Below, in pieces: positions 1-64,000 of a stretch of DNA of 64,000 nt (position 1 is the stretch's first letter; the number at the start of each line of letters is the position of its first letter). A program made the position numbers and the translations under genes. Source of the stretch: Morinoia aosen (Eukaryota > Arthropoda > Malacostraca > Amphipoda > Talitridae). The stretch spans positions 47,681,602 to 47,745,601 of the forward strand of contig CM059563.1 of the NCBI GenBank assembly GCA_030386875.1, read 5' to 3'. The notes under the pieces are model-generated. The model was not told the DNA's origin, did no database searches, and was given only the letters and a program-made list of their open reading frames with translations.

Positions 1-540
1 AACACAGCTCGACTCTTCCTATGACGTCTGCATACGTCGACAACAATCCACGGAAAACGATCCAAAGGGGACGTATCACAAACGCCCGACAACAATCCCA
101 GGGACACGATCCAAGGTGAACGTCACGCATACGCTTTGCCACAATCACAGTATTGAATTTCACTAATGGAGACGCCGCTCTTAAGTTATGAACTGCTATT
201 ACGGGAGCCTCTACTGCCCGAACTCCGCTCGACGGGTATTATTTACTTTACTCTATCCGTCTCTGGTCCCTCCCGACTCGAGCCCTTGACTGCTCACGCT
301 CACGACCGGCGACCGAATGTCCTTTCTCTGAGCCCGCTCTCCCCTGGTCTCGCGCCTCCTTCCCAAAAAGGGGGGTTAGGTTTTGTGGGGAGAAGGGATG
401 CAGGGGTGAGCTCTCGTGGGGGCCCCGCTTTCTCCGACCATGACGTATTCAGCCCTTATTGCCCTCCCGCTCGGCCCGTCGTCCCGCGACTGAAGCTGGC
501 CGTCGTTTTATATATTTCCAATAACTTATAGTGCCCTTGA
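1..540. repeat. GC-rich block with degenerate ~47-bp tandem units
   Basis: This block is clearly richer in G+C than its surroundings. Its first 150 bases contain about three degenerate units of roughly 47 bp, each with a CAACAATCC-like core followed by ACGATCCAA. A TATATA-like stretch occurs near 510. An open frame runs from 166 to 531, but its composition is low complexity and matches no family I know. I infer a fragment of a mobile element, possibly the regulatory end of an LTR element, but no LTR pair or coding domain supports that. Confidence 0.35.
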
Positions 541-1860
541 CCAATCTACGTGGTCGCGCTCTACGAGTCCTGCGTCGTCTTTTATGACGGTGTGACCGCC
601 GCAGCCCAAGCACATCCAATTATTAAATTTACTATGGCAGTGTTTCGTAATGAGAACGTCTTTCTTATATCTTTCCCAAGACCATAGCACGAAAGCTGGT
701 ACAAACTTTACGACCCGTGTCATTTAAGATCCAGTCTTAACATTAAATATATTCTTTTGCTCGGCAATGCTAACGGCAAAGATGGGATGAATCTGACTTC
801 ATACCCTGACTTTATACAGAATATTGATTGCTTAATCTATGTAGTGCTCATCAAATTGTACTGGTGGACAAATGAAGAATGCTCTGGTCGGATACCAAGA
901 CACTGGATTCCTGATTTTTACGGGAAGTGTGTTGTACATGCACAGCAAAAAATGAATCAGGATTACGTTTAACTGATATCAACGCGCTCTATGCAATAAA
1001 TTTTCGTACCTCGAAAAGCCTTTGAAGTCATCTATGCTAAATGAATGGGAAATTTTTATATTTGTTATACAAGTCCCAAGCCGACACACAAATGAGCCAA
1101 AAAGATATCTCACCACAAAGTTTTCTTGGTCACAGACTGCATGGCGTACATTAGTCTGCTAATCATGAAAAACCTGAAAAAAATCAGCGGCATTTTTCTA
1201 GAGCTTTCACTTTCTTAGGTTTAATGCTTTTTGCGTTGTTAGACTGAGAATATTCATCGCTTTCCTATGAATATAGCGAATATTTCGAGGATTTTGAAGA
1301 GTATATTGTTAGATTGATTAAGTCCGAAATAATTTTGAAGTGAAGTAAGAAAGTTTTCCATTTGATTCCTGAACATGCCACTAAACATTCACAATCGCTT
1401 GAACATGCAGTCAAGGTTGACGTAACCAGGTGTTTCAAAATTTTTACCGAATCAAAGTTCGACACGCTCCGATGTGTCAAAATTCTCTCATATCATCACT
1501 TAGCATTCATAGTTCTAGCCCAATGTTACACCCAGCTCTATGAATGGGTAGCCAGTTCAGTTGTGACATATATGAAGAAAAAAATTGAAAAATAACTTGA
1601 AAACCTCGTCATGCGAAGACTGTCATATTTTATCGACCGGTGTTTATTGGATATTACTGTAAATGAATTATTGAACTGTAAGTGTTTTAATAGACGATTT
1701 TCAATTGGCGTTTAAACTTGGTTAAGAAATTTTCTATTGAAGCACCATAGGAAGAGCGTTGATAGACAATCTCCTAACCTCATTTTCACACCCAAACAGG
1801 TCTGCACGCCTGCAGGTCGTATTCTACCCTTTATTTGAAGTTTCTGATTTCATTTACTAG
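541..1860 (+). other. Presumed intron 9 of SLC5 copy 1
   Basis: AT-rich DNA ending in a splice acceptor (CATTTACTAG at 1851-1860) in front of exon 10 of the upstream transporter copy. I looked for a counterpart of exon 9 (FLMWVAIGA-type coding) and found none, so exon 9 of this copy lies before the window or is lost. It contains one member of a dispersed repeat pair (about 1372-1462). Confidence 0.5.
1372..1462. repeat. Dispersed repeat, copy at 1.4 kb
   Basis: About 90 bases, including CACTAAACATTC, CAATCGCTTGAA and AAAGTTCGACACG, recur with mismatches in the same order at 11507-11601. The two copies lie on the same strand about 10 kb apart. The family is unknown to me. Confidence 0.6.
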
Positions 1861-1964
1861 CCCGCATCCACTGCGAGCTCTGTACAACGTCTCCTACACG
1901 CTCTACAGCCTCATTGGGCTTCTGCTGTGTCTCTCCGTCGGGCTTGCGGTCACCTATGCCACAG
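1861..1964 (+). CDS. SLC5 transporter copy 1, exon 10 (partial gene)
   Basis: Penultimate coding exon of an SLC5-family sodium:solute symporter whose 5' exons lie upstream of the window. It is bounded by an acceptor ending at 1860 and a donor GTGCAG at 1965. The 104 nt length and phases (one base completing a codon, one base left over) are identical to exon 10 of copy 2. It encodes the last core membrane helix (ALYNVSYTLYSLIGLL... then YATG). About 27 of 35 residues match copy 2, so this is a diverged paralogue and not an assembly duplicate. Confidence 0.88.
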
Positions 1965-2824
1965 GTGCAGTAATTTCATACGTCATGGAGTTAACTTCAG
2001 AATTCCTTGGCTGCTTTGGTTGAATGTGAAAGATGCCGATGAACTATGAAAAAATTGATTTTGCTTTAAATAAATGATTACTTAACAATCAGTTTGATTG
2101 CTGTTTCCTCGAAAACCTCGTAAGCTGGCACCAAAATAAGGGAAAAACATTTCTCGAGGAGGTACGCATGCACAACACGTTGAGGAGGCTTAGCTAAACA
2201 ACTTAATTAGCAGTTCATTACTTAGCTTTAGCGTCAGAAACCGCTAATTTTTACTTGGATTTACTGTTTGTTGAATCTCCGCTTCTAAAATTCTCCAAAA
2301 CAAGTTTATTGTATTTTTGCTTTATTTATCTATCATTATTGTGCTCAAAAAACGTTCGCTGAATTATTTCTATCATTGAATCGCACAATGCCTGATGTAT
2401 ATGTGTTGTTTTATATTGAGCATGAAAAGTGCAGTCAACTCGTTTTGTTCGGAAATAGGTTTAAGAATTTTTCCATGGTGTATTGTTTGAATGACAACGC
2501 CATATTTTTTGTGTCCTATTTTTCAAAGAAGATATTAATGGAAAACATTTTTGATACGATTGAATTTGAAATCACGAGAAACAGCAGCATTATAGTAAAT
2601 TTTAGCAGAATTTTTATTCGTATTATTAGCGAACGAATAAATTTGGTCCTGATTCATTGTTAAGGTTGAAGAACATCATTTCCATATCAGTTTACTTGGA
2701 TGTATCTTTTTTCTTCACTCTTTTACTGACACTAAGCATAGTTCACCACTACGATTTTTCATAATTCTTTAAAAATAATGGTTGAATCATTGAAATATTA
2801 CAAATCATGTTTTCCTACGTCCAG
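1965..2824 (+). other. Intron 10 of SLC5 copy 1
   Basis: Intron of 860 bp with GTGCAG donor and a CGTCCAG acceptor. Its first 40 bases, including CATGGAG, resemble the start of intron 10 in copy 2, showing that intron sequence was duplicated with the exons. An AT-rich open frame (2376-2663) has no recognisable domain and is treated as chance. Confidence 0.75.
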
Positions 2825-3021
2825 GACCTCAAAATTTGGAGGACGTCAAACCAGAACACGTCATTCTTTGTCTGCGCCACTTGGTTGGACCGAAGCCATC
2901 GCCAAACTCTGCGGGAAAATCTCTACTTTTCAAAACTTCTGCCCCAGAGAATGTCGAGCTCGAGGGAGAAAATCAAGCATCTGTGGCTCCAATATGTCTA
3001 GCCGAATCAAGTGCATGTTAA
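2825..3021 (+). CDS. SLC5 transporter copy 1, terminal exon 11
   Basis: Final coding exon, 197 nt, ending at TAA (3019-3021). After splicing to 1964 it reads G-P-Q-N-L-E-D-V-K-P-E-H and so on, the cytoplasmic C-terminal tail of an SLC5 symporter. Length equals exon 11 of copy 2 exactly. The first ~35 residues are nearly the same in both copies, but the last ~20 differ and end in ESSAC here versus VVDQL in copy 2. Other frames of this exon are also open but do not join exon 10 in phase. Confidence 0.88.
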
Positions 3022-4315
3022 ATGTGGGGCAATGAAAAAATCCGCCTCTCTGTATTGTGTTTGAGAAGCTGCACTAATTGCTGGGGAATGATTTTTTAGA
3101 GCATTTTTTAGTCATAATGATATCTATTGCTCAGACGATGACTTATAGGTACAGCAAAACACTTACTTGACTCATTTCAACTCATGGATTACTTGAAACT
3201 AGTAATTCAGAAACGCTATAAGCAAAAAAGTTCTCTTTATGTCTACTCAAAATTATCTTTGGCTGCAACTATTACTGCAATATTAAAAACTCATGAATTT
3301 CCGGTCCCCTTTTTAGACACTATGAACGCCACTTTACTTGAAGAGGGATTCTTCTCTAAAATGAAAAGTCTTTAGTAAGCTGAATTTAAAAGAAGATAAT
3401 AATGGAAAGCATTTGAAATGAATTTAAAATTTAAATTCGCAACAATTTTTCTCAGCATTTTAGTAATATTCTTGTGTTGTGATTTGAGGAAAATGTTCAA
3501 TCAACTGAATCAAGTATGTAGCGATGATCATGAGCTCATCAGGAAATAAAATCAATTACGCAAACAATGAGCTCAGAGAAGCTTTTGGATCTGATACATA
3601 GTTATCATATTTTATCCCATATTCTCAGGAGATGCCAAATATTCGACACTGAAGATGAGTTCAATAACCGAAATATTTCAGCCATTCGTCCTCTGGACGT
3701 TGTTAGTGTAGTCAGTGACGAGGACAGTTACGGTAATTTGACATCTCTCAGTGGATTTGATCTGGCCGCATTCACGCCAGTCGAATGCGATCATTTATTT
3801 TATTAATTATTTTATTTTATTGATTTAAAATCAAAGACTGCTTTCAAGAAGAATTATTGCAGCAACTGTGAGGAAAACTTTTGCGAATTAAACGAAAAAT
3901 GCAGAACTTGAGTGCAGCAAAAAAGCAGACCGGTAGTAAACATCTCAATAAATAGTACTGAATTAGTTCTGGCTACATGAGTAGGTTCTTTCGGAAATGA
4001 GCTTTGTGATTTTTTTCTCGGAACTCTAATGGTATCGCTACATTTTTGCATTTAAATAGAACTTTTGAATTTTAAACAACTCTAGCATAAACGTTAAAAA
4101 TCTGAGTGTTATGGTCATTTCTATAATTGGCGTGTTATGGTCATTTCTATAATTGGCTCAAATCATTTGGGAGAATTAATTAAAATTACCAAGTAAATAC
4201 TTTAACTAACGGCAAAGTATCGCACATTATGCAGCAAATCTGCAAAAAGCGTCTCACCACCGTAAAACCTGACGAAGATTATTTCCAGGAAATTAAAAAC
4301 CGAAATATATATATC
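3022..4315. other. 3' flank of copy 1 and intergenic DNA
   Basis: The first ~100 bases share short blocks (such as AGCTGCA and ATTTTTTA) in the same order with the region after the copy 2 stop codon, so they are probably 3'UTR. No polyadenylation site can be assigned with confidence. The rest is AT-rich and holds one unexplained open frame (3567-3806). Confidence 0.5.
3567..3806 (+). other. Unrecognised 79-codon open frame
   Basis: An ATG-initiated frame of 79 residues with a mixed, protein-like composition: an acidic serine-rich middle (VVSVVSDEDSYGNLTSLSG) and an aromatic C-terminus. It is followed by T/A-rich DNA. I recognise no domain. It could be a terminal exon, a transposon relic or chance; no splice context decides between these. 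Confidence 0.2.
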
Positions 4316-5236
4316 TAGAAACAGACCGAAGTGAAACCGTTATTTTGTATGAGGCACAAACTGAAACAAAGCCGTTATTCGCATGCGACACAGCCTGATA
4401 CGAAACCGTTATTGACATAAGACACATACTGAAGCGCAACTATTATTGGCATGCGACACAGACTGAAACACCACCGTCATTGGCATGCGACACAGACTGA
4501 AACACCACCGTTATTGGCATGCGACACAGACTGAAACACCACCGTTATTGGCATGCGACACAGACTGAAACACCACCGTCATTGGCATGCGACACAGACT
4601 GAAACACCACCGTTATTGGCATGCCACACAGACTGAAACACCACCGTTATTGGCATGCGACACAGACTGAAACACCACCGTCATTGGCATGCGACACAGA
4701 CTGAAACACCACCGTTATTGGCATGCGACACAGACTGAAGCACCACCGTCATTGGCATGCGACACAGACTGAAACACCACCGTCATTGGCATGCGACACA
4801 GACTGAAACACTACTGTTATTGGCATGCGACACAGACTGAAACACCACCGTTATTGGCATGCGACACAGACTGAAACACTACTGTTATTGGCATGCGACA
4901 CAGACTGACACACCACCGTTATTGGCATGCGACACAGACTGAAACACCACTGTTATTGGCATGCGACACAGATTGAATCACCACCGTCATTGGCATGCGA
5001 CACAGACTGAAACACCACTGTCATTGGCATGCGACACAGACTGAAACACCACCGTCATTGGCATGCGACACAGACTGAAACACCACTGTCATTGGCATGC
5101 GACACAGACTGAAACACCACCGTCATTGGCATGCGGCACAGACTGAAACACCACCGTTATTGGCATGCGACACAGACTGAAACACCACCGTTATTGGCAT
5201 GAGACACAGACTGAAACATAATGATTTTTGGTATGA
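4316..5236. repeat. 34-bp minisatellite, ~27 units
   Basis: Tandem array with a 34-bp unit that contains GGCATGCGACACAGACTG followed by AAACACCACCG. Central units are nearly identical and differ mainly at one C/T position in GTCATT/GTTATT and at CACCAC/CACTAC. The first three or four units and the last one or two are degenerate. A homogeneous core with decayed edges is typical of expansion by unequal exchange. It lies between copies 1 and 2 of the transporter array. Confidence 0.97.
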
Positions 5237-6399
5237 GACACAGAGGGAAGTCCAAAACATAACTGAAAAATAAGCTCATCGCAGAATTGATTTTAAAGTG
5301 AATCCTCGTTAGTAACTGCATTGACAAAAACAACTTAAATGAGTAATTGATATATACATCGAACCTCAAAATTATTCATTTCAACTCTTTCTACCATGAG
5401 CAGTCATCGCCAAGAATTCAGGTAACCACCAATTTCAGGTTGAACAGGAAATGTTGGACTAAAAATCTTTGACTAAAAAGGGGGCAACAGATCGAGATCC
5501 CATCTTCTCCAGCCGTTTTCACAAGCATTTTTTTTATTTACTCTGAAAACCAAAAAATTTACAAAATCAATTGAATTCATGCTACATGATATCAGCGATG
5601 GTTCAAAATTTTACAGTAATTAACCAAATGGAGTTCACACGAGTCTTCTGGAACTTCTAAGGCTTACACAATTGATGAAGGCAAGACGGTTTTTAAATAT
5701 ATCACCTGTACTAATGTCATGTCCTATCGCATGGATTTAATGCATCGATTAAGCGAAATATAAATGACCTGTCATCAGAGGTATGGAAAAGAGGAACACC
5801 GATTATTTTCAAAAAAGTAGAGAAATAGTTTTTTCTTAGTTTTGTTAAAGGAAGCAAGGGGAAACTGATGAATCCTCTGATGAATATGATCATGTAAGAA
5901 TCTTAGTAAATAAAAAAATAAATGAGGCTATATGTGATGACAGTTAAGAAGTAGAAAATTTTTATGTTATGCTGACGGCGGGTGACAAAACATCGCCTAT
6001 AGTTACGGTCGATCTGAATATCAAATTTGACAGAGCAAATTTGGCCAAAAAAGAAACGAGGAGGAACTGCACATACTAGGGGCGGATACGGAGCGTTTGT
6101 TGTACTTTGGGCTCACGGGAAAGGTCATGGTCTTGTGTTGCGAGCACTCTCATATTTGCTCTTTCACAGCCCATAGCCCCCATGGCCATAAGCCAAATTG
6201 ATGTTTATTTCACGAATATTGCGTAAAAAATGAAATGAAAATAGGGCATCTGTACCAATGCGTATTGCGGAGAATATTTTTCGAAAGGGGAGGTACATGT
6301 CAAAAAAACTATTTTGATAGGGCGAGCTCCTAAAAACAATTCAAACAATTTAAACAATTTATTTACCACAGGAGATACAGAGGTAGAATGTTTCTTAAG
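5237..6399. other. Intergenic, no recognisable feature
   Basis: AT-rich DNA without a coding frame or repeat that I can identify. Confidence 0.5.
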
Positions 6400-6744
6400 T
6401 CTAGTGCAATGTTTAAATTTGAATATAGCTACCTGTGGGCCCGAATAAGTTCAGCGACTTCTGGGGCATCCTACCATCAACGTTATTCTAAGGTGTACAA
6501 TAATGTTTAACCTAAATCACTTAACATAGTTTCGGATTAGACTGATCAGTGAGTTAAATAACTCGATATCAGATGCTTCATTTTATAATATAGGTCATAT
6601 GGACTATATTTAACAGTATATTCGATAAACGATTTAATAGCAGACTGAAGATCGGCCATATTACCCATGGCAAATTACATTATTGGGACTAGTCATATAG
6701 GAGACAAGATCTGACTTGGTGATCTTACACGACTAGTATTCCGA

Positions 6745-7488
6745 TAGGAAGTGAGTCTCAAGTTTTCTTTTGAATACCTTGTAAGAATTACTTTCACGGA
6801 TCTCCGCAGGTATTGAGTTCCAAGTTTTAGTTCCAACGAAGAGGATACTGTGTTGCGACCGGGCCTTTGAATAATAAGGAAGCATGAATTTACTTCTATT
6901 CAGGGTTAAATGGTCGTGATGACCAGTTTTCGCAGTTAATAATTATTTAAGGCTATTGTCGCCGTCATTTGTTAACGTTTTGTAAATGAAATTGCAAATG
7001 GAGATTTTGTAGAGATCCGAAAGTTTAGGTATTTGTAAATTTTTGAATGAATCATTTGTGTGAGCAGTATATTCTAGATTCTTTACGGCTCTGATGACTC
7101 TTTTTTGCAGAGTAAAAATTTTATTGGTTTTATTTTTATCAGTTCCGTGCCATACTTCTATTCCTTATTGCAAGCATGGTGAAATGAGCGTTCGGTAAAG
7201 CATTTGTAAAGCTGTTTCAGGCAGGTAATTTTTAACTTTATTCAGGATTCCGATGGATTTTGATAATTTAGAACTAATATGAGCGATGTGCTCTTTGAAG
7301 GTCAGTTGTTTATCTATTATGATGCCCTGAAACTTGCATGAGTTGGTTTCTTCGATTGCACCTTCGCCAATTTTTATGCGCGGGAGAGATAAATTTTTCT
7401 TGTATGAGAATGTAATATTTTTTGTTTTATCGATATTGAGGCTTATTTTATTAGCTTTAAGCCACAATTGAAACCTCATGGAGTTCAT
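6745..7488 (-). pseudogene. LINE reverse transcriptase C-terminal region
   Basis: Continuous reading from MNSMRFQLWLKANKISLN (thumb and post-RT region) through an in-frame stop near 7165 into IEVWHGTDKNKTNKIF, LQIPKLSDLYK and WNSIPAEIRES. These are the conserved C-terminal blocks of CR1-like LINE polyproteins. At least two stops interrupt it. Confidence 0.85.
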
Positions 7489-7529
7489 TATTTATACTCT
7501 CCGCAATCATAGCGTGATTTTGGTTCGGA

Positions 7530-8312
7530 AGAACCGCAGAAAGCATACTGTCATCGGCAAAAAGTAGGAATTTGAAAAATGATGTACATGCAGATTTGAT
7601 ATCATTGATAAAAATCAGAAATAGGAGAGCCCAAGGACAGATCCTTGTGGAACTCCATGGCTAATTGTCTGTGAGTCTGATATTGCGTCGTCAATAACAA
7701 CGTATTGCTTCCGATTTGTTAGGTATGATTTGAACCTATCATGGGCAGCCCCTCGGATGCAATAACAGTGTAGTTTCGAGAGTTATAGGTTATGGTCCAC
7801 ATAATCGAATACTTTTCGAAAGTCAAGAAATACGGAGAAAACAAGATTTCCTTCATCTATATTACAGTAAAGGTACTGTAAATGATTTAATACAGCTTGT
7901 GTCGTTGATTTTTTGGAACGAAAACCGTATTGTTTGTCGTAGAGAAAAGATGTTTGTTCAAAATAGGCACACACTTTTTATACACAATTTTTTCGAATAT
8001 TTTGCTAATAATTGGTAGTACAGAGATAGGTCTATAATTATTAATGCAATTTTTATCACCAGTTTTAAAAATAGGGGTCACTCTGGCAGTTTTGAGAGAG
8101 TAGGGGAATATACCTTGAAAAAGTGATTAGTTGATAATATTAGAGATGCACGGTGCTATTATATCAGCTGTAGCCTTAATAACTTTAGCTGAGAATGTTT
8201 TTAATCCATTTGATTTATTTTTTAAGTTGTTTATGCACGTAATTACATCGGAGGGAATAGTTGGCGTGAAAAAGAAAGAGTAGTGTTCACAGACATGGTC
8301 CATGTATTGCAA
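7530..8312 (-). pseudogene. LINE reverse transcriptase catalytic core
   Basis: Fragments in several frames give, in N- to C-terminal order, IFKTGDKNCINNYRPIS (near 8030-8080), QYGFRSKKST (near 7920), VFLDFRKVFDYVDH (motif A, near 7800), GVPQGSVLG (near 7630-7660) and LLFADDS (motif C, 7547-7566). All blocks are present but joined only through frameshifts and stops, so no functional enzyme is encoded. Confidence 0.88.
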
Positions 8313-8362
8313 GTGGTCTGTAGGTTCACTAAAGACACTTTCGGCTGTATTTTTCCATATAT

Positions 8363-8866
8363 TTATAAAAAAAAGTTGTTAAACACTGTTGCAATATCTT
8401 GTTTATCGTGATATTTCATATTTTCGTGAACGATGGACTCAATTGTTTTTGTAGCATTGTTATTTGGTTTATAGCATGAATTAAGCAGGCGCCAGGTTTT
8501 TTTAATATCTGTTTTGTATTCAGTAAATTTGCGCGTAAAGTAGTTTTCTTTCGACGTTTGTATTTGATTTGTCACACGATTCCTGAATCTATTATACGTT
8601 ACTTTAGGTATTCGTCCTTCGTACAGTAAGGCTAAGTACGCTTGACGTTTCTTTATATTGATCACAATATCTTCAGTAATCCAAGGTTTTTGTCTATTTT
8701 TCGGCGTAATTGTGCTGGTGATTTTTGGACAACACTGGTTGTATGCGGTCGTTATGATTTCAGTTGAATTTAGTATTGCTTCATCAGTGTTAATCTCATT
8801 ATTGTCCAGTTCATAGATGTCCAATGTTGGCATTAATTCTTCTAGAACAGTTCGCATTGTTCCCAA
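8363..8866 (-). pseudogene. LINE endonuclease-RT linker
   Basis: A 167-codon frame rich in K, N and T, including KPWITEDIV, RNRVTNQIQ and WRLLNSCYK. This is the linker found between endonuclease and reverse transcriptase in CR1/Jockey-type polyproteins. It is the longest unbroken stretch of the element and collinear with the RT fragments to its left. Confidence 0.8.
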
Positions 8867-9103
8867 GTTATATTCGTTTACACAACGATATGAAAAAGTC
8901 TCAGCCAGTGGGCTGATAGAGGGACTATAGACATTTGCTTGATGAGAAACAACGCGAAATGGTCAGATAAGTCAGAAATTATTATTCCTGTAAGAAAATC
9001 AGTCGGATCTATCATAAAAATATTATCGAGCAACGTAGCAGATTCAGATGTAACACGTGTAGGTTTCGTGAAATTGGAAGGAAGGAGTTAGACTGGAAAA
9101 CAT

Positions 9104-9320
9104 TTATGAAGTTTGAGATTTGCTCACAGCTTCATATTGTAGAAGATCGTAGTTGGAATCCCTGCAGATTATTATGTCATTATATCCGCAGATTATTATG
9201 TCATTGTACAGAGAGTTGTTGAATTGAGATATTATGAGCGGAAGCTCGTTCAGGAAAGAGACGTTACAATTAAGCTGTTGGGGGCCTATATACTGTCCCA
9301 AGTATAAAAAGCAAAACATC
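9104..9320 (-). pseudogene. LINE endonuclease fragment with internal duplication
   Basis: Remnant of the exonuclease-endonuclease-phosphatase domain (LNELPLIISQFNNS, then NYDLLQYE). The GDFN-type catalytic block is disrupted by a 24-bp tandem duplication, visible as YNDIIICGYNDIIIC. The element is cut off just upstream, so this is its 5' limit here. Confidence 0.75.
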
Positions 9321-10489
9321 TTTAGCTAAAATAACGGTAGATACACTTCTACAGGAGAAGCTTGGATAAACAAGTCATTTCATATAATTAAGGGCAGCTG
9401 TAAGGGGAAAAATTATAAAATGAAAAACGAGATATTATTTTTCGGTAACGACTCATCACTCTTTCATGTAGAAATCACAATTATTTTCAATTCAAATTGA
9501 TTAAAAAAGTCTACGCTTTGCTATGGGCCTGGTTGGTTGGTGTACTGTGAAGTTTGCTTCATCTATATAGTGACAGAAGATACACGCAATGATCTCGTAA
9601 AAATCTATGGTAAAATCTTCAACCCTTACGAGTTACAACAAAATCTGTGAGTTGCATCCTTATTTCGGAGTAAGAACTGACGTCTGGATAAGTTAAAATT
9701 AATAAAAACATAAAAACCATTTAGAAAAATGTGTATTTTCTCGCGTAATGAATGAAATCATTGTGTGCTGTATTATCTGAAATGAGTTGCTTCACTGTGT
9801 CTTTCGTGTGAGATGTCACTGAACAAAAATCCACAGTTCATAAATATGACATCTCGATTACTTGTGCTGTTGATTGTTGAGGATATAAACCGGCTGCTCT
9901 ATGGACTCCTATCCAATGTAATTCCATTTAATATCAAGGTTTTACCCATATCAATAATTTATTAACGGAAATTAGGTCGTGGGAGTTATTCAAGCTTAGT
10001 GATTGTGTATTAGGATTTAAGTTGATGCGAGTGTACATTTGAAATATCGCTAAGAGCGTATTATACCCGCATTTATGATCTAGTAAAGGCCCTGTTCATG
10101 AAGAGTCTACCAGGACTCTGTATGGATAAATCAATTAATACGGGAAAGATTTGTAAGTCAATTCGGAAACGAAATTTGATGAGGAGCCATAAATATTTTC
10201 GTATTTTTCATTTATGAAGGATATTGTAGTACATGTTATTATTAAAGCTGTATCGTAGGACCCATGCAGTTTGCAATATCATTTATATTTTTGTGTGGAA
10301 GTATGACATTCTTCCATCCAAAATTCTTGCGTTAACGCAAGCTGAGAAGGGAGACATATGTCGTGTCTGGGAGAATTAACAGCGGAATTTTCTTTAATTG
10401 GATGAACAGAAATTTTTTCAGCTGATTTCCTTATTTTACGGAATTATTTAATGATTTGTGAAATTATTATTATTATTATATAAGAAAAG
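9321..10489. other. Intergenic, no recognisable feature
   Basis: AT-rich DNA with a short (ATT)n run near 10465. No coding or repeat structure was recognised. Confidence 0.5.
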
Positions 10490-11020
10490 TTTAGCCTCCC
10501 TTAACCACGACAAAGATGTTCCAAGAGAGGAAAGAGGAAGGCACCATTTAGTATGGAGTTAAGGGAACGCGGAATCTATGCACAAGGTGCACAGAAACAG
10601 TAAGCTAGGAAAGAAGTTCATGAAACAAGAAAAAAGTTGAAGAAGAAAGTAGTAGGTGCTGAAAAACAGGACACCAGTGAACCGAAAAAAGATGGTCCGT
10701 AACAAAGTTTTAGTTTATTAGTTAGTTTAAGCCTCCCTATCCTCAACAATGAGATGTAAAGAGAGGAAGGAAGAAGGCACCATTTAGTATGGAGTTAAGG
10801 GAACGTGGAATCTATGCAGAAAGGGCACAGAAACAGAAAGCTAAGAAAGAAGTTCATGAAACAAGAAAAAGTTGAAGAAGAAAGTGGTAGGCGGTGAAAA
10901 ACAGGACAGCAGTGAACCGAAAAAAAGATGGTCCGTAACAAAACAAAAACCTATTTTATTACAACAAAAAGGAAGCCTACCTAACCTTTAGCTCGGGCCC
11001 TCACATGGTTCCCCTGGGAT
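10490..11020. repeat. Dispersed repeat, two tandem copies
   Basis: Two adjacent copies (about 10490-10706 and 10724-11020) of a noncoding repeat containing GCACCATTTAGTATGGAG and GAAGTTCATGAAACAAGAA, ending in GATGGTCCGTAAC. The second copy extends into an A/T-rich stretch and a CCTACCTAACC tail. Diverged members occur at about 18865-19010, 34125-34360, 34850-35110 and 48880-48965. It has no coding capacity and may be a SINE or MITE family. Confidence 0.8.
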
Positions 11021-11666
11021 GATTTGTGAAAATCATAAACTTATTCCTCTCCGTAAAGTAGAAAAAAACAGCGGGGAAATAGTCGCATGCGTTCGGATTT
11101 CTAGCCAGGAATCTCAACTGGTTAGGAAAAGAATTGAAAAATTTTACCGAAAATTACATTTTCGCAAAAATAATTAGAATGAACAGATTAATCCTCGATA
11201 TGACCGTGAAAGCAGTACCAAATGCTCTGCATACTCAAAACTTCGAAATGAATTGCTCATGTAGGCTTTGGTCGTTTCCGTCATTGGGACGAAGAACCCT
11301 GAAAGCCATGGCATCAGATAGCTGACAACTCAATTTACTTTGAATACGCCCTGTCCCCCGTGCTGATGGGACACAGCTAGCATAAATGTTAATTAACGCC
11401 TGCAAGATTATAGTACGGGGTTTATAAAAGCTATTATCTGTAAAAAAATGGTGACACATTTTTATGACGCGCGAGGAAAGAGTGCTATAGGATCGAATGC
11501 GTGAATGTGTCACTAAACATTCTCAATCGCTTGAAAATGCGGTCAAGGTTCACATACGGAGGTGTGAACAGAATTTTTACGAATGAAAGTTCGACACGTT
11601 TGTCGCAATCTCATTCATGATTGAACATGAGATTAGGAAAGTTACATTTCTTAAGGCGAATGATCA
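11021..11666. other. Intergenic, with one dispersed-repeat copy
   Basis: Contains the second member (about 11507-11601) of the repeat pair first seen at 1372-1462. A minus-strand open frame (11235-11513) shows no family resemblance and is treated as chance. Confidence 0.5.
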
Positions 11667-11945
11667 TTAGGAATTTAAAAACGAAGAATGCACCACGTAT
11701 TGAAATCATGTTTAATTAAGATTTCACACGAATTATAAATTTACCACTAAGTCAGTTCTATAAAACGTTTCGGAGACCAGCTCCATCTTCAGTTAACAGT
11801 CTGCAAAGATAAAATAAAGAACAAAGTCAGTCTTTCTATACAAAATACATGGGCGTATAAAATTTACAAGTCAATTTGCAATGGGTAAGAACTATTTGCG
11901 CTATTGAGTTCTGGCTTTTCTTTAGAGATAAAAAGCGATTCTAAA
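11667..11945 (+). repeat. Left inverted arm of Penelope-like element
   Basis: Contains AAAACGTTTCGGAGACCAGC and GGGTAAGAACTATTTGCG, both found in reverse complement in the right arm (13182-13457). Identity is high with a few substitutions and small indels. Confidence 0.92.
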
Positions 11946-12240
11946 ATACGTAAATCTAAATTATTTGATGCTGTGCGTAAAATAGAAAAATTTTCTTCTG
12001 CTATTCGGTCACAACACTGCTCGCTGTGAAGGCGGATAGATGAATGAGGCGGTTGGGTCAGAGGTCTTCCGCTACGGTAGCTGACTCTACGGTGTTGGGC
12101 AATCCTAATATAGAATGGCAAAGTCGTCATGCCGACATAGCCAGATGTACACTGTACACAAATAAACTTATACACGATGGATGCCCGCATCCGTTTAGGA
12201 ATCACGTCCTTGTAGCGAAAGAATGAGCCAATTTTTAATT
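11864..12240 (-). pseudogene. GIY-YIG endonuclease domain of Penelope-like element
   Basis: Reads IGSFFRYKDVIPKRMRASIV, then YKFICVQCTSGYVGMT and RIAQHR. This has the pattern of the Penelope GIY-YIG domain: paired cysteines, YVG in place of YIG, and the conserved Arg on the following helix. It continues to a stop at 11864. Upstream it lies one frame away from the RT, with the frameshift inside an AT-rich stretch near 12228-12250. The domain itself is intact, but the polyprotein is broken. Confidence 0.9.
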
Positions 12241-13181
12241 AATGAATTAACAGACACAATGCACAGTTTTACAGCAGGAAAATGACGTTTAAAAAGAATT
12301 TCTAAATCTCGTGACATTTTGTCAGTGTAATCTCCAAAATAGGGAAAAACGCAGTAGAGACTTTGCAGTGGTTCTATCACGGCATTGGTTACGGAGTATT
12401 TCTTAGCCAAAAATTTTTTAATATGTATATTGACAGTAGGAGTAGGGTACCCTTTTTTACGTAGAAAATTTTGTAAAAAAGAAAACTCCATATGAAGATC
12501 TACGTAATTCGAGCAGATATTGAAAGCACGATTTGATAAGGTCTTGACAGTATTAATTTTGAATCTATAGTTACAGAAACAAAAAAAGCTTAAGCCCAAG
12601 CCAGTGAATGTCGCTTTTCGAAATACAGATGAATTAAACGTATGACCACTTCTAGTAACTTTAGAATCTAAAAAAGATGAACAATTATTGGTCTCTATTT
12701 CAATTGTGAATTTTATAGACGGGTGCTTCGAGTTTAAGTAATCCCTGAACAAAGGTGCATGGCTAGGGTCTCTAAACAATAAAAAAGTATCATCAATATA
12801 TCTACGATAGAATTTAGGTTTAAACTCTGTAGGACTATCTGCCAACCATTTTTCTTCCCAATGACACATGAAAATATTGGCAAACGTAGGCCCCAGAGGA
12901 AGACCCATACCGAGACCCTCAACTTGTTCATACAACTTTCCTGCAAAAATAAACACAGAATTCAACACAGAAAGTTCAAGGAGGGTTTTAAAATGAGCTT
13001 TTCCTAGACCTAAAACCGCGTCTGTTGACGTAACAAAAAGGGCATTTATAATTATGTTGAAATAGTTATTGCTAATGGAATGTTAGTAAATAAATTTTCC
13101 ACATCAAACGAAGCCATTGTCACTCGATCTGCATTCCGAAAAGATGTTACCTCCCTAACGAACTGAGAAGAATTTTTAGAT
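12195..13181 (-). pseudogene. Penelope-type reverse transcriptase, truncated
   Basis: From right to left: motif A as FDVENLFTNIPLA (about 13071-13112), then after a frameshift GLGMGLPLGPTFANIFM, FYRRYIDDTFLLF (YIDD at 12789-12800) and FLDSKVTR. These are signature blocks of Penelope reverse transcriptases. N-terminal RT motifs are missing because the right arm begins there. At least two frameshifts are present. Confidence 0.9.
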
Positions 13182-13457
13182 TTAGAATCTCTTTATCTCT
13201 AAAGAAAAGCAAGAACTCAATAGCGCAAATAGTTCTTACCCATTGCAAATTTACTTTTAGATTTTATATGCCCATGTATTTTGTATAGAAAGACTGATTT
13301 TGTTCTTTATTTTATCTTTGCAGACTGTTAACTGAAGATTGAGCTGGTCTCCGAAACGTTTTATAGAACTGACTTAGTGGTAAATTTATAGTTCGTGTGA
13401 AAAATTAATTAAACATGATTTCAATTCGTGGTGCATTCTTCATTTTTAAATTCCTAA
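13182..13457 (-). repeat. Right inverted arm of Penelope-like element
   Basis: Reverse-complement partner of 11667-11945, sharing GCTGGTCTCCGAAACGTTTT and TTCTTACCCATTGCAAATTT. It abuts the truncated RT, marking the junction of two oppositely oriented copies. Confidence 0.92.
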
Positions 13458-15031
13458 CCATGAGATTATAAGCAGATCTGTTTCCATGTATTTAGGATGC
13501 TTTGACACTTCTTGAAGTACCCTCATTTCTCGACTCGATAGCTCAAAATCACTGCATTCTATGGACGAGAGCGCGCATTGATGTGTTTTCAAGTTTACAT
13601 TCTGAAAACGGGAAATAAATCCTGTAGTCACTTTCTGAGTAGTTAGATCGAGTCTCTTACGTTCAAATGGCTGCGTTGTGGCTCACCATGAGGTATTATG
13701 CATGTAGGGAAACCTTTCATGGAATTTCTAAAACGTTTTCTTTAGGATTGCCTGTAAGATATTTTACTCTGTAGCTTGAAACTCAAATGATCGGGACGAA
13801 AGCGGTGAATTTCACAAGTATAGAATTATACGAATAGTGTGCGAGTTAGATAAACTCAGCCTTGTCTTGACGTAAATTTTTCTGAAAAAAATGCTACAGA
13901 CGAGTAGTATATACTAATTTGAGGAGCAAAATAAAACAATAATAAACGGTAGTTATAAGTGAAGGTGATTTGCGATGCCTGAGTCGTTTCATTTTGCATG
14001 AAGCTCATATTTTTTCAGCTCCGAAAGCCATGAAAAGCTTTGATAATATTTCTCAAGGTCTTGTTTTAGGACCTACGACATTATCGAAGGTAAAACCCTG
14101 GTTCAACTTTAAAATTGAAGGACTTTGTCGCGAGGCACTTCCAACAAGTAGGCGTGAAGTGCTGCATAGCCTGAAAACTTATCTTGACGATGTAGCGATT
14201 TAAGTATTACAATTCAGGTCAAACTATTGTTTGTCGGGAGTTTGATTTGAGCAGATGTCTTCTTTGATGGTGTGGTGAGACTACGAAGAGACTAGGTCCT
14301 CTGCCTAATTTCTACTTCTTTCAATTACTTATCCATCTTCTTATTTAAATTTTGTGCGCTAAAACTGAATTCGAGTCATGATTTGTCAACTTTATCCACA
14401 ATGAAACGGATGTTGTATGAATTGATTTTCAAACTGCATACACTTTATAAAGTAACAAGTTACTTGGTTTAGTTCTTGTGTTTCAAAAGGCCTGTACAAA
14501 TTCAAGAAAGTTAATCTGACTTAATTTTATTAAAATCCTCTCAACAAGACCTTTGATGGCATACCTACTTGCCCATCAGTCGTTCATTGTTCGTGATTTG
14601 ATTTATTGTTATGAGCGCGTAGTTGGTGAAAATTGTGAGGTTTCATAGCTCTGAAAAATTACTCAAGTGCATGAAATTAAATCTTTCCTTTAATTAAGTG
14701 CCCATCACCCTCGAAAAAAAATCACAATTGATGAACATTTTATGATTAAATCAAGGTTCAAGTGCATGTAAACTGTGATAATTAATAACTTGAGAGTTAA
14801 GCTATCTTGGCATTGTATAAGCTCGATATTAAACCCCTAACTCGTAAAACGAACTAATTTCTGAAATTCTAACTTTATCGTTAGAAATTCTAATTAGAGC
14901 ATTGGTGTGGCTTTTTAGGATTAATGAAATACCTGTACATTACTTTCCCAATTCTTCCAGGCAATCACTTTGTTTCACTTCTCAATTTCACTCACCTAAC
15001 ACAGCGTCAGGTTATCTTTTTTGGTGGAGCA
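13458..15031 (+). promoter_or_regulatory. Upstream region of SLC5 copy 2
   Basis: Noncoding 5' flank of the complete transporter gene. Two blocks are shared in order with the 5' flank of copy 3: about 14150-14275 matches 52980-53100, and about 14390-14450 matches 53325-53395. In each gene they lie about 0.55-0.9 kb upstream of the start codon. A candidate 5'UTR acceptor (TTCTTCCAG) ends near 14960. No TATA box or initiator can be assigned. Confidence 0.5.
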
Positions 15032-15230
15032 ATGGAGCTAGCCCGCTTCTCAGTGATGGATTACCTCATATTTTCTATGATGCTTGCCGCGTCACTAGGG
15101 ATAGGAATATACCACGGTGTTAGGGGCAACAGAACCACAGAAGATTTTCTTCTAGCAGGTCGCTCCCTTTCACCCGTGCCAGTAACTTTTTCATTTATAG
15201 CCACCTTCATCTCTTCGATATCCATATTGG
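15032..15230 (+). CDS. SLC5 copy 2 exon 1
   Basis: Residues 1-66 plus one base. It encodes the first membrane helix (DYLIFSMMLAASLGIGIY) and the DFLLAGRSLS motif, then a second helix entering SSISIL. Donor GTAAGT at 15231. From ELARF onward, roughly nine in ten residues match copy 3. Confidence 0.92.
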
Positions 15231-18200
15231 GTAAGTTCCACCGTAAGTAATGAATTTTTTTTGTCTAGATATGTTTCATATTTTAAAAAAGTAAGAGAAT
15301 ATAAAGCTGAATGCACATCAATAAGCCTGAGCTTAAATCGTAAATCGTAATAAATGGATAAGTGTAAAAGGAAGTGAAAGGGTTTTGATATACCACAGCT
15401 GTATGAGTTGTTCAGCGCAATGGAACTATCCACTAAAATATTGAATTTAAAAAATTTGACATATTCCTGTTACTTAATCTATTCTGCCTCCCGTATTACA
15501 CTCATATATTATTGGCAGGGATCTCAGATGAGTGGTAGATCTTAATGTTGAATGAAATTAATAACAGAAAGAGGCCCAAAGTAGCCTAAAGGAAAGTAAC
15601 CTATCGGAATGATTTCAAAACTCGTTTTCCTTGCTCTCAATTTGCGTAAAATATGACCGAGGGTTAGGCCAGTAGTTATTAGACCCGTAACTTGGATGAA
15701 ATTATCAATGGAAGTAATCAGCAAGAATCTACGATAAAATTTCTCTCTTAGCTTTGTCTTTGTCTTAGTCTAGTATTCAATTAGAAATTAGCTTGCGTAG
15801 AGTGTGTTTGAGTTCTGTTATTGAGTGTTTGCTAACAAATTGCTGAGAATCATAAATGTAAAAAAATTTTCATTTAACTTGTCTAAAAGAACGAAATATC
15901 ATCAGCATATTCAAGTGTATTCTCTGGTTGTCTTAATAATTTAACTTTAGTTCAGTTGCTAATATCAATTTCGATCGCGTTGATGCTTCTGAATGGAAAC
16001 TTGAATTAGCACAAAAATCTGGAGGTGGAGGCCTCACAAGCAGCATTTTAGCAGAAAGTCCTTTTAACACCGTAGGAAACCCAATAAAAGCAAAACTATA
16101 TTATAAGTTTGGGAACTTATAAAACGTGTGCTTTGCAGGGTACGTGGGAGAAGTGTACGGTCACGGTGTTCAGCTATACTGGTTCGTCCCAGGCCTCGTA
16201 CTAGGACTACTGCTGACTACGCACGTCGTGCTCCCAGTCTTCTACAACCTCAAGATGAGTAGCATTAACGAGGTAAGCTACTCTTTGGGTGACCAGTATG
16301 CAAACTTATCGAATTTTCAGAGTAAATATATTTTCGTTGAAAGTAGATGTAGACCTCTTTAACGACAAACGTGTGTACGAGTTCCCACGGTCCAAAACTC
16401 TGAGGCGATATTCCTAAAAAAGAGAAGGTAAAGTTTCGACTGTCCCGTATTACTCAACGATATGTTAGCTCGTGACACAAAAACGTAAGAGACAAGCCAA
16501 CTGAATAAATTTGTTCGAAAACAAAACTAGATTTGGTAAAAATATCTCCCCTTAGTGTTAGAAAAGGCACGAGCCGAAATTCGGCAACGCAATTGTGTGT
16601 TAATATGTTAGAAGGAAAAACAGCTCAACGCACGCAGCAACTTGCACAGCCCGAAAATGTATTCTAGCGTGTATTGTAGAGAAGGGTAATGAATTGCTGT
16701 CAATGATGTGCGGGTTCGCGTCCTCTCAACAACGAGAAAGTTTAACAAGTTTTAAGTACTGGGCGGGAGTGTGCTAAACAAAATTATCGTACATAATATC
16801 ACAATTTATGAGTATGAGTTAAGATATGTGGGTACCGTAGATGCATTTTCCGTCGAATACAGAAATTTGACTTACAAAAATATTGAACAAAAAAGTTATT
16901 TCACAACCTGTAGGAGTTAATTTGATTTTAGCGAAACTGTGGAAATTAACAGAGAGAAAAATCTGTGGGTTCAATCAAGGGTGCAGAATCAAAAGCTTGT
17001 AGGACAAAATGACTAGGAGCGAAGTAAAATATTTTTTGTGTATATAAACTTAATGAAGTTTTGAAATAAGAATTTTAAATGTGTAGAGATACGCCTGAAT
17101 ATGATTCATATGGGACAAAGCGTACACAGGAATTGGCAAGTAAAAATACTTTTCTAGGACGTGTAAAAACCAAAAAGTTAAAAATCAATGTGTATTACAA
17201 AGCGTTGCCGGTACTATGTTTATCGTATTTTGAGGTTGTACTTCGGATGCATGTGAATAAAAAGCATATTTACCAGTTGAAAAACTAAAAAAATTACTCG
17301 AAAACCACGTCAGCAGAGCAAACTTGTTGCACAACAAATCCAGGTACAATTAATGCGTTTTTTAGTTATCATAATGCTTATGCAACAGTCCTTGCTACAG
17401 AATTTCGCAGAAGCCTTCGTATTTTTTGACTCGTAAAACATCAGCTGGCATGAAATTGAGAAGCAATATGAAAAGAAACTGTTTATAGTAAGCTTTCAGA
17501 AAATTTTAATTTAGTCAGTTCTTGTGAGATTCCCAATACACGATTGCCAAATGTGCACTGAAACAGTATCTTCATTAGTAATTTTACGGGTCAGGTACGT
17601 AAGCCTGCTCGCCTAAACCATATTAAGCAAATGGATTAGATTTTCTAACTGAATTATTGAGAAATAGAAATTCTGAACCTAAGAGTTGGTGACTAATTAA
17701 AGTACTTTCTATGATTTTCAGTACATGGTTCTGAGGTACAAAAGCCCGACCCTCAAGTACTTCACGCTGATCGCGTCGTGTCTGAAGGAGCTCCTGTACC
17801 TCGGCATCTGCCTCTACGCCCCCACTCTGGCCCTGGCCGCCGTCACGCCCATCTCCTCCAACACGTACATCCTCATCATGGGCGTCGTCGTGACGCTCTA
17901 CTCGTCCGTGGTTCGTAAAATTGCTTGCTGCATTGTAGGACCTTAATCATAATTCTGTATTTACTTTCTATTTAAGGCGTTACTTGATAAAACTAGAGAA
18001 AGTTCCCTCAACAATTGTGAAAGAAAACTCTCCTATTTTTTCTTAAAATTTGTAATTGGATAAGTTTCTTTTGTTAACATTTAATGATTATGTTAGAAAA
18101 AACAATATTTGGGATTTGAAAATTTCATGTGATCAGAATTTGAGAATACTCTTCATACAAAGCTCGGTAATGAATCTCCCTAAGCTAGTGAGACATTGAA

Positions 18201-21200
18201 AAAATAGCCCTTGTTTCATTTTAACGGATACTTCATTTGCTCAATAAGGTATAGATTAGTGCTTAAACAATGGTTTATTCTTCGTGGGTGATTCAGTAAA
18301 CATTTATAAACAGCTAGGTATTCAATTCCGAGGAAATTATACCTAGCAAGTCAGTTTTAATACAAAATTTCAGCTTTTATTAAGCATTGAATTTGGCGAA
18401 TTTTATGTTCTTGAAAGGGAAAACCATCTTGGTTTCCGCATTTTATGAGCTTAACCTGACAGTATTTTCACTGGGGTCCAACAACTAGAAAGTGAATCAC
18501 ATAGAAATAATCAAAACACAGACCAGCACCATAAAAACTTCAAGAAGGCACACTGGCACATGAATGCTCTTTTTTCCCCGAATCCAGAATAAACAAATGG
18601 TAATGATAAGAGGGTGCGTGCGGTAATAAAATTTTAGTTAACAGATTTAAAAATTGATCAAATCTAGCATGCATCACATGCTAGAATTGTACAGTTTCAG
18701 CCTTGAGTTGTGAGATTATTGGGTACAGAAGGAAGGTGTTGTAATTTACAGGTCAATATTTATCTAAATGAACGTTTCGATAGGCAATAGTTGTTAGCGT
18801 GAGGGCAAATTGATTGTATTAATAAAATGCTAAATAATATTGATTGCATTTTAAGAACATTCAACCCTCCCTGATCGTAACGACGGGTCACCACGGTGTT
18901 TCCAATAGAGAAAGGATGAAAGTAAGGCACCATTCAGTATGGAATTGAAGGGGCAGGAAACTTTACACAAGACGTGTCCTCACACTTTGCACATGGAAAC
19001 ATTAAGATGAAATCTTCACTAACAAAATTACAAGCTTCAGCATCCGGTCGTTTTATTTTTCAGTTCATTTATTCGGAAGTATATTTTGCGGGTAAATTTT
19101 CGTGATCTTTATTAATCATCACAACTACATGAAAACAGACGCCATTGAACAGTTGAATAGCTTTCCTGTAGCGCGTTAGCCTTCACTAGAGAGCAATATA
19201 ATGCTCGACACTTGACACGAGAGCGAAGATTGTCGCCGCTGATATCAGGGTACGTCCCTCAACATTTGAAAAACTGAATAAACATGGAAGAAAATGTTGA
19301 AATTAAGTCATTATTTGTGTCTAGGAAATTTAATTCAACATTAAAGTGGAACATGTGTTAAGCCACTCCAGAAAATTTAGTTTCTGTTTAGTTTGATAGT
19401 TTTTCAAGAAACTTAGTCTAACAACTTGAATACTGACCAAAATTATGCAATTACGGACTCACCACTGGACGCTTTAAATAAGAAAATAAAATAGTGCCTA
19501 AAGTGATAAAATTAATTAATTCTTCGTTTAACATTAATCGAAAAAGTTATTGAACACCTTTTCGCGTAGTTTTTATGTTTCTAAATTTCGACAGATAAAC
19601 TAGAAACCTCTGAAGAAATTTAAATGGTGTGCGATGTCTAGTTATTATAGAATTTTTAAGTTAAGATCTCATTAAAGCCAGTCAAAAAAGTTGCACAAGA
19701 TGCTGAAGCAAATTACGATACCACTAACGAAATTTCTGCGCCTAGAAGGAAAATGAGCTATAGCAATAGTATACAACACTGAATATTCTTTTAACCCGAT
19801 TATACAGAGTGGTGCAAAATTTGAACTAACCTCAAGCATATGTTTGGTAAGGGTCTTCATGCAAATCATGACGAAAACTTTTCTAAGATCTGGCATGTCT
19901 CATTTGATTTCAGGGAAAAATTCTTGAAAGCTTCTACGTTAAGTAAAAGCTAATTCGTTAGTGGCAAATTAGAACTACATGACATGATCGTAGAACTACA
20001 GAAAGGCATGCCTGTAAGAGAACAAATGACATTGTACTTCATCGGCAAGAAGTTAATGCAGGAGAAGTTTCTCCTCGCTAAGCTTCATTTCAGTAAAAAA
20101 ATAAAATCAGGATCGCAGTTTGCAACAGCAAATTTTGAGAAGAATGAAATTTTTCAACTTATTTTTGTGCTCTGATGAAAGCAAGATAAAGATTAATGAC
20201 GATAATATTACAAATTCGTCCTGGGTAAAAAATGGTAACGTAAACCCCCAGAAGAATACCACTATCCCGACAATGAAACGTGGTGGTGGAAGAGTACTGG
20301 AATGATGTTGCTTAGCAGTCAGTGACATGAAAATCACAAATAAATGAGAAAATATTAAAAACCAAATTAATGTGTGGGGGGAAAATTTTAGAATTTGATA
20401 ACTTCTGTAAAGGAACTGGATCATGGAGCTGAATGAGTTTTTCAACATGACAATGATCCTAAGCATCTGGCTCAGGATAATGGCTCCAGAATAACATTAT
20501 AAAGGTACTAACATTACCTAATCGATCACCAGATTCAAATCCTGTGTAAATTTATTAGTAAAATTAAAAAACCATGCCCACGCCAGAAAACTTTCCGATC
20601 TAAACGTATTGGAGGCGTTTCTCTGCAGTAGAATGGGCTAAAATTTCAATAAAATACTGCCAGGAATCAGTGATGCTTACTTGAACCATACAAGAGCTGC
20701 AATTGCAAATGCAGTTGCTGATACTCTCAGGTATCATTTAAAACGCTTTGTTCAACACGTTGAATACGATTGAGCAGTTGCTACGGTCAGTTTGGTTAGG
20801 CTAGAAGAAGTCGTTTTGAAAAAACGGCTTTTCTGCTCCAATACATTTTTAACTTTTCGAAAAAGTATAAGGAATACAGTTGAAGCATAATATGTTACCT
20901 TTTACTCTAAAATTTATTTCGGGAAAGGTAGCAAAATAGTTGAAATGTTATTTGCATATTCCGGTACGTAAATGAACAATTTACCTAGTGGTACACATAT
21001 GTACCACTTCGGAGTCAAAGTGTTGAATACGAGACAAATATCCCATTTTTGTCTCCCAATAATGGTTATAGTGGTGTGAGATGTATAATTTCTTCCACAG
21101 CTCTCTTTAAATTTGTATAAATTACTTCTCTGTGTAAAGGCTTATACTGTGTGTAGACAGCATGGTACAAAACTTCTATACAAAAAAAAATGTGCCACAA

Positions 21201-24200
21201 ATGTACAACAACTTAGTCAAACAGTTCTTCATTCATTATGACCGAGAGGATCTGAAGAAATGTTTGATTCATGCAATTGTTACGAATACGGTATACATTC
21301 CATCATGAGTGGAACATTTTCCCTTATATCAAGAATATACTCAAAAATAGTGGATTTCAGACAAAACCGCATCGTGATATCTGCAGAGAAAATTTTCCTG
21401 CACAGGGAATTAAGAAAAATCAAGCCAAACATATTCCAGCTTTGATGCTGACACCCATTTATATTTTGGCTCATGTTCACGTAAAATACACTAACTGCTT
21501 ACGAACTACCTACCTAATTAATACACGACTAACTTGTGTGTGAACTACAGAACTATCCTGGGTACTCTGATAGACGTGTCACACTGAAGACAATGGTAAA
21601 AATAACGTGGGATAATTTGCATTTATTATGAATAGATCTGTAATCAAATTCATTCGAATTCAAGTCGACATTGATCTGAACTTATGCTACGGAGAGTTTG
21701 AGAAATGACCAATGTAGAGGGAAGAGTTTGGAGTAAAGAGTAAATGAAGGTAAAATGATGGAAGCTAGAAGCATAGATTTTTGGAAACGTTCAAATTCAA
21801 TTGAACAACGCGATGTTTGAGAAATAAAAACATTTCTCATAGTTGAACTTATTCACTACAAAAGTAGCACTAGAGATCATTTAAACTGTGATAATTTGTA
21901 ATTTCAATATTGAAGAAGTAATTTAGCTTTAGTGTAAATGGTTTCAAATTTTAGTGACTAAAGTTATCCCACACGTGTTTTCTCTATCTTTTTATTCATG
22001 TCAAAAACGGCAATGAAACAGCCTTTGTACACTAACATGTGAGCGCTAGGTCAGTTATTTTACTTTTGTGATATATTGTATCGTTCCTGTCTTGCAGGGT
22101 GGTTTGAAGGCAGTGGTGTGGACGGACTTTCTCCAAACGGTCATCATACTCTTCGGCGTGCTCATAACCACAATAAGTTCCTTGACAACCGCAGGTGGAC
22201 TTACGAATGCCTGGCATGTTGCGCGTGAGAACGGGAGATTAGAGGCTTTTGAGTGAGTTCATTATTTTTTTTTTAGTGTTTATCAAGGCATAATTTAAAT
22301 TTTTAGAATTTGAATAATAAATTATTCCTTTCGAATGCTGTACAAAAAAAAGTAACCCAGCTGATAAGACAGTTTGTTTGCAAAGGTAAAAATTTGCACT
22401 TTGAACGCAATTGGTTCAATTGGAGTTTAATATTCTACTCAAATTTAAAGGCAATTATATCAAGTAATTTAAAAAATAGCAAGCATAAACTGGATCGTGC
22501 CTTCATTCAGCTTTGGGTAATTATGAAAATTAGGTTTGTGACTACTGGTCGGCCAGCAGCATTATAAAAATCCCCTCCCTGGCCACCTGTGGCGCTTTTA
22601 TCGCGGTCAGAGTGTTAATTTGCATCCTTACAGCATTCTGAAGTACTTGAAACTAGCAACTGGTAATTTCCCTCAGAGCAAAGTTTCATGTATCGAAAAC
22701 AGTTACGGTCTCGGAGAGAATAACAACCTCCTCCTATGCACCAACTCGCACATGCAGCGTAAACTGGTGTGACTAGCCTCCTGTTTAATTCCTCACTTGC
22801 TATTCCTATTTTGAAGTAATGGTTGATAAAATATAAGCTTAAGTGTAAGATTTTAATGCCTATTTATCTGCACAAGCACTACCTCTTCAGGGGCGAAAAT
22901 GTTTGGTCAAATTTGAGTATAGCTACCTGTGGGCCCGAATAAGTTCAGCGACTTCAGCGACTTTTCTTGTTGGAAAATAAATAGGATTTTTTTCGGTAAC
23001 ATGTTAGGTCATTACAATTATTATGGTACTTATGAACATATATTGAGAACAATAGTACTCGAATACTAAAGAAATTTTAAATGTTAAGTACTGGGCTATT
23101 CATATAAAGTTTATCATTAAGACAATGATACTTAGAGACAAAGTCCTCGAGCACTGACTTTTCCGAGAAAAGTTGATTTGTTAAGGATTCCTTGCAAGGA
23201 CGCGACGCAGAGGCCAATACTTCGCGGACATCTCAACCTAAAGGTTTGACAGATCAATCCCGCCACTTTTTCGGCCCCGAAGAATCGTAATGACGTAGAG
23301 GGAGTGGCAAGTTTATTTATGTTCTGGTCTAGTGTTGTATTTCTTAAATGGGGCACTGTCTCAGTATTAATCAATGCTTCGTAGAAAACTAAACGTGTTA
23401 TAGCACTCTGGTTTTGCTTATTTAATGATCGAACCTTTTTATAATATTTAACTTTGTAGTGAGGAAAAGAACTTCGTTACTTTGATCTTCAGAAAATGCA
23501 GCTTGCGCGATTAAAATTCTCAAAATTTAAGTGATTCTGAAATTGACTTAAAAAATTTCGTAAAACTGAAGTAAAAAATTCCAGTGGTTCTTTTACCATA
23601 AAATAAAGCTGCACTGATGTTTTCCCTACATACGGACCTTAGCATTACTACAGTAGAGAAACAGAATCTTGGAAAGACGGTCTTTTAAATACTAAATATT
23701 GTCTAAAGAATTTTATTGCAGACGTGACTAGTTCCAATTATCCTAACAGCATGAGGCTGGGTGTACACGAGCGCCACACCGCAACGAACACCTTCATCAT
23801 GGGCGTTTTTCTTTTCCTCTACATCTTTGCTTTCTCCCAACCAACTCTTCAAAGAATCTCAACCCAGTCCAGCTTAAGGAATGCACAGGCGTGAGTACTT
23901 AATAAGTTAAATAATTTCATTTTACTTTATTTTTGCATGGCAAAAACACTATTTGATTGAAGAAAATCCAGGTTGGCCTCACGTAAGACTTCAATTTTTG
24001 CCTTCCTTCCCTGATGTTACGAAATCACATATAAGTGTGAGAAAAGTTCCCGTTGCAGGAGTGCAGTGTGGCTAAGTACTTACGCTTGAATTGATTTTTT
24101 TTTTGTTGCCAGAGTAGTGCATGGGAGCACGGTAGGCTTATGGCTCATTCTCACGATCATTTTCCTGGGCGGGATTGGCGTGTATGCCGTGTATCATGGA

Positions 24201-27200
24201 TGCGACCCCATCACGCTGGGCCTCATCGACAAGAAGGACCAAATCGTGCCGTTCTACGTGATGCACCATCTGGGCTTCTTGAAAGGCGTGCCCGGGGTGT
24301 TCGTCGCGTGCCTCTTCAGCGGAACCATGAGGTGAAGTGCCCTATGAAACTGGAGTTTTTAACTTTTTTACTCCCACGACCCCCTTAAGAATTTTCAGAG
24401 AAAATTATGTGCAGATGAACTGGCAAATAAGAGCTAACTACAAATAATTTTGTGAATAGGTTCTCAAAAATATTCAACAGTGAAGGTTCCCTCTTAGGTC
24501 GAAAACATTTCAGGCTTTCCTGCGGAGGCTCGCACCCGCAGTGGGGCGCGTCCCCTAGGTATAGAACCACTGAATTAGAGGGTGACTTGAAGTGATGCAA
24601 TGTAGGGACAGCCTAGGGATAGTATTGACTGGCACGGTTTTCAAGTTTTTCATGGAATTATTCTGTTTTTATTTGCTGCATGTATTTCAGAAGACTTCTG
24701 AAGCACCTACTGTATAAAACAACTTGATGAATACTTATGACACCTTGTTTTCAAACAAATGGAAGAATAACGATCTTCGGGTGGCGTAATGTATTAACGC
24801 ATAATTTTAAGAAAAATCAAATTTAATGCTTCAGTTATTGTCACGTTACCTCTTATTAAAAAAAACAGACAATTTTGAAAATAAGATGTTTCTCAACCTA
24901 CTAAATTATTATTCATATTTTATCTAAGGAAATATTTCATAAAAAGATTGAAACAGCTTCTATAATGATTAGATATATACAGGGTGTTTCAAAGCATGAT
25001 GTACAAAATTGCACACCAAGTAGAAAATGATCAAACACTTTTTCTTCAACGAAATTTTCCAAAAAACATTCGGGCTTCTGAGAAATTAGGTGTTTACTGT
25101 TTTAAAGGATGAAATTCAATGACACAACTACGCGCAATATTTATTTGAATAAACAATAATTGTTCAAAGTGTGTTCCACCAACATCAATGCACTTTTCAA
25201 ATCTTGGCCTTAACGACTGCCGGATATTAGGAAACAAGTCTGACATTTCAGAAATCTCACCAGAAGCCACTGCAGTTCTGGCCACGAGATCTTCCTCAGA
25301 TTCAATGCATAAAGCTAGGCTCCTGTGTCCAAATGTCACTAAAACTAAATTTTATTATTGTAAATTCTCAAAGAATAGAAGAATGTAACGTAAATTCAAA
25401 ATAACTATTGCGAGTGATTTTGTAATTAAATTTCATCCTTTAAAACAATGAACAACTAGTATCGCAATACCCCTATTTTTTTGAGAAATTTCATAGATAG
25501 AAGTGTTCATTTGACCATTTTCTACTTGGTGTGCAATTTTATACCCCTTGTTCTGAAACTCCCTTATGCAAAATAACGAAGCTGCTACTACATTTTTGAC
25601 AGACAAGTGTTAATTATTTCACCTCAGTTCTCACATATGAGTAAGACATAACAAGAATTACATCAAATATGTTAGGATTTACTCTTTTATGGATGAGTTC
25701 TAAAATTCGAATTTTCGATATAATGTACTGCCACGAGTTGAAGTTGGTATGCTGCCATCAATAAAGAACAGTTTTAAAAATTCCCTCTAAATGTGCTGAC
25801 TAATTGATATGCATATATTTTTAGTTACCAAAAAAGAGAAGAAACTTCTAAACTTCGGATAATTTTGTGAATTGAACGCGACTCCCCAATAGGATGTTTG
25901 GACAGATATCAAAATGCCAATAAAATCAAATTTGTCAAAAACTAAGGATAGTCTGAAAAGGATGTTATAGCATGCCGAATATATAATACTTCTGTCGTTA
26001 ATAAGTTCTAACAGATCAGTTAAATCAAAATCTGGAAAACAACAAAATTAGGATCAATTATTCCACTCTCTCGTACGTGAACGCATTAACTTTCGAAATA
26101 GAAAACGAGAGACACAAAATTGAACATAGAATCTATGAATCATATAAAATTATTGAACATTTCTAACGACTTGGACACAGCTATCTCTGGAATCGTCGAT
26201 AACAGTCAAGCTAAAATATTGCATGGAATTTCATGAATGATATGCGAAGCTTTTCCTTCTACCCTCTGGGCAACTGTGTGACATCGGTGGAAAATCATTG
26301 GTGTTTGTTTCTGAGCAACAGTGACTACTATGAGATTAAACCTTATTGACATGCGTTTATTCACAAGGTTATTTGCGGTAAATTTATGAAGCATGTTGTC
26401 AAAAAATAGGAATGACTTCTTTCTTTTGAGGACAATTTAAAAAAAATTGGTTCGATGATTTGACCTAAAAATATTTTAATTTTTTCCTTAACGAGGAGCT
26501 TCTATTTTCTTCAGCTGGAGAAATACAGAATGCAATGTTTTCTCTAAATTTAACTGTCTTACAGTTCGATATCGTCAATATTGAGCTCTCTGCCAACAAT
26601 GCTGTGGGTGGACTTTCTGGCAGATCTGGAGTACTTCCAGAGAGCATCTGAGCGATCCAAGACCATTTTCAACAAATTACTCAGTGAGTCCATTAAAACA
26701 TCGCTGTGGGCTACAAGAGCACCTCTTAGTACTTCAATAGAGCAATAATACATTAATTCCTCTGATATAGAGAAAGCTACTCTTTTATTAGTGAGAATCA
26801 TTCTGCTACGTATGATATATTAGTTCTTTCCGGAGAAACAAACAAAAAAAGACTATGAGACTATGCTCAGCATGAGTCTTGTGGCAAAAATTGAGGACCA
26901 ATTTCTCGAAAATGCGAATAAGATGAGCAATGTTTGCTATAATGGAAAACTGAGCGCAGAACTTTAGATACCACTGTAACATGATCTTACATAAAAATGC
27001 AAGGTATCATTGAGGAGCTTAATTCGAACTCAGGATGCAAGACAAATTATCTGAGCACATGACACACACCTTCACGGACGTTTAAATCATGAAAAACTTC
27101 AAGTATCAAAATTGAATTCTTCTTCGATTGTAATTATTCTTGAGTTTTAGCTTAAATTCGAAGGTAGTGGGAAAAGTTCGAGCTTATTCAGTATTATGGG

Positions 27201-30200
27201 TTTTCCTTCGAACCAGCGTTCTTAGAGTTTACACCACCAGAGAAGACGCTTGCTGTAGTAAATGTACTCCCCAGACAAGAAGTGAGAATCCTAGACTTTC
27301 TCTTCTCAAAAGCTCATGTATCACGAAATATTATTCTGTTGGTTTGTTTAAGACATCCTTGTTTTATCAAAAGCCATTTCACGAGAGCGAAAAACAGGGA
27401 CTATTTAGTATGGACGGCAAAAAAGCGAGGAGTATATGTATAGTGTGTTCCCACTCAAGACAGCCTGCCAGTAGAAAAAGTAAGTTAAGAAGAAGGAGAA
27501 AAAGACGAAGAAAAGGTAAATAGAAGAAAGGAAACACGAAAATTGCAAAAAAAGAGCAGGCGTGTAAGAAAGCAGTCCATAAGGCATATTTACAGTTGAG
27601 GTAACCTAAAAGTATATAATTGCCCTTTCGGCGCCAGTCTTCATTTCGAAGGATAGACAAACTTAACTAACCTATAGTCTATCCTGTGCCTCCATAGAGG
27701 TTTCGAATTACAAAGACTTCCTAGAAACACACAATATGATTTTCCAAAACGAAGTAATTTATAAGGAAGAGTAAATTTTTTTCTGTTGACACCGTAACCG
27801 AGGGTAAACTGTTGTTTCTTGCCTACTCCGCTGAAATATCAAAGTGAATTGTAGTAAGCTATTCTGACAATTGTGAGCACCGAGTAGAATAAGGTCTCAT
27901 TTGGCCGGGACTCTAAATACATTAAAATTAATGTTATGGCCAGCGGTGGTTTAACTGCATTATGAAAACCCTTAATTATCACCGGTGGGTTACCCAACAG
28001 TCATCCTTTTAACGCACTCCGCTAAGTGTTTCATAAAAAATGATGCATAACCCTATTTGAGGTTGGTACTCCTTTACAATGTATTTTCTCATATCAATTA
28101 TTCGTGCAGATGCTAGCTAGGCCACCATCCAAAAAAATTTAAGTAAACTGTTCATTGAGCTAAGCAAGGACAGTAGTGAATGAATAAATACAGTATCATG
28201 AAACATAGCCAGTACTCAAATTGTTCTACGTACGTGGGACCTAATGAGTTAAAAAAAAATGCAGCATGAACGAGTTTGAAATTTTGAATATTACATGTGT
28301 ATTAATTATTAATGGCTGAGACCTTATCTAAGTTTGATCATACAAGTTTAATTATCTAACATTAACCTGTCCAATTTTATCAGTTAAAAGACTTTTCTGT
28401 GCCTCAAATGCATTTGGCCCAGCTACAAAAGTGAATTCACTCACTGTGCGAGTATGAAAGCTCTCAATAAAATAAATAAATAATTTTCTCCTTTCCTTCT
28501 TAAGTATCAGAGGTCCTTAAACCCATTCTTCTCTGACAAATGTGAGGACGCCAGTTGGCGGTTACGGCAGTGGACGTGTTGATAGTAGTAGTAGATAGTA
28601 AACTCCTCAAAAACTTCAGAAAACACTGAAATTTGAGTTTTATTATTTAATTGGCAATAATAAGTTTGACGTGTTAGTATACTGAACTCGACATGTGAAC
28701 AAAATTTACTTAAAATGGTGAAAATTAGGCAAATTATTCATCCAATAATGCTAAGACGAAGCTTCTAAGATCAATTTCATAAATTTAATGAAAAAGCCAG
28801 TATTATTTGCCTCTCCATTATTTGTCCCATGAGTATTTCGAGTTGCTGATTGAATAAATGTTAATGACGAGAGACTTAGAGTTGCCTTTGATAACTTATT
28901 TTCAAATCTATGGAAATGACGCACGGAGATATAATGACAAAAACCGGTATCTGAAGCAAATTATTCATTCAATTATTATTATGCATCATTTTTCAAAGCA
29001 CAGAAACCTAACATTTTCAAATGTTTTTTTATTCAATACCCATACATCTTGAACCGGAATTACCTTGGATAGTGTTTTCCTTGTACTAGGAGTCATTGCA
29101 GTGAAGCAAAGTTGCAGCATTTTACAGAAACGAGCTTCTGTGGAGGGTGAAGTGGATTTCTATTGAGGATGAGTTAATAAGTCAATCTAGCGAACAAATA
29201 AGAAGAATTTCGACTGAACAGACGCAGAAGAACTTTGTCATATTTACGCCCTTTCAATTCGCAGCTCTGTGCCTCGGCACGGCGATGATTTGCCTGGCTT
29301 TCACGGCGTCTAAGACAACAGGCCTCATTCAAGCGGCCAACACGGTGTCTGCCGTGGTGGCGGGGCCCCTCACTGGCATCTTTGTCATGGGCATCGCAGT
29401 GCCAATTGTGACCAAGAAAGGCGCCATTGCGGGCTTCTTGGTATCAATAGTGAGTATAGAAAACACCCAAATGATCATTTTACTGAATGTGACGGACTGA
29501 ATGTGACGGACTGAACTTTGTAAGAAGAAATCTGTCCATTGTCTTCTACACTTTGAACATTGAAACGCTGTTATCTCGAAATTGGTCAGTTTTTATCTGC
29601 CAAGAATATTTTCGTAGCATGGATGCGAGATTCGTGTACTTCACATCAAAAACACATTCCAGTTAATCACGATGTTCCCCACCCCAAAAGCTTCAAGAAA
29701 ATCCGTCGACTAAGTACTTCCTTCAGCTAAGCAAGTGTGCATTTTTCACTGTTTCCCTTTTACCTCTCTGTCTATCTCGATTTATTACCTTGTCTTTTCG
29801 GTACACCCTGTGTTAAACACTCTCTTGGGAATTTCGCATTAGCACTATTAACCATCAATTTTTTAACTGCTTTATGCTCGTGTCAGGGAACAGCGCATGA
29901 AACGCATACTGCTTCTCAGATCGTACCAAGAGCAGGGAAGTTAAGAATAACCACGATGTAATGCTCACCCTGGTAATAATAGCCTTTGCGTTTTTTATAC
30001 TTTTATACTAACACGAAAATCTGCTAGGTTTCATGCGTGTAACGGCACGATTCGTGAAACATCACTGAACGCGTCATTTTTGTTATTTCGTCTACTCAAG
30101 TGCATTGTAGTTTGTAATTTCAGATGGTGTACTAGTACATAGCGCGGTGATTTGCAATTTAAACAGTTTACACGTACAATGTACTGTTATTTGCAATTTT

Positions 30201-33200
30201 AAACTGTGTACATGTTCAAAGTACGGTGATTTTAGATTTCAAACGGTGTACATGTCCATAGCTCGGTAATTTGCAATTTTAAACGGTATACATGCACATA
30301 GTATTGCAACTTGCAATTCCAATGATGTACATATACGTAGCATACAGAATATTATTACATAATCAGCTTGGTAATTGCCAGACTCTGATGGTTATAGTTT
30401 TTATGTAATAGAACCTAGTGAAATTTTTCACAATACGAGCACAGCAGGACAGCATGTGAAATTTGACTGTCAGCGTAAAAGAAAACGATTTTGTCAGATA
30501 ACTTGGATTTTGTAAGTATCAATGTTAGCCCGTGTAGAAAGTGATTCGTGAAAATTTGTTTTAAGGGATCTGAACTTTTGGTTGCATCACATTGCCATGA
30601 AATTGTCACTTGACTGGTCGTGTTCGGGGTTTCATTATTTGAAGTGTTAGTTGTGCGTATGAAGAGAATTTTACTCTGCAAATGAAAAAAATTTTACTCT
30701 GCGAATGAAGAGAATTTTACTTTGCGAATGAAGAGAATTTTACTCTGCGAATGAAGAGAATTTTACTCTGCGAATGAAGAGAATTTTACTCTGCGAATGA
30801 AGAGAATTTTACTCTGCGAATGAAGAGAATTTTACTCTGCGAATGAAGAGAATTTTACTCTGCGAATGAAGAGAATTTTACTCTGCGAATGAAAAGAATT
30901 TTACTCTGCGAATGAAGAGAATTTTACTCTGCGAATGAAAAGAATTTTACTCTGCGAATGAAGAGAATTTTACTCTGAGAATGAAGAGAATTTTACTCTG
31001 CGAATGAAGAGAATTTTACTCTGCGAATGGAGAGAATTTTACTCTGCGAATGGAGAGAATTTTACTCTGCGAATGAAAAGAATTTTACTCGGCGAATGAA
31101 GAGAATTTTACTCGGCGAATGAAGAAAATTTTACTCCGCGAATGAAGAGAATTTTACTCTGCAAATGAAAAGAATTTTACTCGGCGAATGAAGAGAATTT
31201 TACTCGGCGAATGAAGAGAATTTTACTCGGCGAATGAAGAGAATTTTACTCGGCGAATGAAGAGAATTTTACTCGGCGAATGAAGAGAATTTTACTCGGC
31301 GAATGAAGAGAATTTTACTCGGCGAATGAAGAGAATTTTACTCGGCGAATGAAGAGAATTTTACTCGGCGAATGAAGAGAATTTTACTCGGCGAATGAAG
31401 AGAATTTTACTCGGCGAATGAAGAGAATTTTACTCGGCGAATGAAGAGAATTTTACTCGGCGAATGAAGAGAATTTTACTCGGCGAATGAAGAGAATTTT
31501 ACTCGGCGAATGAAGAGAATTTTACTCGGCGAATGAAGAGAATTTTACTCGGCGAATGAAGAGAATTTTACTCGGCGAATGAAGAGAATTTTACTCTGCG
31601 AATGAAGAGAATTTTACTCTGCGAATGAAGAGAATTTTACTCTGCGAATGAAGAGAATTTTACTCTGCGAATGAAGAGAATTTTACTCTGCGAATGAAAA
31701 GAATTTTACTCTGCGAATGAAGAGAATTTTACTCTGCGAATGAAGAGAATTTTACTCTGCGAATGAAGAGAATTTTACTCTGCAAATGAAGAGAATTTTA
31801 CTCTGCAAATGAAGAGAATTTTACTCTGCGAATGAAGAGAATTTTACTCTGCGAATGAAGAGAATTTTACTCTGCGAATGAAGAGAATTTTACTCTGCGA
31901 ATGAAGAGAATTTTACTCTGCAAATGAAAAGAATTTTACTCTGCGAATGAAAAGAATTTTACTCTGCGAATGAAGAGACTTTACTCTGCAAATGAAAAGA
32001 ATTTTACTCTGCGAATGAAAAGAATTTTACTCTGCGAATGAAAAGAATTTTACTCTGCGAATGAAAAGAATTTTACTCTGCGAATGAAAAGAATTTTACT
32101 CTGCGAATGAAAAGAATTTTACTCTGCGAATGAAAAGAATTTTACTCTGCGAATGAAAAGAATTTTACTCTGCGAATGAAGAGAATTTTACTCTGCGAAT
32201 GAAAAGAATTTTACTCTGCGAATGAAGAGACTTTACTCTGCAAATGGAAAGAATTTTACTCTGCGAATGAAAAGAATTTTACTCTGCGAATGAAAAGAAT
32301 TTTACTCTGTGAATGAAGAGAATTTTACTCTGCGAATGAAGAGAATTTTAGGCTGCGAATGAAAAGAATTTTACTCTGCGAATGAAAAGAATTTTACTCT
32401 GCGAATGAAGAGAATTTTACTCTGCGAATGAAGAGAATTTTGCTCTGTGAATGAAGAGAATTTTACTCTGCGAATGAAGAGAATTTTAGGCTGCGAATGA
32501 AGGGAATTTTCAATAAAGTGAAATTTTGTCAAAAGGAAACTTGGAATGTACGATCATTAGTTTTCTATACCCGCAGAAACATAGGCGGACATTTTTCAAT
32601 TTTTTTAAATCGTGTTCTCAATGGAACACAAAGTTTGGAAGAAAGCATGCAGTCGAAATTTGTTTGCGGACTTGACGAATAAGTTTTGAACTAATAAAAG
32701 TTGTCAAGCTAGTGAAAGTTTAACTCTACAAAATAAAATTCTGCATAAAATAAGGCTGCTCACTAACTCAGTTGCCTGGGAACTAACGTCCGACTCAATG
32801 AACACAAATTAATTTTTTTACTAAAAAATTTTGTCAAAGTTTTGAATGGTACTGAATTCGGTTATTCTGACGATCTCAATCATGACATCTGAGCAAATTA
32901 TGTTTCTTCCACATAGAGCTTCTTGATGTGGGTGGCAATCGGAGCACAACTCTACGGTGCAGACACACCCATGTTGCCGCTACACGCCCAACTCTGCGAG
33001 CAGGAGGATGCGAACATCACTCAGGTGTTGAACGCTACTGTCGAGGCCTTCACAACGACGACTCTGACGCCGGACACGTAAGAACATAATAAATTATCAA
33101 TAAAAACTATCATGTAAAAAGTGAGTATGTCTCGAAAGATGCTTCAAGTGCAGTAGGAAGATCCTGAAGCAAATACAGTGGACTGACATTGAAGTCGTTT

Positions 33201-35531
33201 TTCCAAAATTGATTTTAAACGTAGACTTGTGTTAACTGAAAATGAATGCGCTCGTGTAGATCAAATGCAGGAACCCTGGTCAGCTATTAACGCGTATTTT
33301 GCGTAGGTGAATATATAAGTTTTCGACAAATTGCTCATATTTTTAAATGTTATACAGAATATGTCAGCCCCGAAGACTTCTAGTTTTAAGATTGATATGA
33401 TAGAAGTTGCTCGGTACTCCCAGCCGACCAAAAAGCACAATGAGGTTCCTAATGTCCAGTTCAGCAAACGAGATTTCTTCACTAAGTATCTAAAAGTTTA
33501 GAAACTGCGTACTCGTATATAAGCATGGTTTCTAAATCTTTTATTGAATGAATTTCACAGTATTTTTCTCAAAATTTTTAAGGTAGAATTGTTGAAGAAT
33601 AAATTAATGCGAGAACATCATCTCCTCTATGTTATTCAATAAACAATTTAGGGACTAACCGTGGATGAGGTGTCTTTGATTGAGGGATAGAAAACTCAAA
33701 ATAAAATGTCTTCCAATCTAAGGATTCCCACCCAAACAGCTGTAGCCCCTTGATGGCAAAATCAAGCTCGAATATTTCTTGAAGTGTGATTTTTTTCTCC
33801 AGCTCTCATACACTGCAAGCCCTGTACAACATCTCCTACACGCTCTACAGCCTCATAGGGCTTCTGATGTGTGTCTCCGTTGGCCTCGTGGTCACCTGCG
33901 CTACAGGTACAGTATTTTATACATCATGGAGAGTATGTCATTGGTCTTTGTGAGTTTTGGTGGACGATGAAGGCCAATAACGTGGGCTGAAGTTAGGACG
34001 TTTCCTATATTCGTAAATGCTCGTGTGTGGTAAACAGGTTGATCACTATTTATTTTCATAGTTGATGTATGAGTTCTGCACATTTTCTTGGTTCTAAATA
34101 ATTTGATAGTTGATCAATTGATGCCTTCCTAACCACAACGATGGTTTAACTACGAGAGCAAATTGGAAGACTGATATATAGGATCCCTACTCTCTTGTGC
34201 ACCGAAACAGTATGATCGAAAGAAGTTTATGAAGCAAGATAAAAGTTCAAAAATAGAGTATTGGGTCTTGAAATATCGGTCAGCAATGAACAAAAGGTAT
34301 GTTCATTACACAACAAAATGCAAAGCCTATCTTCTCTCCACCTCAAGGCCTCACATCTTTTTGAGAGATGTAATTCTCCCAGGTACCCTCTTAGACCCTC
34401 CTGAGAAGGCTAATTCTTCGTAAATTATCACGTCATATTAGTCTCATGATGAACTCTTCGCCCTTAGCCACCTACATCGTAGAAATATCAGGAAAAAGTT
34501 ATGTGTACACAGATATAAATTGGGAATTGCATTGAAGGGGTAATTTTCCATCGAGATGTTTGTTCATCATAATCACTAAAATTCAGCTCTATCGAGAGAA
34601 GTTTGGCTTCCGATAAAACCTTCCGATGTTAATAATAAAAATTGAAGTAAACTTTGGATGAACTTCCTAGCGGAAAAACGTAATGTCAAGGAAAGGCTAC
34701 GACAAGTTCCACGAGTAATTTAGCATTTTTAGAAAAAAAATAGAGCAAAGTTTGAAGCTCCTGAGCAATACTAAGCTAATTATTGCCTCAAATCGATTGA
34801 TAGCAAGTTATTTCCGGCTTCCTTTGCCGCAAAAAATTGTTCAATCAGAGGTAGGATGAATGCACAATTTTAATGTATTAAGGGAGAACAGAATCTATGC
34901 CCTGCGCGTAGAAATAGTCAGTTGAAAAAGGAAACAAGGAAACAAGATAAAAGTTAAAAAAGTAAGTCACAAACACTGAGAAACTAGACAGAATTAAACC
35001 GAAAATAAGATGGTCTTTCACAGAAGCAAAAACATTTAATTTCAACCAAAAGTAAGCTTGCCTAACTCCCAACTCGGCACCTCAGATCTTCTCCTTGGGA
35101 GTGTTAGTTTCTGTAAATACGATAGTTGTGTGCCTCTGACGAATCGATAGCAGTAAATAAAACAGAGAGAAATCTGAAAGACAATCGACAAATGAGGGAG
35201 ATTCTTCAACATGACAAAGAACAAGGATATTCTTAAAGTGTTAAGGATACAACTAACTAAAGTCTTGAAATTTGGCTACGCTGCCTCAAATTGTAATACA
35301 TGAACCATAATTTATTGTTCTCACTTATTTGCAGGACGTCAAAATTTGGAGGACGTCAAGCCAGAACACGTCATTCTTTGTCTGCGTCACTTGGTCGGAC
35401 CGAAGTCATCGCCAAATCATGCGGGAAAATCCCTACTTCCCAGCCCTTCTGCCCCAGAGAATGTCGAGCTCGAGGAAAACAACCGAACATCTTTAACCTC
35501 AAAACGTAATGCTGTCGTTGATCAATTGTGA
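15032..35531 (+). CDS. SLC5 sodium:solute symporter, complete 11-exon gene (copy 2)
   Basis: Joined exons 15032-15230, 16139-16272, 17722-17910, 22098-22252, 23732-23890, 24113-24331, 26565-26683, 29265-29449, 32917-33077, 33803-33906 and 35335-35531 total 1821 nt: 606 residues plus TGA, close to the usual ~610 for SLC5A8-type proteins. Family hallmarks seen: RTTEDFLLAGRSLS after helix 1, GGLKAVVWTDFLQTV (175-189), RHTATNTFIMG, QPTLQRIS, SGTMSSISSILSSL (serine-rich helix of the Na2 site in this fold), and AVVAGPLTGIF. A loop at 486-494 has two N-glycosylation sequons. The protein is a plasma-membrane Na+ symporter, probably for monocarboxylates or vitamins; the substrate is inferred only. All splice phases agree. 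The start at 15032 was chosen because the shared ELARFSV begins there; an in-frame upstream ATG at 14924 looks like UTR. Confidence 0.93.
15231..16138 (+). other. Copy 2 intron 1
   Basis: 908 bp, GTAAGT donor, GTGCTTTGCAG acceptor. AT-rich; nothing recognised inside. Confidence 0.85.
16139..16272 (+). CDS. SLC5 copy 2 exon 2
   Basis: 134 nt, residues 67-111. Starts with YVGEVYGHGVQLYW, the SLC5 block normally read as G-x-x-x-E-x-Y-x-x-G, followed by a helix and FYNLKMSSINE. Phase 1 in, phase 0 out, donor GTAAGC. The copy 3 counterpart has the same length. Confidence 0.93.
16273..17721 (+). other. Copy 2 intron 2
   Basis: 1449 bp; acceptor ATGATTTTCAG. No repeat or gene recognised. Confidence 0.85.
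17722..17910 (+). CDS. SLC5 copy 2 exon 3
   Basis: 63 codons (residues 112-174), beginning YMVLRYKSPTLKYF and including LYAPTLALAAVTPIS, a conserved SLC5 helix pair. Phase 0 on both sides. The donor GTTCGT is weak, but this is the only boundary giving the family sequence YSSV-GGLKAVV across the junction. Confidence 0.9.
18865..19010. repeat. Dispersed repeat copy in intron 3
   Basis: Shares AAGGCACCATTCAGTATGGA and following segments with the repeats at 10490-11020. Diverged and incomplete. Confidence 0.65.
19984..20745 (+). pseudogene. Decayed Tc1-family transposase
   Basis: Multi-frame remains recall a Tc1 transposase in order: a helix-turn-helix-like start (MIVELQKGMPVREQ), FLCSDESKIKIN with the first catalytic Asp block, PQKNTTIPTMKRGGGRVLEW, a remnant of the second Asp block (near 20438-20470), and a C-terminal ALxxxxxIS-like region followed by ANAVADTLRYHLK. 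Many stops and shifts; non-functional. Terminal inverted repeats were not found. Confidence 0.75.
22098..22252 (+). CDS. SLC5 copy 2 exon 4
   Basis: 155 nt, residues 175-225 plus two bases. Carries GGLKAVVWTDFLQTV, the most diagnostic SLC5 signature, then a helix and WHVARENGRLEAF. Acceptor CTTGCAG, donor GTGAGT. Confidence 0.95.
22253..23731 (+). other. Copy 2 intron 4 with tandem acceptors
   Basis: 1479 bp. Two AGs lie 10 bases apart at the 3' end (23720-23721 and 23730-23731). The first would place TAG in frame, so the second is the productive site. A ~50-base fragment (22911-22962) matches DNA at 6418-6470 beside the LINE. Confidence 0.85.
22911..22962. repeat. Short repeat shared with LINE 3' region
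   Basis: TATAGCTACCTGTGGGCCCG and AATAAGTTCAGCGACTTC occur here and at about 6424-6462 in the same order, nearly identical. Here no LINE coding sequence is adjacent. Confidence 0.8.
23732..23890 (+). CDS. SLC5 copy 2 exon 5
   Basis: 159 nt completing codon 226 and giving residues 227-278. Contains HERHTATNTFIMGVFLF and FSQPTLQRISTQSSLRNAQ, matching the SLC5 RHT...QxxxQR block. The acceptor is CGTGACTAG; donor GTGAGT. Confidence 0.9.
23891..24112 (+). other. Copy 2 intron 5
   Basis: 222 bp, the shortest intron, with a T-rich tract before TTGTTGCCAG. Confidence 0.88.
24113..24331 (+). CDS. SLC5 copy 2 exon 6
   Basis: 219 nt, residues 280-351. Contains YHGCDP (the conserved extracellular CDP motif), DQIVPFYVM and GVPGVFVACLFSGTM, typical of SLC5A5/6/8/12 members. 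Donor GTGAAG. Confidence 0.95.
24980..25564 (-). mobile_element. Long-TIR, internally deleted DUF4817-type DNA transposon
   Basis: Starts CAGGGTGTTTCAAAG after TA. Its left ~170 bp pair with the right end (about 25390-25564) in inverted orientation, sharing ATTGCACACCAAGTAGAAAA and TTTTAAAGGATGAAATT. Between the arms the minus strand encodes only a transposase C-terminus. The start resembles the CAGGGTGTTT end at 62489, suggesting one superfamily. Confidence 0.85.
25094..25339 (-). pseudogene. Transposase C-terminal fragment
   Basis: Reads SEEDLVARTAVASGEISEM, then IRQSLRPRFEKCIDVGGTHF. I know this as the C-terminus of DUF4817/DDE transposases of arthropods; ESEQDLVGRI at the end of the 63.8-kb transposase is the corresponding block. 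The catalytic part is deleted. Confidence 0.8.
26565..26683 (+). CDS. SLC5 copy 2 exon 7
   Basis: 119 nt, finishing codon 352 and giving residues 353-391. Across the junction it reads SGTMSSISSILSSLPTMLWV, then ASERSKTIFNKLL. It is too short and too shifted to be called from long open frames; the phase and family alignment define it. Acceptor GTCTTACAG, donor GTGAGT. Confidence 0.92.
26684..29264 (+). other. Copy 2 intron 7
   Basis: 2581 bp. A purine-rich stretch lies near 27475-27530. A weak resemblance to the 10.5-kb repeat (ACTATTTAGTATGGA near 27400) is the only repeat seen. Confidence 0.8.
29265..29449 (+). CDS. SLC5 copy 2 exon 8
   Basis: 185 nt, residues 392-453. Contains ANTVSAVVAGPLTGIFVMGI and KKGAIAGFLVSI, the SLC5 V-GGPLxGxFxLG helix. 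Acceptor TCAATTCGCAG, donor GTGAGT. The open frame extends upstream into intron sequence, but phase fixes the start. Confidence 0.93.
30107..30346. repeat. Degenerate 40-bp tandem repeat, ~6 units
   Basis: Six units of about 40 bp, each with ATTTGCAATTT followed by a GGTGTACATG-type motif and ACATAG. Units are clearly diverged from one another. Confidence 0.85.
30657..32511. repeat. 23-bp minisatellite, ~80 units
   Basis: Unit of 23 bp with GAGAATTTTACTC as core. Variants are clustered: CTGC units at both ends, a block of CGGC units at about 31080-31590, and GAAAAGAA units concentrated at about 31920-32300. A rare 22-bp variant (GAGACTTTACTC) occurs near 31975 and 32227, 252 bp apart, marking a segmental copy of 11 units. 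It lies wholly within intron 8. Confidence 0.98.
32917..33077 (+). CDS. SLC5 copy 2 exon 9
   Basis: 161 nt, residues 454-506 plus two bases. Begins SFLMWVAIGAQLYG, the helix before the large extracellular loop in SLC5A8-like proteins, and contains NIT and NAT sequons and a Thr-rich stretch. Acceptor CCACATAG, donor GTAAGA. Confidence 0.9.
33078..33802 (+). other. Copy 2 intron 9
   Basis: 725 bp; acceptor TTTTTTCTCCAG. No feature recognised. Confidence 0.85.
33803..33906 (+). CDS. SLC5 copy 2 exon 10
   Basis: 104 nt, residues 508-541. Encodes ALYNISYTLYSLIGLLMCVS, the last core helix (LYxxSYxxYSxxG in the family). Same length and phase as 1861-1964. Donor GTACAG. Confidence 0.94.
34125..34360. 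repeat. Dispersed repeat copy (intron 10, first)
   Basis: Collinear but diverged relative of 10490-11020, with CCTTCCTAACCACAACGATG and GAAGTTTATGAAGCAAGA. Confidence 0.65.
34850..35110. repeat. Dispersed repeat copy (intron 10, second)
   Basis: Shares GGGAGAACAGAATCTATGC, ACAAGATAAAAGTT, AACCGAAAATAAGATGGTC and a GCCTAACTC tail with the 10490-11020 family. It lies on the same strand as its neighbour about 500 bp upstream. Confidence 0.7.
35335..35531 (+). CDS. SLC5 copy 2 exon 11 and stop
   Basis: 197 nt, residues 542-606 then TGA (35529-35531). Cytoplasmic tail starting GRQNLEDVKPEHVILCLRHL and ending VVDQL. Ordered acidic and Ser/Pro-rich segments; the final residues could bind a PDZ domain, but that is speculation. 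Confidence 0.92.
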
Positions 35532-38500
35532 TCCCCTAATGTTGACCGTGCCGTAAAAACTCGCTTATGTGTGGTAGTTTAAGGAGCTGCAGTGATCATT
35601 TAGCAATGATTGATTGAGATTTTTTAAAGAGTTCATGTTACACTGTATTTACCGAAAAGCGATGATTTAAAAATACCACAAAAAATACACTTCACATTTT
35701 TCGAAATTTTGAGCTGCACAAAATAAGTGTTTTCAAAGTCATGAGAGGAAAATAAGCTTTCATAAAAGTTTTAAGCATTTGAAATATCTATTTACCATAC
35801 AAACTTGATAATTGAAAAAAGCATGGGTGACAAAATAAGAGTAAAGATGATTCCCGGGAATTTTGCAATCCCTTTAGAAAGAACGCTTTGTGCATTGGAC
35901 ATATTGGATTGTTATGATCGTCGAAATTCAACTTATGTAACTAAGTGTAAATTGGAAATTAATTGTAAATCTTCAATTCATTTTAATTGCTTTCTCACAA
36001 TGTGATTATAACTACAAAATTGGTCATCTACTAAGCCAAATTACAAGCTATCATTATGAACAACCTAAAAGTAGTATATATTTGCTAAAATTGTACAAAA
36101 TCACTCGCGGTGCAGGTTAGGACGAAAAACAGGGTCACAAAGAAATGTAATTAAAACTCATAAATATTCGTAACAGTTATTCACAGAGTGAACTTTTTTG
36201 CACTGGATACAGACCCAATAGAAGGGAAGGCGTAAGGCAGATCAATGAGCAGATTAGGCAGATAGCATATAATAAAAAAAAATCGAATGGGCGTAAAAAA
36301 TAAGGTTATTCCCCAGCTGACCAGTGACGTTGGAACTTCCTCATCAACAACTTGACAATCTGGGTTGAAAGTCAGAAAAAGAAGAAAACAGCCTTATAGC
36401 TCTCCCCTTCGCCAGTGAGAAAATGATGAAGCTTCAATTTTTATAATAACCCCGTAATGCTAAACTTGGACGGAACAGCTAAATGAAAAAATAGTTTTTT
36501 CGCATCTAGAAAATTTTTTAACTTAATTTAGTGTGATCATTTTCACCCTCACTCCTATCTTTGTTAATGTGCTCTCTCGAGCACATTAAGTAGAATAAAT
36601 TCAAGAACTGCAATGAATAAACGTATTACATACCATAGAGTTCTAGCTGACATATTTGCGAAGTTTATTGCAACGTAAGCAAGACGGTGTCTACGAACAG
36701 CAACTTCAAGTGAAGCGTTCCTTGTAATACACTCAAAGATATAGTGTATCAAATTGGTATCAAATATAATAAATACAGCGCTTATATTGGAAATATAGCA
36801 TTACTGTAAAATACTATAGGAAATGCCAAGCGTTGTTGGAAATGCCAATGATAACTGCAGCTGTACCTACCTGCTGCAAGGTCAATGGGGTAATTAAGAC
36901 AAAAGCCTTAAAATAGATTTGTTGTGTTTACATAATTTCCCATATCGCATCCGATGAATACAGCGCTACGAGAAAGGACTGCCTCTGGCAAACGACATTT
37001 TTGCACAATGCTTCGAAAAGGTCCGACACGTAAATAGTAATCTCGTGATAGATGTGTTCTCGTGGATAAATCCAGCTATTGTGCAATTCTACCATCCGCC
37101 CCCCCCATTTTATTACGAATAACTGTTAAAATGCTAGCAGGCACTGTTTGAAGTCCTCACCTTACCCTCTATCTACGTTGTCATCACGATTTCGTTGAAG
37201 GAGCTCCTTGTCATGAGAGTTACCAGCTATTCTTCCCACTTCGAAGAATATATTTCGATGTTTTAATGATTTTAACCCATTAGGATTTTATTCACTTACT
37301 TAAACTAAACGTAGGATTTAGTTTCTCTATGTCTAATTAGGATTGTTGGCTTTTTTGCCAATTAACTATCAAACATTACTTAACACCTTTGTTCATATCT
37401 GAACCTTCCGGGTTTGAAAGGACCGAGCAGACAGACGACTCCGAGACTTTTTGGGGAGACAAAATGTTGACAAAGTGTGATCAAAAATATTAGCGTTGCT
37501 TTTATTAGGGTTCGTCGCCTTTGGCGACAAACTCACTTTATTGCGAAGTAACTTATAAAAGTAACACCGGGTGTAATTCATACTTCAATTCAAAATGTGA
37601 TCAATCCCTCGCAAATACCTTACCAACGCCTAAAATTGGATCCCTAAGATAAGCCGCTATTATTACTATCATGTTTAAACAGCTTCTCTCCCAACAGCCA
37701 TGTGATAAAACGTGCCAACATGAAGTAGTACAATAAGTGTTTTTTATTTTTAATTCCTATCGAAATTAGAAAGAATAAGGGGAAAAGATGAGATGAAATG
37801 AAATCTATATATATACATGTGGAGACATATTGAAAAACACCAAAAAATATTGAAATGCCTTTTTTTATAAGCTGTATTTAAATTGTCCCGACGAGTGTGA
37901 GGAAAATTGGTGCTACGATATTAGGAAATGCATGTTCGTTTCGGTAATAGGAATTTCAAACTGAGAGAAGAGCAGTGGATACAAGGTTAGCAATGCTTTG
38001 TAGGTAAGGATGGGGCAGCAGTGGCTACCCTACATCATCCGCGTTACCGATTGAGACTAAATACAGATAGAGCACAAAGACTCCAGCTAATATGGCACCT
38101 AGGAAAACGAAATGCATAGCTTTCTAGCCACGCGTACAAGCCACCACCTTAATAGAAACGTGTAACATAAATGTGAAGTCATTGTGTCAGAGGCAGTGGG
38201 CTGTTAACAGACCGACGTCATAGGAACGAAAACACAGGTGGATGGCGGGCGTCATTCCTCCTTCGCTATGTAGACAAAATAGTTATCAATCAAAAGGACC
38301 AATCTATCGACGGCGAGATGTTCTGATCATTGCCGCAGCTACATGCAGAGTTATTTTCAGTAGCTTTTCAAACTAACGCAGGATATTAGCGCAGTTTTAA
38401 ACACGCAAAATGCTAAGGTGAAGGCGCTGTGGACAATTTGGGTTGTAGAGAGGTTAGTTACCGTGGGCGCGGCTACAAGCATTCGACTAGGATGGGTGCC

Positions 38501-39218
38501 AGCGTCAAATTAGCCACGAAGCTGCTAAGGGCTGCAGACACGCAGGGCTACGAGCAACGTAAGTTCATTGCAAAACACGAGAGTGCCTCTTCATATTTCG
38601 ACTGATGGTGCCGTTATGGGCTTCAGAGAGTATATGCACAAGTATTTATGTGCAAGAAAACATCGGCACACACACCCTGAACCTGCATTGCTAGAAAGTT
38701 TGGCAAGGAGTGCACGGAACTAAAATTTAATGGAATGTAGAAGCGGAGTCTTGCTGAAAAATCAATAAGTACCGAAGCGCTTGACTTAATATCGATAAAA
38801 AATCACACCCACACCGAGGATATTAACATTGCGGTGTTATGGAGTTACTCTATACCATATATCTTCCCGTTAACTTGATCGAATCGGTCTCTGATTTTAC
38901 AACGCCTCTATTTTGCGAAATGTTGTTTATAAATTCCAAGATGTTGGAACGCGCAGCTCGGTCTCTTTTGTTTCTAAAGTTGGACTTAATCCTTTAAGGT
39001 GATTATCCCAGGCCCCTGCCAGGCCCCTGTCGGTCCGATGAGTATTTTCTATGTTTTTGTAGAAAAAGGACCCTTAGGGGGTGGACTATTCGGTCCTAAA
39101 ACTTTATGGCGCTACGGACAATAGATATATTGAACAAAAATCTTGAATTTTCGACCCCATTTCGACCCCATATAAAAAGAAAACAAAACTGGAAATAGAT
39201 AATTTCAAAAAATGCTTT
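35532..39218. other. 3' flank of copy 2 and intergenic DNA
   Basis: The first ~100 bases resemble the copy 1 3' flank. Beyond that there are no coding frames of note. A slightly more GC-rich stretch at about 37950-38600 may be a decayed mobile element, with no recognisable domain. Confidence 0.45.
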
Positions 39219-39945
39219 TGTTAGAAATGTTCCTCGGATTATAAAACTGTCTTTGGTTTCGTTCTAGCATAAAAACTCAATGAAGGGATACGGGTTGAAA
39301 TATCCATAAAAATGAACTAAAAAACCAATATATATATGTCTAATTTTTTCAAAAACTAAGGCCTGAATAAAAAAAAAGAAATGGAATAAATTGTGTTTCT
39401 TTTCAAAAGTTACATATTATAGTCAAATTTCATAAGAATCAGACTGAAAATGGAAAATTTTATAATTTATGTAAAAAAAACATTTTTTGTTTGGAAATCA
39501 CAATTCACAGTGTGAATATGAAGTTATGCATGGAAATTATCGAAATAAAAATTAAAACTGCATTCAATTTTATAAATTGTCTATTATATTACACTTCAAC
39601 AAAAAACTTTGTTTATGGCTTGTACCCAAAACGAATTACTTTCAACATTCAAACCGTATCTCCTCATTGAGCTTTGATGATAGAACAAAACCAAAGACAG
39701 TTTTAGAATCCTTGGAACATTTCTAACGAAATAAAGATTGTTTTTTCCAAATTCGAGAAAAAAACTTATTTAGCTTGAAACCCAAGAATAATTTTTTGTG
39801 ATGTAAGGATAAAATATCGCTTTTCACAATTTTTTTTTCAAAATGTTAAAATTGTAAATCTTTTTCGTTAGAAATGCTTCAAGGATTCTAAAACTGTCTT
39901 TGGTTTTGTTCTAGCATCAAAACTCAATGAGGAGATACGTCTTAA
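39219..39945. repeat. Three-copy ~80-bp motif, two direct and one inverted
   Basis: An ~80-bp sequence containing AAAACTGTCTTTGGTTT, TTCTAGCAT and AAACTCAATGA occurs at about 39219-39305 and 39863-39945 on the + strand and at 39653-39733 in reverse complement. Other DNA between them is unrelated. The family is unknown. Confidence 0.8.
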
Positions 39946-41817
39946 AATATAGATAAAAATGTACCAAAAAACTATTTTTCCGTAAAAAAACTAAGGCTTA
40001 AATCGAAAAAGTGACGTGAGTAAAAAAGTTTACTCTCAAAAAATACATATACTGGCCAATTTTCAAACGAATCGGACGAAAAAAGTTGAAAAACAGGGAT
40101 GATCAACTTAACACCAGCGTTTCTGTACTCATATATCACAACCACCGTCATTAGACTGGCGCCGCCAACAGGTTGTCTCCGACACAAAAATGAGAAAGAA
40201 ATTGCCTCTCGGCAGTGGACTTCAAAGAACACATCAGGGAACAAATTTAGCTTTAACTATTGTAGATTAATTAAGGCTACATTCGAAAAAGAACCGTATA
40301 GTCCTCTGGGGCGTTAAAGGGTTAAGGACAATATTTATGATTTTGCTTATTTAAAATATTTACTCGATTTCTGCTAAATAGATTATTGATAGAGTCAAAT
40401 GTGGAACGATGATGCTGGCGTATTTATCTCATTTAACACTTACACTGGCACTACGTGTTTTAATTGATTCCTTCCTACCAATCCCAAGCATACCTTTAAT
40501 GTTATTTATTTTTTTTTCCAGAATAAAGTTTTTTAATTTTCATTTCCTCGTTCCTTCCTCATAATCAGATATCCTTAGTACTGTGGCTATTTTTTATCCA
40601 ATATATTTATTTCCCTTTCGCTTTTCCTATATCTCTCCAAGTGGTTTAAATTCCTCCTTGTGGCTTGTTCATTCTACCTATGAAGGAGAGAAATAAATTC
40701 CGTGACATCGGTTTATACAACATCTATCACTTCTCATTCGTTCAGCAGCTTAGTAATTTCATCTCCGACAACTGAAAGTTTTAATGAAATGTTATTGCGT
40801 TCAGTTGTTGCGAGATGCACAGTTCAATGAAACCCAGTGACTGTATGCACACCCACGCGTTCCTTCCCATCATCAGCTCTCGGCGGTGAGCGTTGGTATC
40901 TTTGCATGTAGAACGTGGAGGGTTAAACTCAAGTTTAATATTCCACGCAACTTTAGAGTCAATTATGGCGAGCAATTTTGAACATAGCAAACTTTACCTG
41001 TATCGTGATTTCATTTAGCTTGGATTAAGTATTTATGAAAATTGAGTTTTTGACAACTGCTTGGTCAGCGGCATTGTGAAAATAGCTGGCGGCTCATGTC
41101 AAGGTCAATGTTCAATACTCTCGTTACAATAGCGGGCCAGTGAAGTACTGAAGTTAAAGACGCATTTAAAAATAAGCAGGTCGATGGTTTCGCGTGAAAT
41201 AACGACGTCGAGCTTGTATTTCTGCTATTAATTGTTACCACAGCTTGCGAACTGATCGGACATGATCAACAAATCACGCTCAGTTCAAAAGCAGTCGCAT
41301 TGCCACTCCTCGCTTACTTGACGAGGACGACGGCGCTCTTGCGATATTGCTAAGAAATTAAAGGTTCTCAAAACCTGGCAAAAACTCAAACAGTTTAAGA
41401 ATAGAAATAAGTGTATACAAAGCCAAACGTGTACCATGAGGCCCAGATGCGCTTCAATTAAGAGTTCACAATGAACTGCGTAGAGGCTGCATTTTGTCAT
41501 TGTGTTTGGGAATGGTATGCGAACTCAAGCTCTTCAGCTTAGCATGCCGAAGGAAAGACACCACGAGTTACTCGAAAACGGTGAACACCAACTTCAGTCG
41601 ACTACTCCAGATTCGTTTAAGTACGCAGTTCGTTTCAATGGTGAAGAGTGAAAGTTCATCGAAATTTAAGAACTGTTTCTAATTACCCGTCGGAGAGAAT
41701 TATACGTATTTACACAAGTGAAAGGAAGTATTTTTCATAGATTTAGCATACTTAATGCGAAAAACTGCAGAGATTTTCTAAAACAAAGTTGAACGCAGTG
41801 AACACTATCTACAAATA
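39946..41817. other. Intergenic, no recognisable feature
   Basis: AT-rich; nothing identified on either strand. Confidence 0.5.
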
Positions 41818-42385
41818 AAACGGTTAATATTGAATTTAATGTTGTCAACGATTTCAATAATTTTGTTGCCATATATTGGTAATATGGTACAATTGAAGAC
41901 GTTTTACAGAAAATGACATCGTGCTCGCAAATGCTTATTTTCGAGATATTCAAGTTTGAAATTATAGGAACGCCGTTTATAAAATTGAACAAACGGACAC
42001 GTAAATAAGCAGAAATACGGTTTTGACGAAACAATAGGTGAGGTTAGGTGAGGTGAGGTAAAGTTAAGTTAGTTAAATAGACCAACCAAAACTATCCTAA
42101 GTAAACCTAAAATAACTTAATTCAACTCAACCATACGGAGGCCGATGATTCCCGCCAAAAAACCTGGCGTGGTCCGCGTCCGCGAAGCGCCGAAAGAGCC
42201 GTTTCGAAACTGCTGTTAATGCTATTCCTACCTGAACGTTATTTGTGCTATACCTCGAAAACTAAGCATTTGCGAGCACAATGTCCTTCATGTAAAACGT
42301 TTTAAAATGTCTGCAATTACCTAAATAATGTAATGAAATTTTAAAATTCGTTTACAACATTCAATTTAATATTGACCAATAAAAC
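41818..42385. mobile_element. Foldback element A (diverged inverted repeat)
   Basis: Left (41818-41960) and right (about 42240-42385) ends pair as imperfect inverted repeats, sharing GTGCTCGCAAATGCTTA and AATTTAATGTTG-like segments. The ~280-bp centre is single copy and includes a TTAGG-like tract (42036-42070). Related to the palindrome at 42684. Confidence 0.75.
42036..42070 (+). repeat. Degenerate TTAGG-like pentamers
   Basis: Seven 5-bp units AGGTG/AGGTT/AGGTA/AAGTT in register, resembling degenerate insect telomere repeats. Confidence 0.55.
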
Positions 42386-42683
42386 ATGTTTGTACAAAAT
42401 TGGTTCTAGTACGGCCATATAATATCAGAAATCTTGAGTTTAGGTGAGAATCGGTAATGAATTATTTCACGCGCTCAAGCTTTGATCATCTCGCAGATGA
42501 TCTCAAACTCTCATAAAATAGAGAAACCCACTTTCGACACATCTTAAGCAAATAAGATAGATTTTCTTGTATATTTTCGTCTTTGTATAACATTCATGAA
42601 CAATGCACATGCATTTCAATTTCCAGTTGCAAACTGAAAACGAGGTGCAGGTATACCAGGAAGTTGGCATCAGTGTAAACGTG

Positions 42684-43379
42684 TCAAATATTGGTCAATG
42701 TGAAGTTTAATGCAATCACGGAAAATAATAATGCCGATCCCAGGAATCACTAAAGGAACACATTTCAGAACGTTTTACACGAATGACATTTTGCTCGCTG
42801 ATGCGTTATTTTCGAATAATTGAACTTTGAATTTGGCCTTAGCGCCAAAGGAAGCGAGCGCGTGAAACGGAATTTAATTAATAACGGAAGCTATTACAAA
42901 CGTAAAGAGGTTGGGTCGTGAGGGGGAGGCACAGTTCTTCTAGTGAAAATTATACATAAAGCTTCTAACCCACCCATTAGGGTGACGACCGCAATCTTGT
43001 TGACATCGGGTCCAAAATGGCGGCGCCCATGGTGGTCGCCATGTTAGACCCGATGTTAACAAGATTGCGGTCGTCACCCTAATGGGTGGGTTAGAAGCTT
43101 TATTTATAATTTTCACTAGAAGAACTGTGCCTCCCCCTCACGACCCAACCTCTTTACGTTTGTAAAAGGGGGTTAGCTTCCGTTTTTAATTAAATTACGC
43201 TCGCTTCCTTTGGCGCGGGAAGGCCAACTTCAAAGTTCAATAATTCGAAAATAAAGCATCAGCGAGCAGAATGTCGTTCCTGTAAAACGTTCTTGAATAC
43301 GTTCCTTTAGCGATTGTTTGGAATATAATTATTAATTTCTGTGATTGCATTAAACTTCACATTGCCCCAAATATTTTGA
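42684..43379. mobile_element. ~700-bp palindromic foldback element B
   Basis: Almost perfect palindrome centred near 43030 on CCATGG. Arms share AATGTGAAGTTTAATGCAAT, ATTTTCGAATAATTGAA-like, GTGAGGGGGAGGCACAGTTC and GGTGACGACCGCAATCTTG. It has essentially no loop and no coding capacity. Outer parts (AACGTTTTACA, TGCTCGC) are shared with element A. Confidence 0.92.
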
Positions 43380-46300
43380 ATAAATGCATGTTCCATGATT
43401 TTGTATTCAAGTCGCTCTGACTTGTACACCTGAGTTAGCTTTTCCGAGCATTTTGAAGCGGAAAAGGACAACTTTAACTCGTTAATGATACATATGAGTA
43501 CCATTAGGTAAATTGATCATTTACGTACCATTGCAATGATATTTTGCCCGCTTCTTAGTAATTAAGGACAAAAATCTGATCAAGCAGAAAAAAAGGCTTT
43601 TCAATTATACTACTTTCAACTTAACTAAACCGACCGTAACAGCAGCTCAAAAACAGTTAAACGTGTTGAAAAGCAGGCTTTAAAATTATAGATGCATGGG
43701 GAAAAGCGCAAGATAGGTGATAAGAATGAATTCTATGACCATATGGGACTAAATTCATTGGCTATGAGCATAAGATAACATTTATAATAATTAAAAATTG
43801 ATTACAATTGTAAATAATAAACAATAAGCACCACCGCGTTGACTACGTTTATGTGGTTGTTACGATTGGTTAAGTTGGGTAGTACGACCGAAAGTAGCAG
43901 ATTTAAAAAACCAACTTTACTAGTAGAATACATTTTATATTTTATTAGAAGTGCAAAGAAATTTAAAAGTGCGATGATACTCTACATCGTAAACCATAAT
44001 CATTTTCAAGAAAGGTAGTGAAATAATTGAAATACTGTCCATTCATACCTGTACGTCTATGGGAAATTTACCTGTTAGTACACACAAAATGAATGGCTTA
44101 CATTAAATTCGTTCAGTGACATCTGCTCCTGAAAAATTATATAATTTTTATCTCTGTGAATTACAAGGGAATTATAATCCCTTCTGATTTGTAATCTTTT
44201 ACTTTCCCCAATCTCATTTCAGCGTGATGCTTGGATGGGTTCAAGCATTCGAGTTTACATTTTATATTTTATGTCAACTTTTCTTCGAAATGTGTAATAA
44301 ATTTTCTGAAAAGATACTTCATGCGCAATCTGAAGAACTCGACGCGACAAGCATAATTTCAGACTCAAGAAAATAACTGTTGCACTTTCTGAAATGAATT
44401 TCACTATTGGTACGAAGGGGTTCAATCATTACAGTCTCAAAAGTTCACTGAATAAAAATTTTCTGATAAATAAAACGTGTCAGACGCACATTGATAGACT
44501 TCAAGTTAAACTGTAATAATGTATTCGATACTAAAATGCTTCTGGTTATTGAAGTTACCGGCAAAGCCCGATGGCCACTATTTGAACTGAATTAGATATA
44601 CTACATTAGACGCTCCAGCAGCACAGAATAATAATTTGTGTATGCAGAATAAGAGCTGAAAATATTAAAGAACACTCAATCGTATATGACCGAAACTAAT
44701 ATTCATGCATTATTTTCATACCTGACTTATTGCAGAAGAATAAAGCCAGGCTGAAGAATGCAAGCGAAGAACTTTAATTTACCCTAGAGCACTTTTACAC
44801 TTTTTTGGTTTATCTTTAAAGTTTAAACGTAACGAGCGCAGATAGCGATAAATATTTAATATTCACATAGTTCTCTATTCTTCTATGCACAGGTCAAGTT
44901 TCGCTGAATGTTCTTGAAGGAAAGAGATGGCGATCGATAGATCGAGGTCACTTTTTTTCTTCGTCTGTTGTTTCTGAAATTAAATTTGTTTGGTCGATTC
45001 AAAAAGTGTGGAATAATTTATTCGTACTTCCTTATTGTTGCAAATGATACGGAAGTAATATTCAAACGACCGCCAGACACTTGAAAGTGTGAATTTGTCC
45101 ATTTCCTTGATGAAAATTTAGTGCTGTATAGTTAACTTTGATTAATTTAATTAGTAACAGAATCACTAGAACCATCTTTTCTGCTCAATAGTTTTCTTTT
45201 GAAGGCGTAAATAAATACTTTAAAAACATGTCGTTGAAAAGTTTCAAGCCTCTTCTTATCAGTGATAATCAGTAATGAGTGATAGTTTCTCTGTTCTCTC
45301 TATCACGTTTTGCAGTTCCTGACTGATGATGAGCTGAGGCTTGAAATGTGTCATCAAAATGTTCACAACGTTTTTCTGAAATAACCTAGCAAATAATAAT
45401 GATAAATGTTTAGATATTAGAAATGGTCTATAACTGAACTGAAAATTAAAACAATAAAAAAGAGAACAACCAATTTTCCCCAGTTCAGTAAATGTTTTGC
45501 AAACAATGAGAAAACAAAAGATGTAACTTTAAATTATGCAAAAGTCTTAAACACTCGTTGGAGAATTAAAAACATGAATTTGTTTCTTCACCTGAAAAAT
45601 GCAAAGCTTGAGAGTTGACAACCTGGGTTTCAAATCGTTGTTAACTCAGTGCTCAAAACTACACACTAAAGGCTGCTAATCTCTTGTAAAAATAAAAATG
45701 GGGATGGTTTCACGTGTCGGACCTCAAAACTAGAATCGTAACTGATTATCAACACATCTCAAAAAGTTAAACTTGGCATAAAATTGCCAATATATAAAAA
45801 CATGAAATGAATCAAGTGAATACACGAATCGGCCATAAGTGCCCTAGTACAAAATATATAGTCATTGAGATGGAAATAAGCTTTCTTGATATCTTCAAAG
45901 TCTATCAAAGCATTTCCACTTTATTTGAGACCAGGATACAGCACTGATTAGGAATCGAACAGTTCAGGAGTCTGAGACGTCCAGTTGTTATTTGAACCCA
46001 TGTAAAACTCTTCAATGCATTGTTTATACAATATAAGTATACCTTGGTCGTTTGCTTCGTGGGGACCGAGATCCCATAAAGTGCTGTTACTAGCCTGCAT
46101 AACTGAGTTTTCCTGGGTATCCTCATTCCATTTGTGTCCCAGGGGTCAAGCACAATGCGTTCTGACCGGAGTTCGTCAAGTCAAGACTGCCTGGCTGCGC
46201 AAAATGCTGTCAAGATCGCTAAAGGCGTTCACGTCCCACCCAAGTGAGTATATATCCATTTAGGAATAAATGCACTAAATTCTCACCTGTAAAACGACGT

Positions 46301-46689
46301 CCTTAAATAATATGAATGGCATTCGATAAAAGAGAATAAACCAAGCATTCATGGTTATAGCATGCATCTATGTTGTTGGGTCACTTGAATGATCACCCGT
46401 TTAGCCCTGGTCTCGTATTGTATGGTAGCTCAAAATTCCTCTTTCTTCATGGGGAATTTTAATCTGGCTCAGCAAGTGAGGCTGTGATGATTGTCATAGT
46501 AATTTACCAAAATACCTCCCACCAAAGGAACCCAATGATCAGTATGGGAGCAGTTAAGCAGGATTCAAAACCCAAATAACGCGTGTTATTTTGATAAAGG
46601 AATGAAGGACGTTTTATTCCAATCAAGCCGGATACATATCATCATGTACTTTGTTTTTTTAAATGCCTTATAAGCAAAACCAGGACGCA
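43380..46689. other. Intergenic, no recognisable feature
   Basis: AT-rich. A small block at 45905-46260 is slightly GC-richer with open frames on both strands, but no family was recognised. Confidence 0.45.
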
Positions 46690-46870
46690 AAAGACGGTTA
46701 AGCCCACTCAAGCGGTACCCATTTCAGACACTCGAGTAGAGTGTGGAATTATGGCTGAGTTCTCCTTTTTCCCAACAGGGAGAATCACCGGGTGGCATGG
46801 CCGGGATTCGAACTGCTGACACTTTCCCGTGAAGGGAGCGCGCTCTTGATTGCGAATTTTATGAATTTAG
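46690..46870 (-). repeat. tRNA-derived SINE-like remnant
   Basis: On the minus strand, AGAGCGCGCTCCCTTCACGG is followed by AGTTCGAATCCCGGCC, a match to the RNA polymerase III B box and tRNA T arm in a common arthropod SINE layout. The A box and 3' tail are not clear. Confidence 0.5.
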
Positions 46871-49800
46871 GAGTGTGCAGGTCCTGCATGGGTCGCATGA
46901 ACTCATTGTTGTTGCTTCGAGAATTATTTTCCCGTTGGATATTTCATGCGATATATGATCGAATATCAGGATCAAATCATTAAAATGAAAACTGAATGGC
47001 ACAGAAGTAGTTGTGGACGTAATTTGCGACGCAACAATCGATGCCCATTACTTCACTGTGAAATATCTTAAACTGCCATGTACATAACCTTTTTTCTGAA
47101 ATCGTGATGCACCAAATCTTAAAATTTTTTCCGTGGGTTTCAATAGTGAATAACACAATTTTCAAGTGGGCTGTTTGCATAACACAAGGTTTTTGGACTC
47201 AATTTGTCCGGAGAACATTATAAAATTCTGGATGGGGGTTCATGTTCGGTGCCACCATGCTTGAAGAAGTTAAAGGGGCATTTCGGTTCATAGACGTATT
47301 CTGTGTGCTCTTTTTGATAGTGCTCACTAAAATATTACGATCTTGTTAACTGTTCAGAAAAGCGTTAAAAATGATTAGAACTTCGAAGGTCGGTTCTTTA
47401 AAACTGCGATATGTATGGGGTAGAATTATCCCACAGTTATCGTTAAACATTAAAATTGAAGAGCCTGGCGACTCCGACAAGTAGATGTGAAGTGTTGCTG
47501 AGGCAGAAGCTAATGTCGGCTATAACGCAATTTGAACTTTCTTCAATCCCTTTCACCTCCTGTTTACTGAAGGCTGAATTTGTGTATGTGTCTTGTTTAT
47601 GGAGTAAAATTTTTCATTGTCTTTTTGCCGCTTTGAAATGTCTTGAAATTAGTTTGATTATAGTTTCTCATAAACTTTGACGGTTTGGTTAAACAAGATG
47701 GAGAGCATGTTTTCCTTGTTGTTTATAGTCTCCTTACTTGCTCTGAACCTGTTTTGTTCATTTCCTTGCTCTAAGTTTGTGCTGATGAAACAAGTAATAA
47801 CAAAAGAATTTTATTTCATTAAAATTTAATGTATGATAATATTCCTGTTAGCCCTGTGGATATGTAATAAAATAAAAAGGCAACTGGCCTTGTACATAGA
47901 AATCTCATTTAATTAGCCCGTAACAGATTTAGCTAAGTGTTCTAAATTTTTGTACAATTCCTTTCAGGAAATTTTCATCCCATGGCAGACATAACTACCT
48001 TCAATTTGTTCATTGTTCTTATTACAACTTTTTTCTCTTAACAATAGTAGCACAAGTTACAAAGCCTACTTGGATCTCATGCATCACTTCCATGTTCAAA
48101 ATATTGAAGTTTAGGTGATATATATTGAAATGAAGATCGAATTTTATACTTCGAAACACTTGCCATTAAAATGTTAATTTTTGCATTTGTTATTTTTCCA
48201 TTATAGGAATGTAAGTTCATGAATATTGACCGATTGGTACCGAGCGTAAAATTGAAGTTGTTAATTAAGTACTTTTGAAATTGCTTGCACGGAGGCAACC
48301 ACTGCTTTATTTCAATGAATCTACATCGGCAGCTTTGCAAACTCCTAATAACGCTGCACAGCGAAATATTTGAACCGATTATCGCAGACGAAAAATACAA
48401 ATGAAATCATCTGAAAAGTGAACCTTGAATACATTCGAATACTTTTCGAATGTAATCAATACATTTCCGAATAAATTTCATGCACTGTTCTGAACGGTTT
48501 ATAGCTCATTCGAATTTTTAAATATGACTGTAACGCGTTGAAAAAAGATATAATTTCACATATAAATTAACTTGCTTTGATATCCAGCTCAAATGACAAT
48601 AGATTAAAAATATTATTTCTCCAATAAAAAATGTTTCGACGCAAACGACATGAGTGAAAAAGTCATTCGTCCGTTTAACTAAATAAATCACGATCAAAAG
48701 CAACTTAGATTTGCTTACGCACAACTATGAATCCAACTATGACTATGAATTAGAATCCAACATGATTGCAAGCTTTACATGTAAATCCAAGGTAGTGCAA
48801 TTATGACTAAATTTCGGCTTGATTTTAGTGTACAACGGAATGTAAATTTTTTATGTGAAAATCTGAGTGCTGTAATATGGTCCGTAACTAAACAAAAAAA
48901 TGTTTTATTTAAAAAAAAAGAAAGGCCTACCTAACCATTAGCTAAGGACCTCACGTATTCCCCATGGAAGCGCAGCTTCCCATAGATACACTAGTTATAT
49001 CCCCCTGAGGAGGTATACTGTTAGAACGTAGGCGTAACTCGACCAGTTCGAAGGCTCTGATCAGCACCAGCATGCTCAGCGACCGTAAGATACAGTAATT
49101 TGCGCGTGAAGCCCTCATCCTGTGATGCGCAGTGCTCACAAGTCACAACTGAAGGCATAAATGAAGGACCACCGCACGCTAGTCAGCAACACATCTTTCA
49201 AGCGGATAAATGAACTTATTATTCAACAAAATAGGAACCAATTGCTTGTGACCGACAATATGGTATGGAATGAAGTAAGATGAAAGAAATAAGTGATTAT
49301 TTTCAACAGGTCGAAGCCACCAAACTGGTCAGTTTTTAGCATCCCCATCCTTATCCCGGCTTTTGTCAGCGTTGCAGTAATAGCTGAATGAACAATGTTA
49401 ATTTTCAGGTTTTAGAAAGTTGACCATTAGGCTCTGACTTGCGCACTTTTGAGTCTCTGAAGGCTAAAGCCCTCACATAATGGAATGAACACTGTTTACC
49501 TTTTAAAAGTACTTGGCTAATGATTATTGATGTCCCCTTCCTAAAAATTGTTTTAGGTTTTTTTCTATGAGCTTTTTTCAACTTTTTAATGAGCCTGCTA
49601 TGCATTCCTGATTTTTTCATTTTTCCCTAGGCTACTTCAAGATTCAATTGAGAATGATATATGGATCAAAACTCTTAAATTAAATTCAAAATATTTTATC
49701 ATCATTGCTTACTTATAATTTGATTCTTAGTGAAGCCAAAACTTGTTATCAATAAATGCAGATATCAATATCTCTCGCTGTTAAAAAAAAAATTAATGGC

Positions 49801-52318
49801 GTCATCCTAGTTAACACAAACTTTGTATTAATGTATGCGTATCGCATTTTATAAATTTTTAATAAGTATTCCTCAAATAATTCGACCAAACCTATTAATA
49901 CGTCAGAGTTCCATTTCCAAAGTTTGTATCGACAGTAAAACTGGTTGAGCTAATTCCGAACAACCATAGATAAGAGTTAGGAGTAAAGTAACATTCACCG
50001 TTCAATGCTAAATTGCAAACAAAAATTCGGTTTCTGCAGCCGTTTTTAATACGCCAGATTAGAAAAAAAACTTCTAAATAGAATTGGGTCAAGAAACAAT
50101 AATCTAGTCTCCCGCCATTTCTATTACGAAATGAAGGCGACAAAAACTTCAAGTACACCGATGCTCATGGCTGAACTCTGACCGTTTCGTAACGCTAGAT
50201 TGACAAATTGATACGAGATGATCAAGATGACACCTTTTGGCTCTTGGGTGACGGTGATGGGTCCCTCCTTAACGTCAGTATTTTAGCACAAATATTGCTG
50301 GGTAATGGTAATATGCTTGTAATGCTTAAAGCAAAAGCTCGTGCCTCAGTACATAAAATTTATAAATTAGTTGGGCTCAAACGGAGTCTTCTTGTTGAAC
50401 GGAAATATAATTTTAGAAAGTAGGAGGAAGGACTTAAAAACATGAGACCCTTGCTTCGAAATCGACGAACTGTGGACGCCGACTTCATTAATTGTGAATT
50501 TTTCAGACCATCATGAATTTTCTTGAAGTTGCTTTCATAAAGCTGTGTCAGTGTTATTACATTCGTAAAGATTACATCTGCATTATTACAGTCAAAAAGC
50601 CATATCTCAAACAGTTCTTACGACTCATACATTCATGACTTCCATAACTAATCCATACCAACATGTTTCAAGCGCAATTTCACATGGTCCTCAATTTAAT
50701 ATTTACCGAAAACGACCACCTGGAGTGTTTCCTAAATGAATTTGGGCATATTTGGGCACACAGCAGCGCCAATTATTATTGGCGCTGCAGGATGCAGGGG
50801 TAGACGATTCACTACAGACTGAAGTGCCAAAAAACGCTGAATTGTTATGAAACGCTGTCACTCCTTAAATTTCATGCATAATTTTGATCCCTTATTTGCA
50901 GTAGGGGCAAAAACCAAAGTGAAGAAGACCAGGCATGGAGATGACAATAATGTGAGGGTATTTTACACTTGCACTCAACTGTATTTAATTAAAAGGTATT
51001 GGAAAGAAATCACGTGAATATCACTTTGGAGAAACTCTGGACAGTTTCACTAAATGTATGTACACGGGTCACTTTTTCTTTTTCAGACGGTGCTTTTACG
51101 GAAACACTGTTAGATTAATTGTAAAGATACAAATCAATTAGTATAGATGTTACCATGCGATGCCACGCAATTCAAAATATAAATCCTGCAGTATTATTAA
51201 CGGAAATAGAATGTAATAAATATCTTCAGAATGCAGTCAAGAATGCGCTAGTCATGATGCTCTGACGCAATTTTTAAATATCTAAGCTTTGAAGCACACA
51301 GAGCTGATTGCTTGAAGAGACATACATCAATTTGAAAAAAATAAATATCAGAGATATATGAAACTTAGACTGTCAATTAAATAGTAATAAAGAAAATTAT
51401 TTGTATTCCAGACATTTGCAAATAATTAACGAGCTTTACTAAAGCAATCAGTGCAAGTTCAAAGCATAAAGGAATTCATAAATGTAAGTAGGCGAACTAT
51501 CAGCAGTAGCTCTTTTATTTATTTTAAAAACTGCAGAACAAAGTCATTGCTAATTATTCTCGATTTGAAAGAAATTGAATTAGTAGTGAAAATGGCTCTC
51601 TTACTGTCCAACAAATATGAACATGGAAGTCATCGTAAAGGCTTAAGGAATGAAATTAAAACAGAATACCTACAGAGGTGAAAAAACATAACCTTGAATA
51701 CATTTTCATACAACTTTCAGAATACAAAAAATACAGAAATATCGAAAGGCCAAAAGTTTCCTTACATAACATTTTGAGAACTTTGTTAGTGGCATAAATC
51801 TCTTCAATATGTATAGAAGTCAATAAAAAATCCCAATAGTTGATAATCCCAATGCTAAAAGAATTAGCTACAGTCCAATTAGAGGTTATGAAAGTCGCGA
51901 TTTAGATAGAAAGATCTGTAAATTCCCCACACTGATTCGATTAAAAAGACCTCTTTCATTACGCCAATGAGACCAGGATCTTGAAAAGGGCTGTCACTCG
52001 CCAGCACTGTTGCCATTTTTGAGAGCCTTCATCCTCTGGTGTCAGGAGGTCAAACTGCATGCTTGCTGACGCATGCCAAACTTGACGGTGGTTCCAGACG
52101 ATGCCCAAAATGCCGTCAATGTTTTGAGACGCGATATGAAGTCGATTATCATCGTTTCTGATAGCAATTGTAGATAATTTTCATGAGAAAATCTGTGACA
52201 ATAACGATGTAAGAGAAAATAACATGTAATGAATAACGTATTCAAATGTATACGATGTGCATCACTTGAGGAAGCGCTCACATTGCTGGTCATGTACTGC
52301 CATAATACCTCAAATTTT
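46871..52318. other. Intergenic, sparse repeats only
   Basis: Contains a tail fragment of the 10.5-kb repeat family (48880-48965) and a perfect short hairpin at 50763-50789. No credible coding sequence. Confidence 0.45.
48880..48965. repeat. Tail fragment of dispersed repeat
   Basis: TGGTCCGTAACTAAACAAAA and GGCCTACCTAACCATTAGC match the tail of the second copy at 10930-11010. Confidence 0.8.
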
Positions 52319-52480
52319 TAATTTCCAGGGAATGCCGCCATGGTATTATTCTGACTGTGATTTGTCAAAATTTGAATTTTCCGTAAATGCTGTCATTGTA
52401 TTACTCTGACATGATTTGTCAAAATTTTAATTTCCTGGAAATGCTGTCATGGTATTATCCTGACAGTGAATTGTTCCAAA
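52319..52480. repeat. 54-bp tandem repeat, 3 units
   Basis: Three units with GCTGTCATGGTATTAT, CTGAC and GATTTGTCAAAATTT-like blocks, about 54 bp each, moderately diverged. Confidence 0.85.
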
Positions 52481-53889
52481 ATGATTGCCCTTAGCATATT
52501 ACCCCGCAAGAACCCGTGATCAGTTCTAGAGTAGCTAAGACGAATACTAAACTCTCAAATAACATTTTGTTTTGCTTCAGGAGGCCAAGTTTAGCGCATC
52601 ACATGTTGAAGTAGCAGTGACATGCAGCTCTGACAGTGTATCCTACAGTTTCAATTTGGAATTGACTAGTGAAGGTCATTGAAGAACGATTGCAGGATAC
52701 GAAAACTGAAATAACAGCTGTAAGTTTCTATGAATATTGAGAACTACGCGGTTCTATGTAATGACATTAAAATTGATCTTTCCTGGCGCTGGGGGATTTT
52801 ATACCAGAAGTCCGAATCAATAAAAAAAATGGTATGATTTATCGAACATGAGATTTGCATGCAATTTAAGAGTAGTTATGAATCACCTCACCTCGAAATT
52901 TCTTTGCTGTCACGTAACGCTCTTGACTTACAGCGTTAATAAAATATCTTAAGGTCATATTCAATAAAATGCCAAGGGAGTGTGAAGTGGTGCAGAGGCT
53001 CAAAACTTATCTTGGTGATAGCACAGCGTAGGTTTTTATTATTCTTACCAAACCATTGTTCGCTGAGAGATGAATTTGAGCCGGTGTCTTGTTAATGTGC
53101 AATAAATTTTTCTCTACAGAAACTAAGAAATTTCGCTCGCTACCAGGAAGTATCTCGATATAAACTTGACAACGGTCTCGTATACTGCGACGGTGTAGTT
53201 AAACAATGTAGGGAACAGGTATACCTCGTAATTTGTACGCTCTTGATTGGTACTGCCTTTAATTTTATGATATTCCTGCGATTAATTTGTGTTGCTAGAA
53301 CGAATCTTAGACAATAGTTTCCTGTCCTTATCTGCAATGAAACTTTTGCTGAAACTTGTGATGAACTCTGAGTAAATACACTATGATAAAACTGTAGTCA
53401 TATGGTCTAATATGTACTTTTGATCGGTCTAATATGAATATGCGAAAGTTTCATTTATTAGTTCTGTCATTACTTGTTCATTTCTGCTATTTTCCCATTT
53501 TTCTACCAAGGGAATCGTGAAACTTACGAGTGAAGTCAAAATTGGTGAGGTGTTGCGAATATCACTTCAGTGTTGCAGGTGTAAATCTTGGCATAGAATC
53601 TCTAACGTAAGTACTTCATTAAAAATAACACCTGTTGCTTGTTGTTGTAACCCCCTTTGCTAAAACTTCCTCATATTGTACAAGTTCAATGTTAAACTTT
53701 CAAATTGAAGAAACTTCTCAAAAAGAACAAATTTTTTACATTCTAATGCTACCGCTGAAAACTATAATAAAGAAAAACACCTTGTGTACACTATAAAACT
53801 TTTTAAAAACTAATTGTTCCTAATCCCTGCAGCAATCTTCTTTGCACTCAATCCTAAATTTCAGTCATCTCGTACAGATATAAGAAGCC
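52481..53889 (+). promoter_or_regulatory. Upstream region of SLC5 copy 3
   Basis: Noncoding 5' flank. Blocks at about 52980-53100 and 53325-53395 are collinear with blocks upstream of copy 2. A candidate UTR acceptor (CTAAATTTCAG) ends near 53863. Core promoter elements cannot be assigned. Confidence 0.45.
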
Positions 53890-54103
53890 ATGGCTGGTGG
53901 ATTGCTGGAGCTAGCCCGCTTCTCAGTGATAGATTACCTCATATTTTCTATGATGCTTGCTGTGTCACTAGGGATAGGTATATACCACGGTGTTAGGGGC
54001 AACAGAACCACAGAAGATTTTCTTCTCGCAAATCGGTCCCTTTCACTAGTGCCTGTCGCCTTCTCACTCATGGCGACCTTCATCTCCTCCATATCCATAC
54101 TGG
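53890..54103 (+). CDS. SLC5 transporter copy 3, exon 1
   Basis: First coding exon of a third paralogue: 214 nt, ending in the same phase as copy 2 exon 1, donor GTAAGT. Starts MAGGLLELARFSVIDYLIF; the ATG sits in GAAGCCATGG, a good initiation context. Five residues longer at the N-terminus than copy 2. RTTEDFLLANRSLS carries G-to-N in the usual LAGRS motif. Confidence 0.92.
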
Positions 54104-56143
54104 GTAAGTTCCAGTGAAGCGTGGGAATTACATTAGCGCAAAAATTATGTTTCGTTTCCTACAATCGCGAAAAACGAATTTCAAACCACGAAGGATCACA
54201 AGTTAGTCTAAAGTTGTTAAACGAATGAGCTCCATATAGAATGACAAGCTTAGTGGTTAGCATTAGAGATACTGTATGTTCAGTATACTGAACTGCACAA
54301 AAGATACATTTTTATATCACGATCCTTTCTGATTGCCAAGATATCATGGGGCAAATAAGTCCAGTCAAGCAAGTCGACTGAAAAGTAACGAGAAACTCCA
54401 CGGCAATTATTAATTGAAGTGTGCTGAAAAATAATAGGCCTTACTCGAAAACTGACGATTTAATGATGAATAATAAAGTTAAATTTACCTATTTGAACAT
54501 TGCAAATGCAAAGAAACAGCAACAACTTAGGTGTGACAAGACGGAGCTGGACATGGTGATGAGGCACAGAACGGGTTCCAGTCCGAACAGAAAATAAACG
54601 GACCCGCGGTACTTGCAGGGCGGCAGAGAGTTCTGTTCCCTCCCAGACGAGTGCGTGAGAGTTCTCTTTCTCCGAGAGAGGCCATTGTCGAGCAGTTCTG
54701 TCTTCGAATCTAATGAGTGTTCAAGAGCCCTGATATTTCCAGCTGAGTTAGTGTCGGAGAGTTATATTCCTTTGATGTATATTTTAGTGAGAAAATTTTG
54801 TTCCTTCGAGCGAGACGAGTGTCGAAGAGTGAAGCTTTTTCTTCGGCCGACAGTGGTGAATAATTTGATTTCTTCAGGCCAGATGAGTGTCGGAGCATTT
54901 TTTTGTTCCAGCCAGAAATATGTAACATCGTTCCAATTGCTCAAGCTAGACGAGTGTCGAAGCGTCCTGTTTTTTCAGGCAGAGTTGCATAAGAAGTTAT
55001 AGTTCCCAAACCGTAACGTTCATGTATTGGCTCCTCTTACACACGAATTTTTAAGAACAACAGTTCAGTTTGTAAATGAAGTAGAGGGATTTCTAAGAGT
55101 TTTTCCCAGTTTGTACTATCGAGCTTCAACTGCCGTGCGCAAAATTCCTTAAACAACATAGAGAATAAACTACTTGATTAACTGTTATTAACTTGAATTG
55201 TATTTAACCTTCATACATTATTTGTGTTTTTACTAACTTGGAAATGCGACAATAATGCAATCATACATCGTAGGTGAAATAAAGGGCGGAAAGATACCTA
55301 ATGATAAATATTTTAAATTCTAATTTCATGTTTTTTTACTACAGAAGCATAATTGTCGTCCAGTATCGACTGTAAAATTCTGAAAAATTTATCACCTTCA
55401 CTACATATTTGAATAGAGCCAGGGGCAGAACAGACTAAAAAGCTTACTTAGCTATTCTTGTTTTATGATTTCTTTTTGAACAATTCGGTTCAACTTTAAT
55501 TTATATCCTTTGACATAATTATAATGAAATTTGTCCCTGAATTCTGACTTATGAAAGCAATTACACAGCTCACCCACAAGTGCGCCAGCTTCCGCTATCC
55601 ATTTCTTCGATGAAAAATGTTTCATCTGTAGACGAAATGAATTTTCATCATGTTCTCGTTCCCTAATCTTTAAAGTTATTTTTGTTTATTTTCCCTAAAA
55701 GCTCCGAAGCGAAATTCGATGATGGTTTATCACAGTCACATTTGCTAATGGGAATTTTCCAAATCATATCATTTAATAGTTAAAATAAACATAAATGAAA
55801 TTAAAAAACAAATGAACGGGCATCACGTTGTATTTCTGTTCACTTATGTTTTTTTCCAATTATTTTTTCCGTGGTACGAGGTTAAGAATCCCGTTAAACA
55901 ATATAAGTCAGAGTTAAGAACCATACCGCAGCTCGTTATTTTCACCAGAGAAAAGTATCTCCTCCGATCAGTATCGAGAAAGGAGATGACTGGTAGAAGG
56001 TTTACGAGGGAGACCTCTCTACTCTATGAGCACGGATTTCACTCCCTCCCCTCAGGTTAAAAAACTAAAAAATAGTCCTACAACCTGATGCCAAGGAAAG
56101 GCGATCGATAAGTTGTGTTTCTATTAAAACTCTCGCTTTGCAG
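54104..56143 (+). other. Copy 3 intron 1
   Basis: 2040 bp, GTAAGT donor, TCTCGCTTTGCAG acceptor. Holds a degenerate 33-34-bp tandem array at 54610-54995. Confidence 0.88.
54610..54995. repeat. Degenerate 33-34-bp tandem repeat
   Basis: GACGAGTGTCG-like motifs occur at about 54645, 54712, 54746, 54813, 54881 and 54948; spacings are about 34 or 67 bp. A 129-codon frame remains open through it with a periodic DECRR-like motif, probably by chance. Confidence 0.7.
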
Positions 56144-56277
56144 GGTACATTGGAGAGGTGTACGGGCACGGCATCCAGCTGTACTGGTTAGTACCCGGGA
56201 TCGTCACTGCACTGCTGCTGACTGCACACGTCGTGCTGCCAGTCTTCTACGACCTCAAAATGAGTAGCATTAACGAG
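56144..56277 (+). CDS. SLC5 transporter copy 3, exon 2
   Basis: 134 nt, same length and phases as copy 2 exon 2. Reads YIGEVYGHGIQLYWLVPG and ends KMSSINE, donor GTATGC. The following exon is not found before 64000. Confidence 0.93.
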
Positions 56278-57617
56278 GTATGCTATCCACTTAGTGTTTA
56301 GTTGATAGAAAATTTAAGTCAGCATTAGAGATTTTACGAGCAAAAAAGTCTACATTGTTGTAATGAGATGATACAAAATCGCTGAATCTGTTTCAAATTA
56401 AAAGTAGGGGTCAACCACTTTGAGGATATATTCAAAGGAAAATTAAGGAACTGTTCAAATGATCTGTTTTAGTTTATGAACCTGATAAGTTGAGACCCAA
56501 CAGAATTACTAATCAACTGAGTATAGTAGTGCACCGACATAGGAAGACTTCGTGAAAATTATCAATGGAGTTTCCCTCAAAATGTAGAGGAATATTGTGG
56601 ATCCTGTGCTATGATGAACTTCGCTGCAAACCTTTGGAAAATAAATTCTGAAAACTCCACTGAGCGCATTGGTAACTGTCGATTACTGTGTAGGGCCGGA
56701 ATTGACGTGGTAAATTTATCCATTGACTGAAAAATCACAAAATATCAATACGCGGTCATAATCAAGTTGCCTGACCTTTGTGAAAGTAGTGAGGAAGAAA
56801 TATTCTCAACGAAGTTTTCGTCGAAAAATATTTAAAGATTGGGAATGGGGATACAGCATCTCAATATCATAAATACTTTCAAATACAGTAATAACATTGT
56901 CACTCAAACACTGAGCTCACATGTTTTTGTTGAACTTACTGAAGCTACTTTATTTCTATAATACCATTTAACTGAATGGATAGCAAGTGTTAGGCCAGAG
57001 CCAAGATAAGTCAACTGAAGCCTCTGTTCTACAGAGGGAAAATAATTCTTCTCTTAAATAACTGAGCTCGCGTAACACAGATACTTTCAAAACGTACTTC
57101 TATCGCGATCTTCAAATTTTCAAAAAGGGGAAGAACTGAAAGGAGGAAAAACTAAGAAGAACAGCTTGAAAGGAAAGGCTTAGAATAAAAACTTGAAATG
57201 AAAAACTAAGAAAACCATTTTAAGAAGAAAAACTAAAGAGAAAAACAAGCCTTCAAAAATTCGTTTGCTTGATTTAATTCGGTTAAAATTGAAGCTTTTT
57301 TTGACAGCTCAAAAATTTACCGGCGCGAAAAACTCCGCAGCCTGATTTAGTTCAGCTCAAATTTGAAGCTTGTTTTGGCAACTCAATATTTCAACGCTTG
57401 AAATCAGCTCGAAATCTCCAAAGCTTGTAATCAGTTCGAAAACCTGAACAAAAATTAGAAATTATCGCCGAACAGAAGAACTGTATTGGAAAACCCTCGT
57501 CTTAAAATAAATAATCAGTCAGCAACTGACTTTTCTCTTATCCCTGAAGTATCAGGAAGATTCCTTACTAATAACAAGCCTCAGAAATACGGCCCTCAGA
57601 AATCCCTAAGATCAAAA

Positions 57618-57765
57618 GGGTGGCATCCAAGAAGGACGAACCCAAAAATATCTATCAACCAGCATCCGAATAAGGATTTGCCTACAAAATACTTAACAAC
57701 TGGCGCCCAAGAAGGGATACATTTACTAAAATAGTTAACAATTGCTGCCCAAACAAGGACTCGCC
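57618..57765 (+). repeat. ~41-bp tandem repeat with PBS-like motif
   Basis: Four degenerate units contain versions of TGGCGCCCAAGAAGGG (about 57621, 57659, 57701, 57742). TGGCGCCC is the classic primer-binding start complementary to a tRNA-Lys end in LTR retroelements, so this could be a retroelement leader relic. No LTR, gag or pol is visible. Confidence 0.5.
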
Positions 57766-58381
57766 TTCCTAAAATAATTTATCACAAAGAAACCTGTGCG
57801 TTTATTTGTGAGTGGAGACGCCCTTGCATTTCTGTGCACTCCGTCTTTAAAACCGGTCTGAAATCCTTGAAGCTTGATCTTGGGAAGAAATACTCGAATA
57901 TCAACGTTTGATATCTAGTAAACAATCTTCAAAAAGTCGCATTCAACGAACACAGAAGCAGCTGAAGCTGATGTACCATTCCTACCAAAAAGTAGAAAGA
58001 TGAGGAAAAACTCTTTTTATTTAAAGCATAAAATTTTGTGGGGAGAGATGTCTTGCTGAGCAGTCTTATTATCAAATTCCTTGGCGCACGAACGCGAAAA
58101 AAGCGGTTCAGCCACAAGCATGTACGAACATAAGTGAAGAGGCCAAGCTGGTGACAATTGATGTTTTGGAAATCCGTTCTGCGGGCTTGTGATCGGTCTC
58201 GTCCTAAAAATTTTCGAAAAAAATTCGAAAAGTCTCAAAAATGTCGACACGCAGAAAAAATATCCTCGCACGAAAAATTAAGGTTGATGATAACATTTTT
58301 TACATCAATGCTCATTTAACTCGCCGCAGGCTCTTTTACATAGCAGTCTTCCTGCCCCATGCGTGTTGAAAAAACAACTAG

Positions 58382-58849
58382 TAGTGTACACGACCCGTCA
58401 GAAATGACGGGTTTTGATATTTCCCTTTAATAAACATTATAGATTTGGATGACAAACTAATGTATAAATCCTTATTTTCTTGTACTGTACACTGCTAAAA
58501 CTTTCATCATAGGTACAAGTTTAGTAGAACAATCTAAAGCGCGTGAAAGAGAGATGGACCAACCAACCAAGCAAACAAAAACAGTGTATGATCTTACCTA
58601 ATAATAATCTTTGTGTGTTTATTTATATATTCATATATTTACTTGGTGCCCGCTTCTTCCATCTCTCTGTGACGCTCATAAGGAAGTTCCATGACCGTGT
58701 CGATGGTACGAGTTCCACTAGTGCACAAGTACATGGATATTTTCATAGTAAGGATTATTAGAATGGGTATATTTGTTTATCATCCACATATAGGAAAATT
58801 ATTCATGTAAAATATTGATTCCGTCATTTATGACAAACCGTGTACACTA
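58382..58849. mobile_element. Hairpin-ended nonautonomous element, copy 1
   Basis: Bounded by TAGTGTACACG and its reverse complement CGTGTACACTA. Just inside each end is a hairpin: CCCGTCAGAAATGACGGG (58394-58411) and a decayed CCGTCATTTATGAC. The right half is homologous, in reverse complement, to 60212-60446. Confidence 0.8.
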
Positions 58850-59000
58850 GTTATCTATAATGAGCCAATAAGTTTTAGGAGAAATATTCTGTCTCTATCA
58901 CCTCGTGATAATTTGCATTTTTATGATCATTAATTCAAATTTTCATGCCCGCAATATTTTTTTTCTTGTAAATAAAAGTGAGCTGATGTTACGTTTTTTA

Positions 59001-59910
59001 CGAGGCGTGTCTGTAAAATAAGTTCCACGGGCTGCCGCTGGCGCTAGGATCGTTTCTATGCGCGGCCAGGCAACAGAGGCAGGTTGTTTGGTTCCCTCAC
59101 TCCAATCCCTTACCAAGCCAGCGTCGCTGCGACATTCAGTCTTCGCTCAGCAGCCGTCAGCAATGGAGCTTCTTCTTGCGTCTCCCGCCAGCTGCGAGTT
59201 GCGGTCTGTTATTCGTTTCCTGGCCGCTAAGAAGAAATCGGCGAAGGAAATTCACGAAGAACTTTGTCAAGTGTATGGAGATGAGTGTATGAGCTCCGGG
59301 ATGGTGCGCAGATGGATCAGGGACATTAAAAATGGCCGAACAGACGTCCACGACGAAGCCCGTGCAGGGCGGTCATCGTTTTCCGGCGAAACAGTTGCTA
59401 AAATCGAAGAAACAATGCTTGAAGATCGACGGATTACAGTTCGGGAGCTGTGCGAAAAGATTCCAGAGGTCAGCAAAACCATAATTGACAAGTTTTTGAC
59501 TAAACATTTAGGCTATTCAAAGGTCTGCGCAAGATGGGTACCAAAAATGCTCACTGCAGGTTGAAGCGGCCCAAGAATTTCTCGATTTTCACGGAACAAC
59601 CGAAGAGGAATTTCTGGACTCCATTGTTACTGGTGACGAGACCTGGGTACACTACGAGACGATACCGGAAACAAAGGAGCAATTGAAGCAGTGGAAGCAC
59701 CCTTCTTCGCCAGGAGCAAAGAAGTTCAAACAAATACTGTCTGCCGGGAAAATCATGGCTAGCGTTTTTTGGGATCGAAAGGGCGTATTGTTGTGCGAGT
59801 TTATGGCTCGCGGGACAACAATCAATGCAGAACTGTACTGTGAGACCTTGAAAAATCTTAGACGTGCAATTCAGAACAAGAGAATAGGAATACTGACAAA
59901 AGGGGTCTAT
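59001..59910 (+). mobile_element. 3'-truncated mariner element
   Basis: Begins after TA with CGAGGCGTGTCTGTAAAAT, a mariner-type terminal repeat, followed by transposase coding. The match ends near 59910, right after ILTKG, and the right terminal repeat is absent. Confidence 0.9.
59163..59910 (+). pseudogene. mariner transposase, truncated and frameshifted
   Basis: Starts MELLLASPASCELRSVIRFL, with the HTH region (AKEIHEELCQVYGDECMSSG, then VRRWIRDIKNGRTDVHDE) and HLGYSKVCARWVPKML. A one-base frameshift near 59560 leads to EFLDSIVTGDETWVHYE, holding the first catalytic Asp, and ARGTTINAELYCETLKNLRR. The second and third Asp blocks are missing, so it cannot catalyse transposition. Confidence 0.92.
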
Positions 59911-60211
59911 GCTAACATTCAAATAGATATGATTATTGGGACTCTATCCGACAGGGTATATAGAGTGGGGACAAATTAATATAACACGTTGATTAAATCG
60001 CTAGATTAAACATTTCTCAACCACGTAAACTTACGAATATTGGATAAACAAAAGTATAAAAAGGCTATTAATGTACCTAAAACCCACAAATATTTAATGG
60101 AAAAATATATAGGAATAGAAATAACAAATACGCGAACAAATGTTTACAACACATTTCAAGATAAACATCCATTAATACTTCGTTGCATAGCATTAATTAC
60201 TAGTGTTAATT

Positions 60212-60446
60212 ACTAGTGTCCCGTCAAAAATGACGGGATTCAATACTTTTCTCGAACAAATTTTCCAGGTGTGGTTGACAAATAAATATATCCATCCTAC
60301 CAGTACCCGTGATAAAAATTATTCTTGATGGGTTTTGCACAGGTGAAACTCGTATCACAGATACGGTCATTATAACTATTCTTTTGAGCGCGACAGAGAA
60401 ATGGAAGAAGCAGACTTCGAACAAATAAACCAATGATATTATTAGG
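60212..60446. mobile_element. Hairpin-ended element, copy 2 (partial)
   Basis: Begins ACTAGTGTCCCGTCAAAAAT; perfect hairpin CCCGTCAAAAATGACGGG at 60220-60237. Downstream GACAGAGAAATGGAAGAAGC matches the reverse complement of copy 1 near 58650-58680. The far end is not identified. Confidence 0.75.
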
Positions 60447-60601
60447 TAGTAGCAGGACACGTGGGAATTCCACGTTAAGGACACGGTAACGGTATAAATC
60501 TGAAGAATTAAAGATTTTTGTTTTTTAAATTCATCTTAAAGAGATTTTTTTGCGCATCCAACGATATAATTGGCTCTCAAGTACGTGCATTGGTTCTTCT
60601 C

Positions 60602-61319
60602 TTAAGGGGCCCATACACGTTCAAAAAAAGCGTCAAAATTTTGCATCAAAATATTGATATCAAAATTTTGATGCAAAATTTGACTGTGTGTGGGACATTT
60701 TGATGTCAAAAAAAGATTTGAATGAAAATTTTGATGGATCAAATCCGTTTGATATTTTTTGATGAGTCGTCAAATTTTTGATGCGTGTGTGGGCTTTTGT
60801 CAAAATTTTGTTCAAAATTGTTAGTCCGCAGGTGACTGCCGAGGAGACAGAATCGCCGTGTCTGGGAAGAAGGAGACCGAAAAAAAATTTTTGATTGAAG
60901 TTTTAGGCGTGTATCAAACCTTGTCAGCCTTGTGGAGAATTAAGTCGGAGGATTATAGCAATCGTGCCTAGCAAGCCGAGGCCTATGGCGCATCCATCCG
61001 AAGGAAGTTACGGAAGTCCACTGGTTCGTTAAAACGTAAATCTTGGATGATGTTGACGTGTCCGTAGGTTTCGCGTTTTAAATACCAGTCTTTTGATCAT
61101 TTCCGGCATTTAGCAAGAGGTTTATCAGAATCCAATGCGAACAATCGTGCTATGGCCACTGATGAATCCATGTCGAAGATTTTGACGATACTGAATTTTG
61201 ATCGAAAAAACGCCTAAACGTGTGTGGGCAATTAAGCATCAAAATTTGTATCAAAATTACGCGTCAAAATTTTGATGCAAAATTTTGACGCTTTTTTTGA
61301 ACGTGTATGGCCCCCTTAA
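60602..61319. mobile_element. TTAA-bounded TIR element with MADF-like relic
   Basis: About 718 bp between two CTTAAG sites. Inverted ends contain CCATACACGTTCAAAAAAAG and AGCGTCAAAATTTTGCATCA and continue into many TCAAAATTTTGA-type subterminal repeats. TTAA at both ends suggests piggyBac-type target choice. The interior carries a coding relic (60876-60971) more like a Harbinger accessory or host MADF protein. Confidence 0.82.
60876..60971 (+). pseudogene. MADF-domain-like relic
   Basis: Reads FLIEVLGVYQTLSALW, then RIKSEDYSNRA, a stop (60969-60971) and QAEAYG. This fits the MADF pattern LIE..(x)..LW..(x)..DYxNR..(x)..A. Only the first ~40 residues of the domain are recognisable and no start codon is evident. 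Confidence 0.6.
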
Positions 61320-62488
61320 GACTGGGTAGAAGACGCGCACTAGCGTGACCTTGTCGGGCGCCAATGTATGGGTGATCTCCTCCTGCCTTATTACGTGTCA
61401 GTTTTTTGGAGATCTTCTACGGGAATAGCAAGAGAGTTCATTCATAGCCGTGCTTGATGCTTCTAAAATTCTATCACTCTGTGATAAATTATGATGATGC
61501 AATTAAGTGTTTGATATGAGTCCGGCTGCTCTGGGTCATCAGCTAATTGGCTTGTTGTGTAAACATCTAATCGCCTCCCGCAGTTTTGAAAGCACAGAAA
61601 TTGCAATTATATCAATAGATAGGGCTTAAAAAGCTATAAAATCATAGAGTTTATACGTGAAAAAAACTTTGTTCAGAAATTATGGGAAAAATACGATTTT
61701 TTCTAGAAAAACGGCTGTCCTGAACACTTGCAATTTTTTCTTTAAAAATAATTCTTCTTCCACAATTTTTGGAGTACGAGAATGGGAAGTATATCATTTG
61801 ATAATGTTTTGTAAACTTCATCGATAAAAGCATCTCGACTTATGAAACACTTATTATTTTGAAAATTATACAACACGAAAAGAAAAATAACAGGGAAAGG
61901 AAGTCAATTTTTTTCAAAAAAATTCATAGAATTAAAAAATTTAAATTATCAAAATCCACTTGCCCTAATCGTTAGAGAACTACATAAGCTATTCTAAAAC
62001 GTATCACCGGTTCTGTAGCATCAAAACTGCAGGCCTAGAATTTTTTCTAAATCTCAATTTTGTCTATTTAAAAAAATTTCTGATACAGATACGAAAAAAA
62101 CACTTCCATCATAAAACAATCGTTGCATCATTTCACACCTATAGTGAAAATTTCAGAGAAATACATTTGTAATTGACTGACATTTTTTAACTATTACCGG
62201 CTCTTCTAAGCTAGGCGGACCCGTGAAAAATTCGGTCAACATTACCTAACCTACTCTAACTTATCCTCACCTAACCTATCCTGATAAAATGTCAATGTCC
62301 TAAAATGTCCTAACCTATCCTGATAAATTGTCAAACATATCGATGCATGTAAAGGCGATCTTTTAATGTTAGACTGAGGAATTCGGTATCCATGGTACTG
62401 CAAACTCAGAAAAAAAGCATAACGGATACCAAACAATTCCACGTTTCTTTAGAAGCCTACACCAAACAATTATATAAATAAATATACA
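61320..62488. other. Intronic DNA with telomere-like pentamers
   Basis: Mostly AT-rich and featureless. At 62245-62284 eight CCTAA-like pentamers run in register; a second short CCTAACCTATCCTGATAAA block follows at about 62310-62329. Confidence 0.6.
62245..62284 (-). repeat. Degenerate (CCTAA)8, insect-telomere-like
   Basis: Units CCTAA, CCTAC, TCTAA, CTTAT, CCTCA, CCTAA, CCTAT, CCTGA; reverse complement resembles TTAGG. Confidence 0.65.
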
Positions 62489-63835
62489 GGGTGTTTTTTT
62501 ACTTGGAAAAAACTTCGAACTAAGGTACAAAAACTCAGAGTAAATCGATTTTCATGAATGACAAAATCTCCAAAACTCTTTAGTTTTCGAGTTATGGCGT
62601 CGCAAAGCATGTTTAGAAGTGCATGTTATAACTGGGCCGCACACCAATTGTTATTCAAAGTTTTTAGTTTTCGAGATTGTCGAATACAATTAAAGCATTT
62701 TTTCTCATTTCATTATGGGTTATCCATTCCGACAACGACAAGATTTCAGGATGCAATGTGAAACTGAAATAATGAAATAAAATTTATTATTAACAATCTA
62801 CACTACTGGAACGCACGTGTTGCAGTATCAGTTCGCCATTTGTAGACTCGCCGTTGCACTGAGACCATGGAAAGATTTACCAATGCTGAGAAGGCAGACA
62901 TGCATTTGATTCATGGAGCTGCAGGCGGAAATGATAGGCTCGCTCTGAGGATGGACAGAGAAAGGTTTCCTAGGCGCGAAGTGCCTGATTTCCGGTATTT
63001 TGCTACTCTGCATACGAGATTGCGTGACACCGGCAGCTGCAACGTTTACAGAGGGAATGCTGGGCGCGGCCATCTTCCACAGGAGGATAGAATTGTGGAA
63101 TATTTTGAGCAACATCCACGAACCAGCACTCGTGCAGCTGCTCAACGTCTTGGCTTGCGAAACCATACAACTGTGTGGAGGGCACTACATCGTCAGCGAT
63201 TACATCCGTACCATTTCCAAAGAGTGCTAGGGCTCATGCCAGGTGATTTTGAACCTCGTATGCTGTTTTGCCAGTGGTAAATGTAACAGGAAAGAATGAA
63301 TCGCGGGTTCTCAAAACTTATTCTCTTCACAGATGAAGCTTATTTCTTTCGTGATGAGGTTTTCAACCGTCACATTAATCATTACTGGGCTGGAAATAAC
63401 CCTCATGTTATTCAGCCTAATAGTCACTAGCACAGATTTAGTGTCAACGTGTGGGCAGGCATTATAGGCAATAATTTAATTGGTCCGCACCTATTACCTT
63501 CTCCTCTCACGGGACCTGCGTACACCATCTTCCTACGCGAAGTTTTGCCTGGACTACTGGAGGACGTGCCCTTGGAGACACGCAGGCGAATGTGGTTCCA
63601 GCATGACGGAGCGCCAGCACATTACTTTCGTGAAACACGCCTGTTCCTGAAAAACCAATTTCAAAACCGATGGATTGGCAGAGGTGCTCCTGTAGCATGG
63701 CCAGCTAGGTCGCCTGATTTGACGCCACTGGATTTCTTCTTGTGGGGAACCATGAAGGACCTCGTGTATGCCACTCCTGTTGAATCGGAACAGGATCTGG
63801 TTGGACGCATTGTGGACTCAGCTGGCCGTATTCTA
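62489..63835 (+). mobile_element. DUF4817-type DDE transposon, 3' end lost
   Basis: Starts CAGGGTGTTTTTTTACTTGG after TATA, like other Tc1/mariner-superfamily elements with a CAGGGTG end. The transposase pseudogene occupies 62867-63835. Its 3' end is replaced by an opposing Tc1 fragment, and no right terminal repeat is present. Confidence 0.85.
62867..63835 (+). pseudogene. DUF4817/DDE transposase with three nonsense codons
   Basis: One continuous frame interrupted only by TAA (63278), TAA (63284) and TAG (63428). N-terminus MERFTNAEKADMHLIHGAAG is the DUF4817 helix-turn-helix; then TTVWRALHRQRLHPYH, LFTDEAYFFRDEVFN, HRFSVNVWAGIIGNNLIGPH, WFQHDGAPAHY and WPARSPDLTPLDFFLWG. The three acidic DDE positions (in FTDEA, QHDGA and TPLDF) are all present, so it died recently. 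Frame homology stops after DLVGRIVDSAGRI, near 63832. Confidence 0.92.
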
Positions 63836-64000
63836 TTCTCTTCAATGCAAATTCCTGTGAGTTCAGTGATGTTATTGGGACCTCTTTTTTGAATCTTCAA
63901 TTCAAATTCTATCCAAAAGTTCTCGATTGCATTCATGTCCGGGAATTGACTTAGACATTCTAAAATATTCATCTTCTTCATCCTCAACCATTCCTTGGTT
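63833..64000 (-). pseudogene. Tc1-family transposase C-terminal fragment
   Basis: Minus strand reads ILECLSQFPDMNAIENFW, then KIQKRGPNNITELTGICIEE. This is the Tc1 signature around the third catalytic residue (SPDLNPIENLW in intact members, E as the last acid of DD34E) plus the following helix. It abuts the DUF4817 pseudogene head-on and continues beyond the window. Confidence 0.85.

Follow-up and report, generated by a model that had tools for sequence, protein, structure and literature searches.

Head-to-tail SLC5-type symporter paralogs in a 64-kb window of the Morinoia aosen genome

Analysis of a 64,000-nucleotide stretch of Morinoia aosen DNA (hereafter, the window) revealed three pieces of paralogous sodium:solute symporter genes on its + strand, in the order 3′ end of copy 1, whole copy 2, and 5′ end of copy 3. 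Very likely, these pieces result from local tandem duplication of one ancestral SLC5 symporter gene, with copy 2 being a complete SSF transporter gene and the outer copies its close paralogs; the ancestor itself would have belonged to the SMCT1/SMVT/NIS branch. The exon coordinates and the similarity between copies confirmed the single-strand, head-to-tail arrangement proposed in an initial annotation of this DNA, and the sequence is continuous, without any N, across all three pieces. Neighboring paralogs on the same strand share common intron positions and thus form a tandem array. The initial count of at least three genes was upheld in part, since copy 2 is complete and flanked by paralogs, whereas copies 1 and 3 lie only partly inside the window.

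Copy 2 extends over positions 15032–35531 (+) and comprises 11 exons that join into one open frame of 1803 nt (including the stop codon) encoding 600 residues, and not the 606 residues first assigned to it. Exon 1 (15032–15230, 199 nt) carries the start codon and is followed by exon 2 (16139–16272, 134 nt) and exon 3 (17722–17910, 189 nt), whose weak donor, GTTCGT, was picked by homology. The central part of the gene consists of exons 4 (22098–22252, 155 nt), 5 (23750–23890, 141 nt), 6 (24113–24331, 219 nt), and 7 (26565–26683, 119 nt), and the 3′ part of exons 8 (29265–29449, 185 nt), 9 (32917–33077, 161 nt), 10 (33803–33906, 104 nt), and 11 (35335–35531, 197 nt, including the stop codon), all on the + strand. 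The introns are of the GT/AG type; as splice sites were set at GT/AG ends using the reading frame and homology, this agreement, like that of the intron phases, is partly built in. Two variants of the model were rejected: a mini-exon between exons 7 and 8, a junction across which the joined protein and SMCT1 align gaplessly, and an alternative acceptor for exon 5, which by eye put a stop in the joined frame.

Comparison with Pfam identified the SSF family (PF00474) in copy 2 (E 1.2e-40, 140.1 bits against a cut-off of 22.8) over model positions 1–405 of 406, and also in the copy 3 fragment (30.3 bits, same cut-off). The copy 1 fragment matched no Pfam family, as expected because the part of copy 2 that the model covers does not extend to these exons. 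Among PDB entries, copy 2 scored highest against SLC5A8/SMCT1 (7SL9; 307.1 bits, aligned over residues 4–547), followed by SLC5A6/SMVT (26VA; 274.4 bits) and NIS (263.4 bits), while bacterial SiaT (93.5 bits), bacterial SGLT (80.9), SGLT1 (58.5), and SLC5A7 (27.9) ranked lower. Judged by these scores, copy 2 is a member of the SMCT/SMVT/NIS branch of SLC5, with SGLT and the choline transporter being more distant; the Pfam match and the PDB ranking agree with the monocarboxylate/vitamin-type identity suggested initially. SMCT1 was the best match over the whole of copy 2 and SMVT over exons 1–2 alone (82.3 bits), and the gap between the two scores is too small for a substrate to be assigned from it. 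Identity to SMCT1 is low, at 36.0% (168/467 columns, with the C-terminal end of the alignment excluded from the count), and copy 2 is shorter by two residues in the loop that follows the first helix and longer by two downstream of TM8, although the serine/threonine pattern of TM8 is retained.

In an alignment that covers copy 2 only, as the corresponding exons lie outside the visible parts of copies 1 and 3, Ser346 and Ser347 matched Ser342 and Ser343 of SiaT, the TM8 hydroxyl pair formed by the two Na2 serines, and Ser349, Ser350, and Asp184 matched the Na3 side chains (residue roles as given in excerpts of PMC5931594). The aligned serines are encoded by the 5′ part of exon 7, the first of them being split with exon 6. 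NIS may use Na+ sites unlike Na2 and Na3, according to the excerpted text of PMC10203128, and the kept residues therefore do not settle the ion coupling of copy 2. The predicted copy 2 product is probably a functional membrane transporter in which import of a small organic anion would be driven by the inward Na+ gradient; the likeliest substrates would be a monocarboxylate (e.g., lactate, pyruvate) or a vitamin (e.g., biotin, pantothenate). The flanking paralogs would do similar work.

The visible part of copy 1 consists of exon 10 (1861–1964, +, 104 nt; tblastn E 1.2e-10) and exon 11 (2825–3021, +, 197 nt with the stop codon; E 6.8e-20), and that of copy 3 of exon 1 (53890–54103, +, 214 nt) and exon 2 (56144–56277, +, 134 nt). 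As proposed, the exons found in two copies have equal lengths for exon 2 (134/134 nt), exon 10 (104/104), and exon 11 (197/197), and the claimed match of intron phases agrees as well, though with the reservation stated above; exon 1 differs (199 nt in copy 2 vs 214 nt in copy 3) because the first ATG of copy 2 sits five codons later than that of copy 3. Searching the window with the copy 2 protein (tblastn), the weakest of the copy 1 and copy 3 exons was matched at E 1.2e-10, while outside the array exons no match was better than E 0.26, and the reversed protein gave E 1.8 at best. In blastn, similarity between copies was almost limited to exons (E 8.9e-77 for exon 1, 4.9e-42 for exon 2, 4.1e-38 for exon 10, and 7.4e-54 for exon 11).

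Ungapped protein identity between copies 1 and 2 was 76.5% of 34 residues over exon 10 and 71.0% of 100 positions (including the stop) over exons 10 and 11; between copies 2 and 3 it was 87.9% of 66 over exon 1, 81.8% of 44 over exon 2, and 85.6% of 111 residues overall. The earlier estimates were about 77% (exon 10) and about 90% (exon 1). Copies 1 and 3 have no exon in common within the window and are connected via copy 2 only. By identity, copies 2 and 3 do not look like members of separate old subfamilies: at 85.6%, against 36.0% between copy 2 and SMCT1, they resemble each other far more than a member of a different subfamily.

Alternatively, copy 2 could be the one complete gene, with copy 1 a 3′ fragment and copy 3 a 5′ fragment, both of them incomplete and non-functional duplicates, a reading that we consider unlikely. 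Only exons 10–11 of copy 1 and exons 1–2 of copy 3 are visible, and the 64-kb window contains neither exons 1–9 of the former nor exons 3–11 of the latter. By tblastn, the 1860 bp that precede exon 10 of copy 1 yielded no match to exon 9, and the final 7.7 kb of the window yielded none to exon 3 of copy 3; introns as short as those of copy 2 (725 and 1449 bp, respectively) would bring both exons into the window, and either outer copy could therefore be a fragment. However, downstream of copy 3 exon 2 there is a transposase of the mariner type, along with another, weaker open reading frame that resembles a transposase, and such insertions may have lengthened this stretch. Moreover, all frames and splice sites in view of the outer copies are intact, as is the stop codon of copy 1, and undamaged fragments would be unexpected at a fourfold-site difference of about 29% (27/94, both copy pairs pooled).

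Between copies 2 and 3, purifying selection over exons 1–2 is clear (dN/dS 0.18, bootstrap 0.09–0.32, with 0/500 bootstraps at or above 1), which argues against copy 3 being a non-functional fragment. Between copies 1 and 2, dN/dS was 0.68 (0.35–1.21) and 0.95 (0.228/0.240) by a maximum likelihood method; these ratios are not clearly lower than 1 and would be compatible with decay of copy 1, a point in favor of its being a fragment. Under the preferred reading of tandemly duplicated genes, copies 1 and 3 would be complete beyond the window and the copies would be expressed.

It is very improbable that the three pieces are an assembly artefact or unmerged haplotypes of a single locus, the sole hint of which is the presence of three similar pieces within one window. 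The 27/94 fourfold differences bear out the initial exclusion of an assembly duplication and, together with a gapped identity of 58–72% in the flanks (up to 100 bp), would exceed usual allelic differences, and the order 3′ end, whole gene, 5′ end lies on unbroken sequence. The 100-bp exon flanks had 55/94 to 65/90 aligned columns identical and, compared with 60 random windows each, scored above the random mean at 8/8 exon ends and above the highest random score at 7/8, so that genomic rather than retrotransposed duplicates look likely. Retrotransposed (processed) copies, which the mostly exon-bound blastn similarity might suggest, are scarcely credible, since both outer copies carry an intron where copy 2 does and their flanks align above random at 7/8 ends. 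The copies thus look like local tandem duplicates carrying their introns. The near restriction of blastn similarity to exons had also raised the idea of exon-limited gene conversion, which was rejected because fourfold sites (67/94 identical) and flanks (55/94 to 65/90) have diverged to a roughly similar extent. This comparison is a soft one, given that gaps in the alignment inflate identity and that the random control is expressed as scores, not identities.

As seen, the array is a matter of routine annotation, an ordinary tandem duplication in a family known to duplicate in this way. The vertebrate tandem pairs SLC5A1/SLC5A4 and SLC5A10/SLC5A11 (excerpts of PMC9309457) belong to the SGLT branch, unlike the copies described here. 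Drosophila rumpel, bumpel, and kumpel are likewise SLC5A paralogs, with partly redundant action, and the nearest mouse relatives of Rumpel are SLC5A5, SLC5A8, and SLC5A9 (excerpts of PMC8790523); CG42235, the third gene identifier given there, is named Drosophila SMVT in the excerpted PMC11764013, and these genes may be related to the array copies. Among the titles listed in our literature search, none concerned an insect SLC5 tandem array, which is not a claim of absence from print. The dosage or substrate diversification suggested initially is taken here as a hypothesis. With low probability, the window could form the central part of a more extensive SLC5 cluster specific to the lineage, with members split by substrate or tissue, which could, for example, import B vitamins or organic acids from the diet or symbionts; a cluster of more than three genes with differing substrates would mean that nutrient uptake has expanded locally in this lineage.

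No Rfam matches at gathering thresholds and no ARAGORN tRNAs were found in the window. Upstream of copies 2 and 3, a common block was identified at 14154–14264 (768 bp before the copy 2 ATG) and 52982–53093 (797 bp before the copy 3 ATG), with 70% identity over 115 columns (E 2.7e-7) and nothing beyond 12-bp matches elsewhere in the window. This block is possibly a promoter or a 5′ UTR exon. A candidate GATA-type motif was spotted in it by eye. A second stretch common to the 5′ regions of the two copies (10925–11014 and 48874–48963; 81%, E 4.6e-17) adjoins a repeat family.

SLC5-type symporter exons were found in three groups, all on the + strand, in agreement with the initial annotation, which had proposed a head-to-tail array consisting of the 3′ end of one paralogue (copy 1), a whole gene (copy 2), and the 5′ end of a third (copy 3). 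The window contains no N, and its G+C content is 35–40% in 4-kb steps. Copy 2 (15032-35531, +) comprises 11 exons and 10 introns, all 10 of which have GT and AG ends, and its spliced frame is open over 600 residues; this agreement is partly built in because the splice sites were chosen with GT/AG, frame, and homology in view. Copy 1 is represented on the same strand by exon 10 (1861-1964) and exon 11 (2825-3021), and copy 3 by exon 1 (53890-54103) and exon 2 (56144-56277). The exon lengths previously noted as identical are indeed so, with exon 2 measuring 134 nt in copies 2 and 3, and exons 10 and 11 measuring 104 and 197 nt, respectively, in copies 1 and 2.

A tblastn search of both strands of the whole window with the 600-residue copy 2 protein recovered the copy 1 and copy 3 exons with E values between 1.2e-10 and 3.1e-30, while the top match outside the exons of the three copies had an E value of 0.26, compared with 1.8 for the reversed-protein control. 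In this search, neither exon 9 of copy 1 nor exon 3 of copy 3 was found within the window; the corresponding introns of copy 2 are short (725 bp between exons 9 and 10, and 1449 bp between exons 2 and 3). A mariner-type transposase and a second, weaker transposase-like ORF located 3′ of copy 3 exon 2 may account for the distance to the absent exon 3. Minisatellites were observed within intron 8 of copy 2 (30654-32510; 23 bp × 81 copies, 96% matches) and between copies 1 and 2 (4336-5218; 34 bp × 26 copies, 91% matches).

Over 111 codons, DNA identity between copies 2 and 3 is 85.9% and protein identity 85.6%; over 100 codons (stop counted), the corresponding values for copies 1 and 2 are 80.3% and 71.0%. 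At fourfold sites, where all changes are silent, 67 of 94 were unchanged in the two pairs pooled. Global alignment of the 100 bp beside each of eight exon ends gave identities of 55/94 to 65/90 columns (the flank upstream of exon 1 contains 15 coding bases of copy 3). For every one of the eight flanks the score was above the average for 60 random windows, and for seven it was also above the maximum, the exception being upstream of exon 11; the duplicates therefore include introns. Since the flanks also look diverged to roughly the same degree as the silent sites, the copies appear to have arisen by ordinary genomic tandem duplication, which would be older than allelic variation and younger than the SLC5 subfamily split. 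Vertebrate SLC5A1/SLC5A4 and SLC5A10/SLC5A11 are reported as tandem pairs within the SLC5 family (PMC9309457), and 14 or 15 SLC5A genes, some partly redundant, are reported in Drosophila (PMC8790523); the locus is a fresh instance of this known kind of duplication. Upstream of copies 2 and 3, a common block (14154-14264 versus 52982-53093; 70% identity, E 2.7e-7) lies at similar spacing to the start codon and is possibly a promoter or 5′ UTR. Another stretch shared by these upstream regions (10925-11014 versus 48874-48963; 81% identical over 91 columns) adjoins a repeat family (10488-10925) and is probably a dispersed repeat.

Purifying selection acts on copies 2 and 3 within the part seen (exons 1-2), with an NG86 dN/dS of 0.18 (bootstrap 95% 0.09–0.32; 0 of 500 replicates at or above 1). 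For exons 10-11 of copies 1 and 2, the ratio was 0.68 (0.35–1.21), reaching at least 1 in 7.8% of 500 bootstraps, and 0.43 (0.19–1.0; 2.6% of bootstraps) once the variable tail was removed. An ML method gave dN/dS of 0.081/0.420 for copies 2 and 3 and 0.228/0.240 for copies 1 and 2. Dosage or substrate diversification among the copies is possible.

The copy 2 protein matched Pfam SSF (PF00474) at 140.1 bits (cut-off 22.8). Among solved structures, it scored highest against SMCT1 (SLC5A8; 307.1 bits), followed by SMVT (SLC5A6; 274.4) and the iodide transporter NIS (263.4), with the more distant SiaT, bacterial SGLT, SGLT1, and SLC5A7 at 93.5, 80.9, 58.5, and 27.9 bits. Identity to SMCT1 was 168/467 aligned columns with the C-terminal end excluded, and exons 1-2 alone best matched SMVT. 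The earlier label "monocarboxylate/vitamin-type" is correct at the level of the branch; the individual substrate cannot be read from sequence.

In the bacterial relative SiaT, the sodium site Na2 is formed by the hydroxyls of Ser342 and Ser343 and main-chain oxygens of Ala56, Leu59, and Ala339, and Na3 by Ser345, Ser346, Asp182, and the Ser342 main chain (PMC5931594). The aligned copy 2 residues are S346, S347, S349, S350, and D184 for the side chains and A57, I60, and G343 for the main-chain positions. With these serines and the aspartate present, copy 2 would keep the Na2 and Na3 requirements for Na+-coupled symport; however, a report that NIS may bind Na+ at sites unlike Na2 and Na3 (PMC10203128) counts against an easy reading of their retention.

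Several transposon-like features accompany the genes, and their types, taken with the introns and the SLC5 branch, suggest that the host is an animal, perhaps an arthropod. Beyond copy 3 exon 2, a Mos1/mariner-type transposase (59022-59976, +; HTH_48 41.3 and Transposase_1 81.9 bits, above cut-off) is split between two ORFs that overlap but differ in frame. It is followed by a transposase-like ORF (62846-63277, +), whose matches to HTH_Tnp_Tc3_2 (22.3 bits) and DUF4817 (19.9 bits) each fall short of the cut-off, and by an ORF (63431-63889, +) that matched no Pfam family and looks transposase-like by eye. The 685-nt sequence at 42688-43372, a near-perfect foldback whose outer and inner arms are 84% and 94% complementary, folds as a single long hairpin (−495.7 kcal/mol versus a shuffle mean of −172.0, n = 20); it is probably a foldback or MITE-type element and possibly a source of double-stranded RNA. 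At 11667-13457, minus-strand ORFs (11867-12238 and 12198-13082) are bounded by 269-nt inverted repeats (95% complementary), with a reverse-transcriptase-like RVT_1 match at 20.9 bits (cut-off 29.6, not reached) and, after it, a bare hint of GIY-YIG (12.7 bits, E 0.17); this may be a degenerate Penelope-like element. Inverted-repeat clusters at 39216-39972 (arms 82–87% complementary) and 24981-25564 (77–85%) are perhaps MITE-like, and 60600-61321, with 58-nt inverted repeats (97% complementary) spaced 606 nt apart, is perhaps a small DNA transposon.
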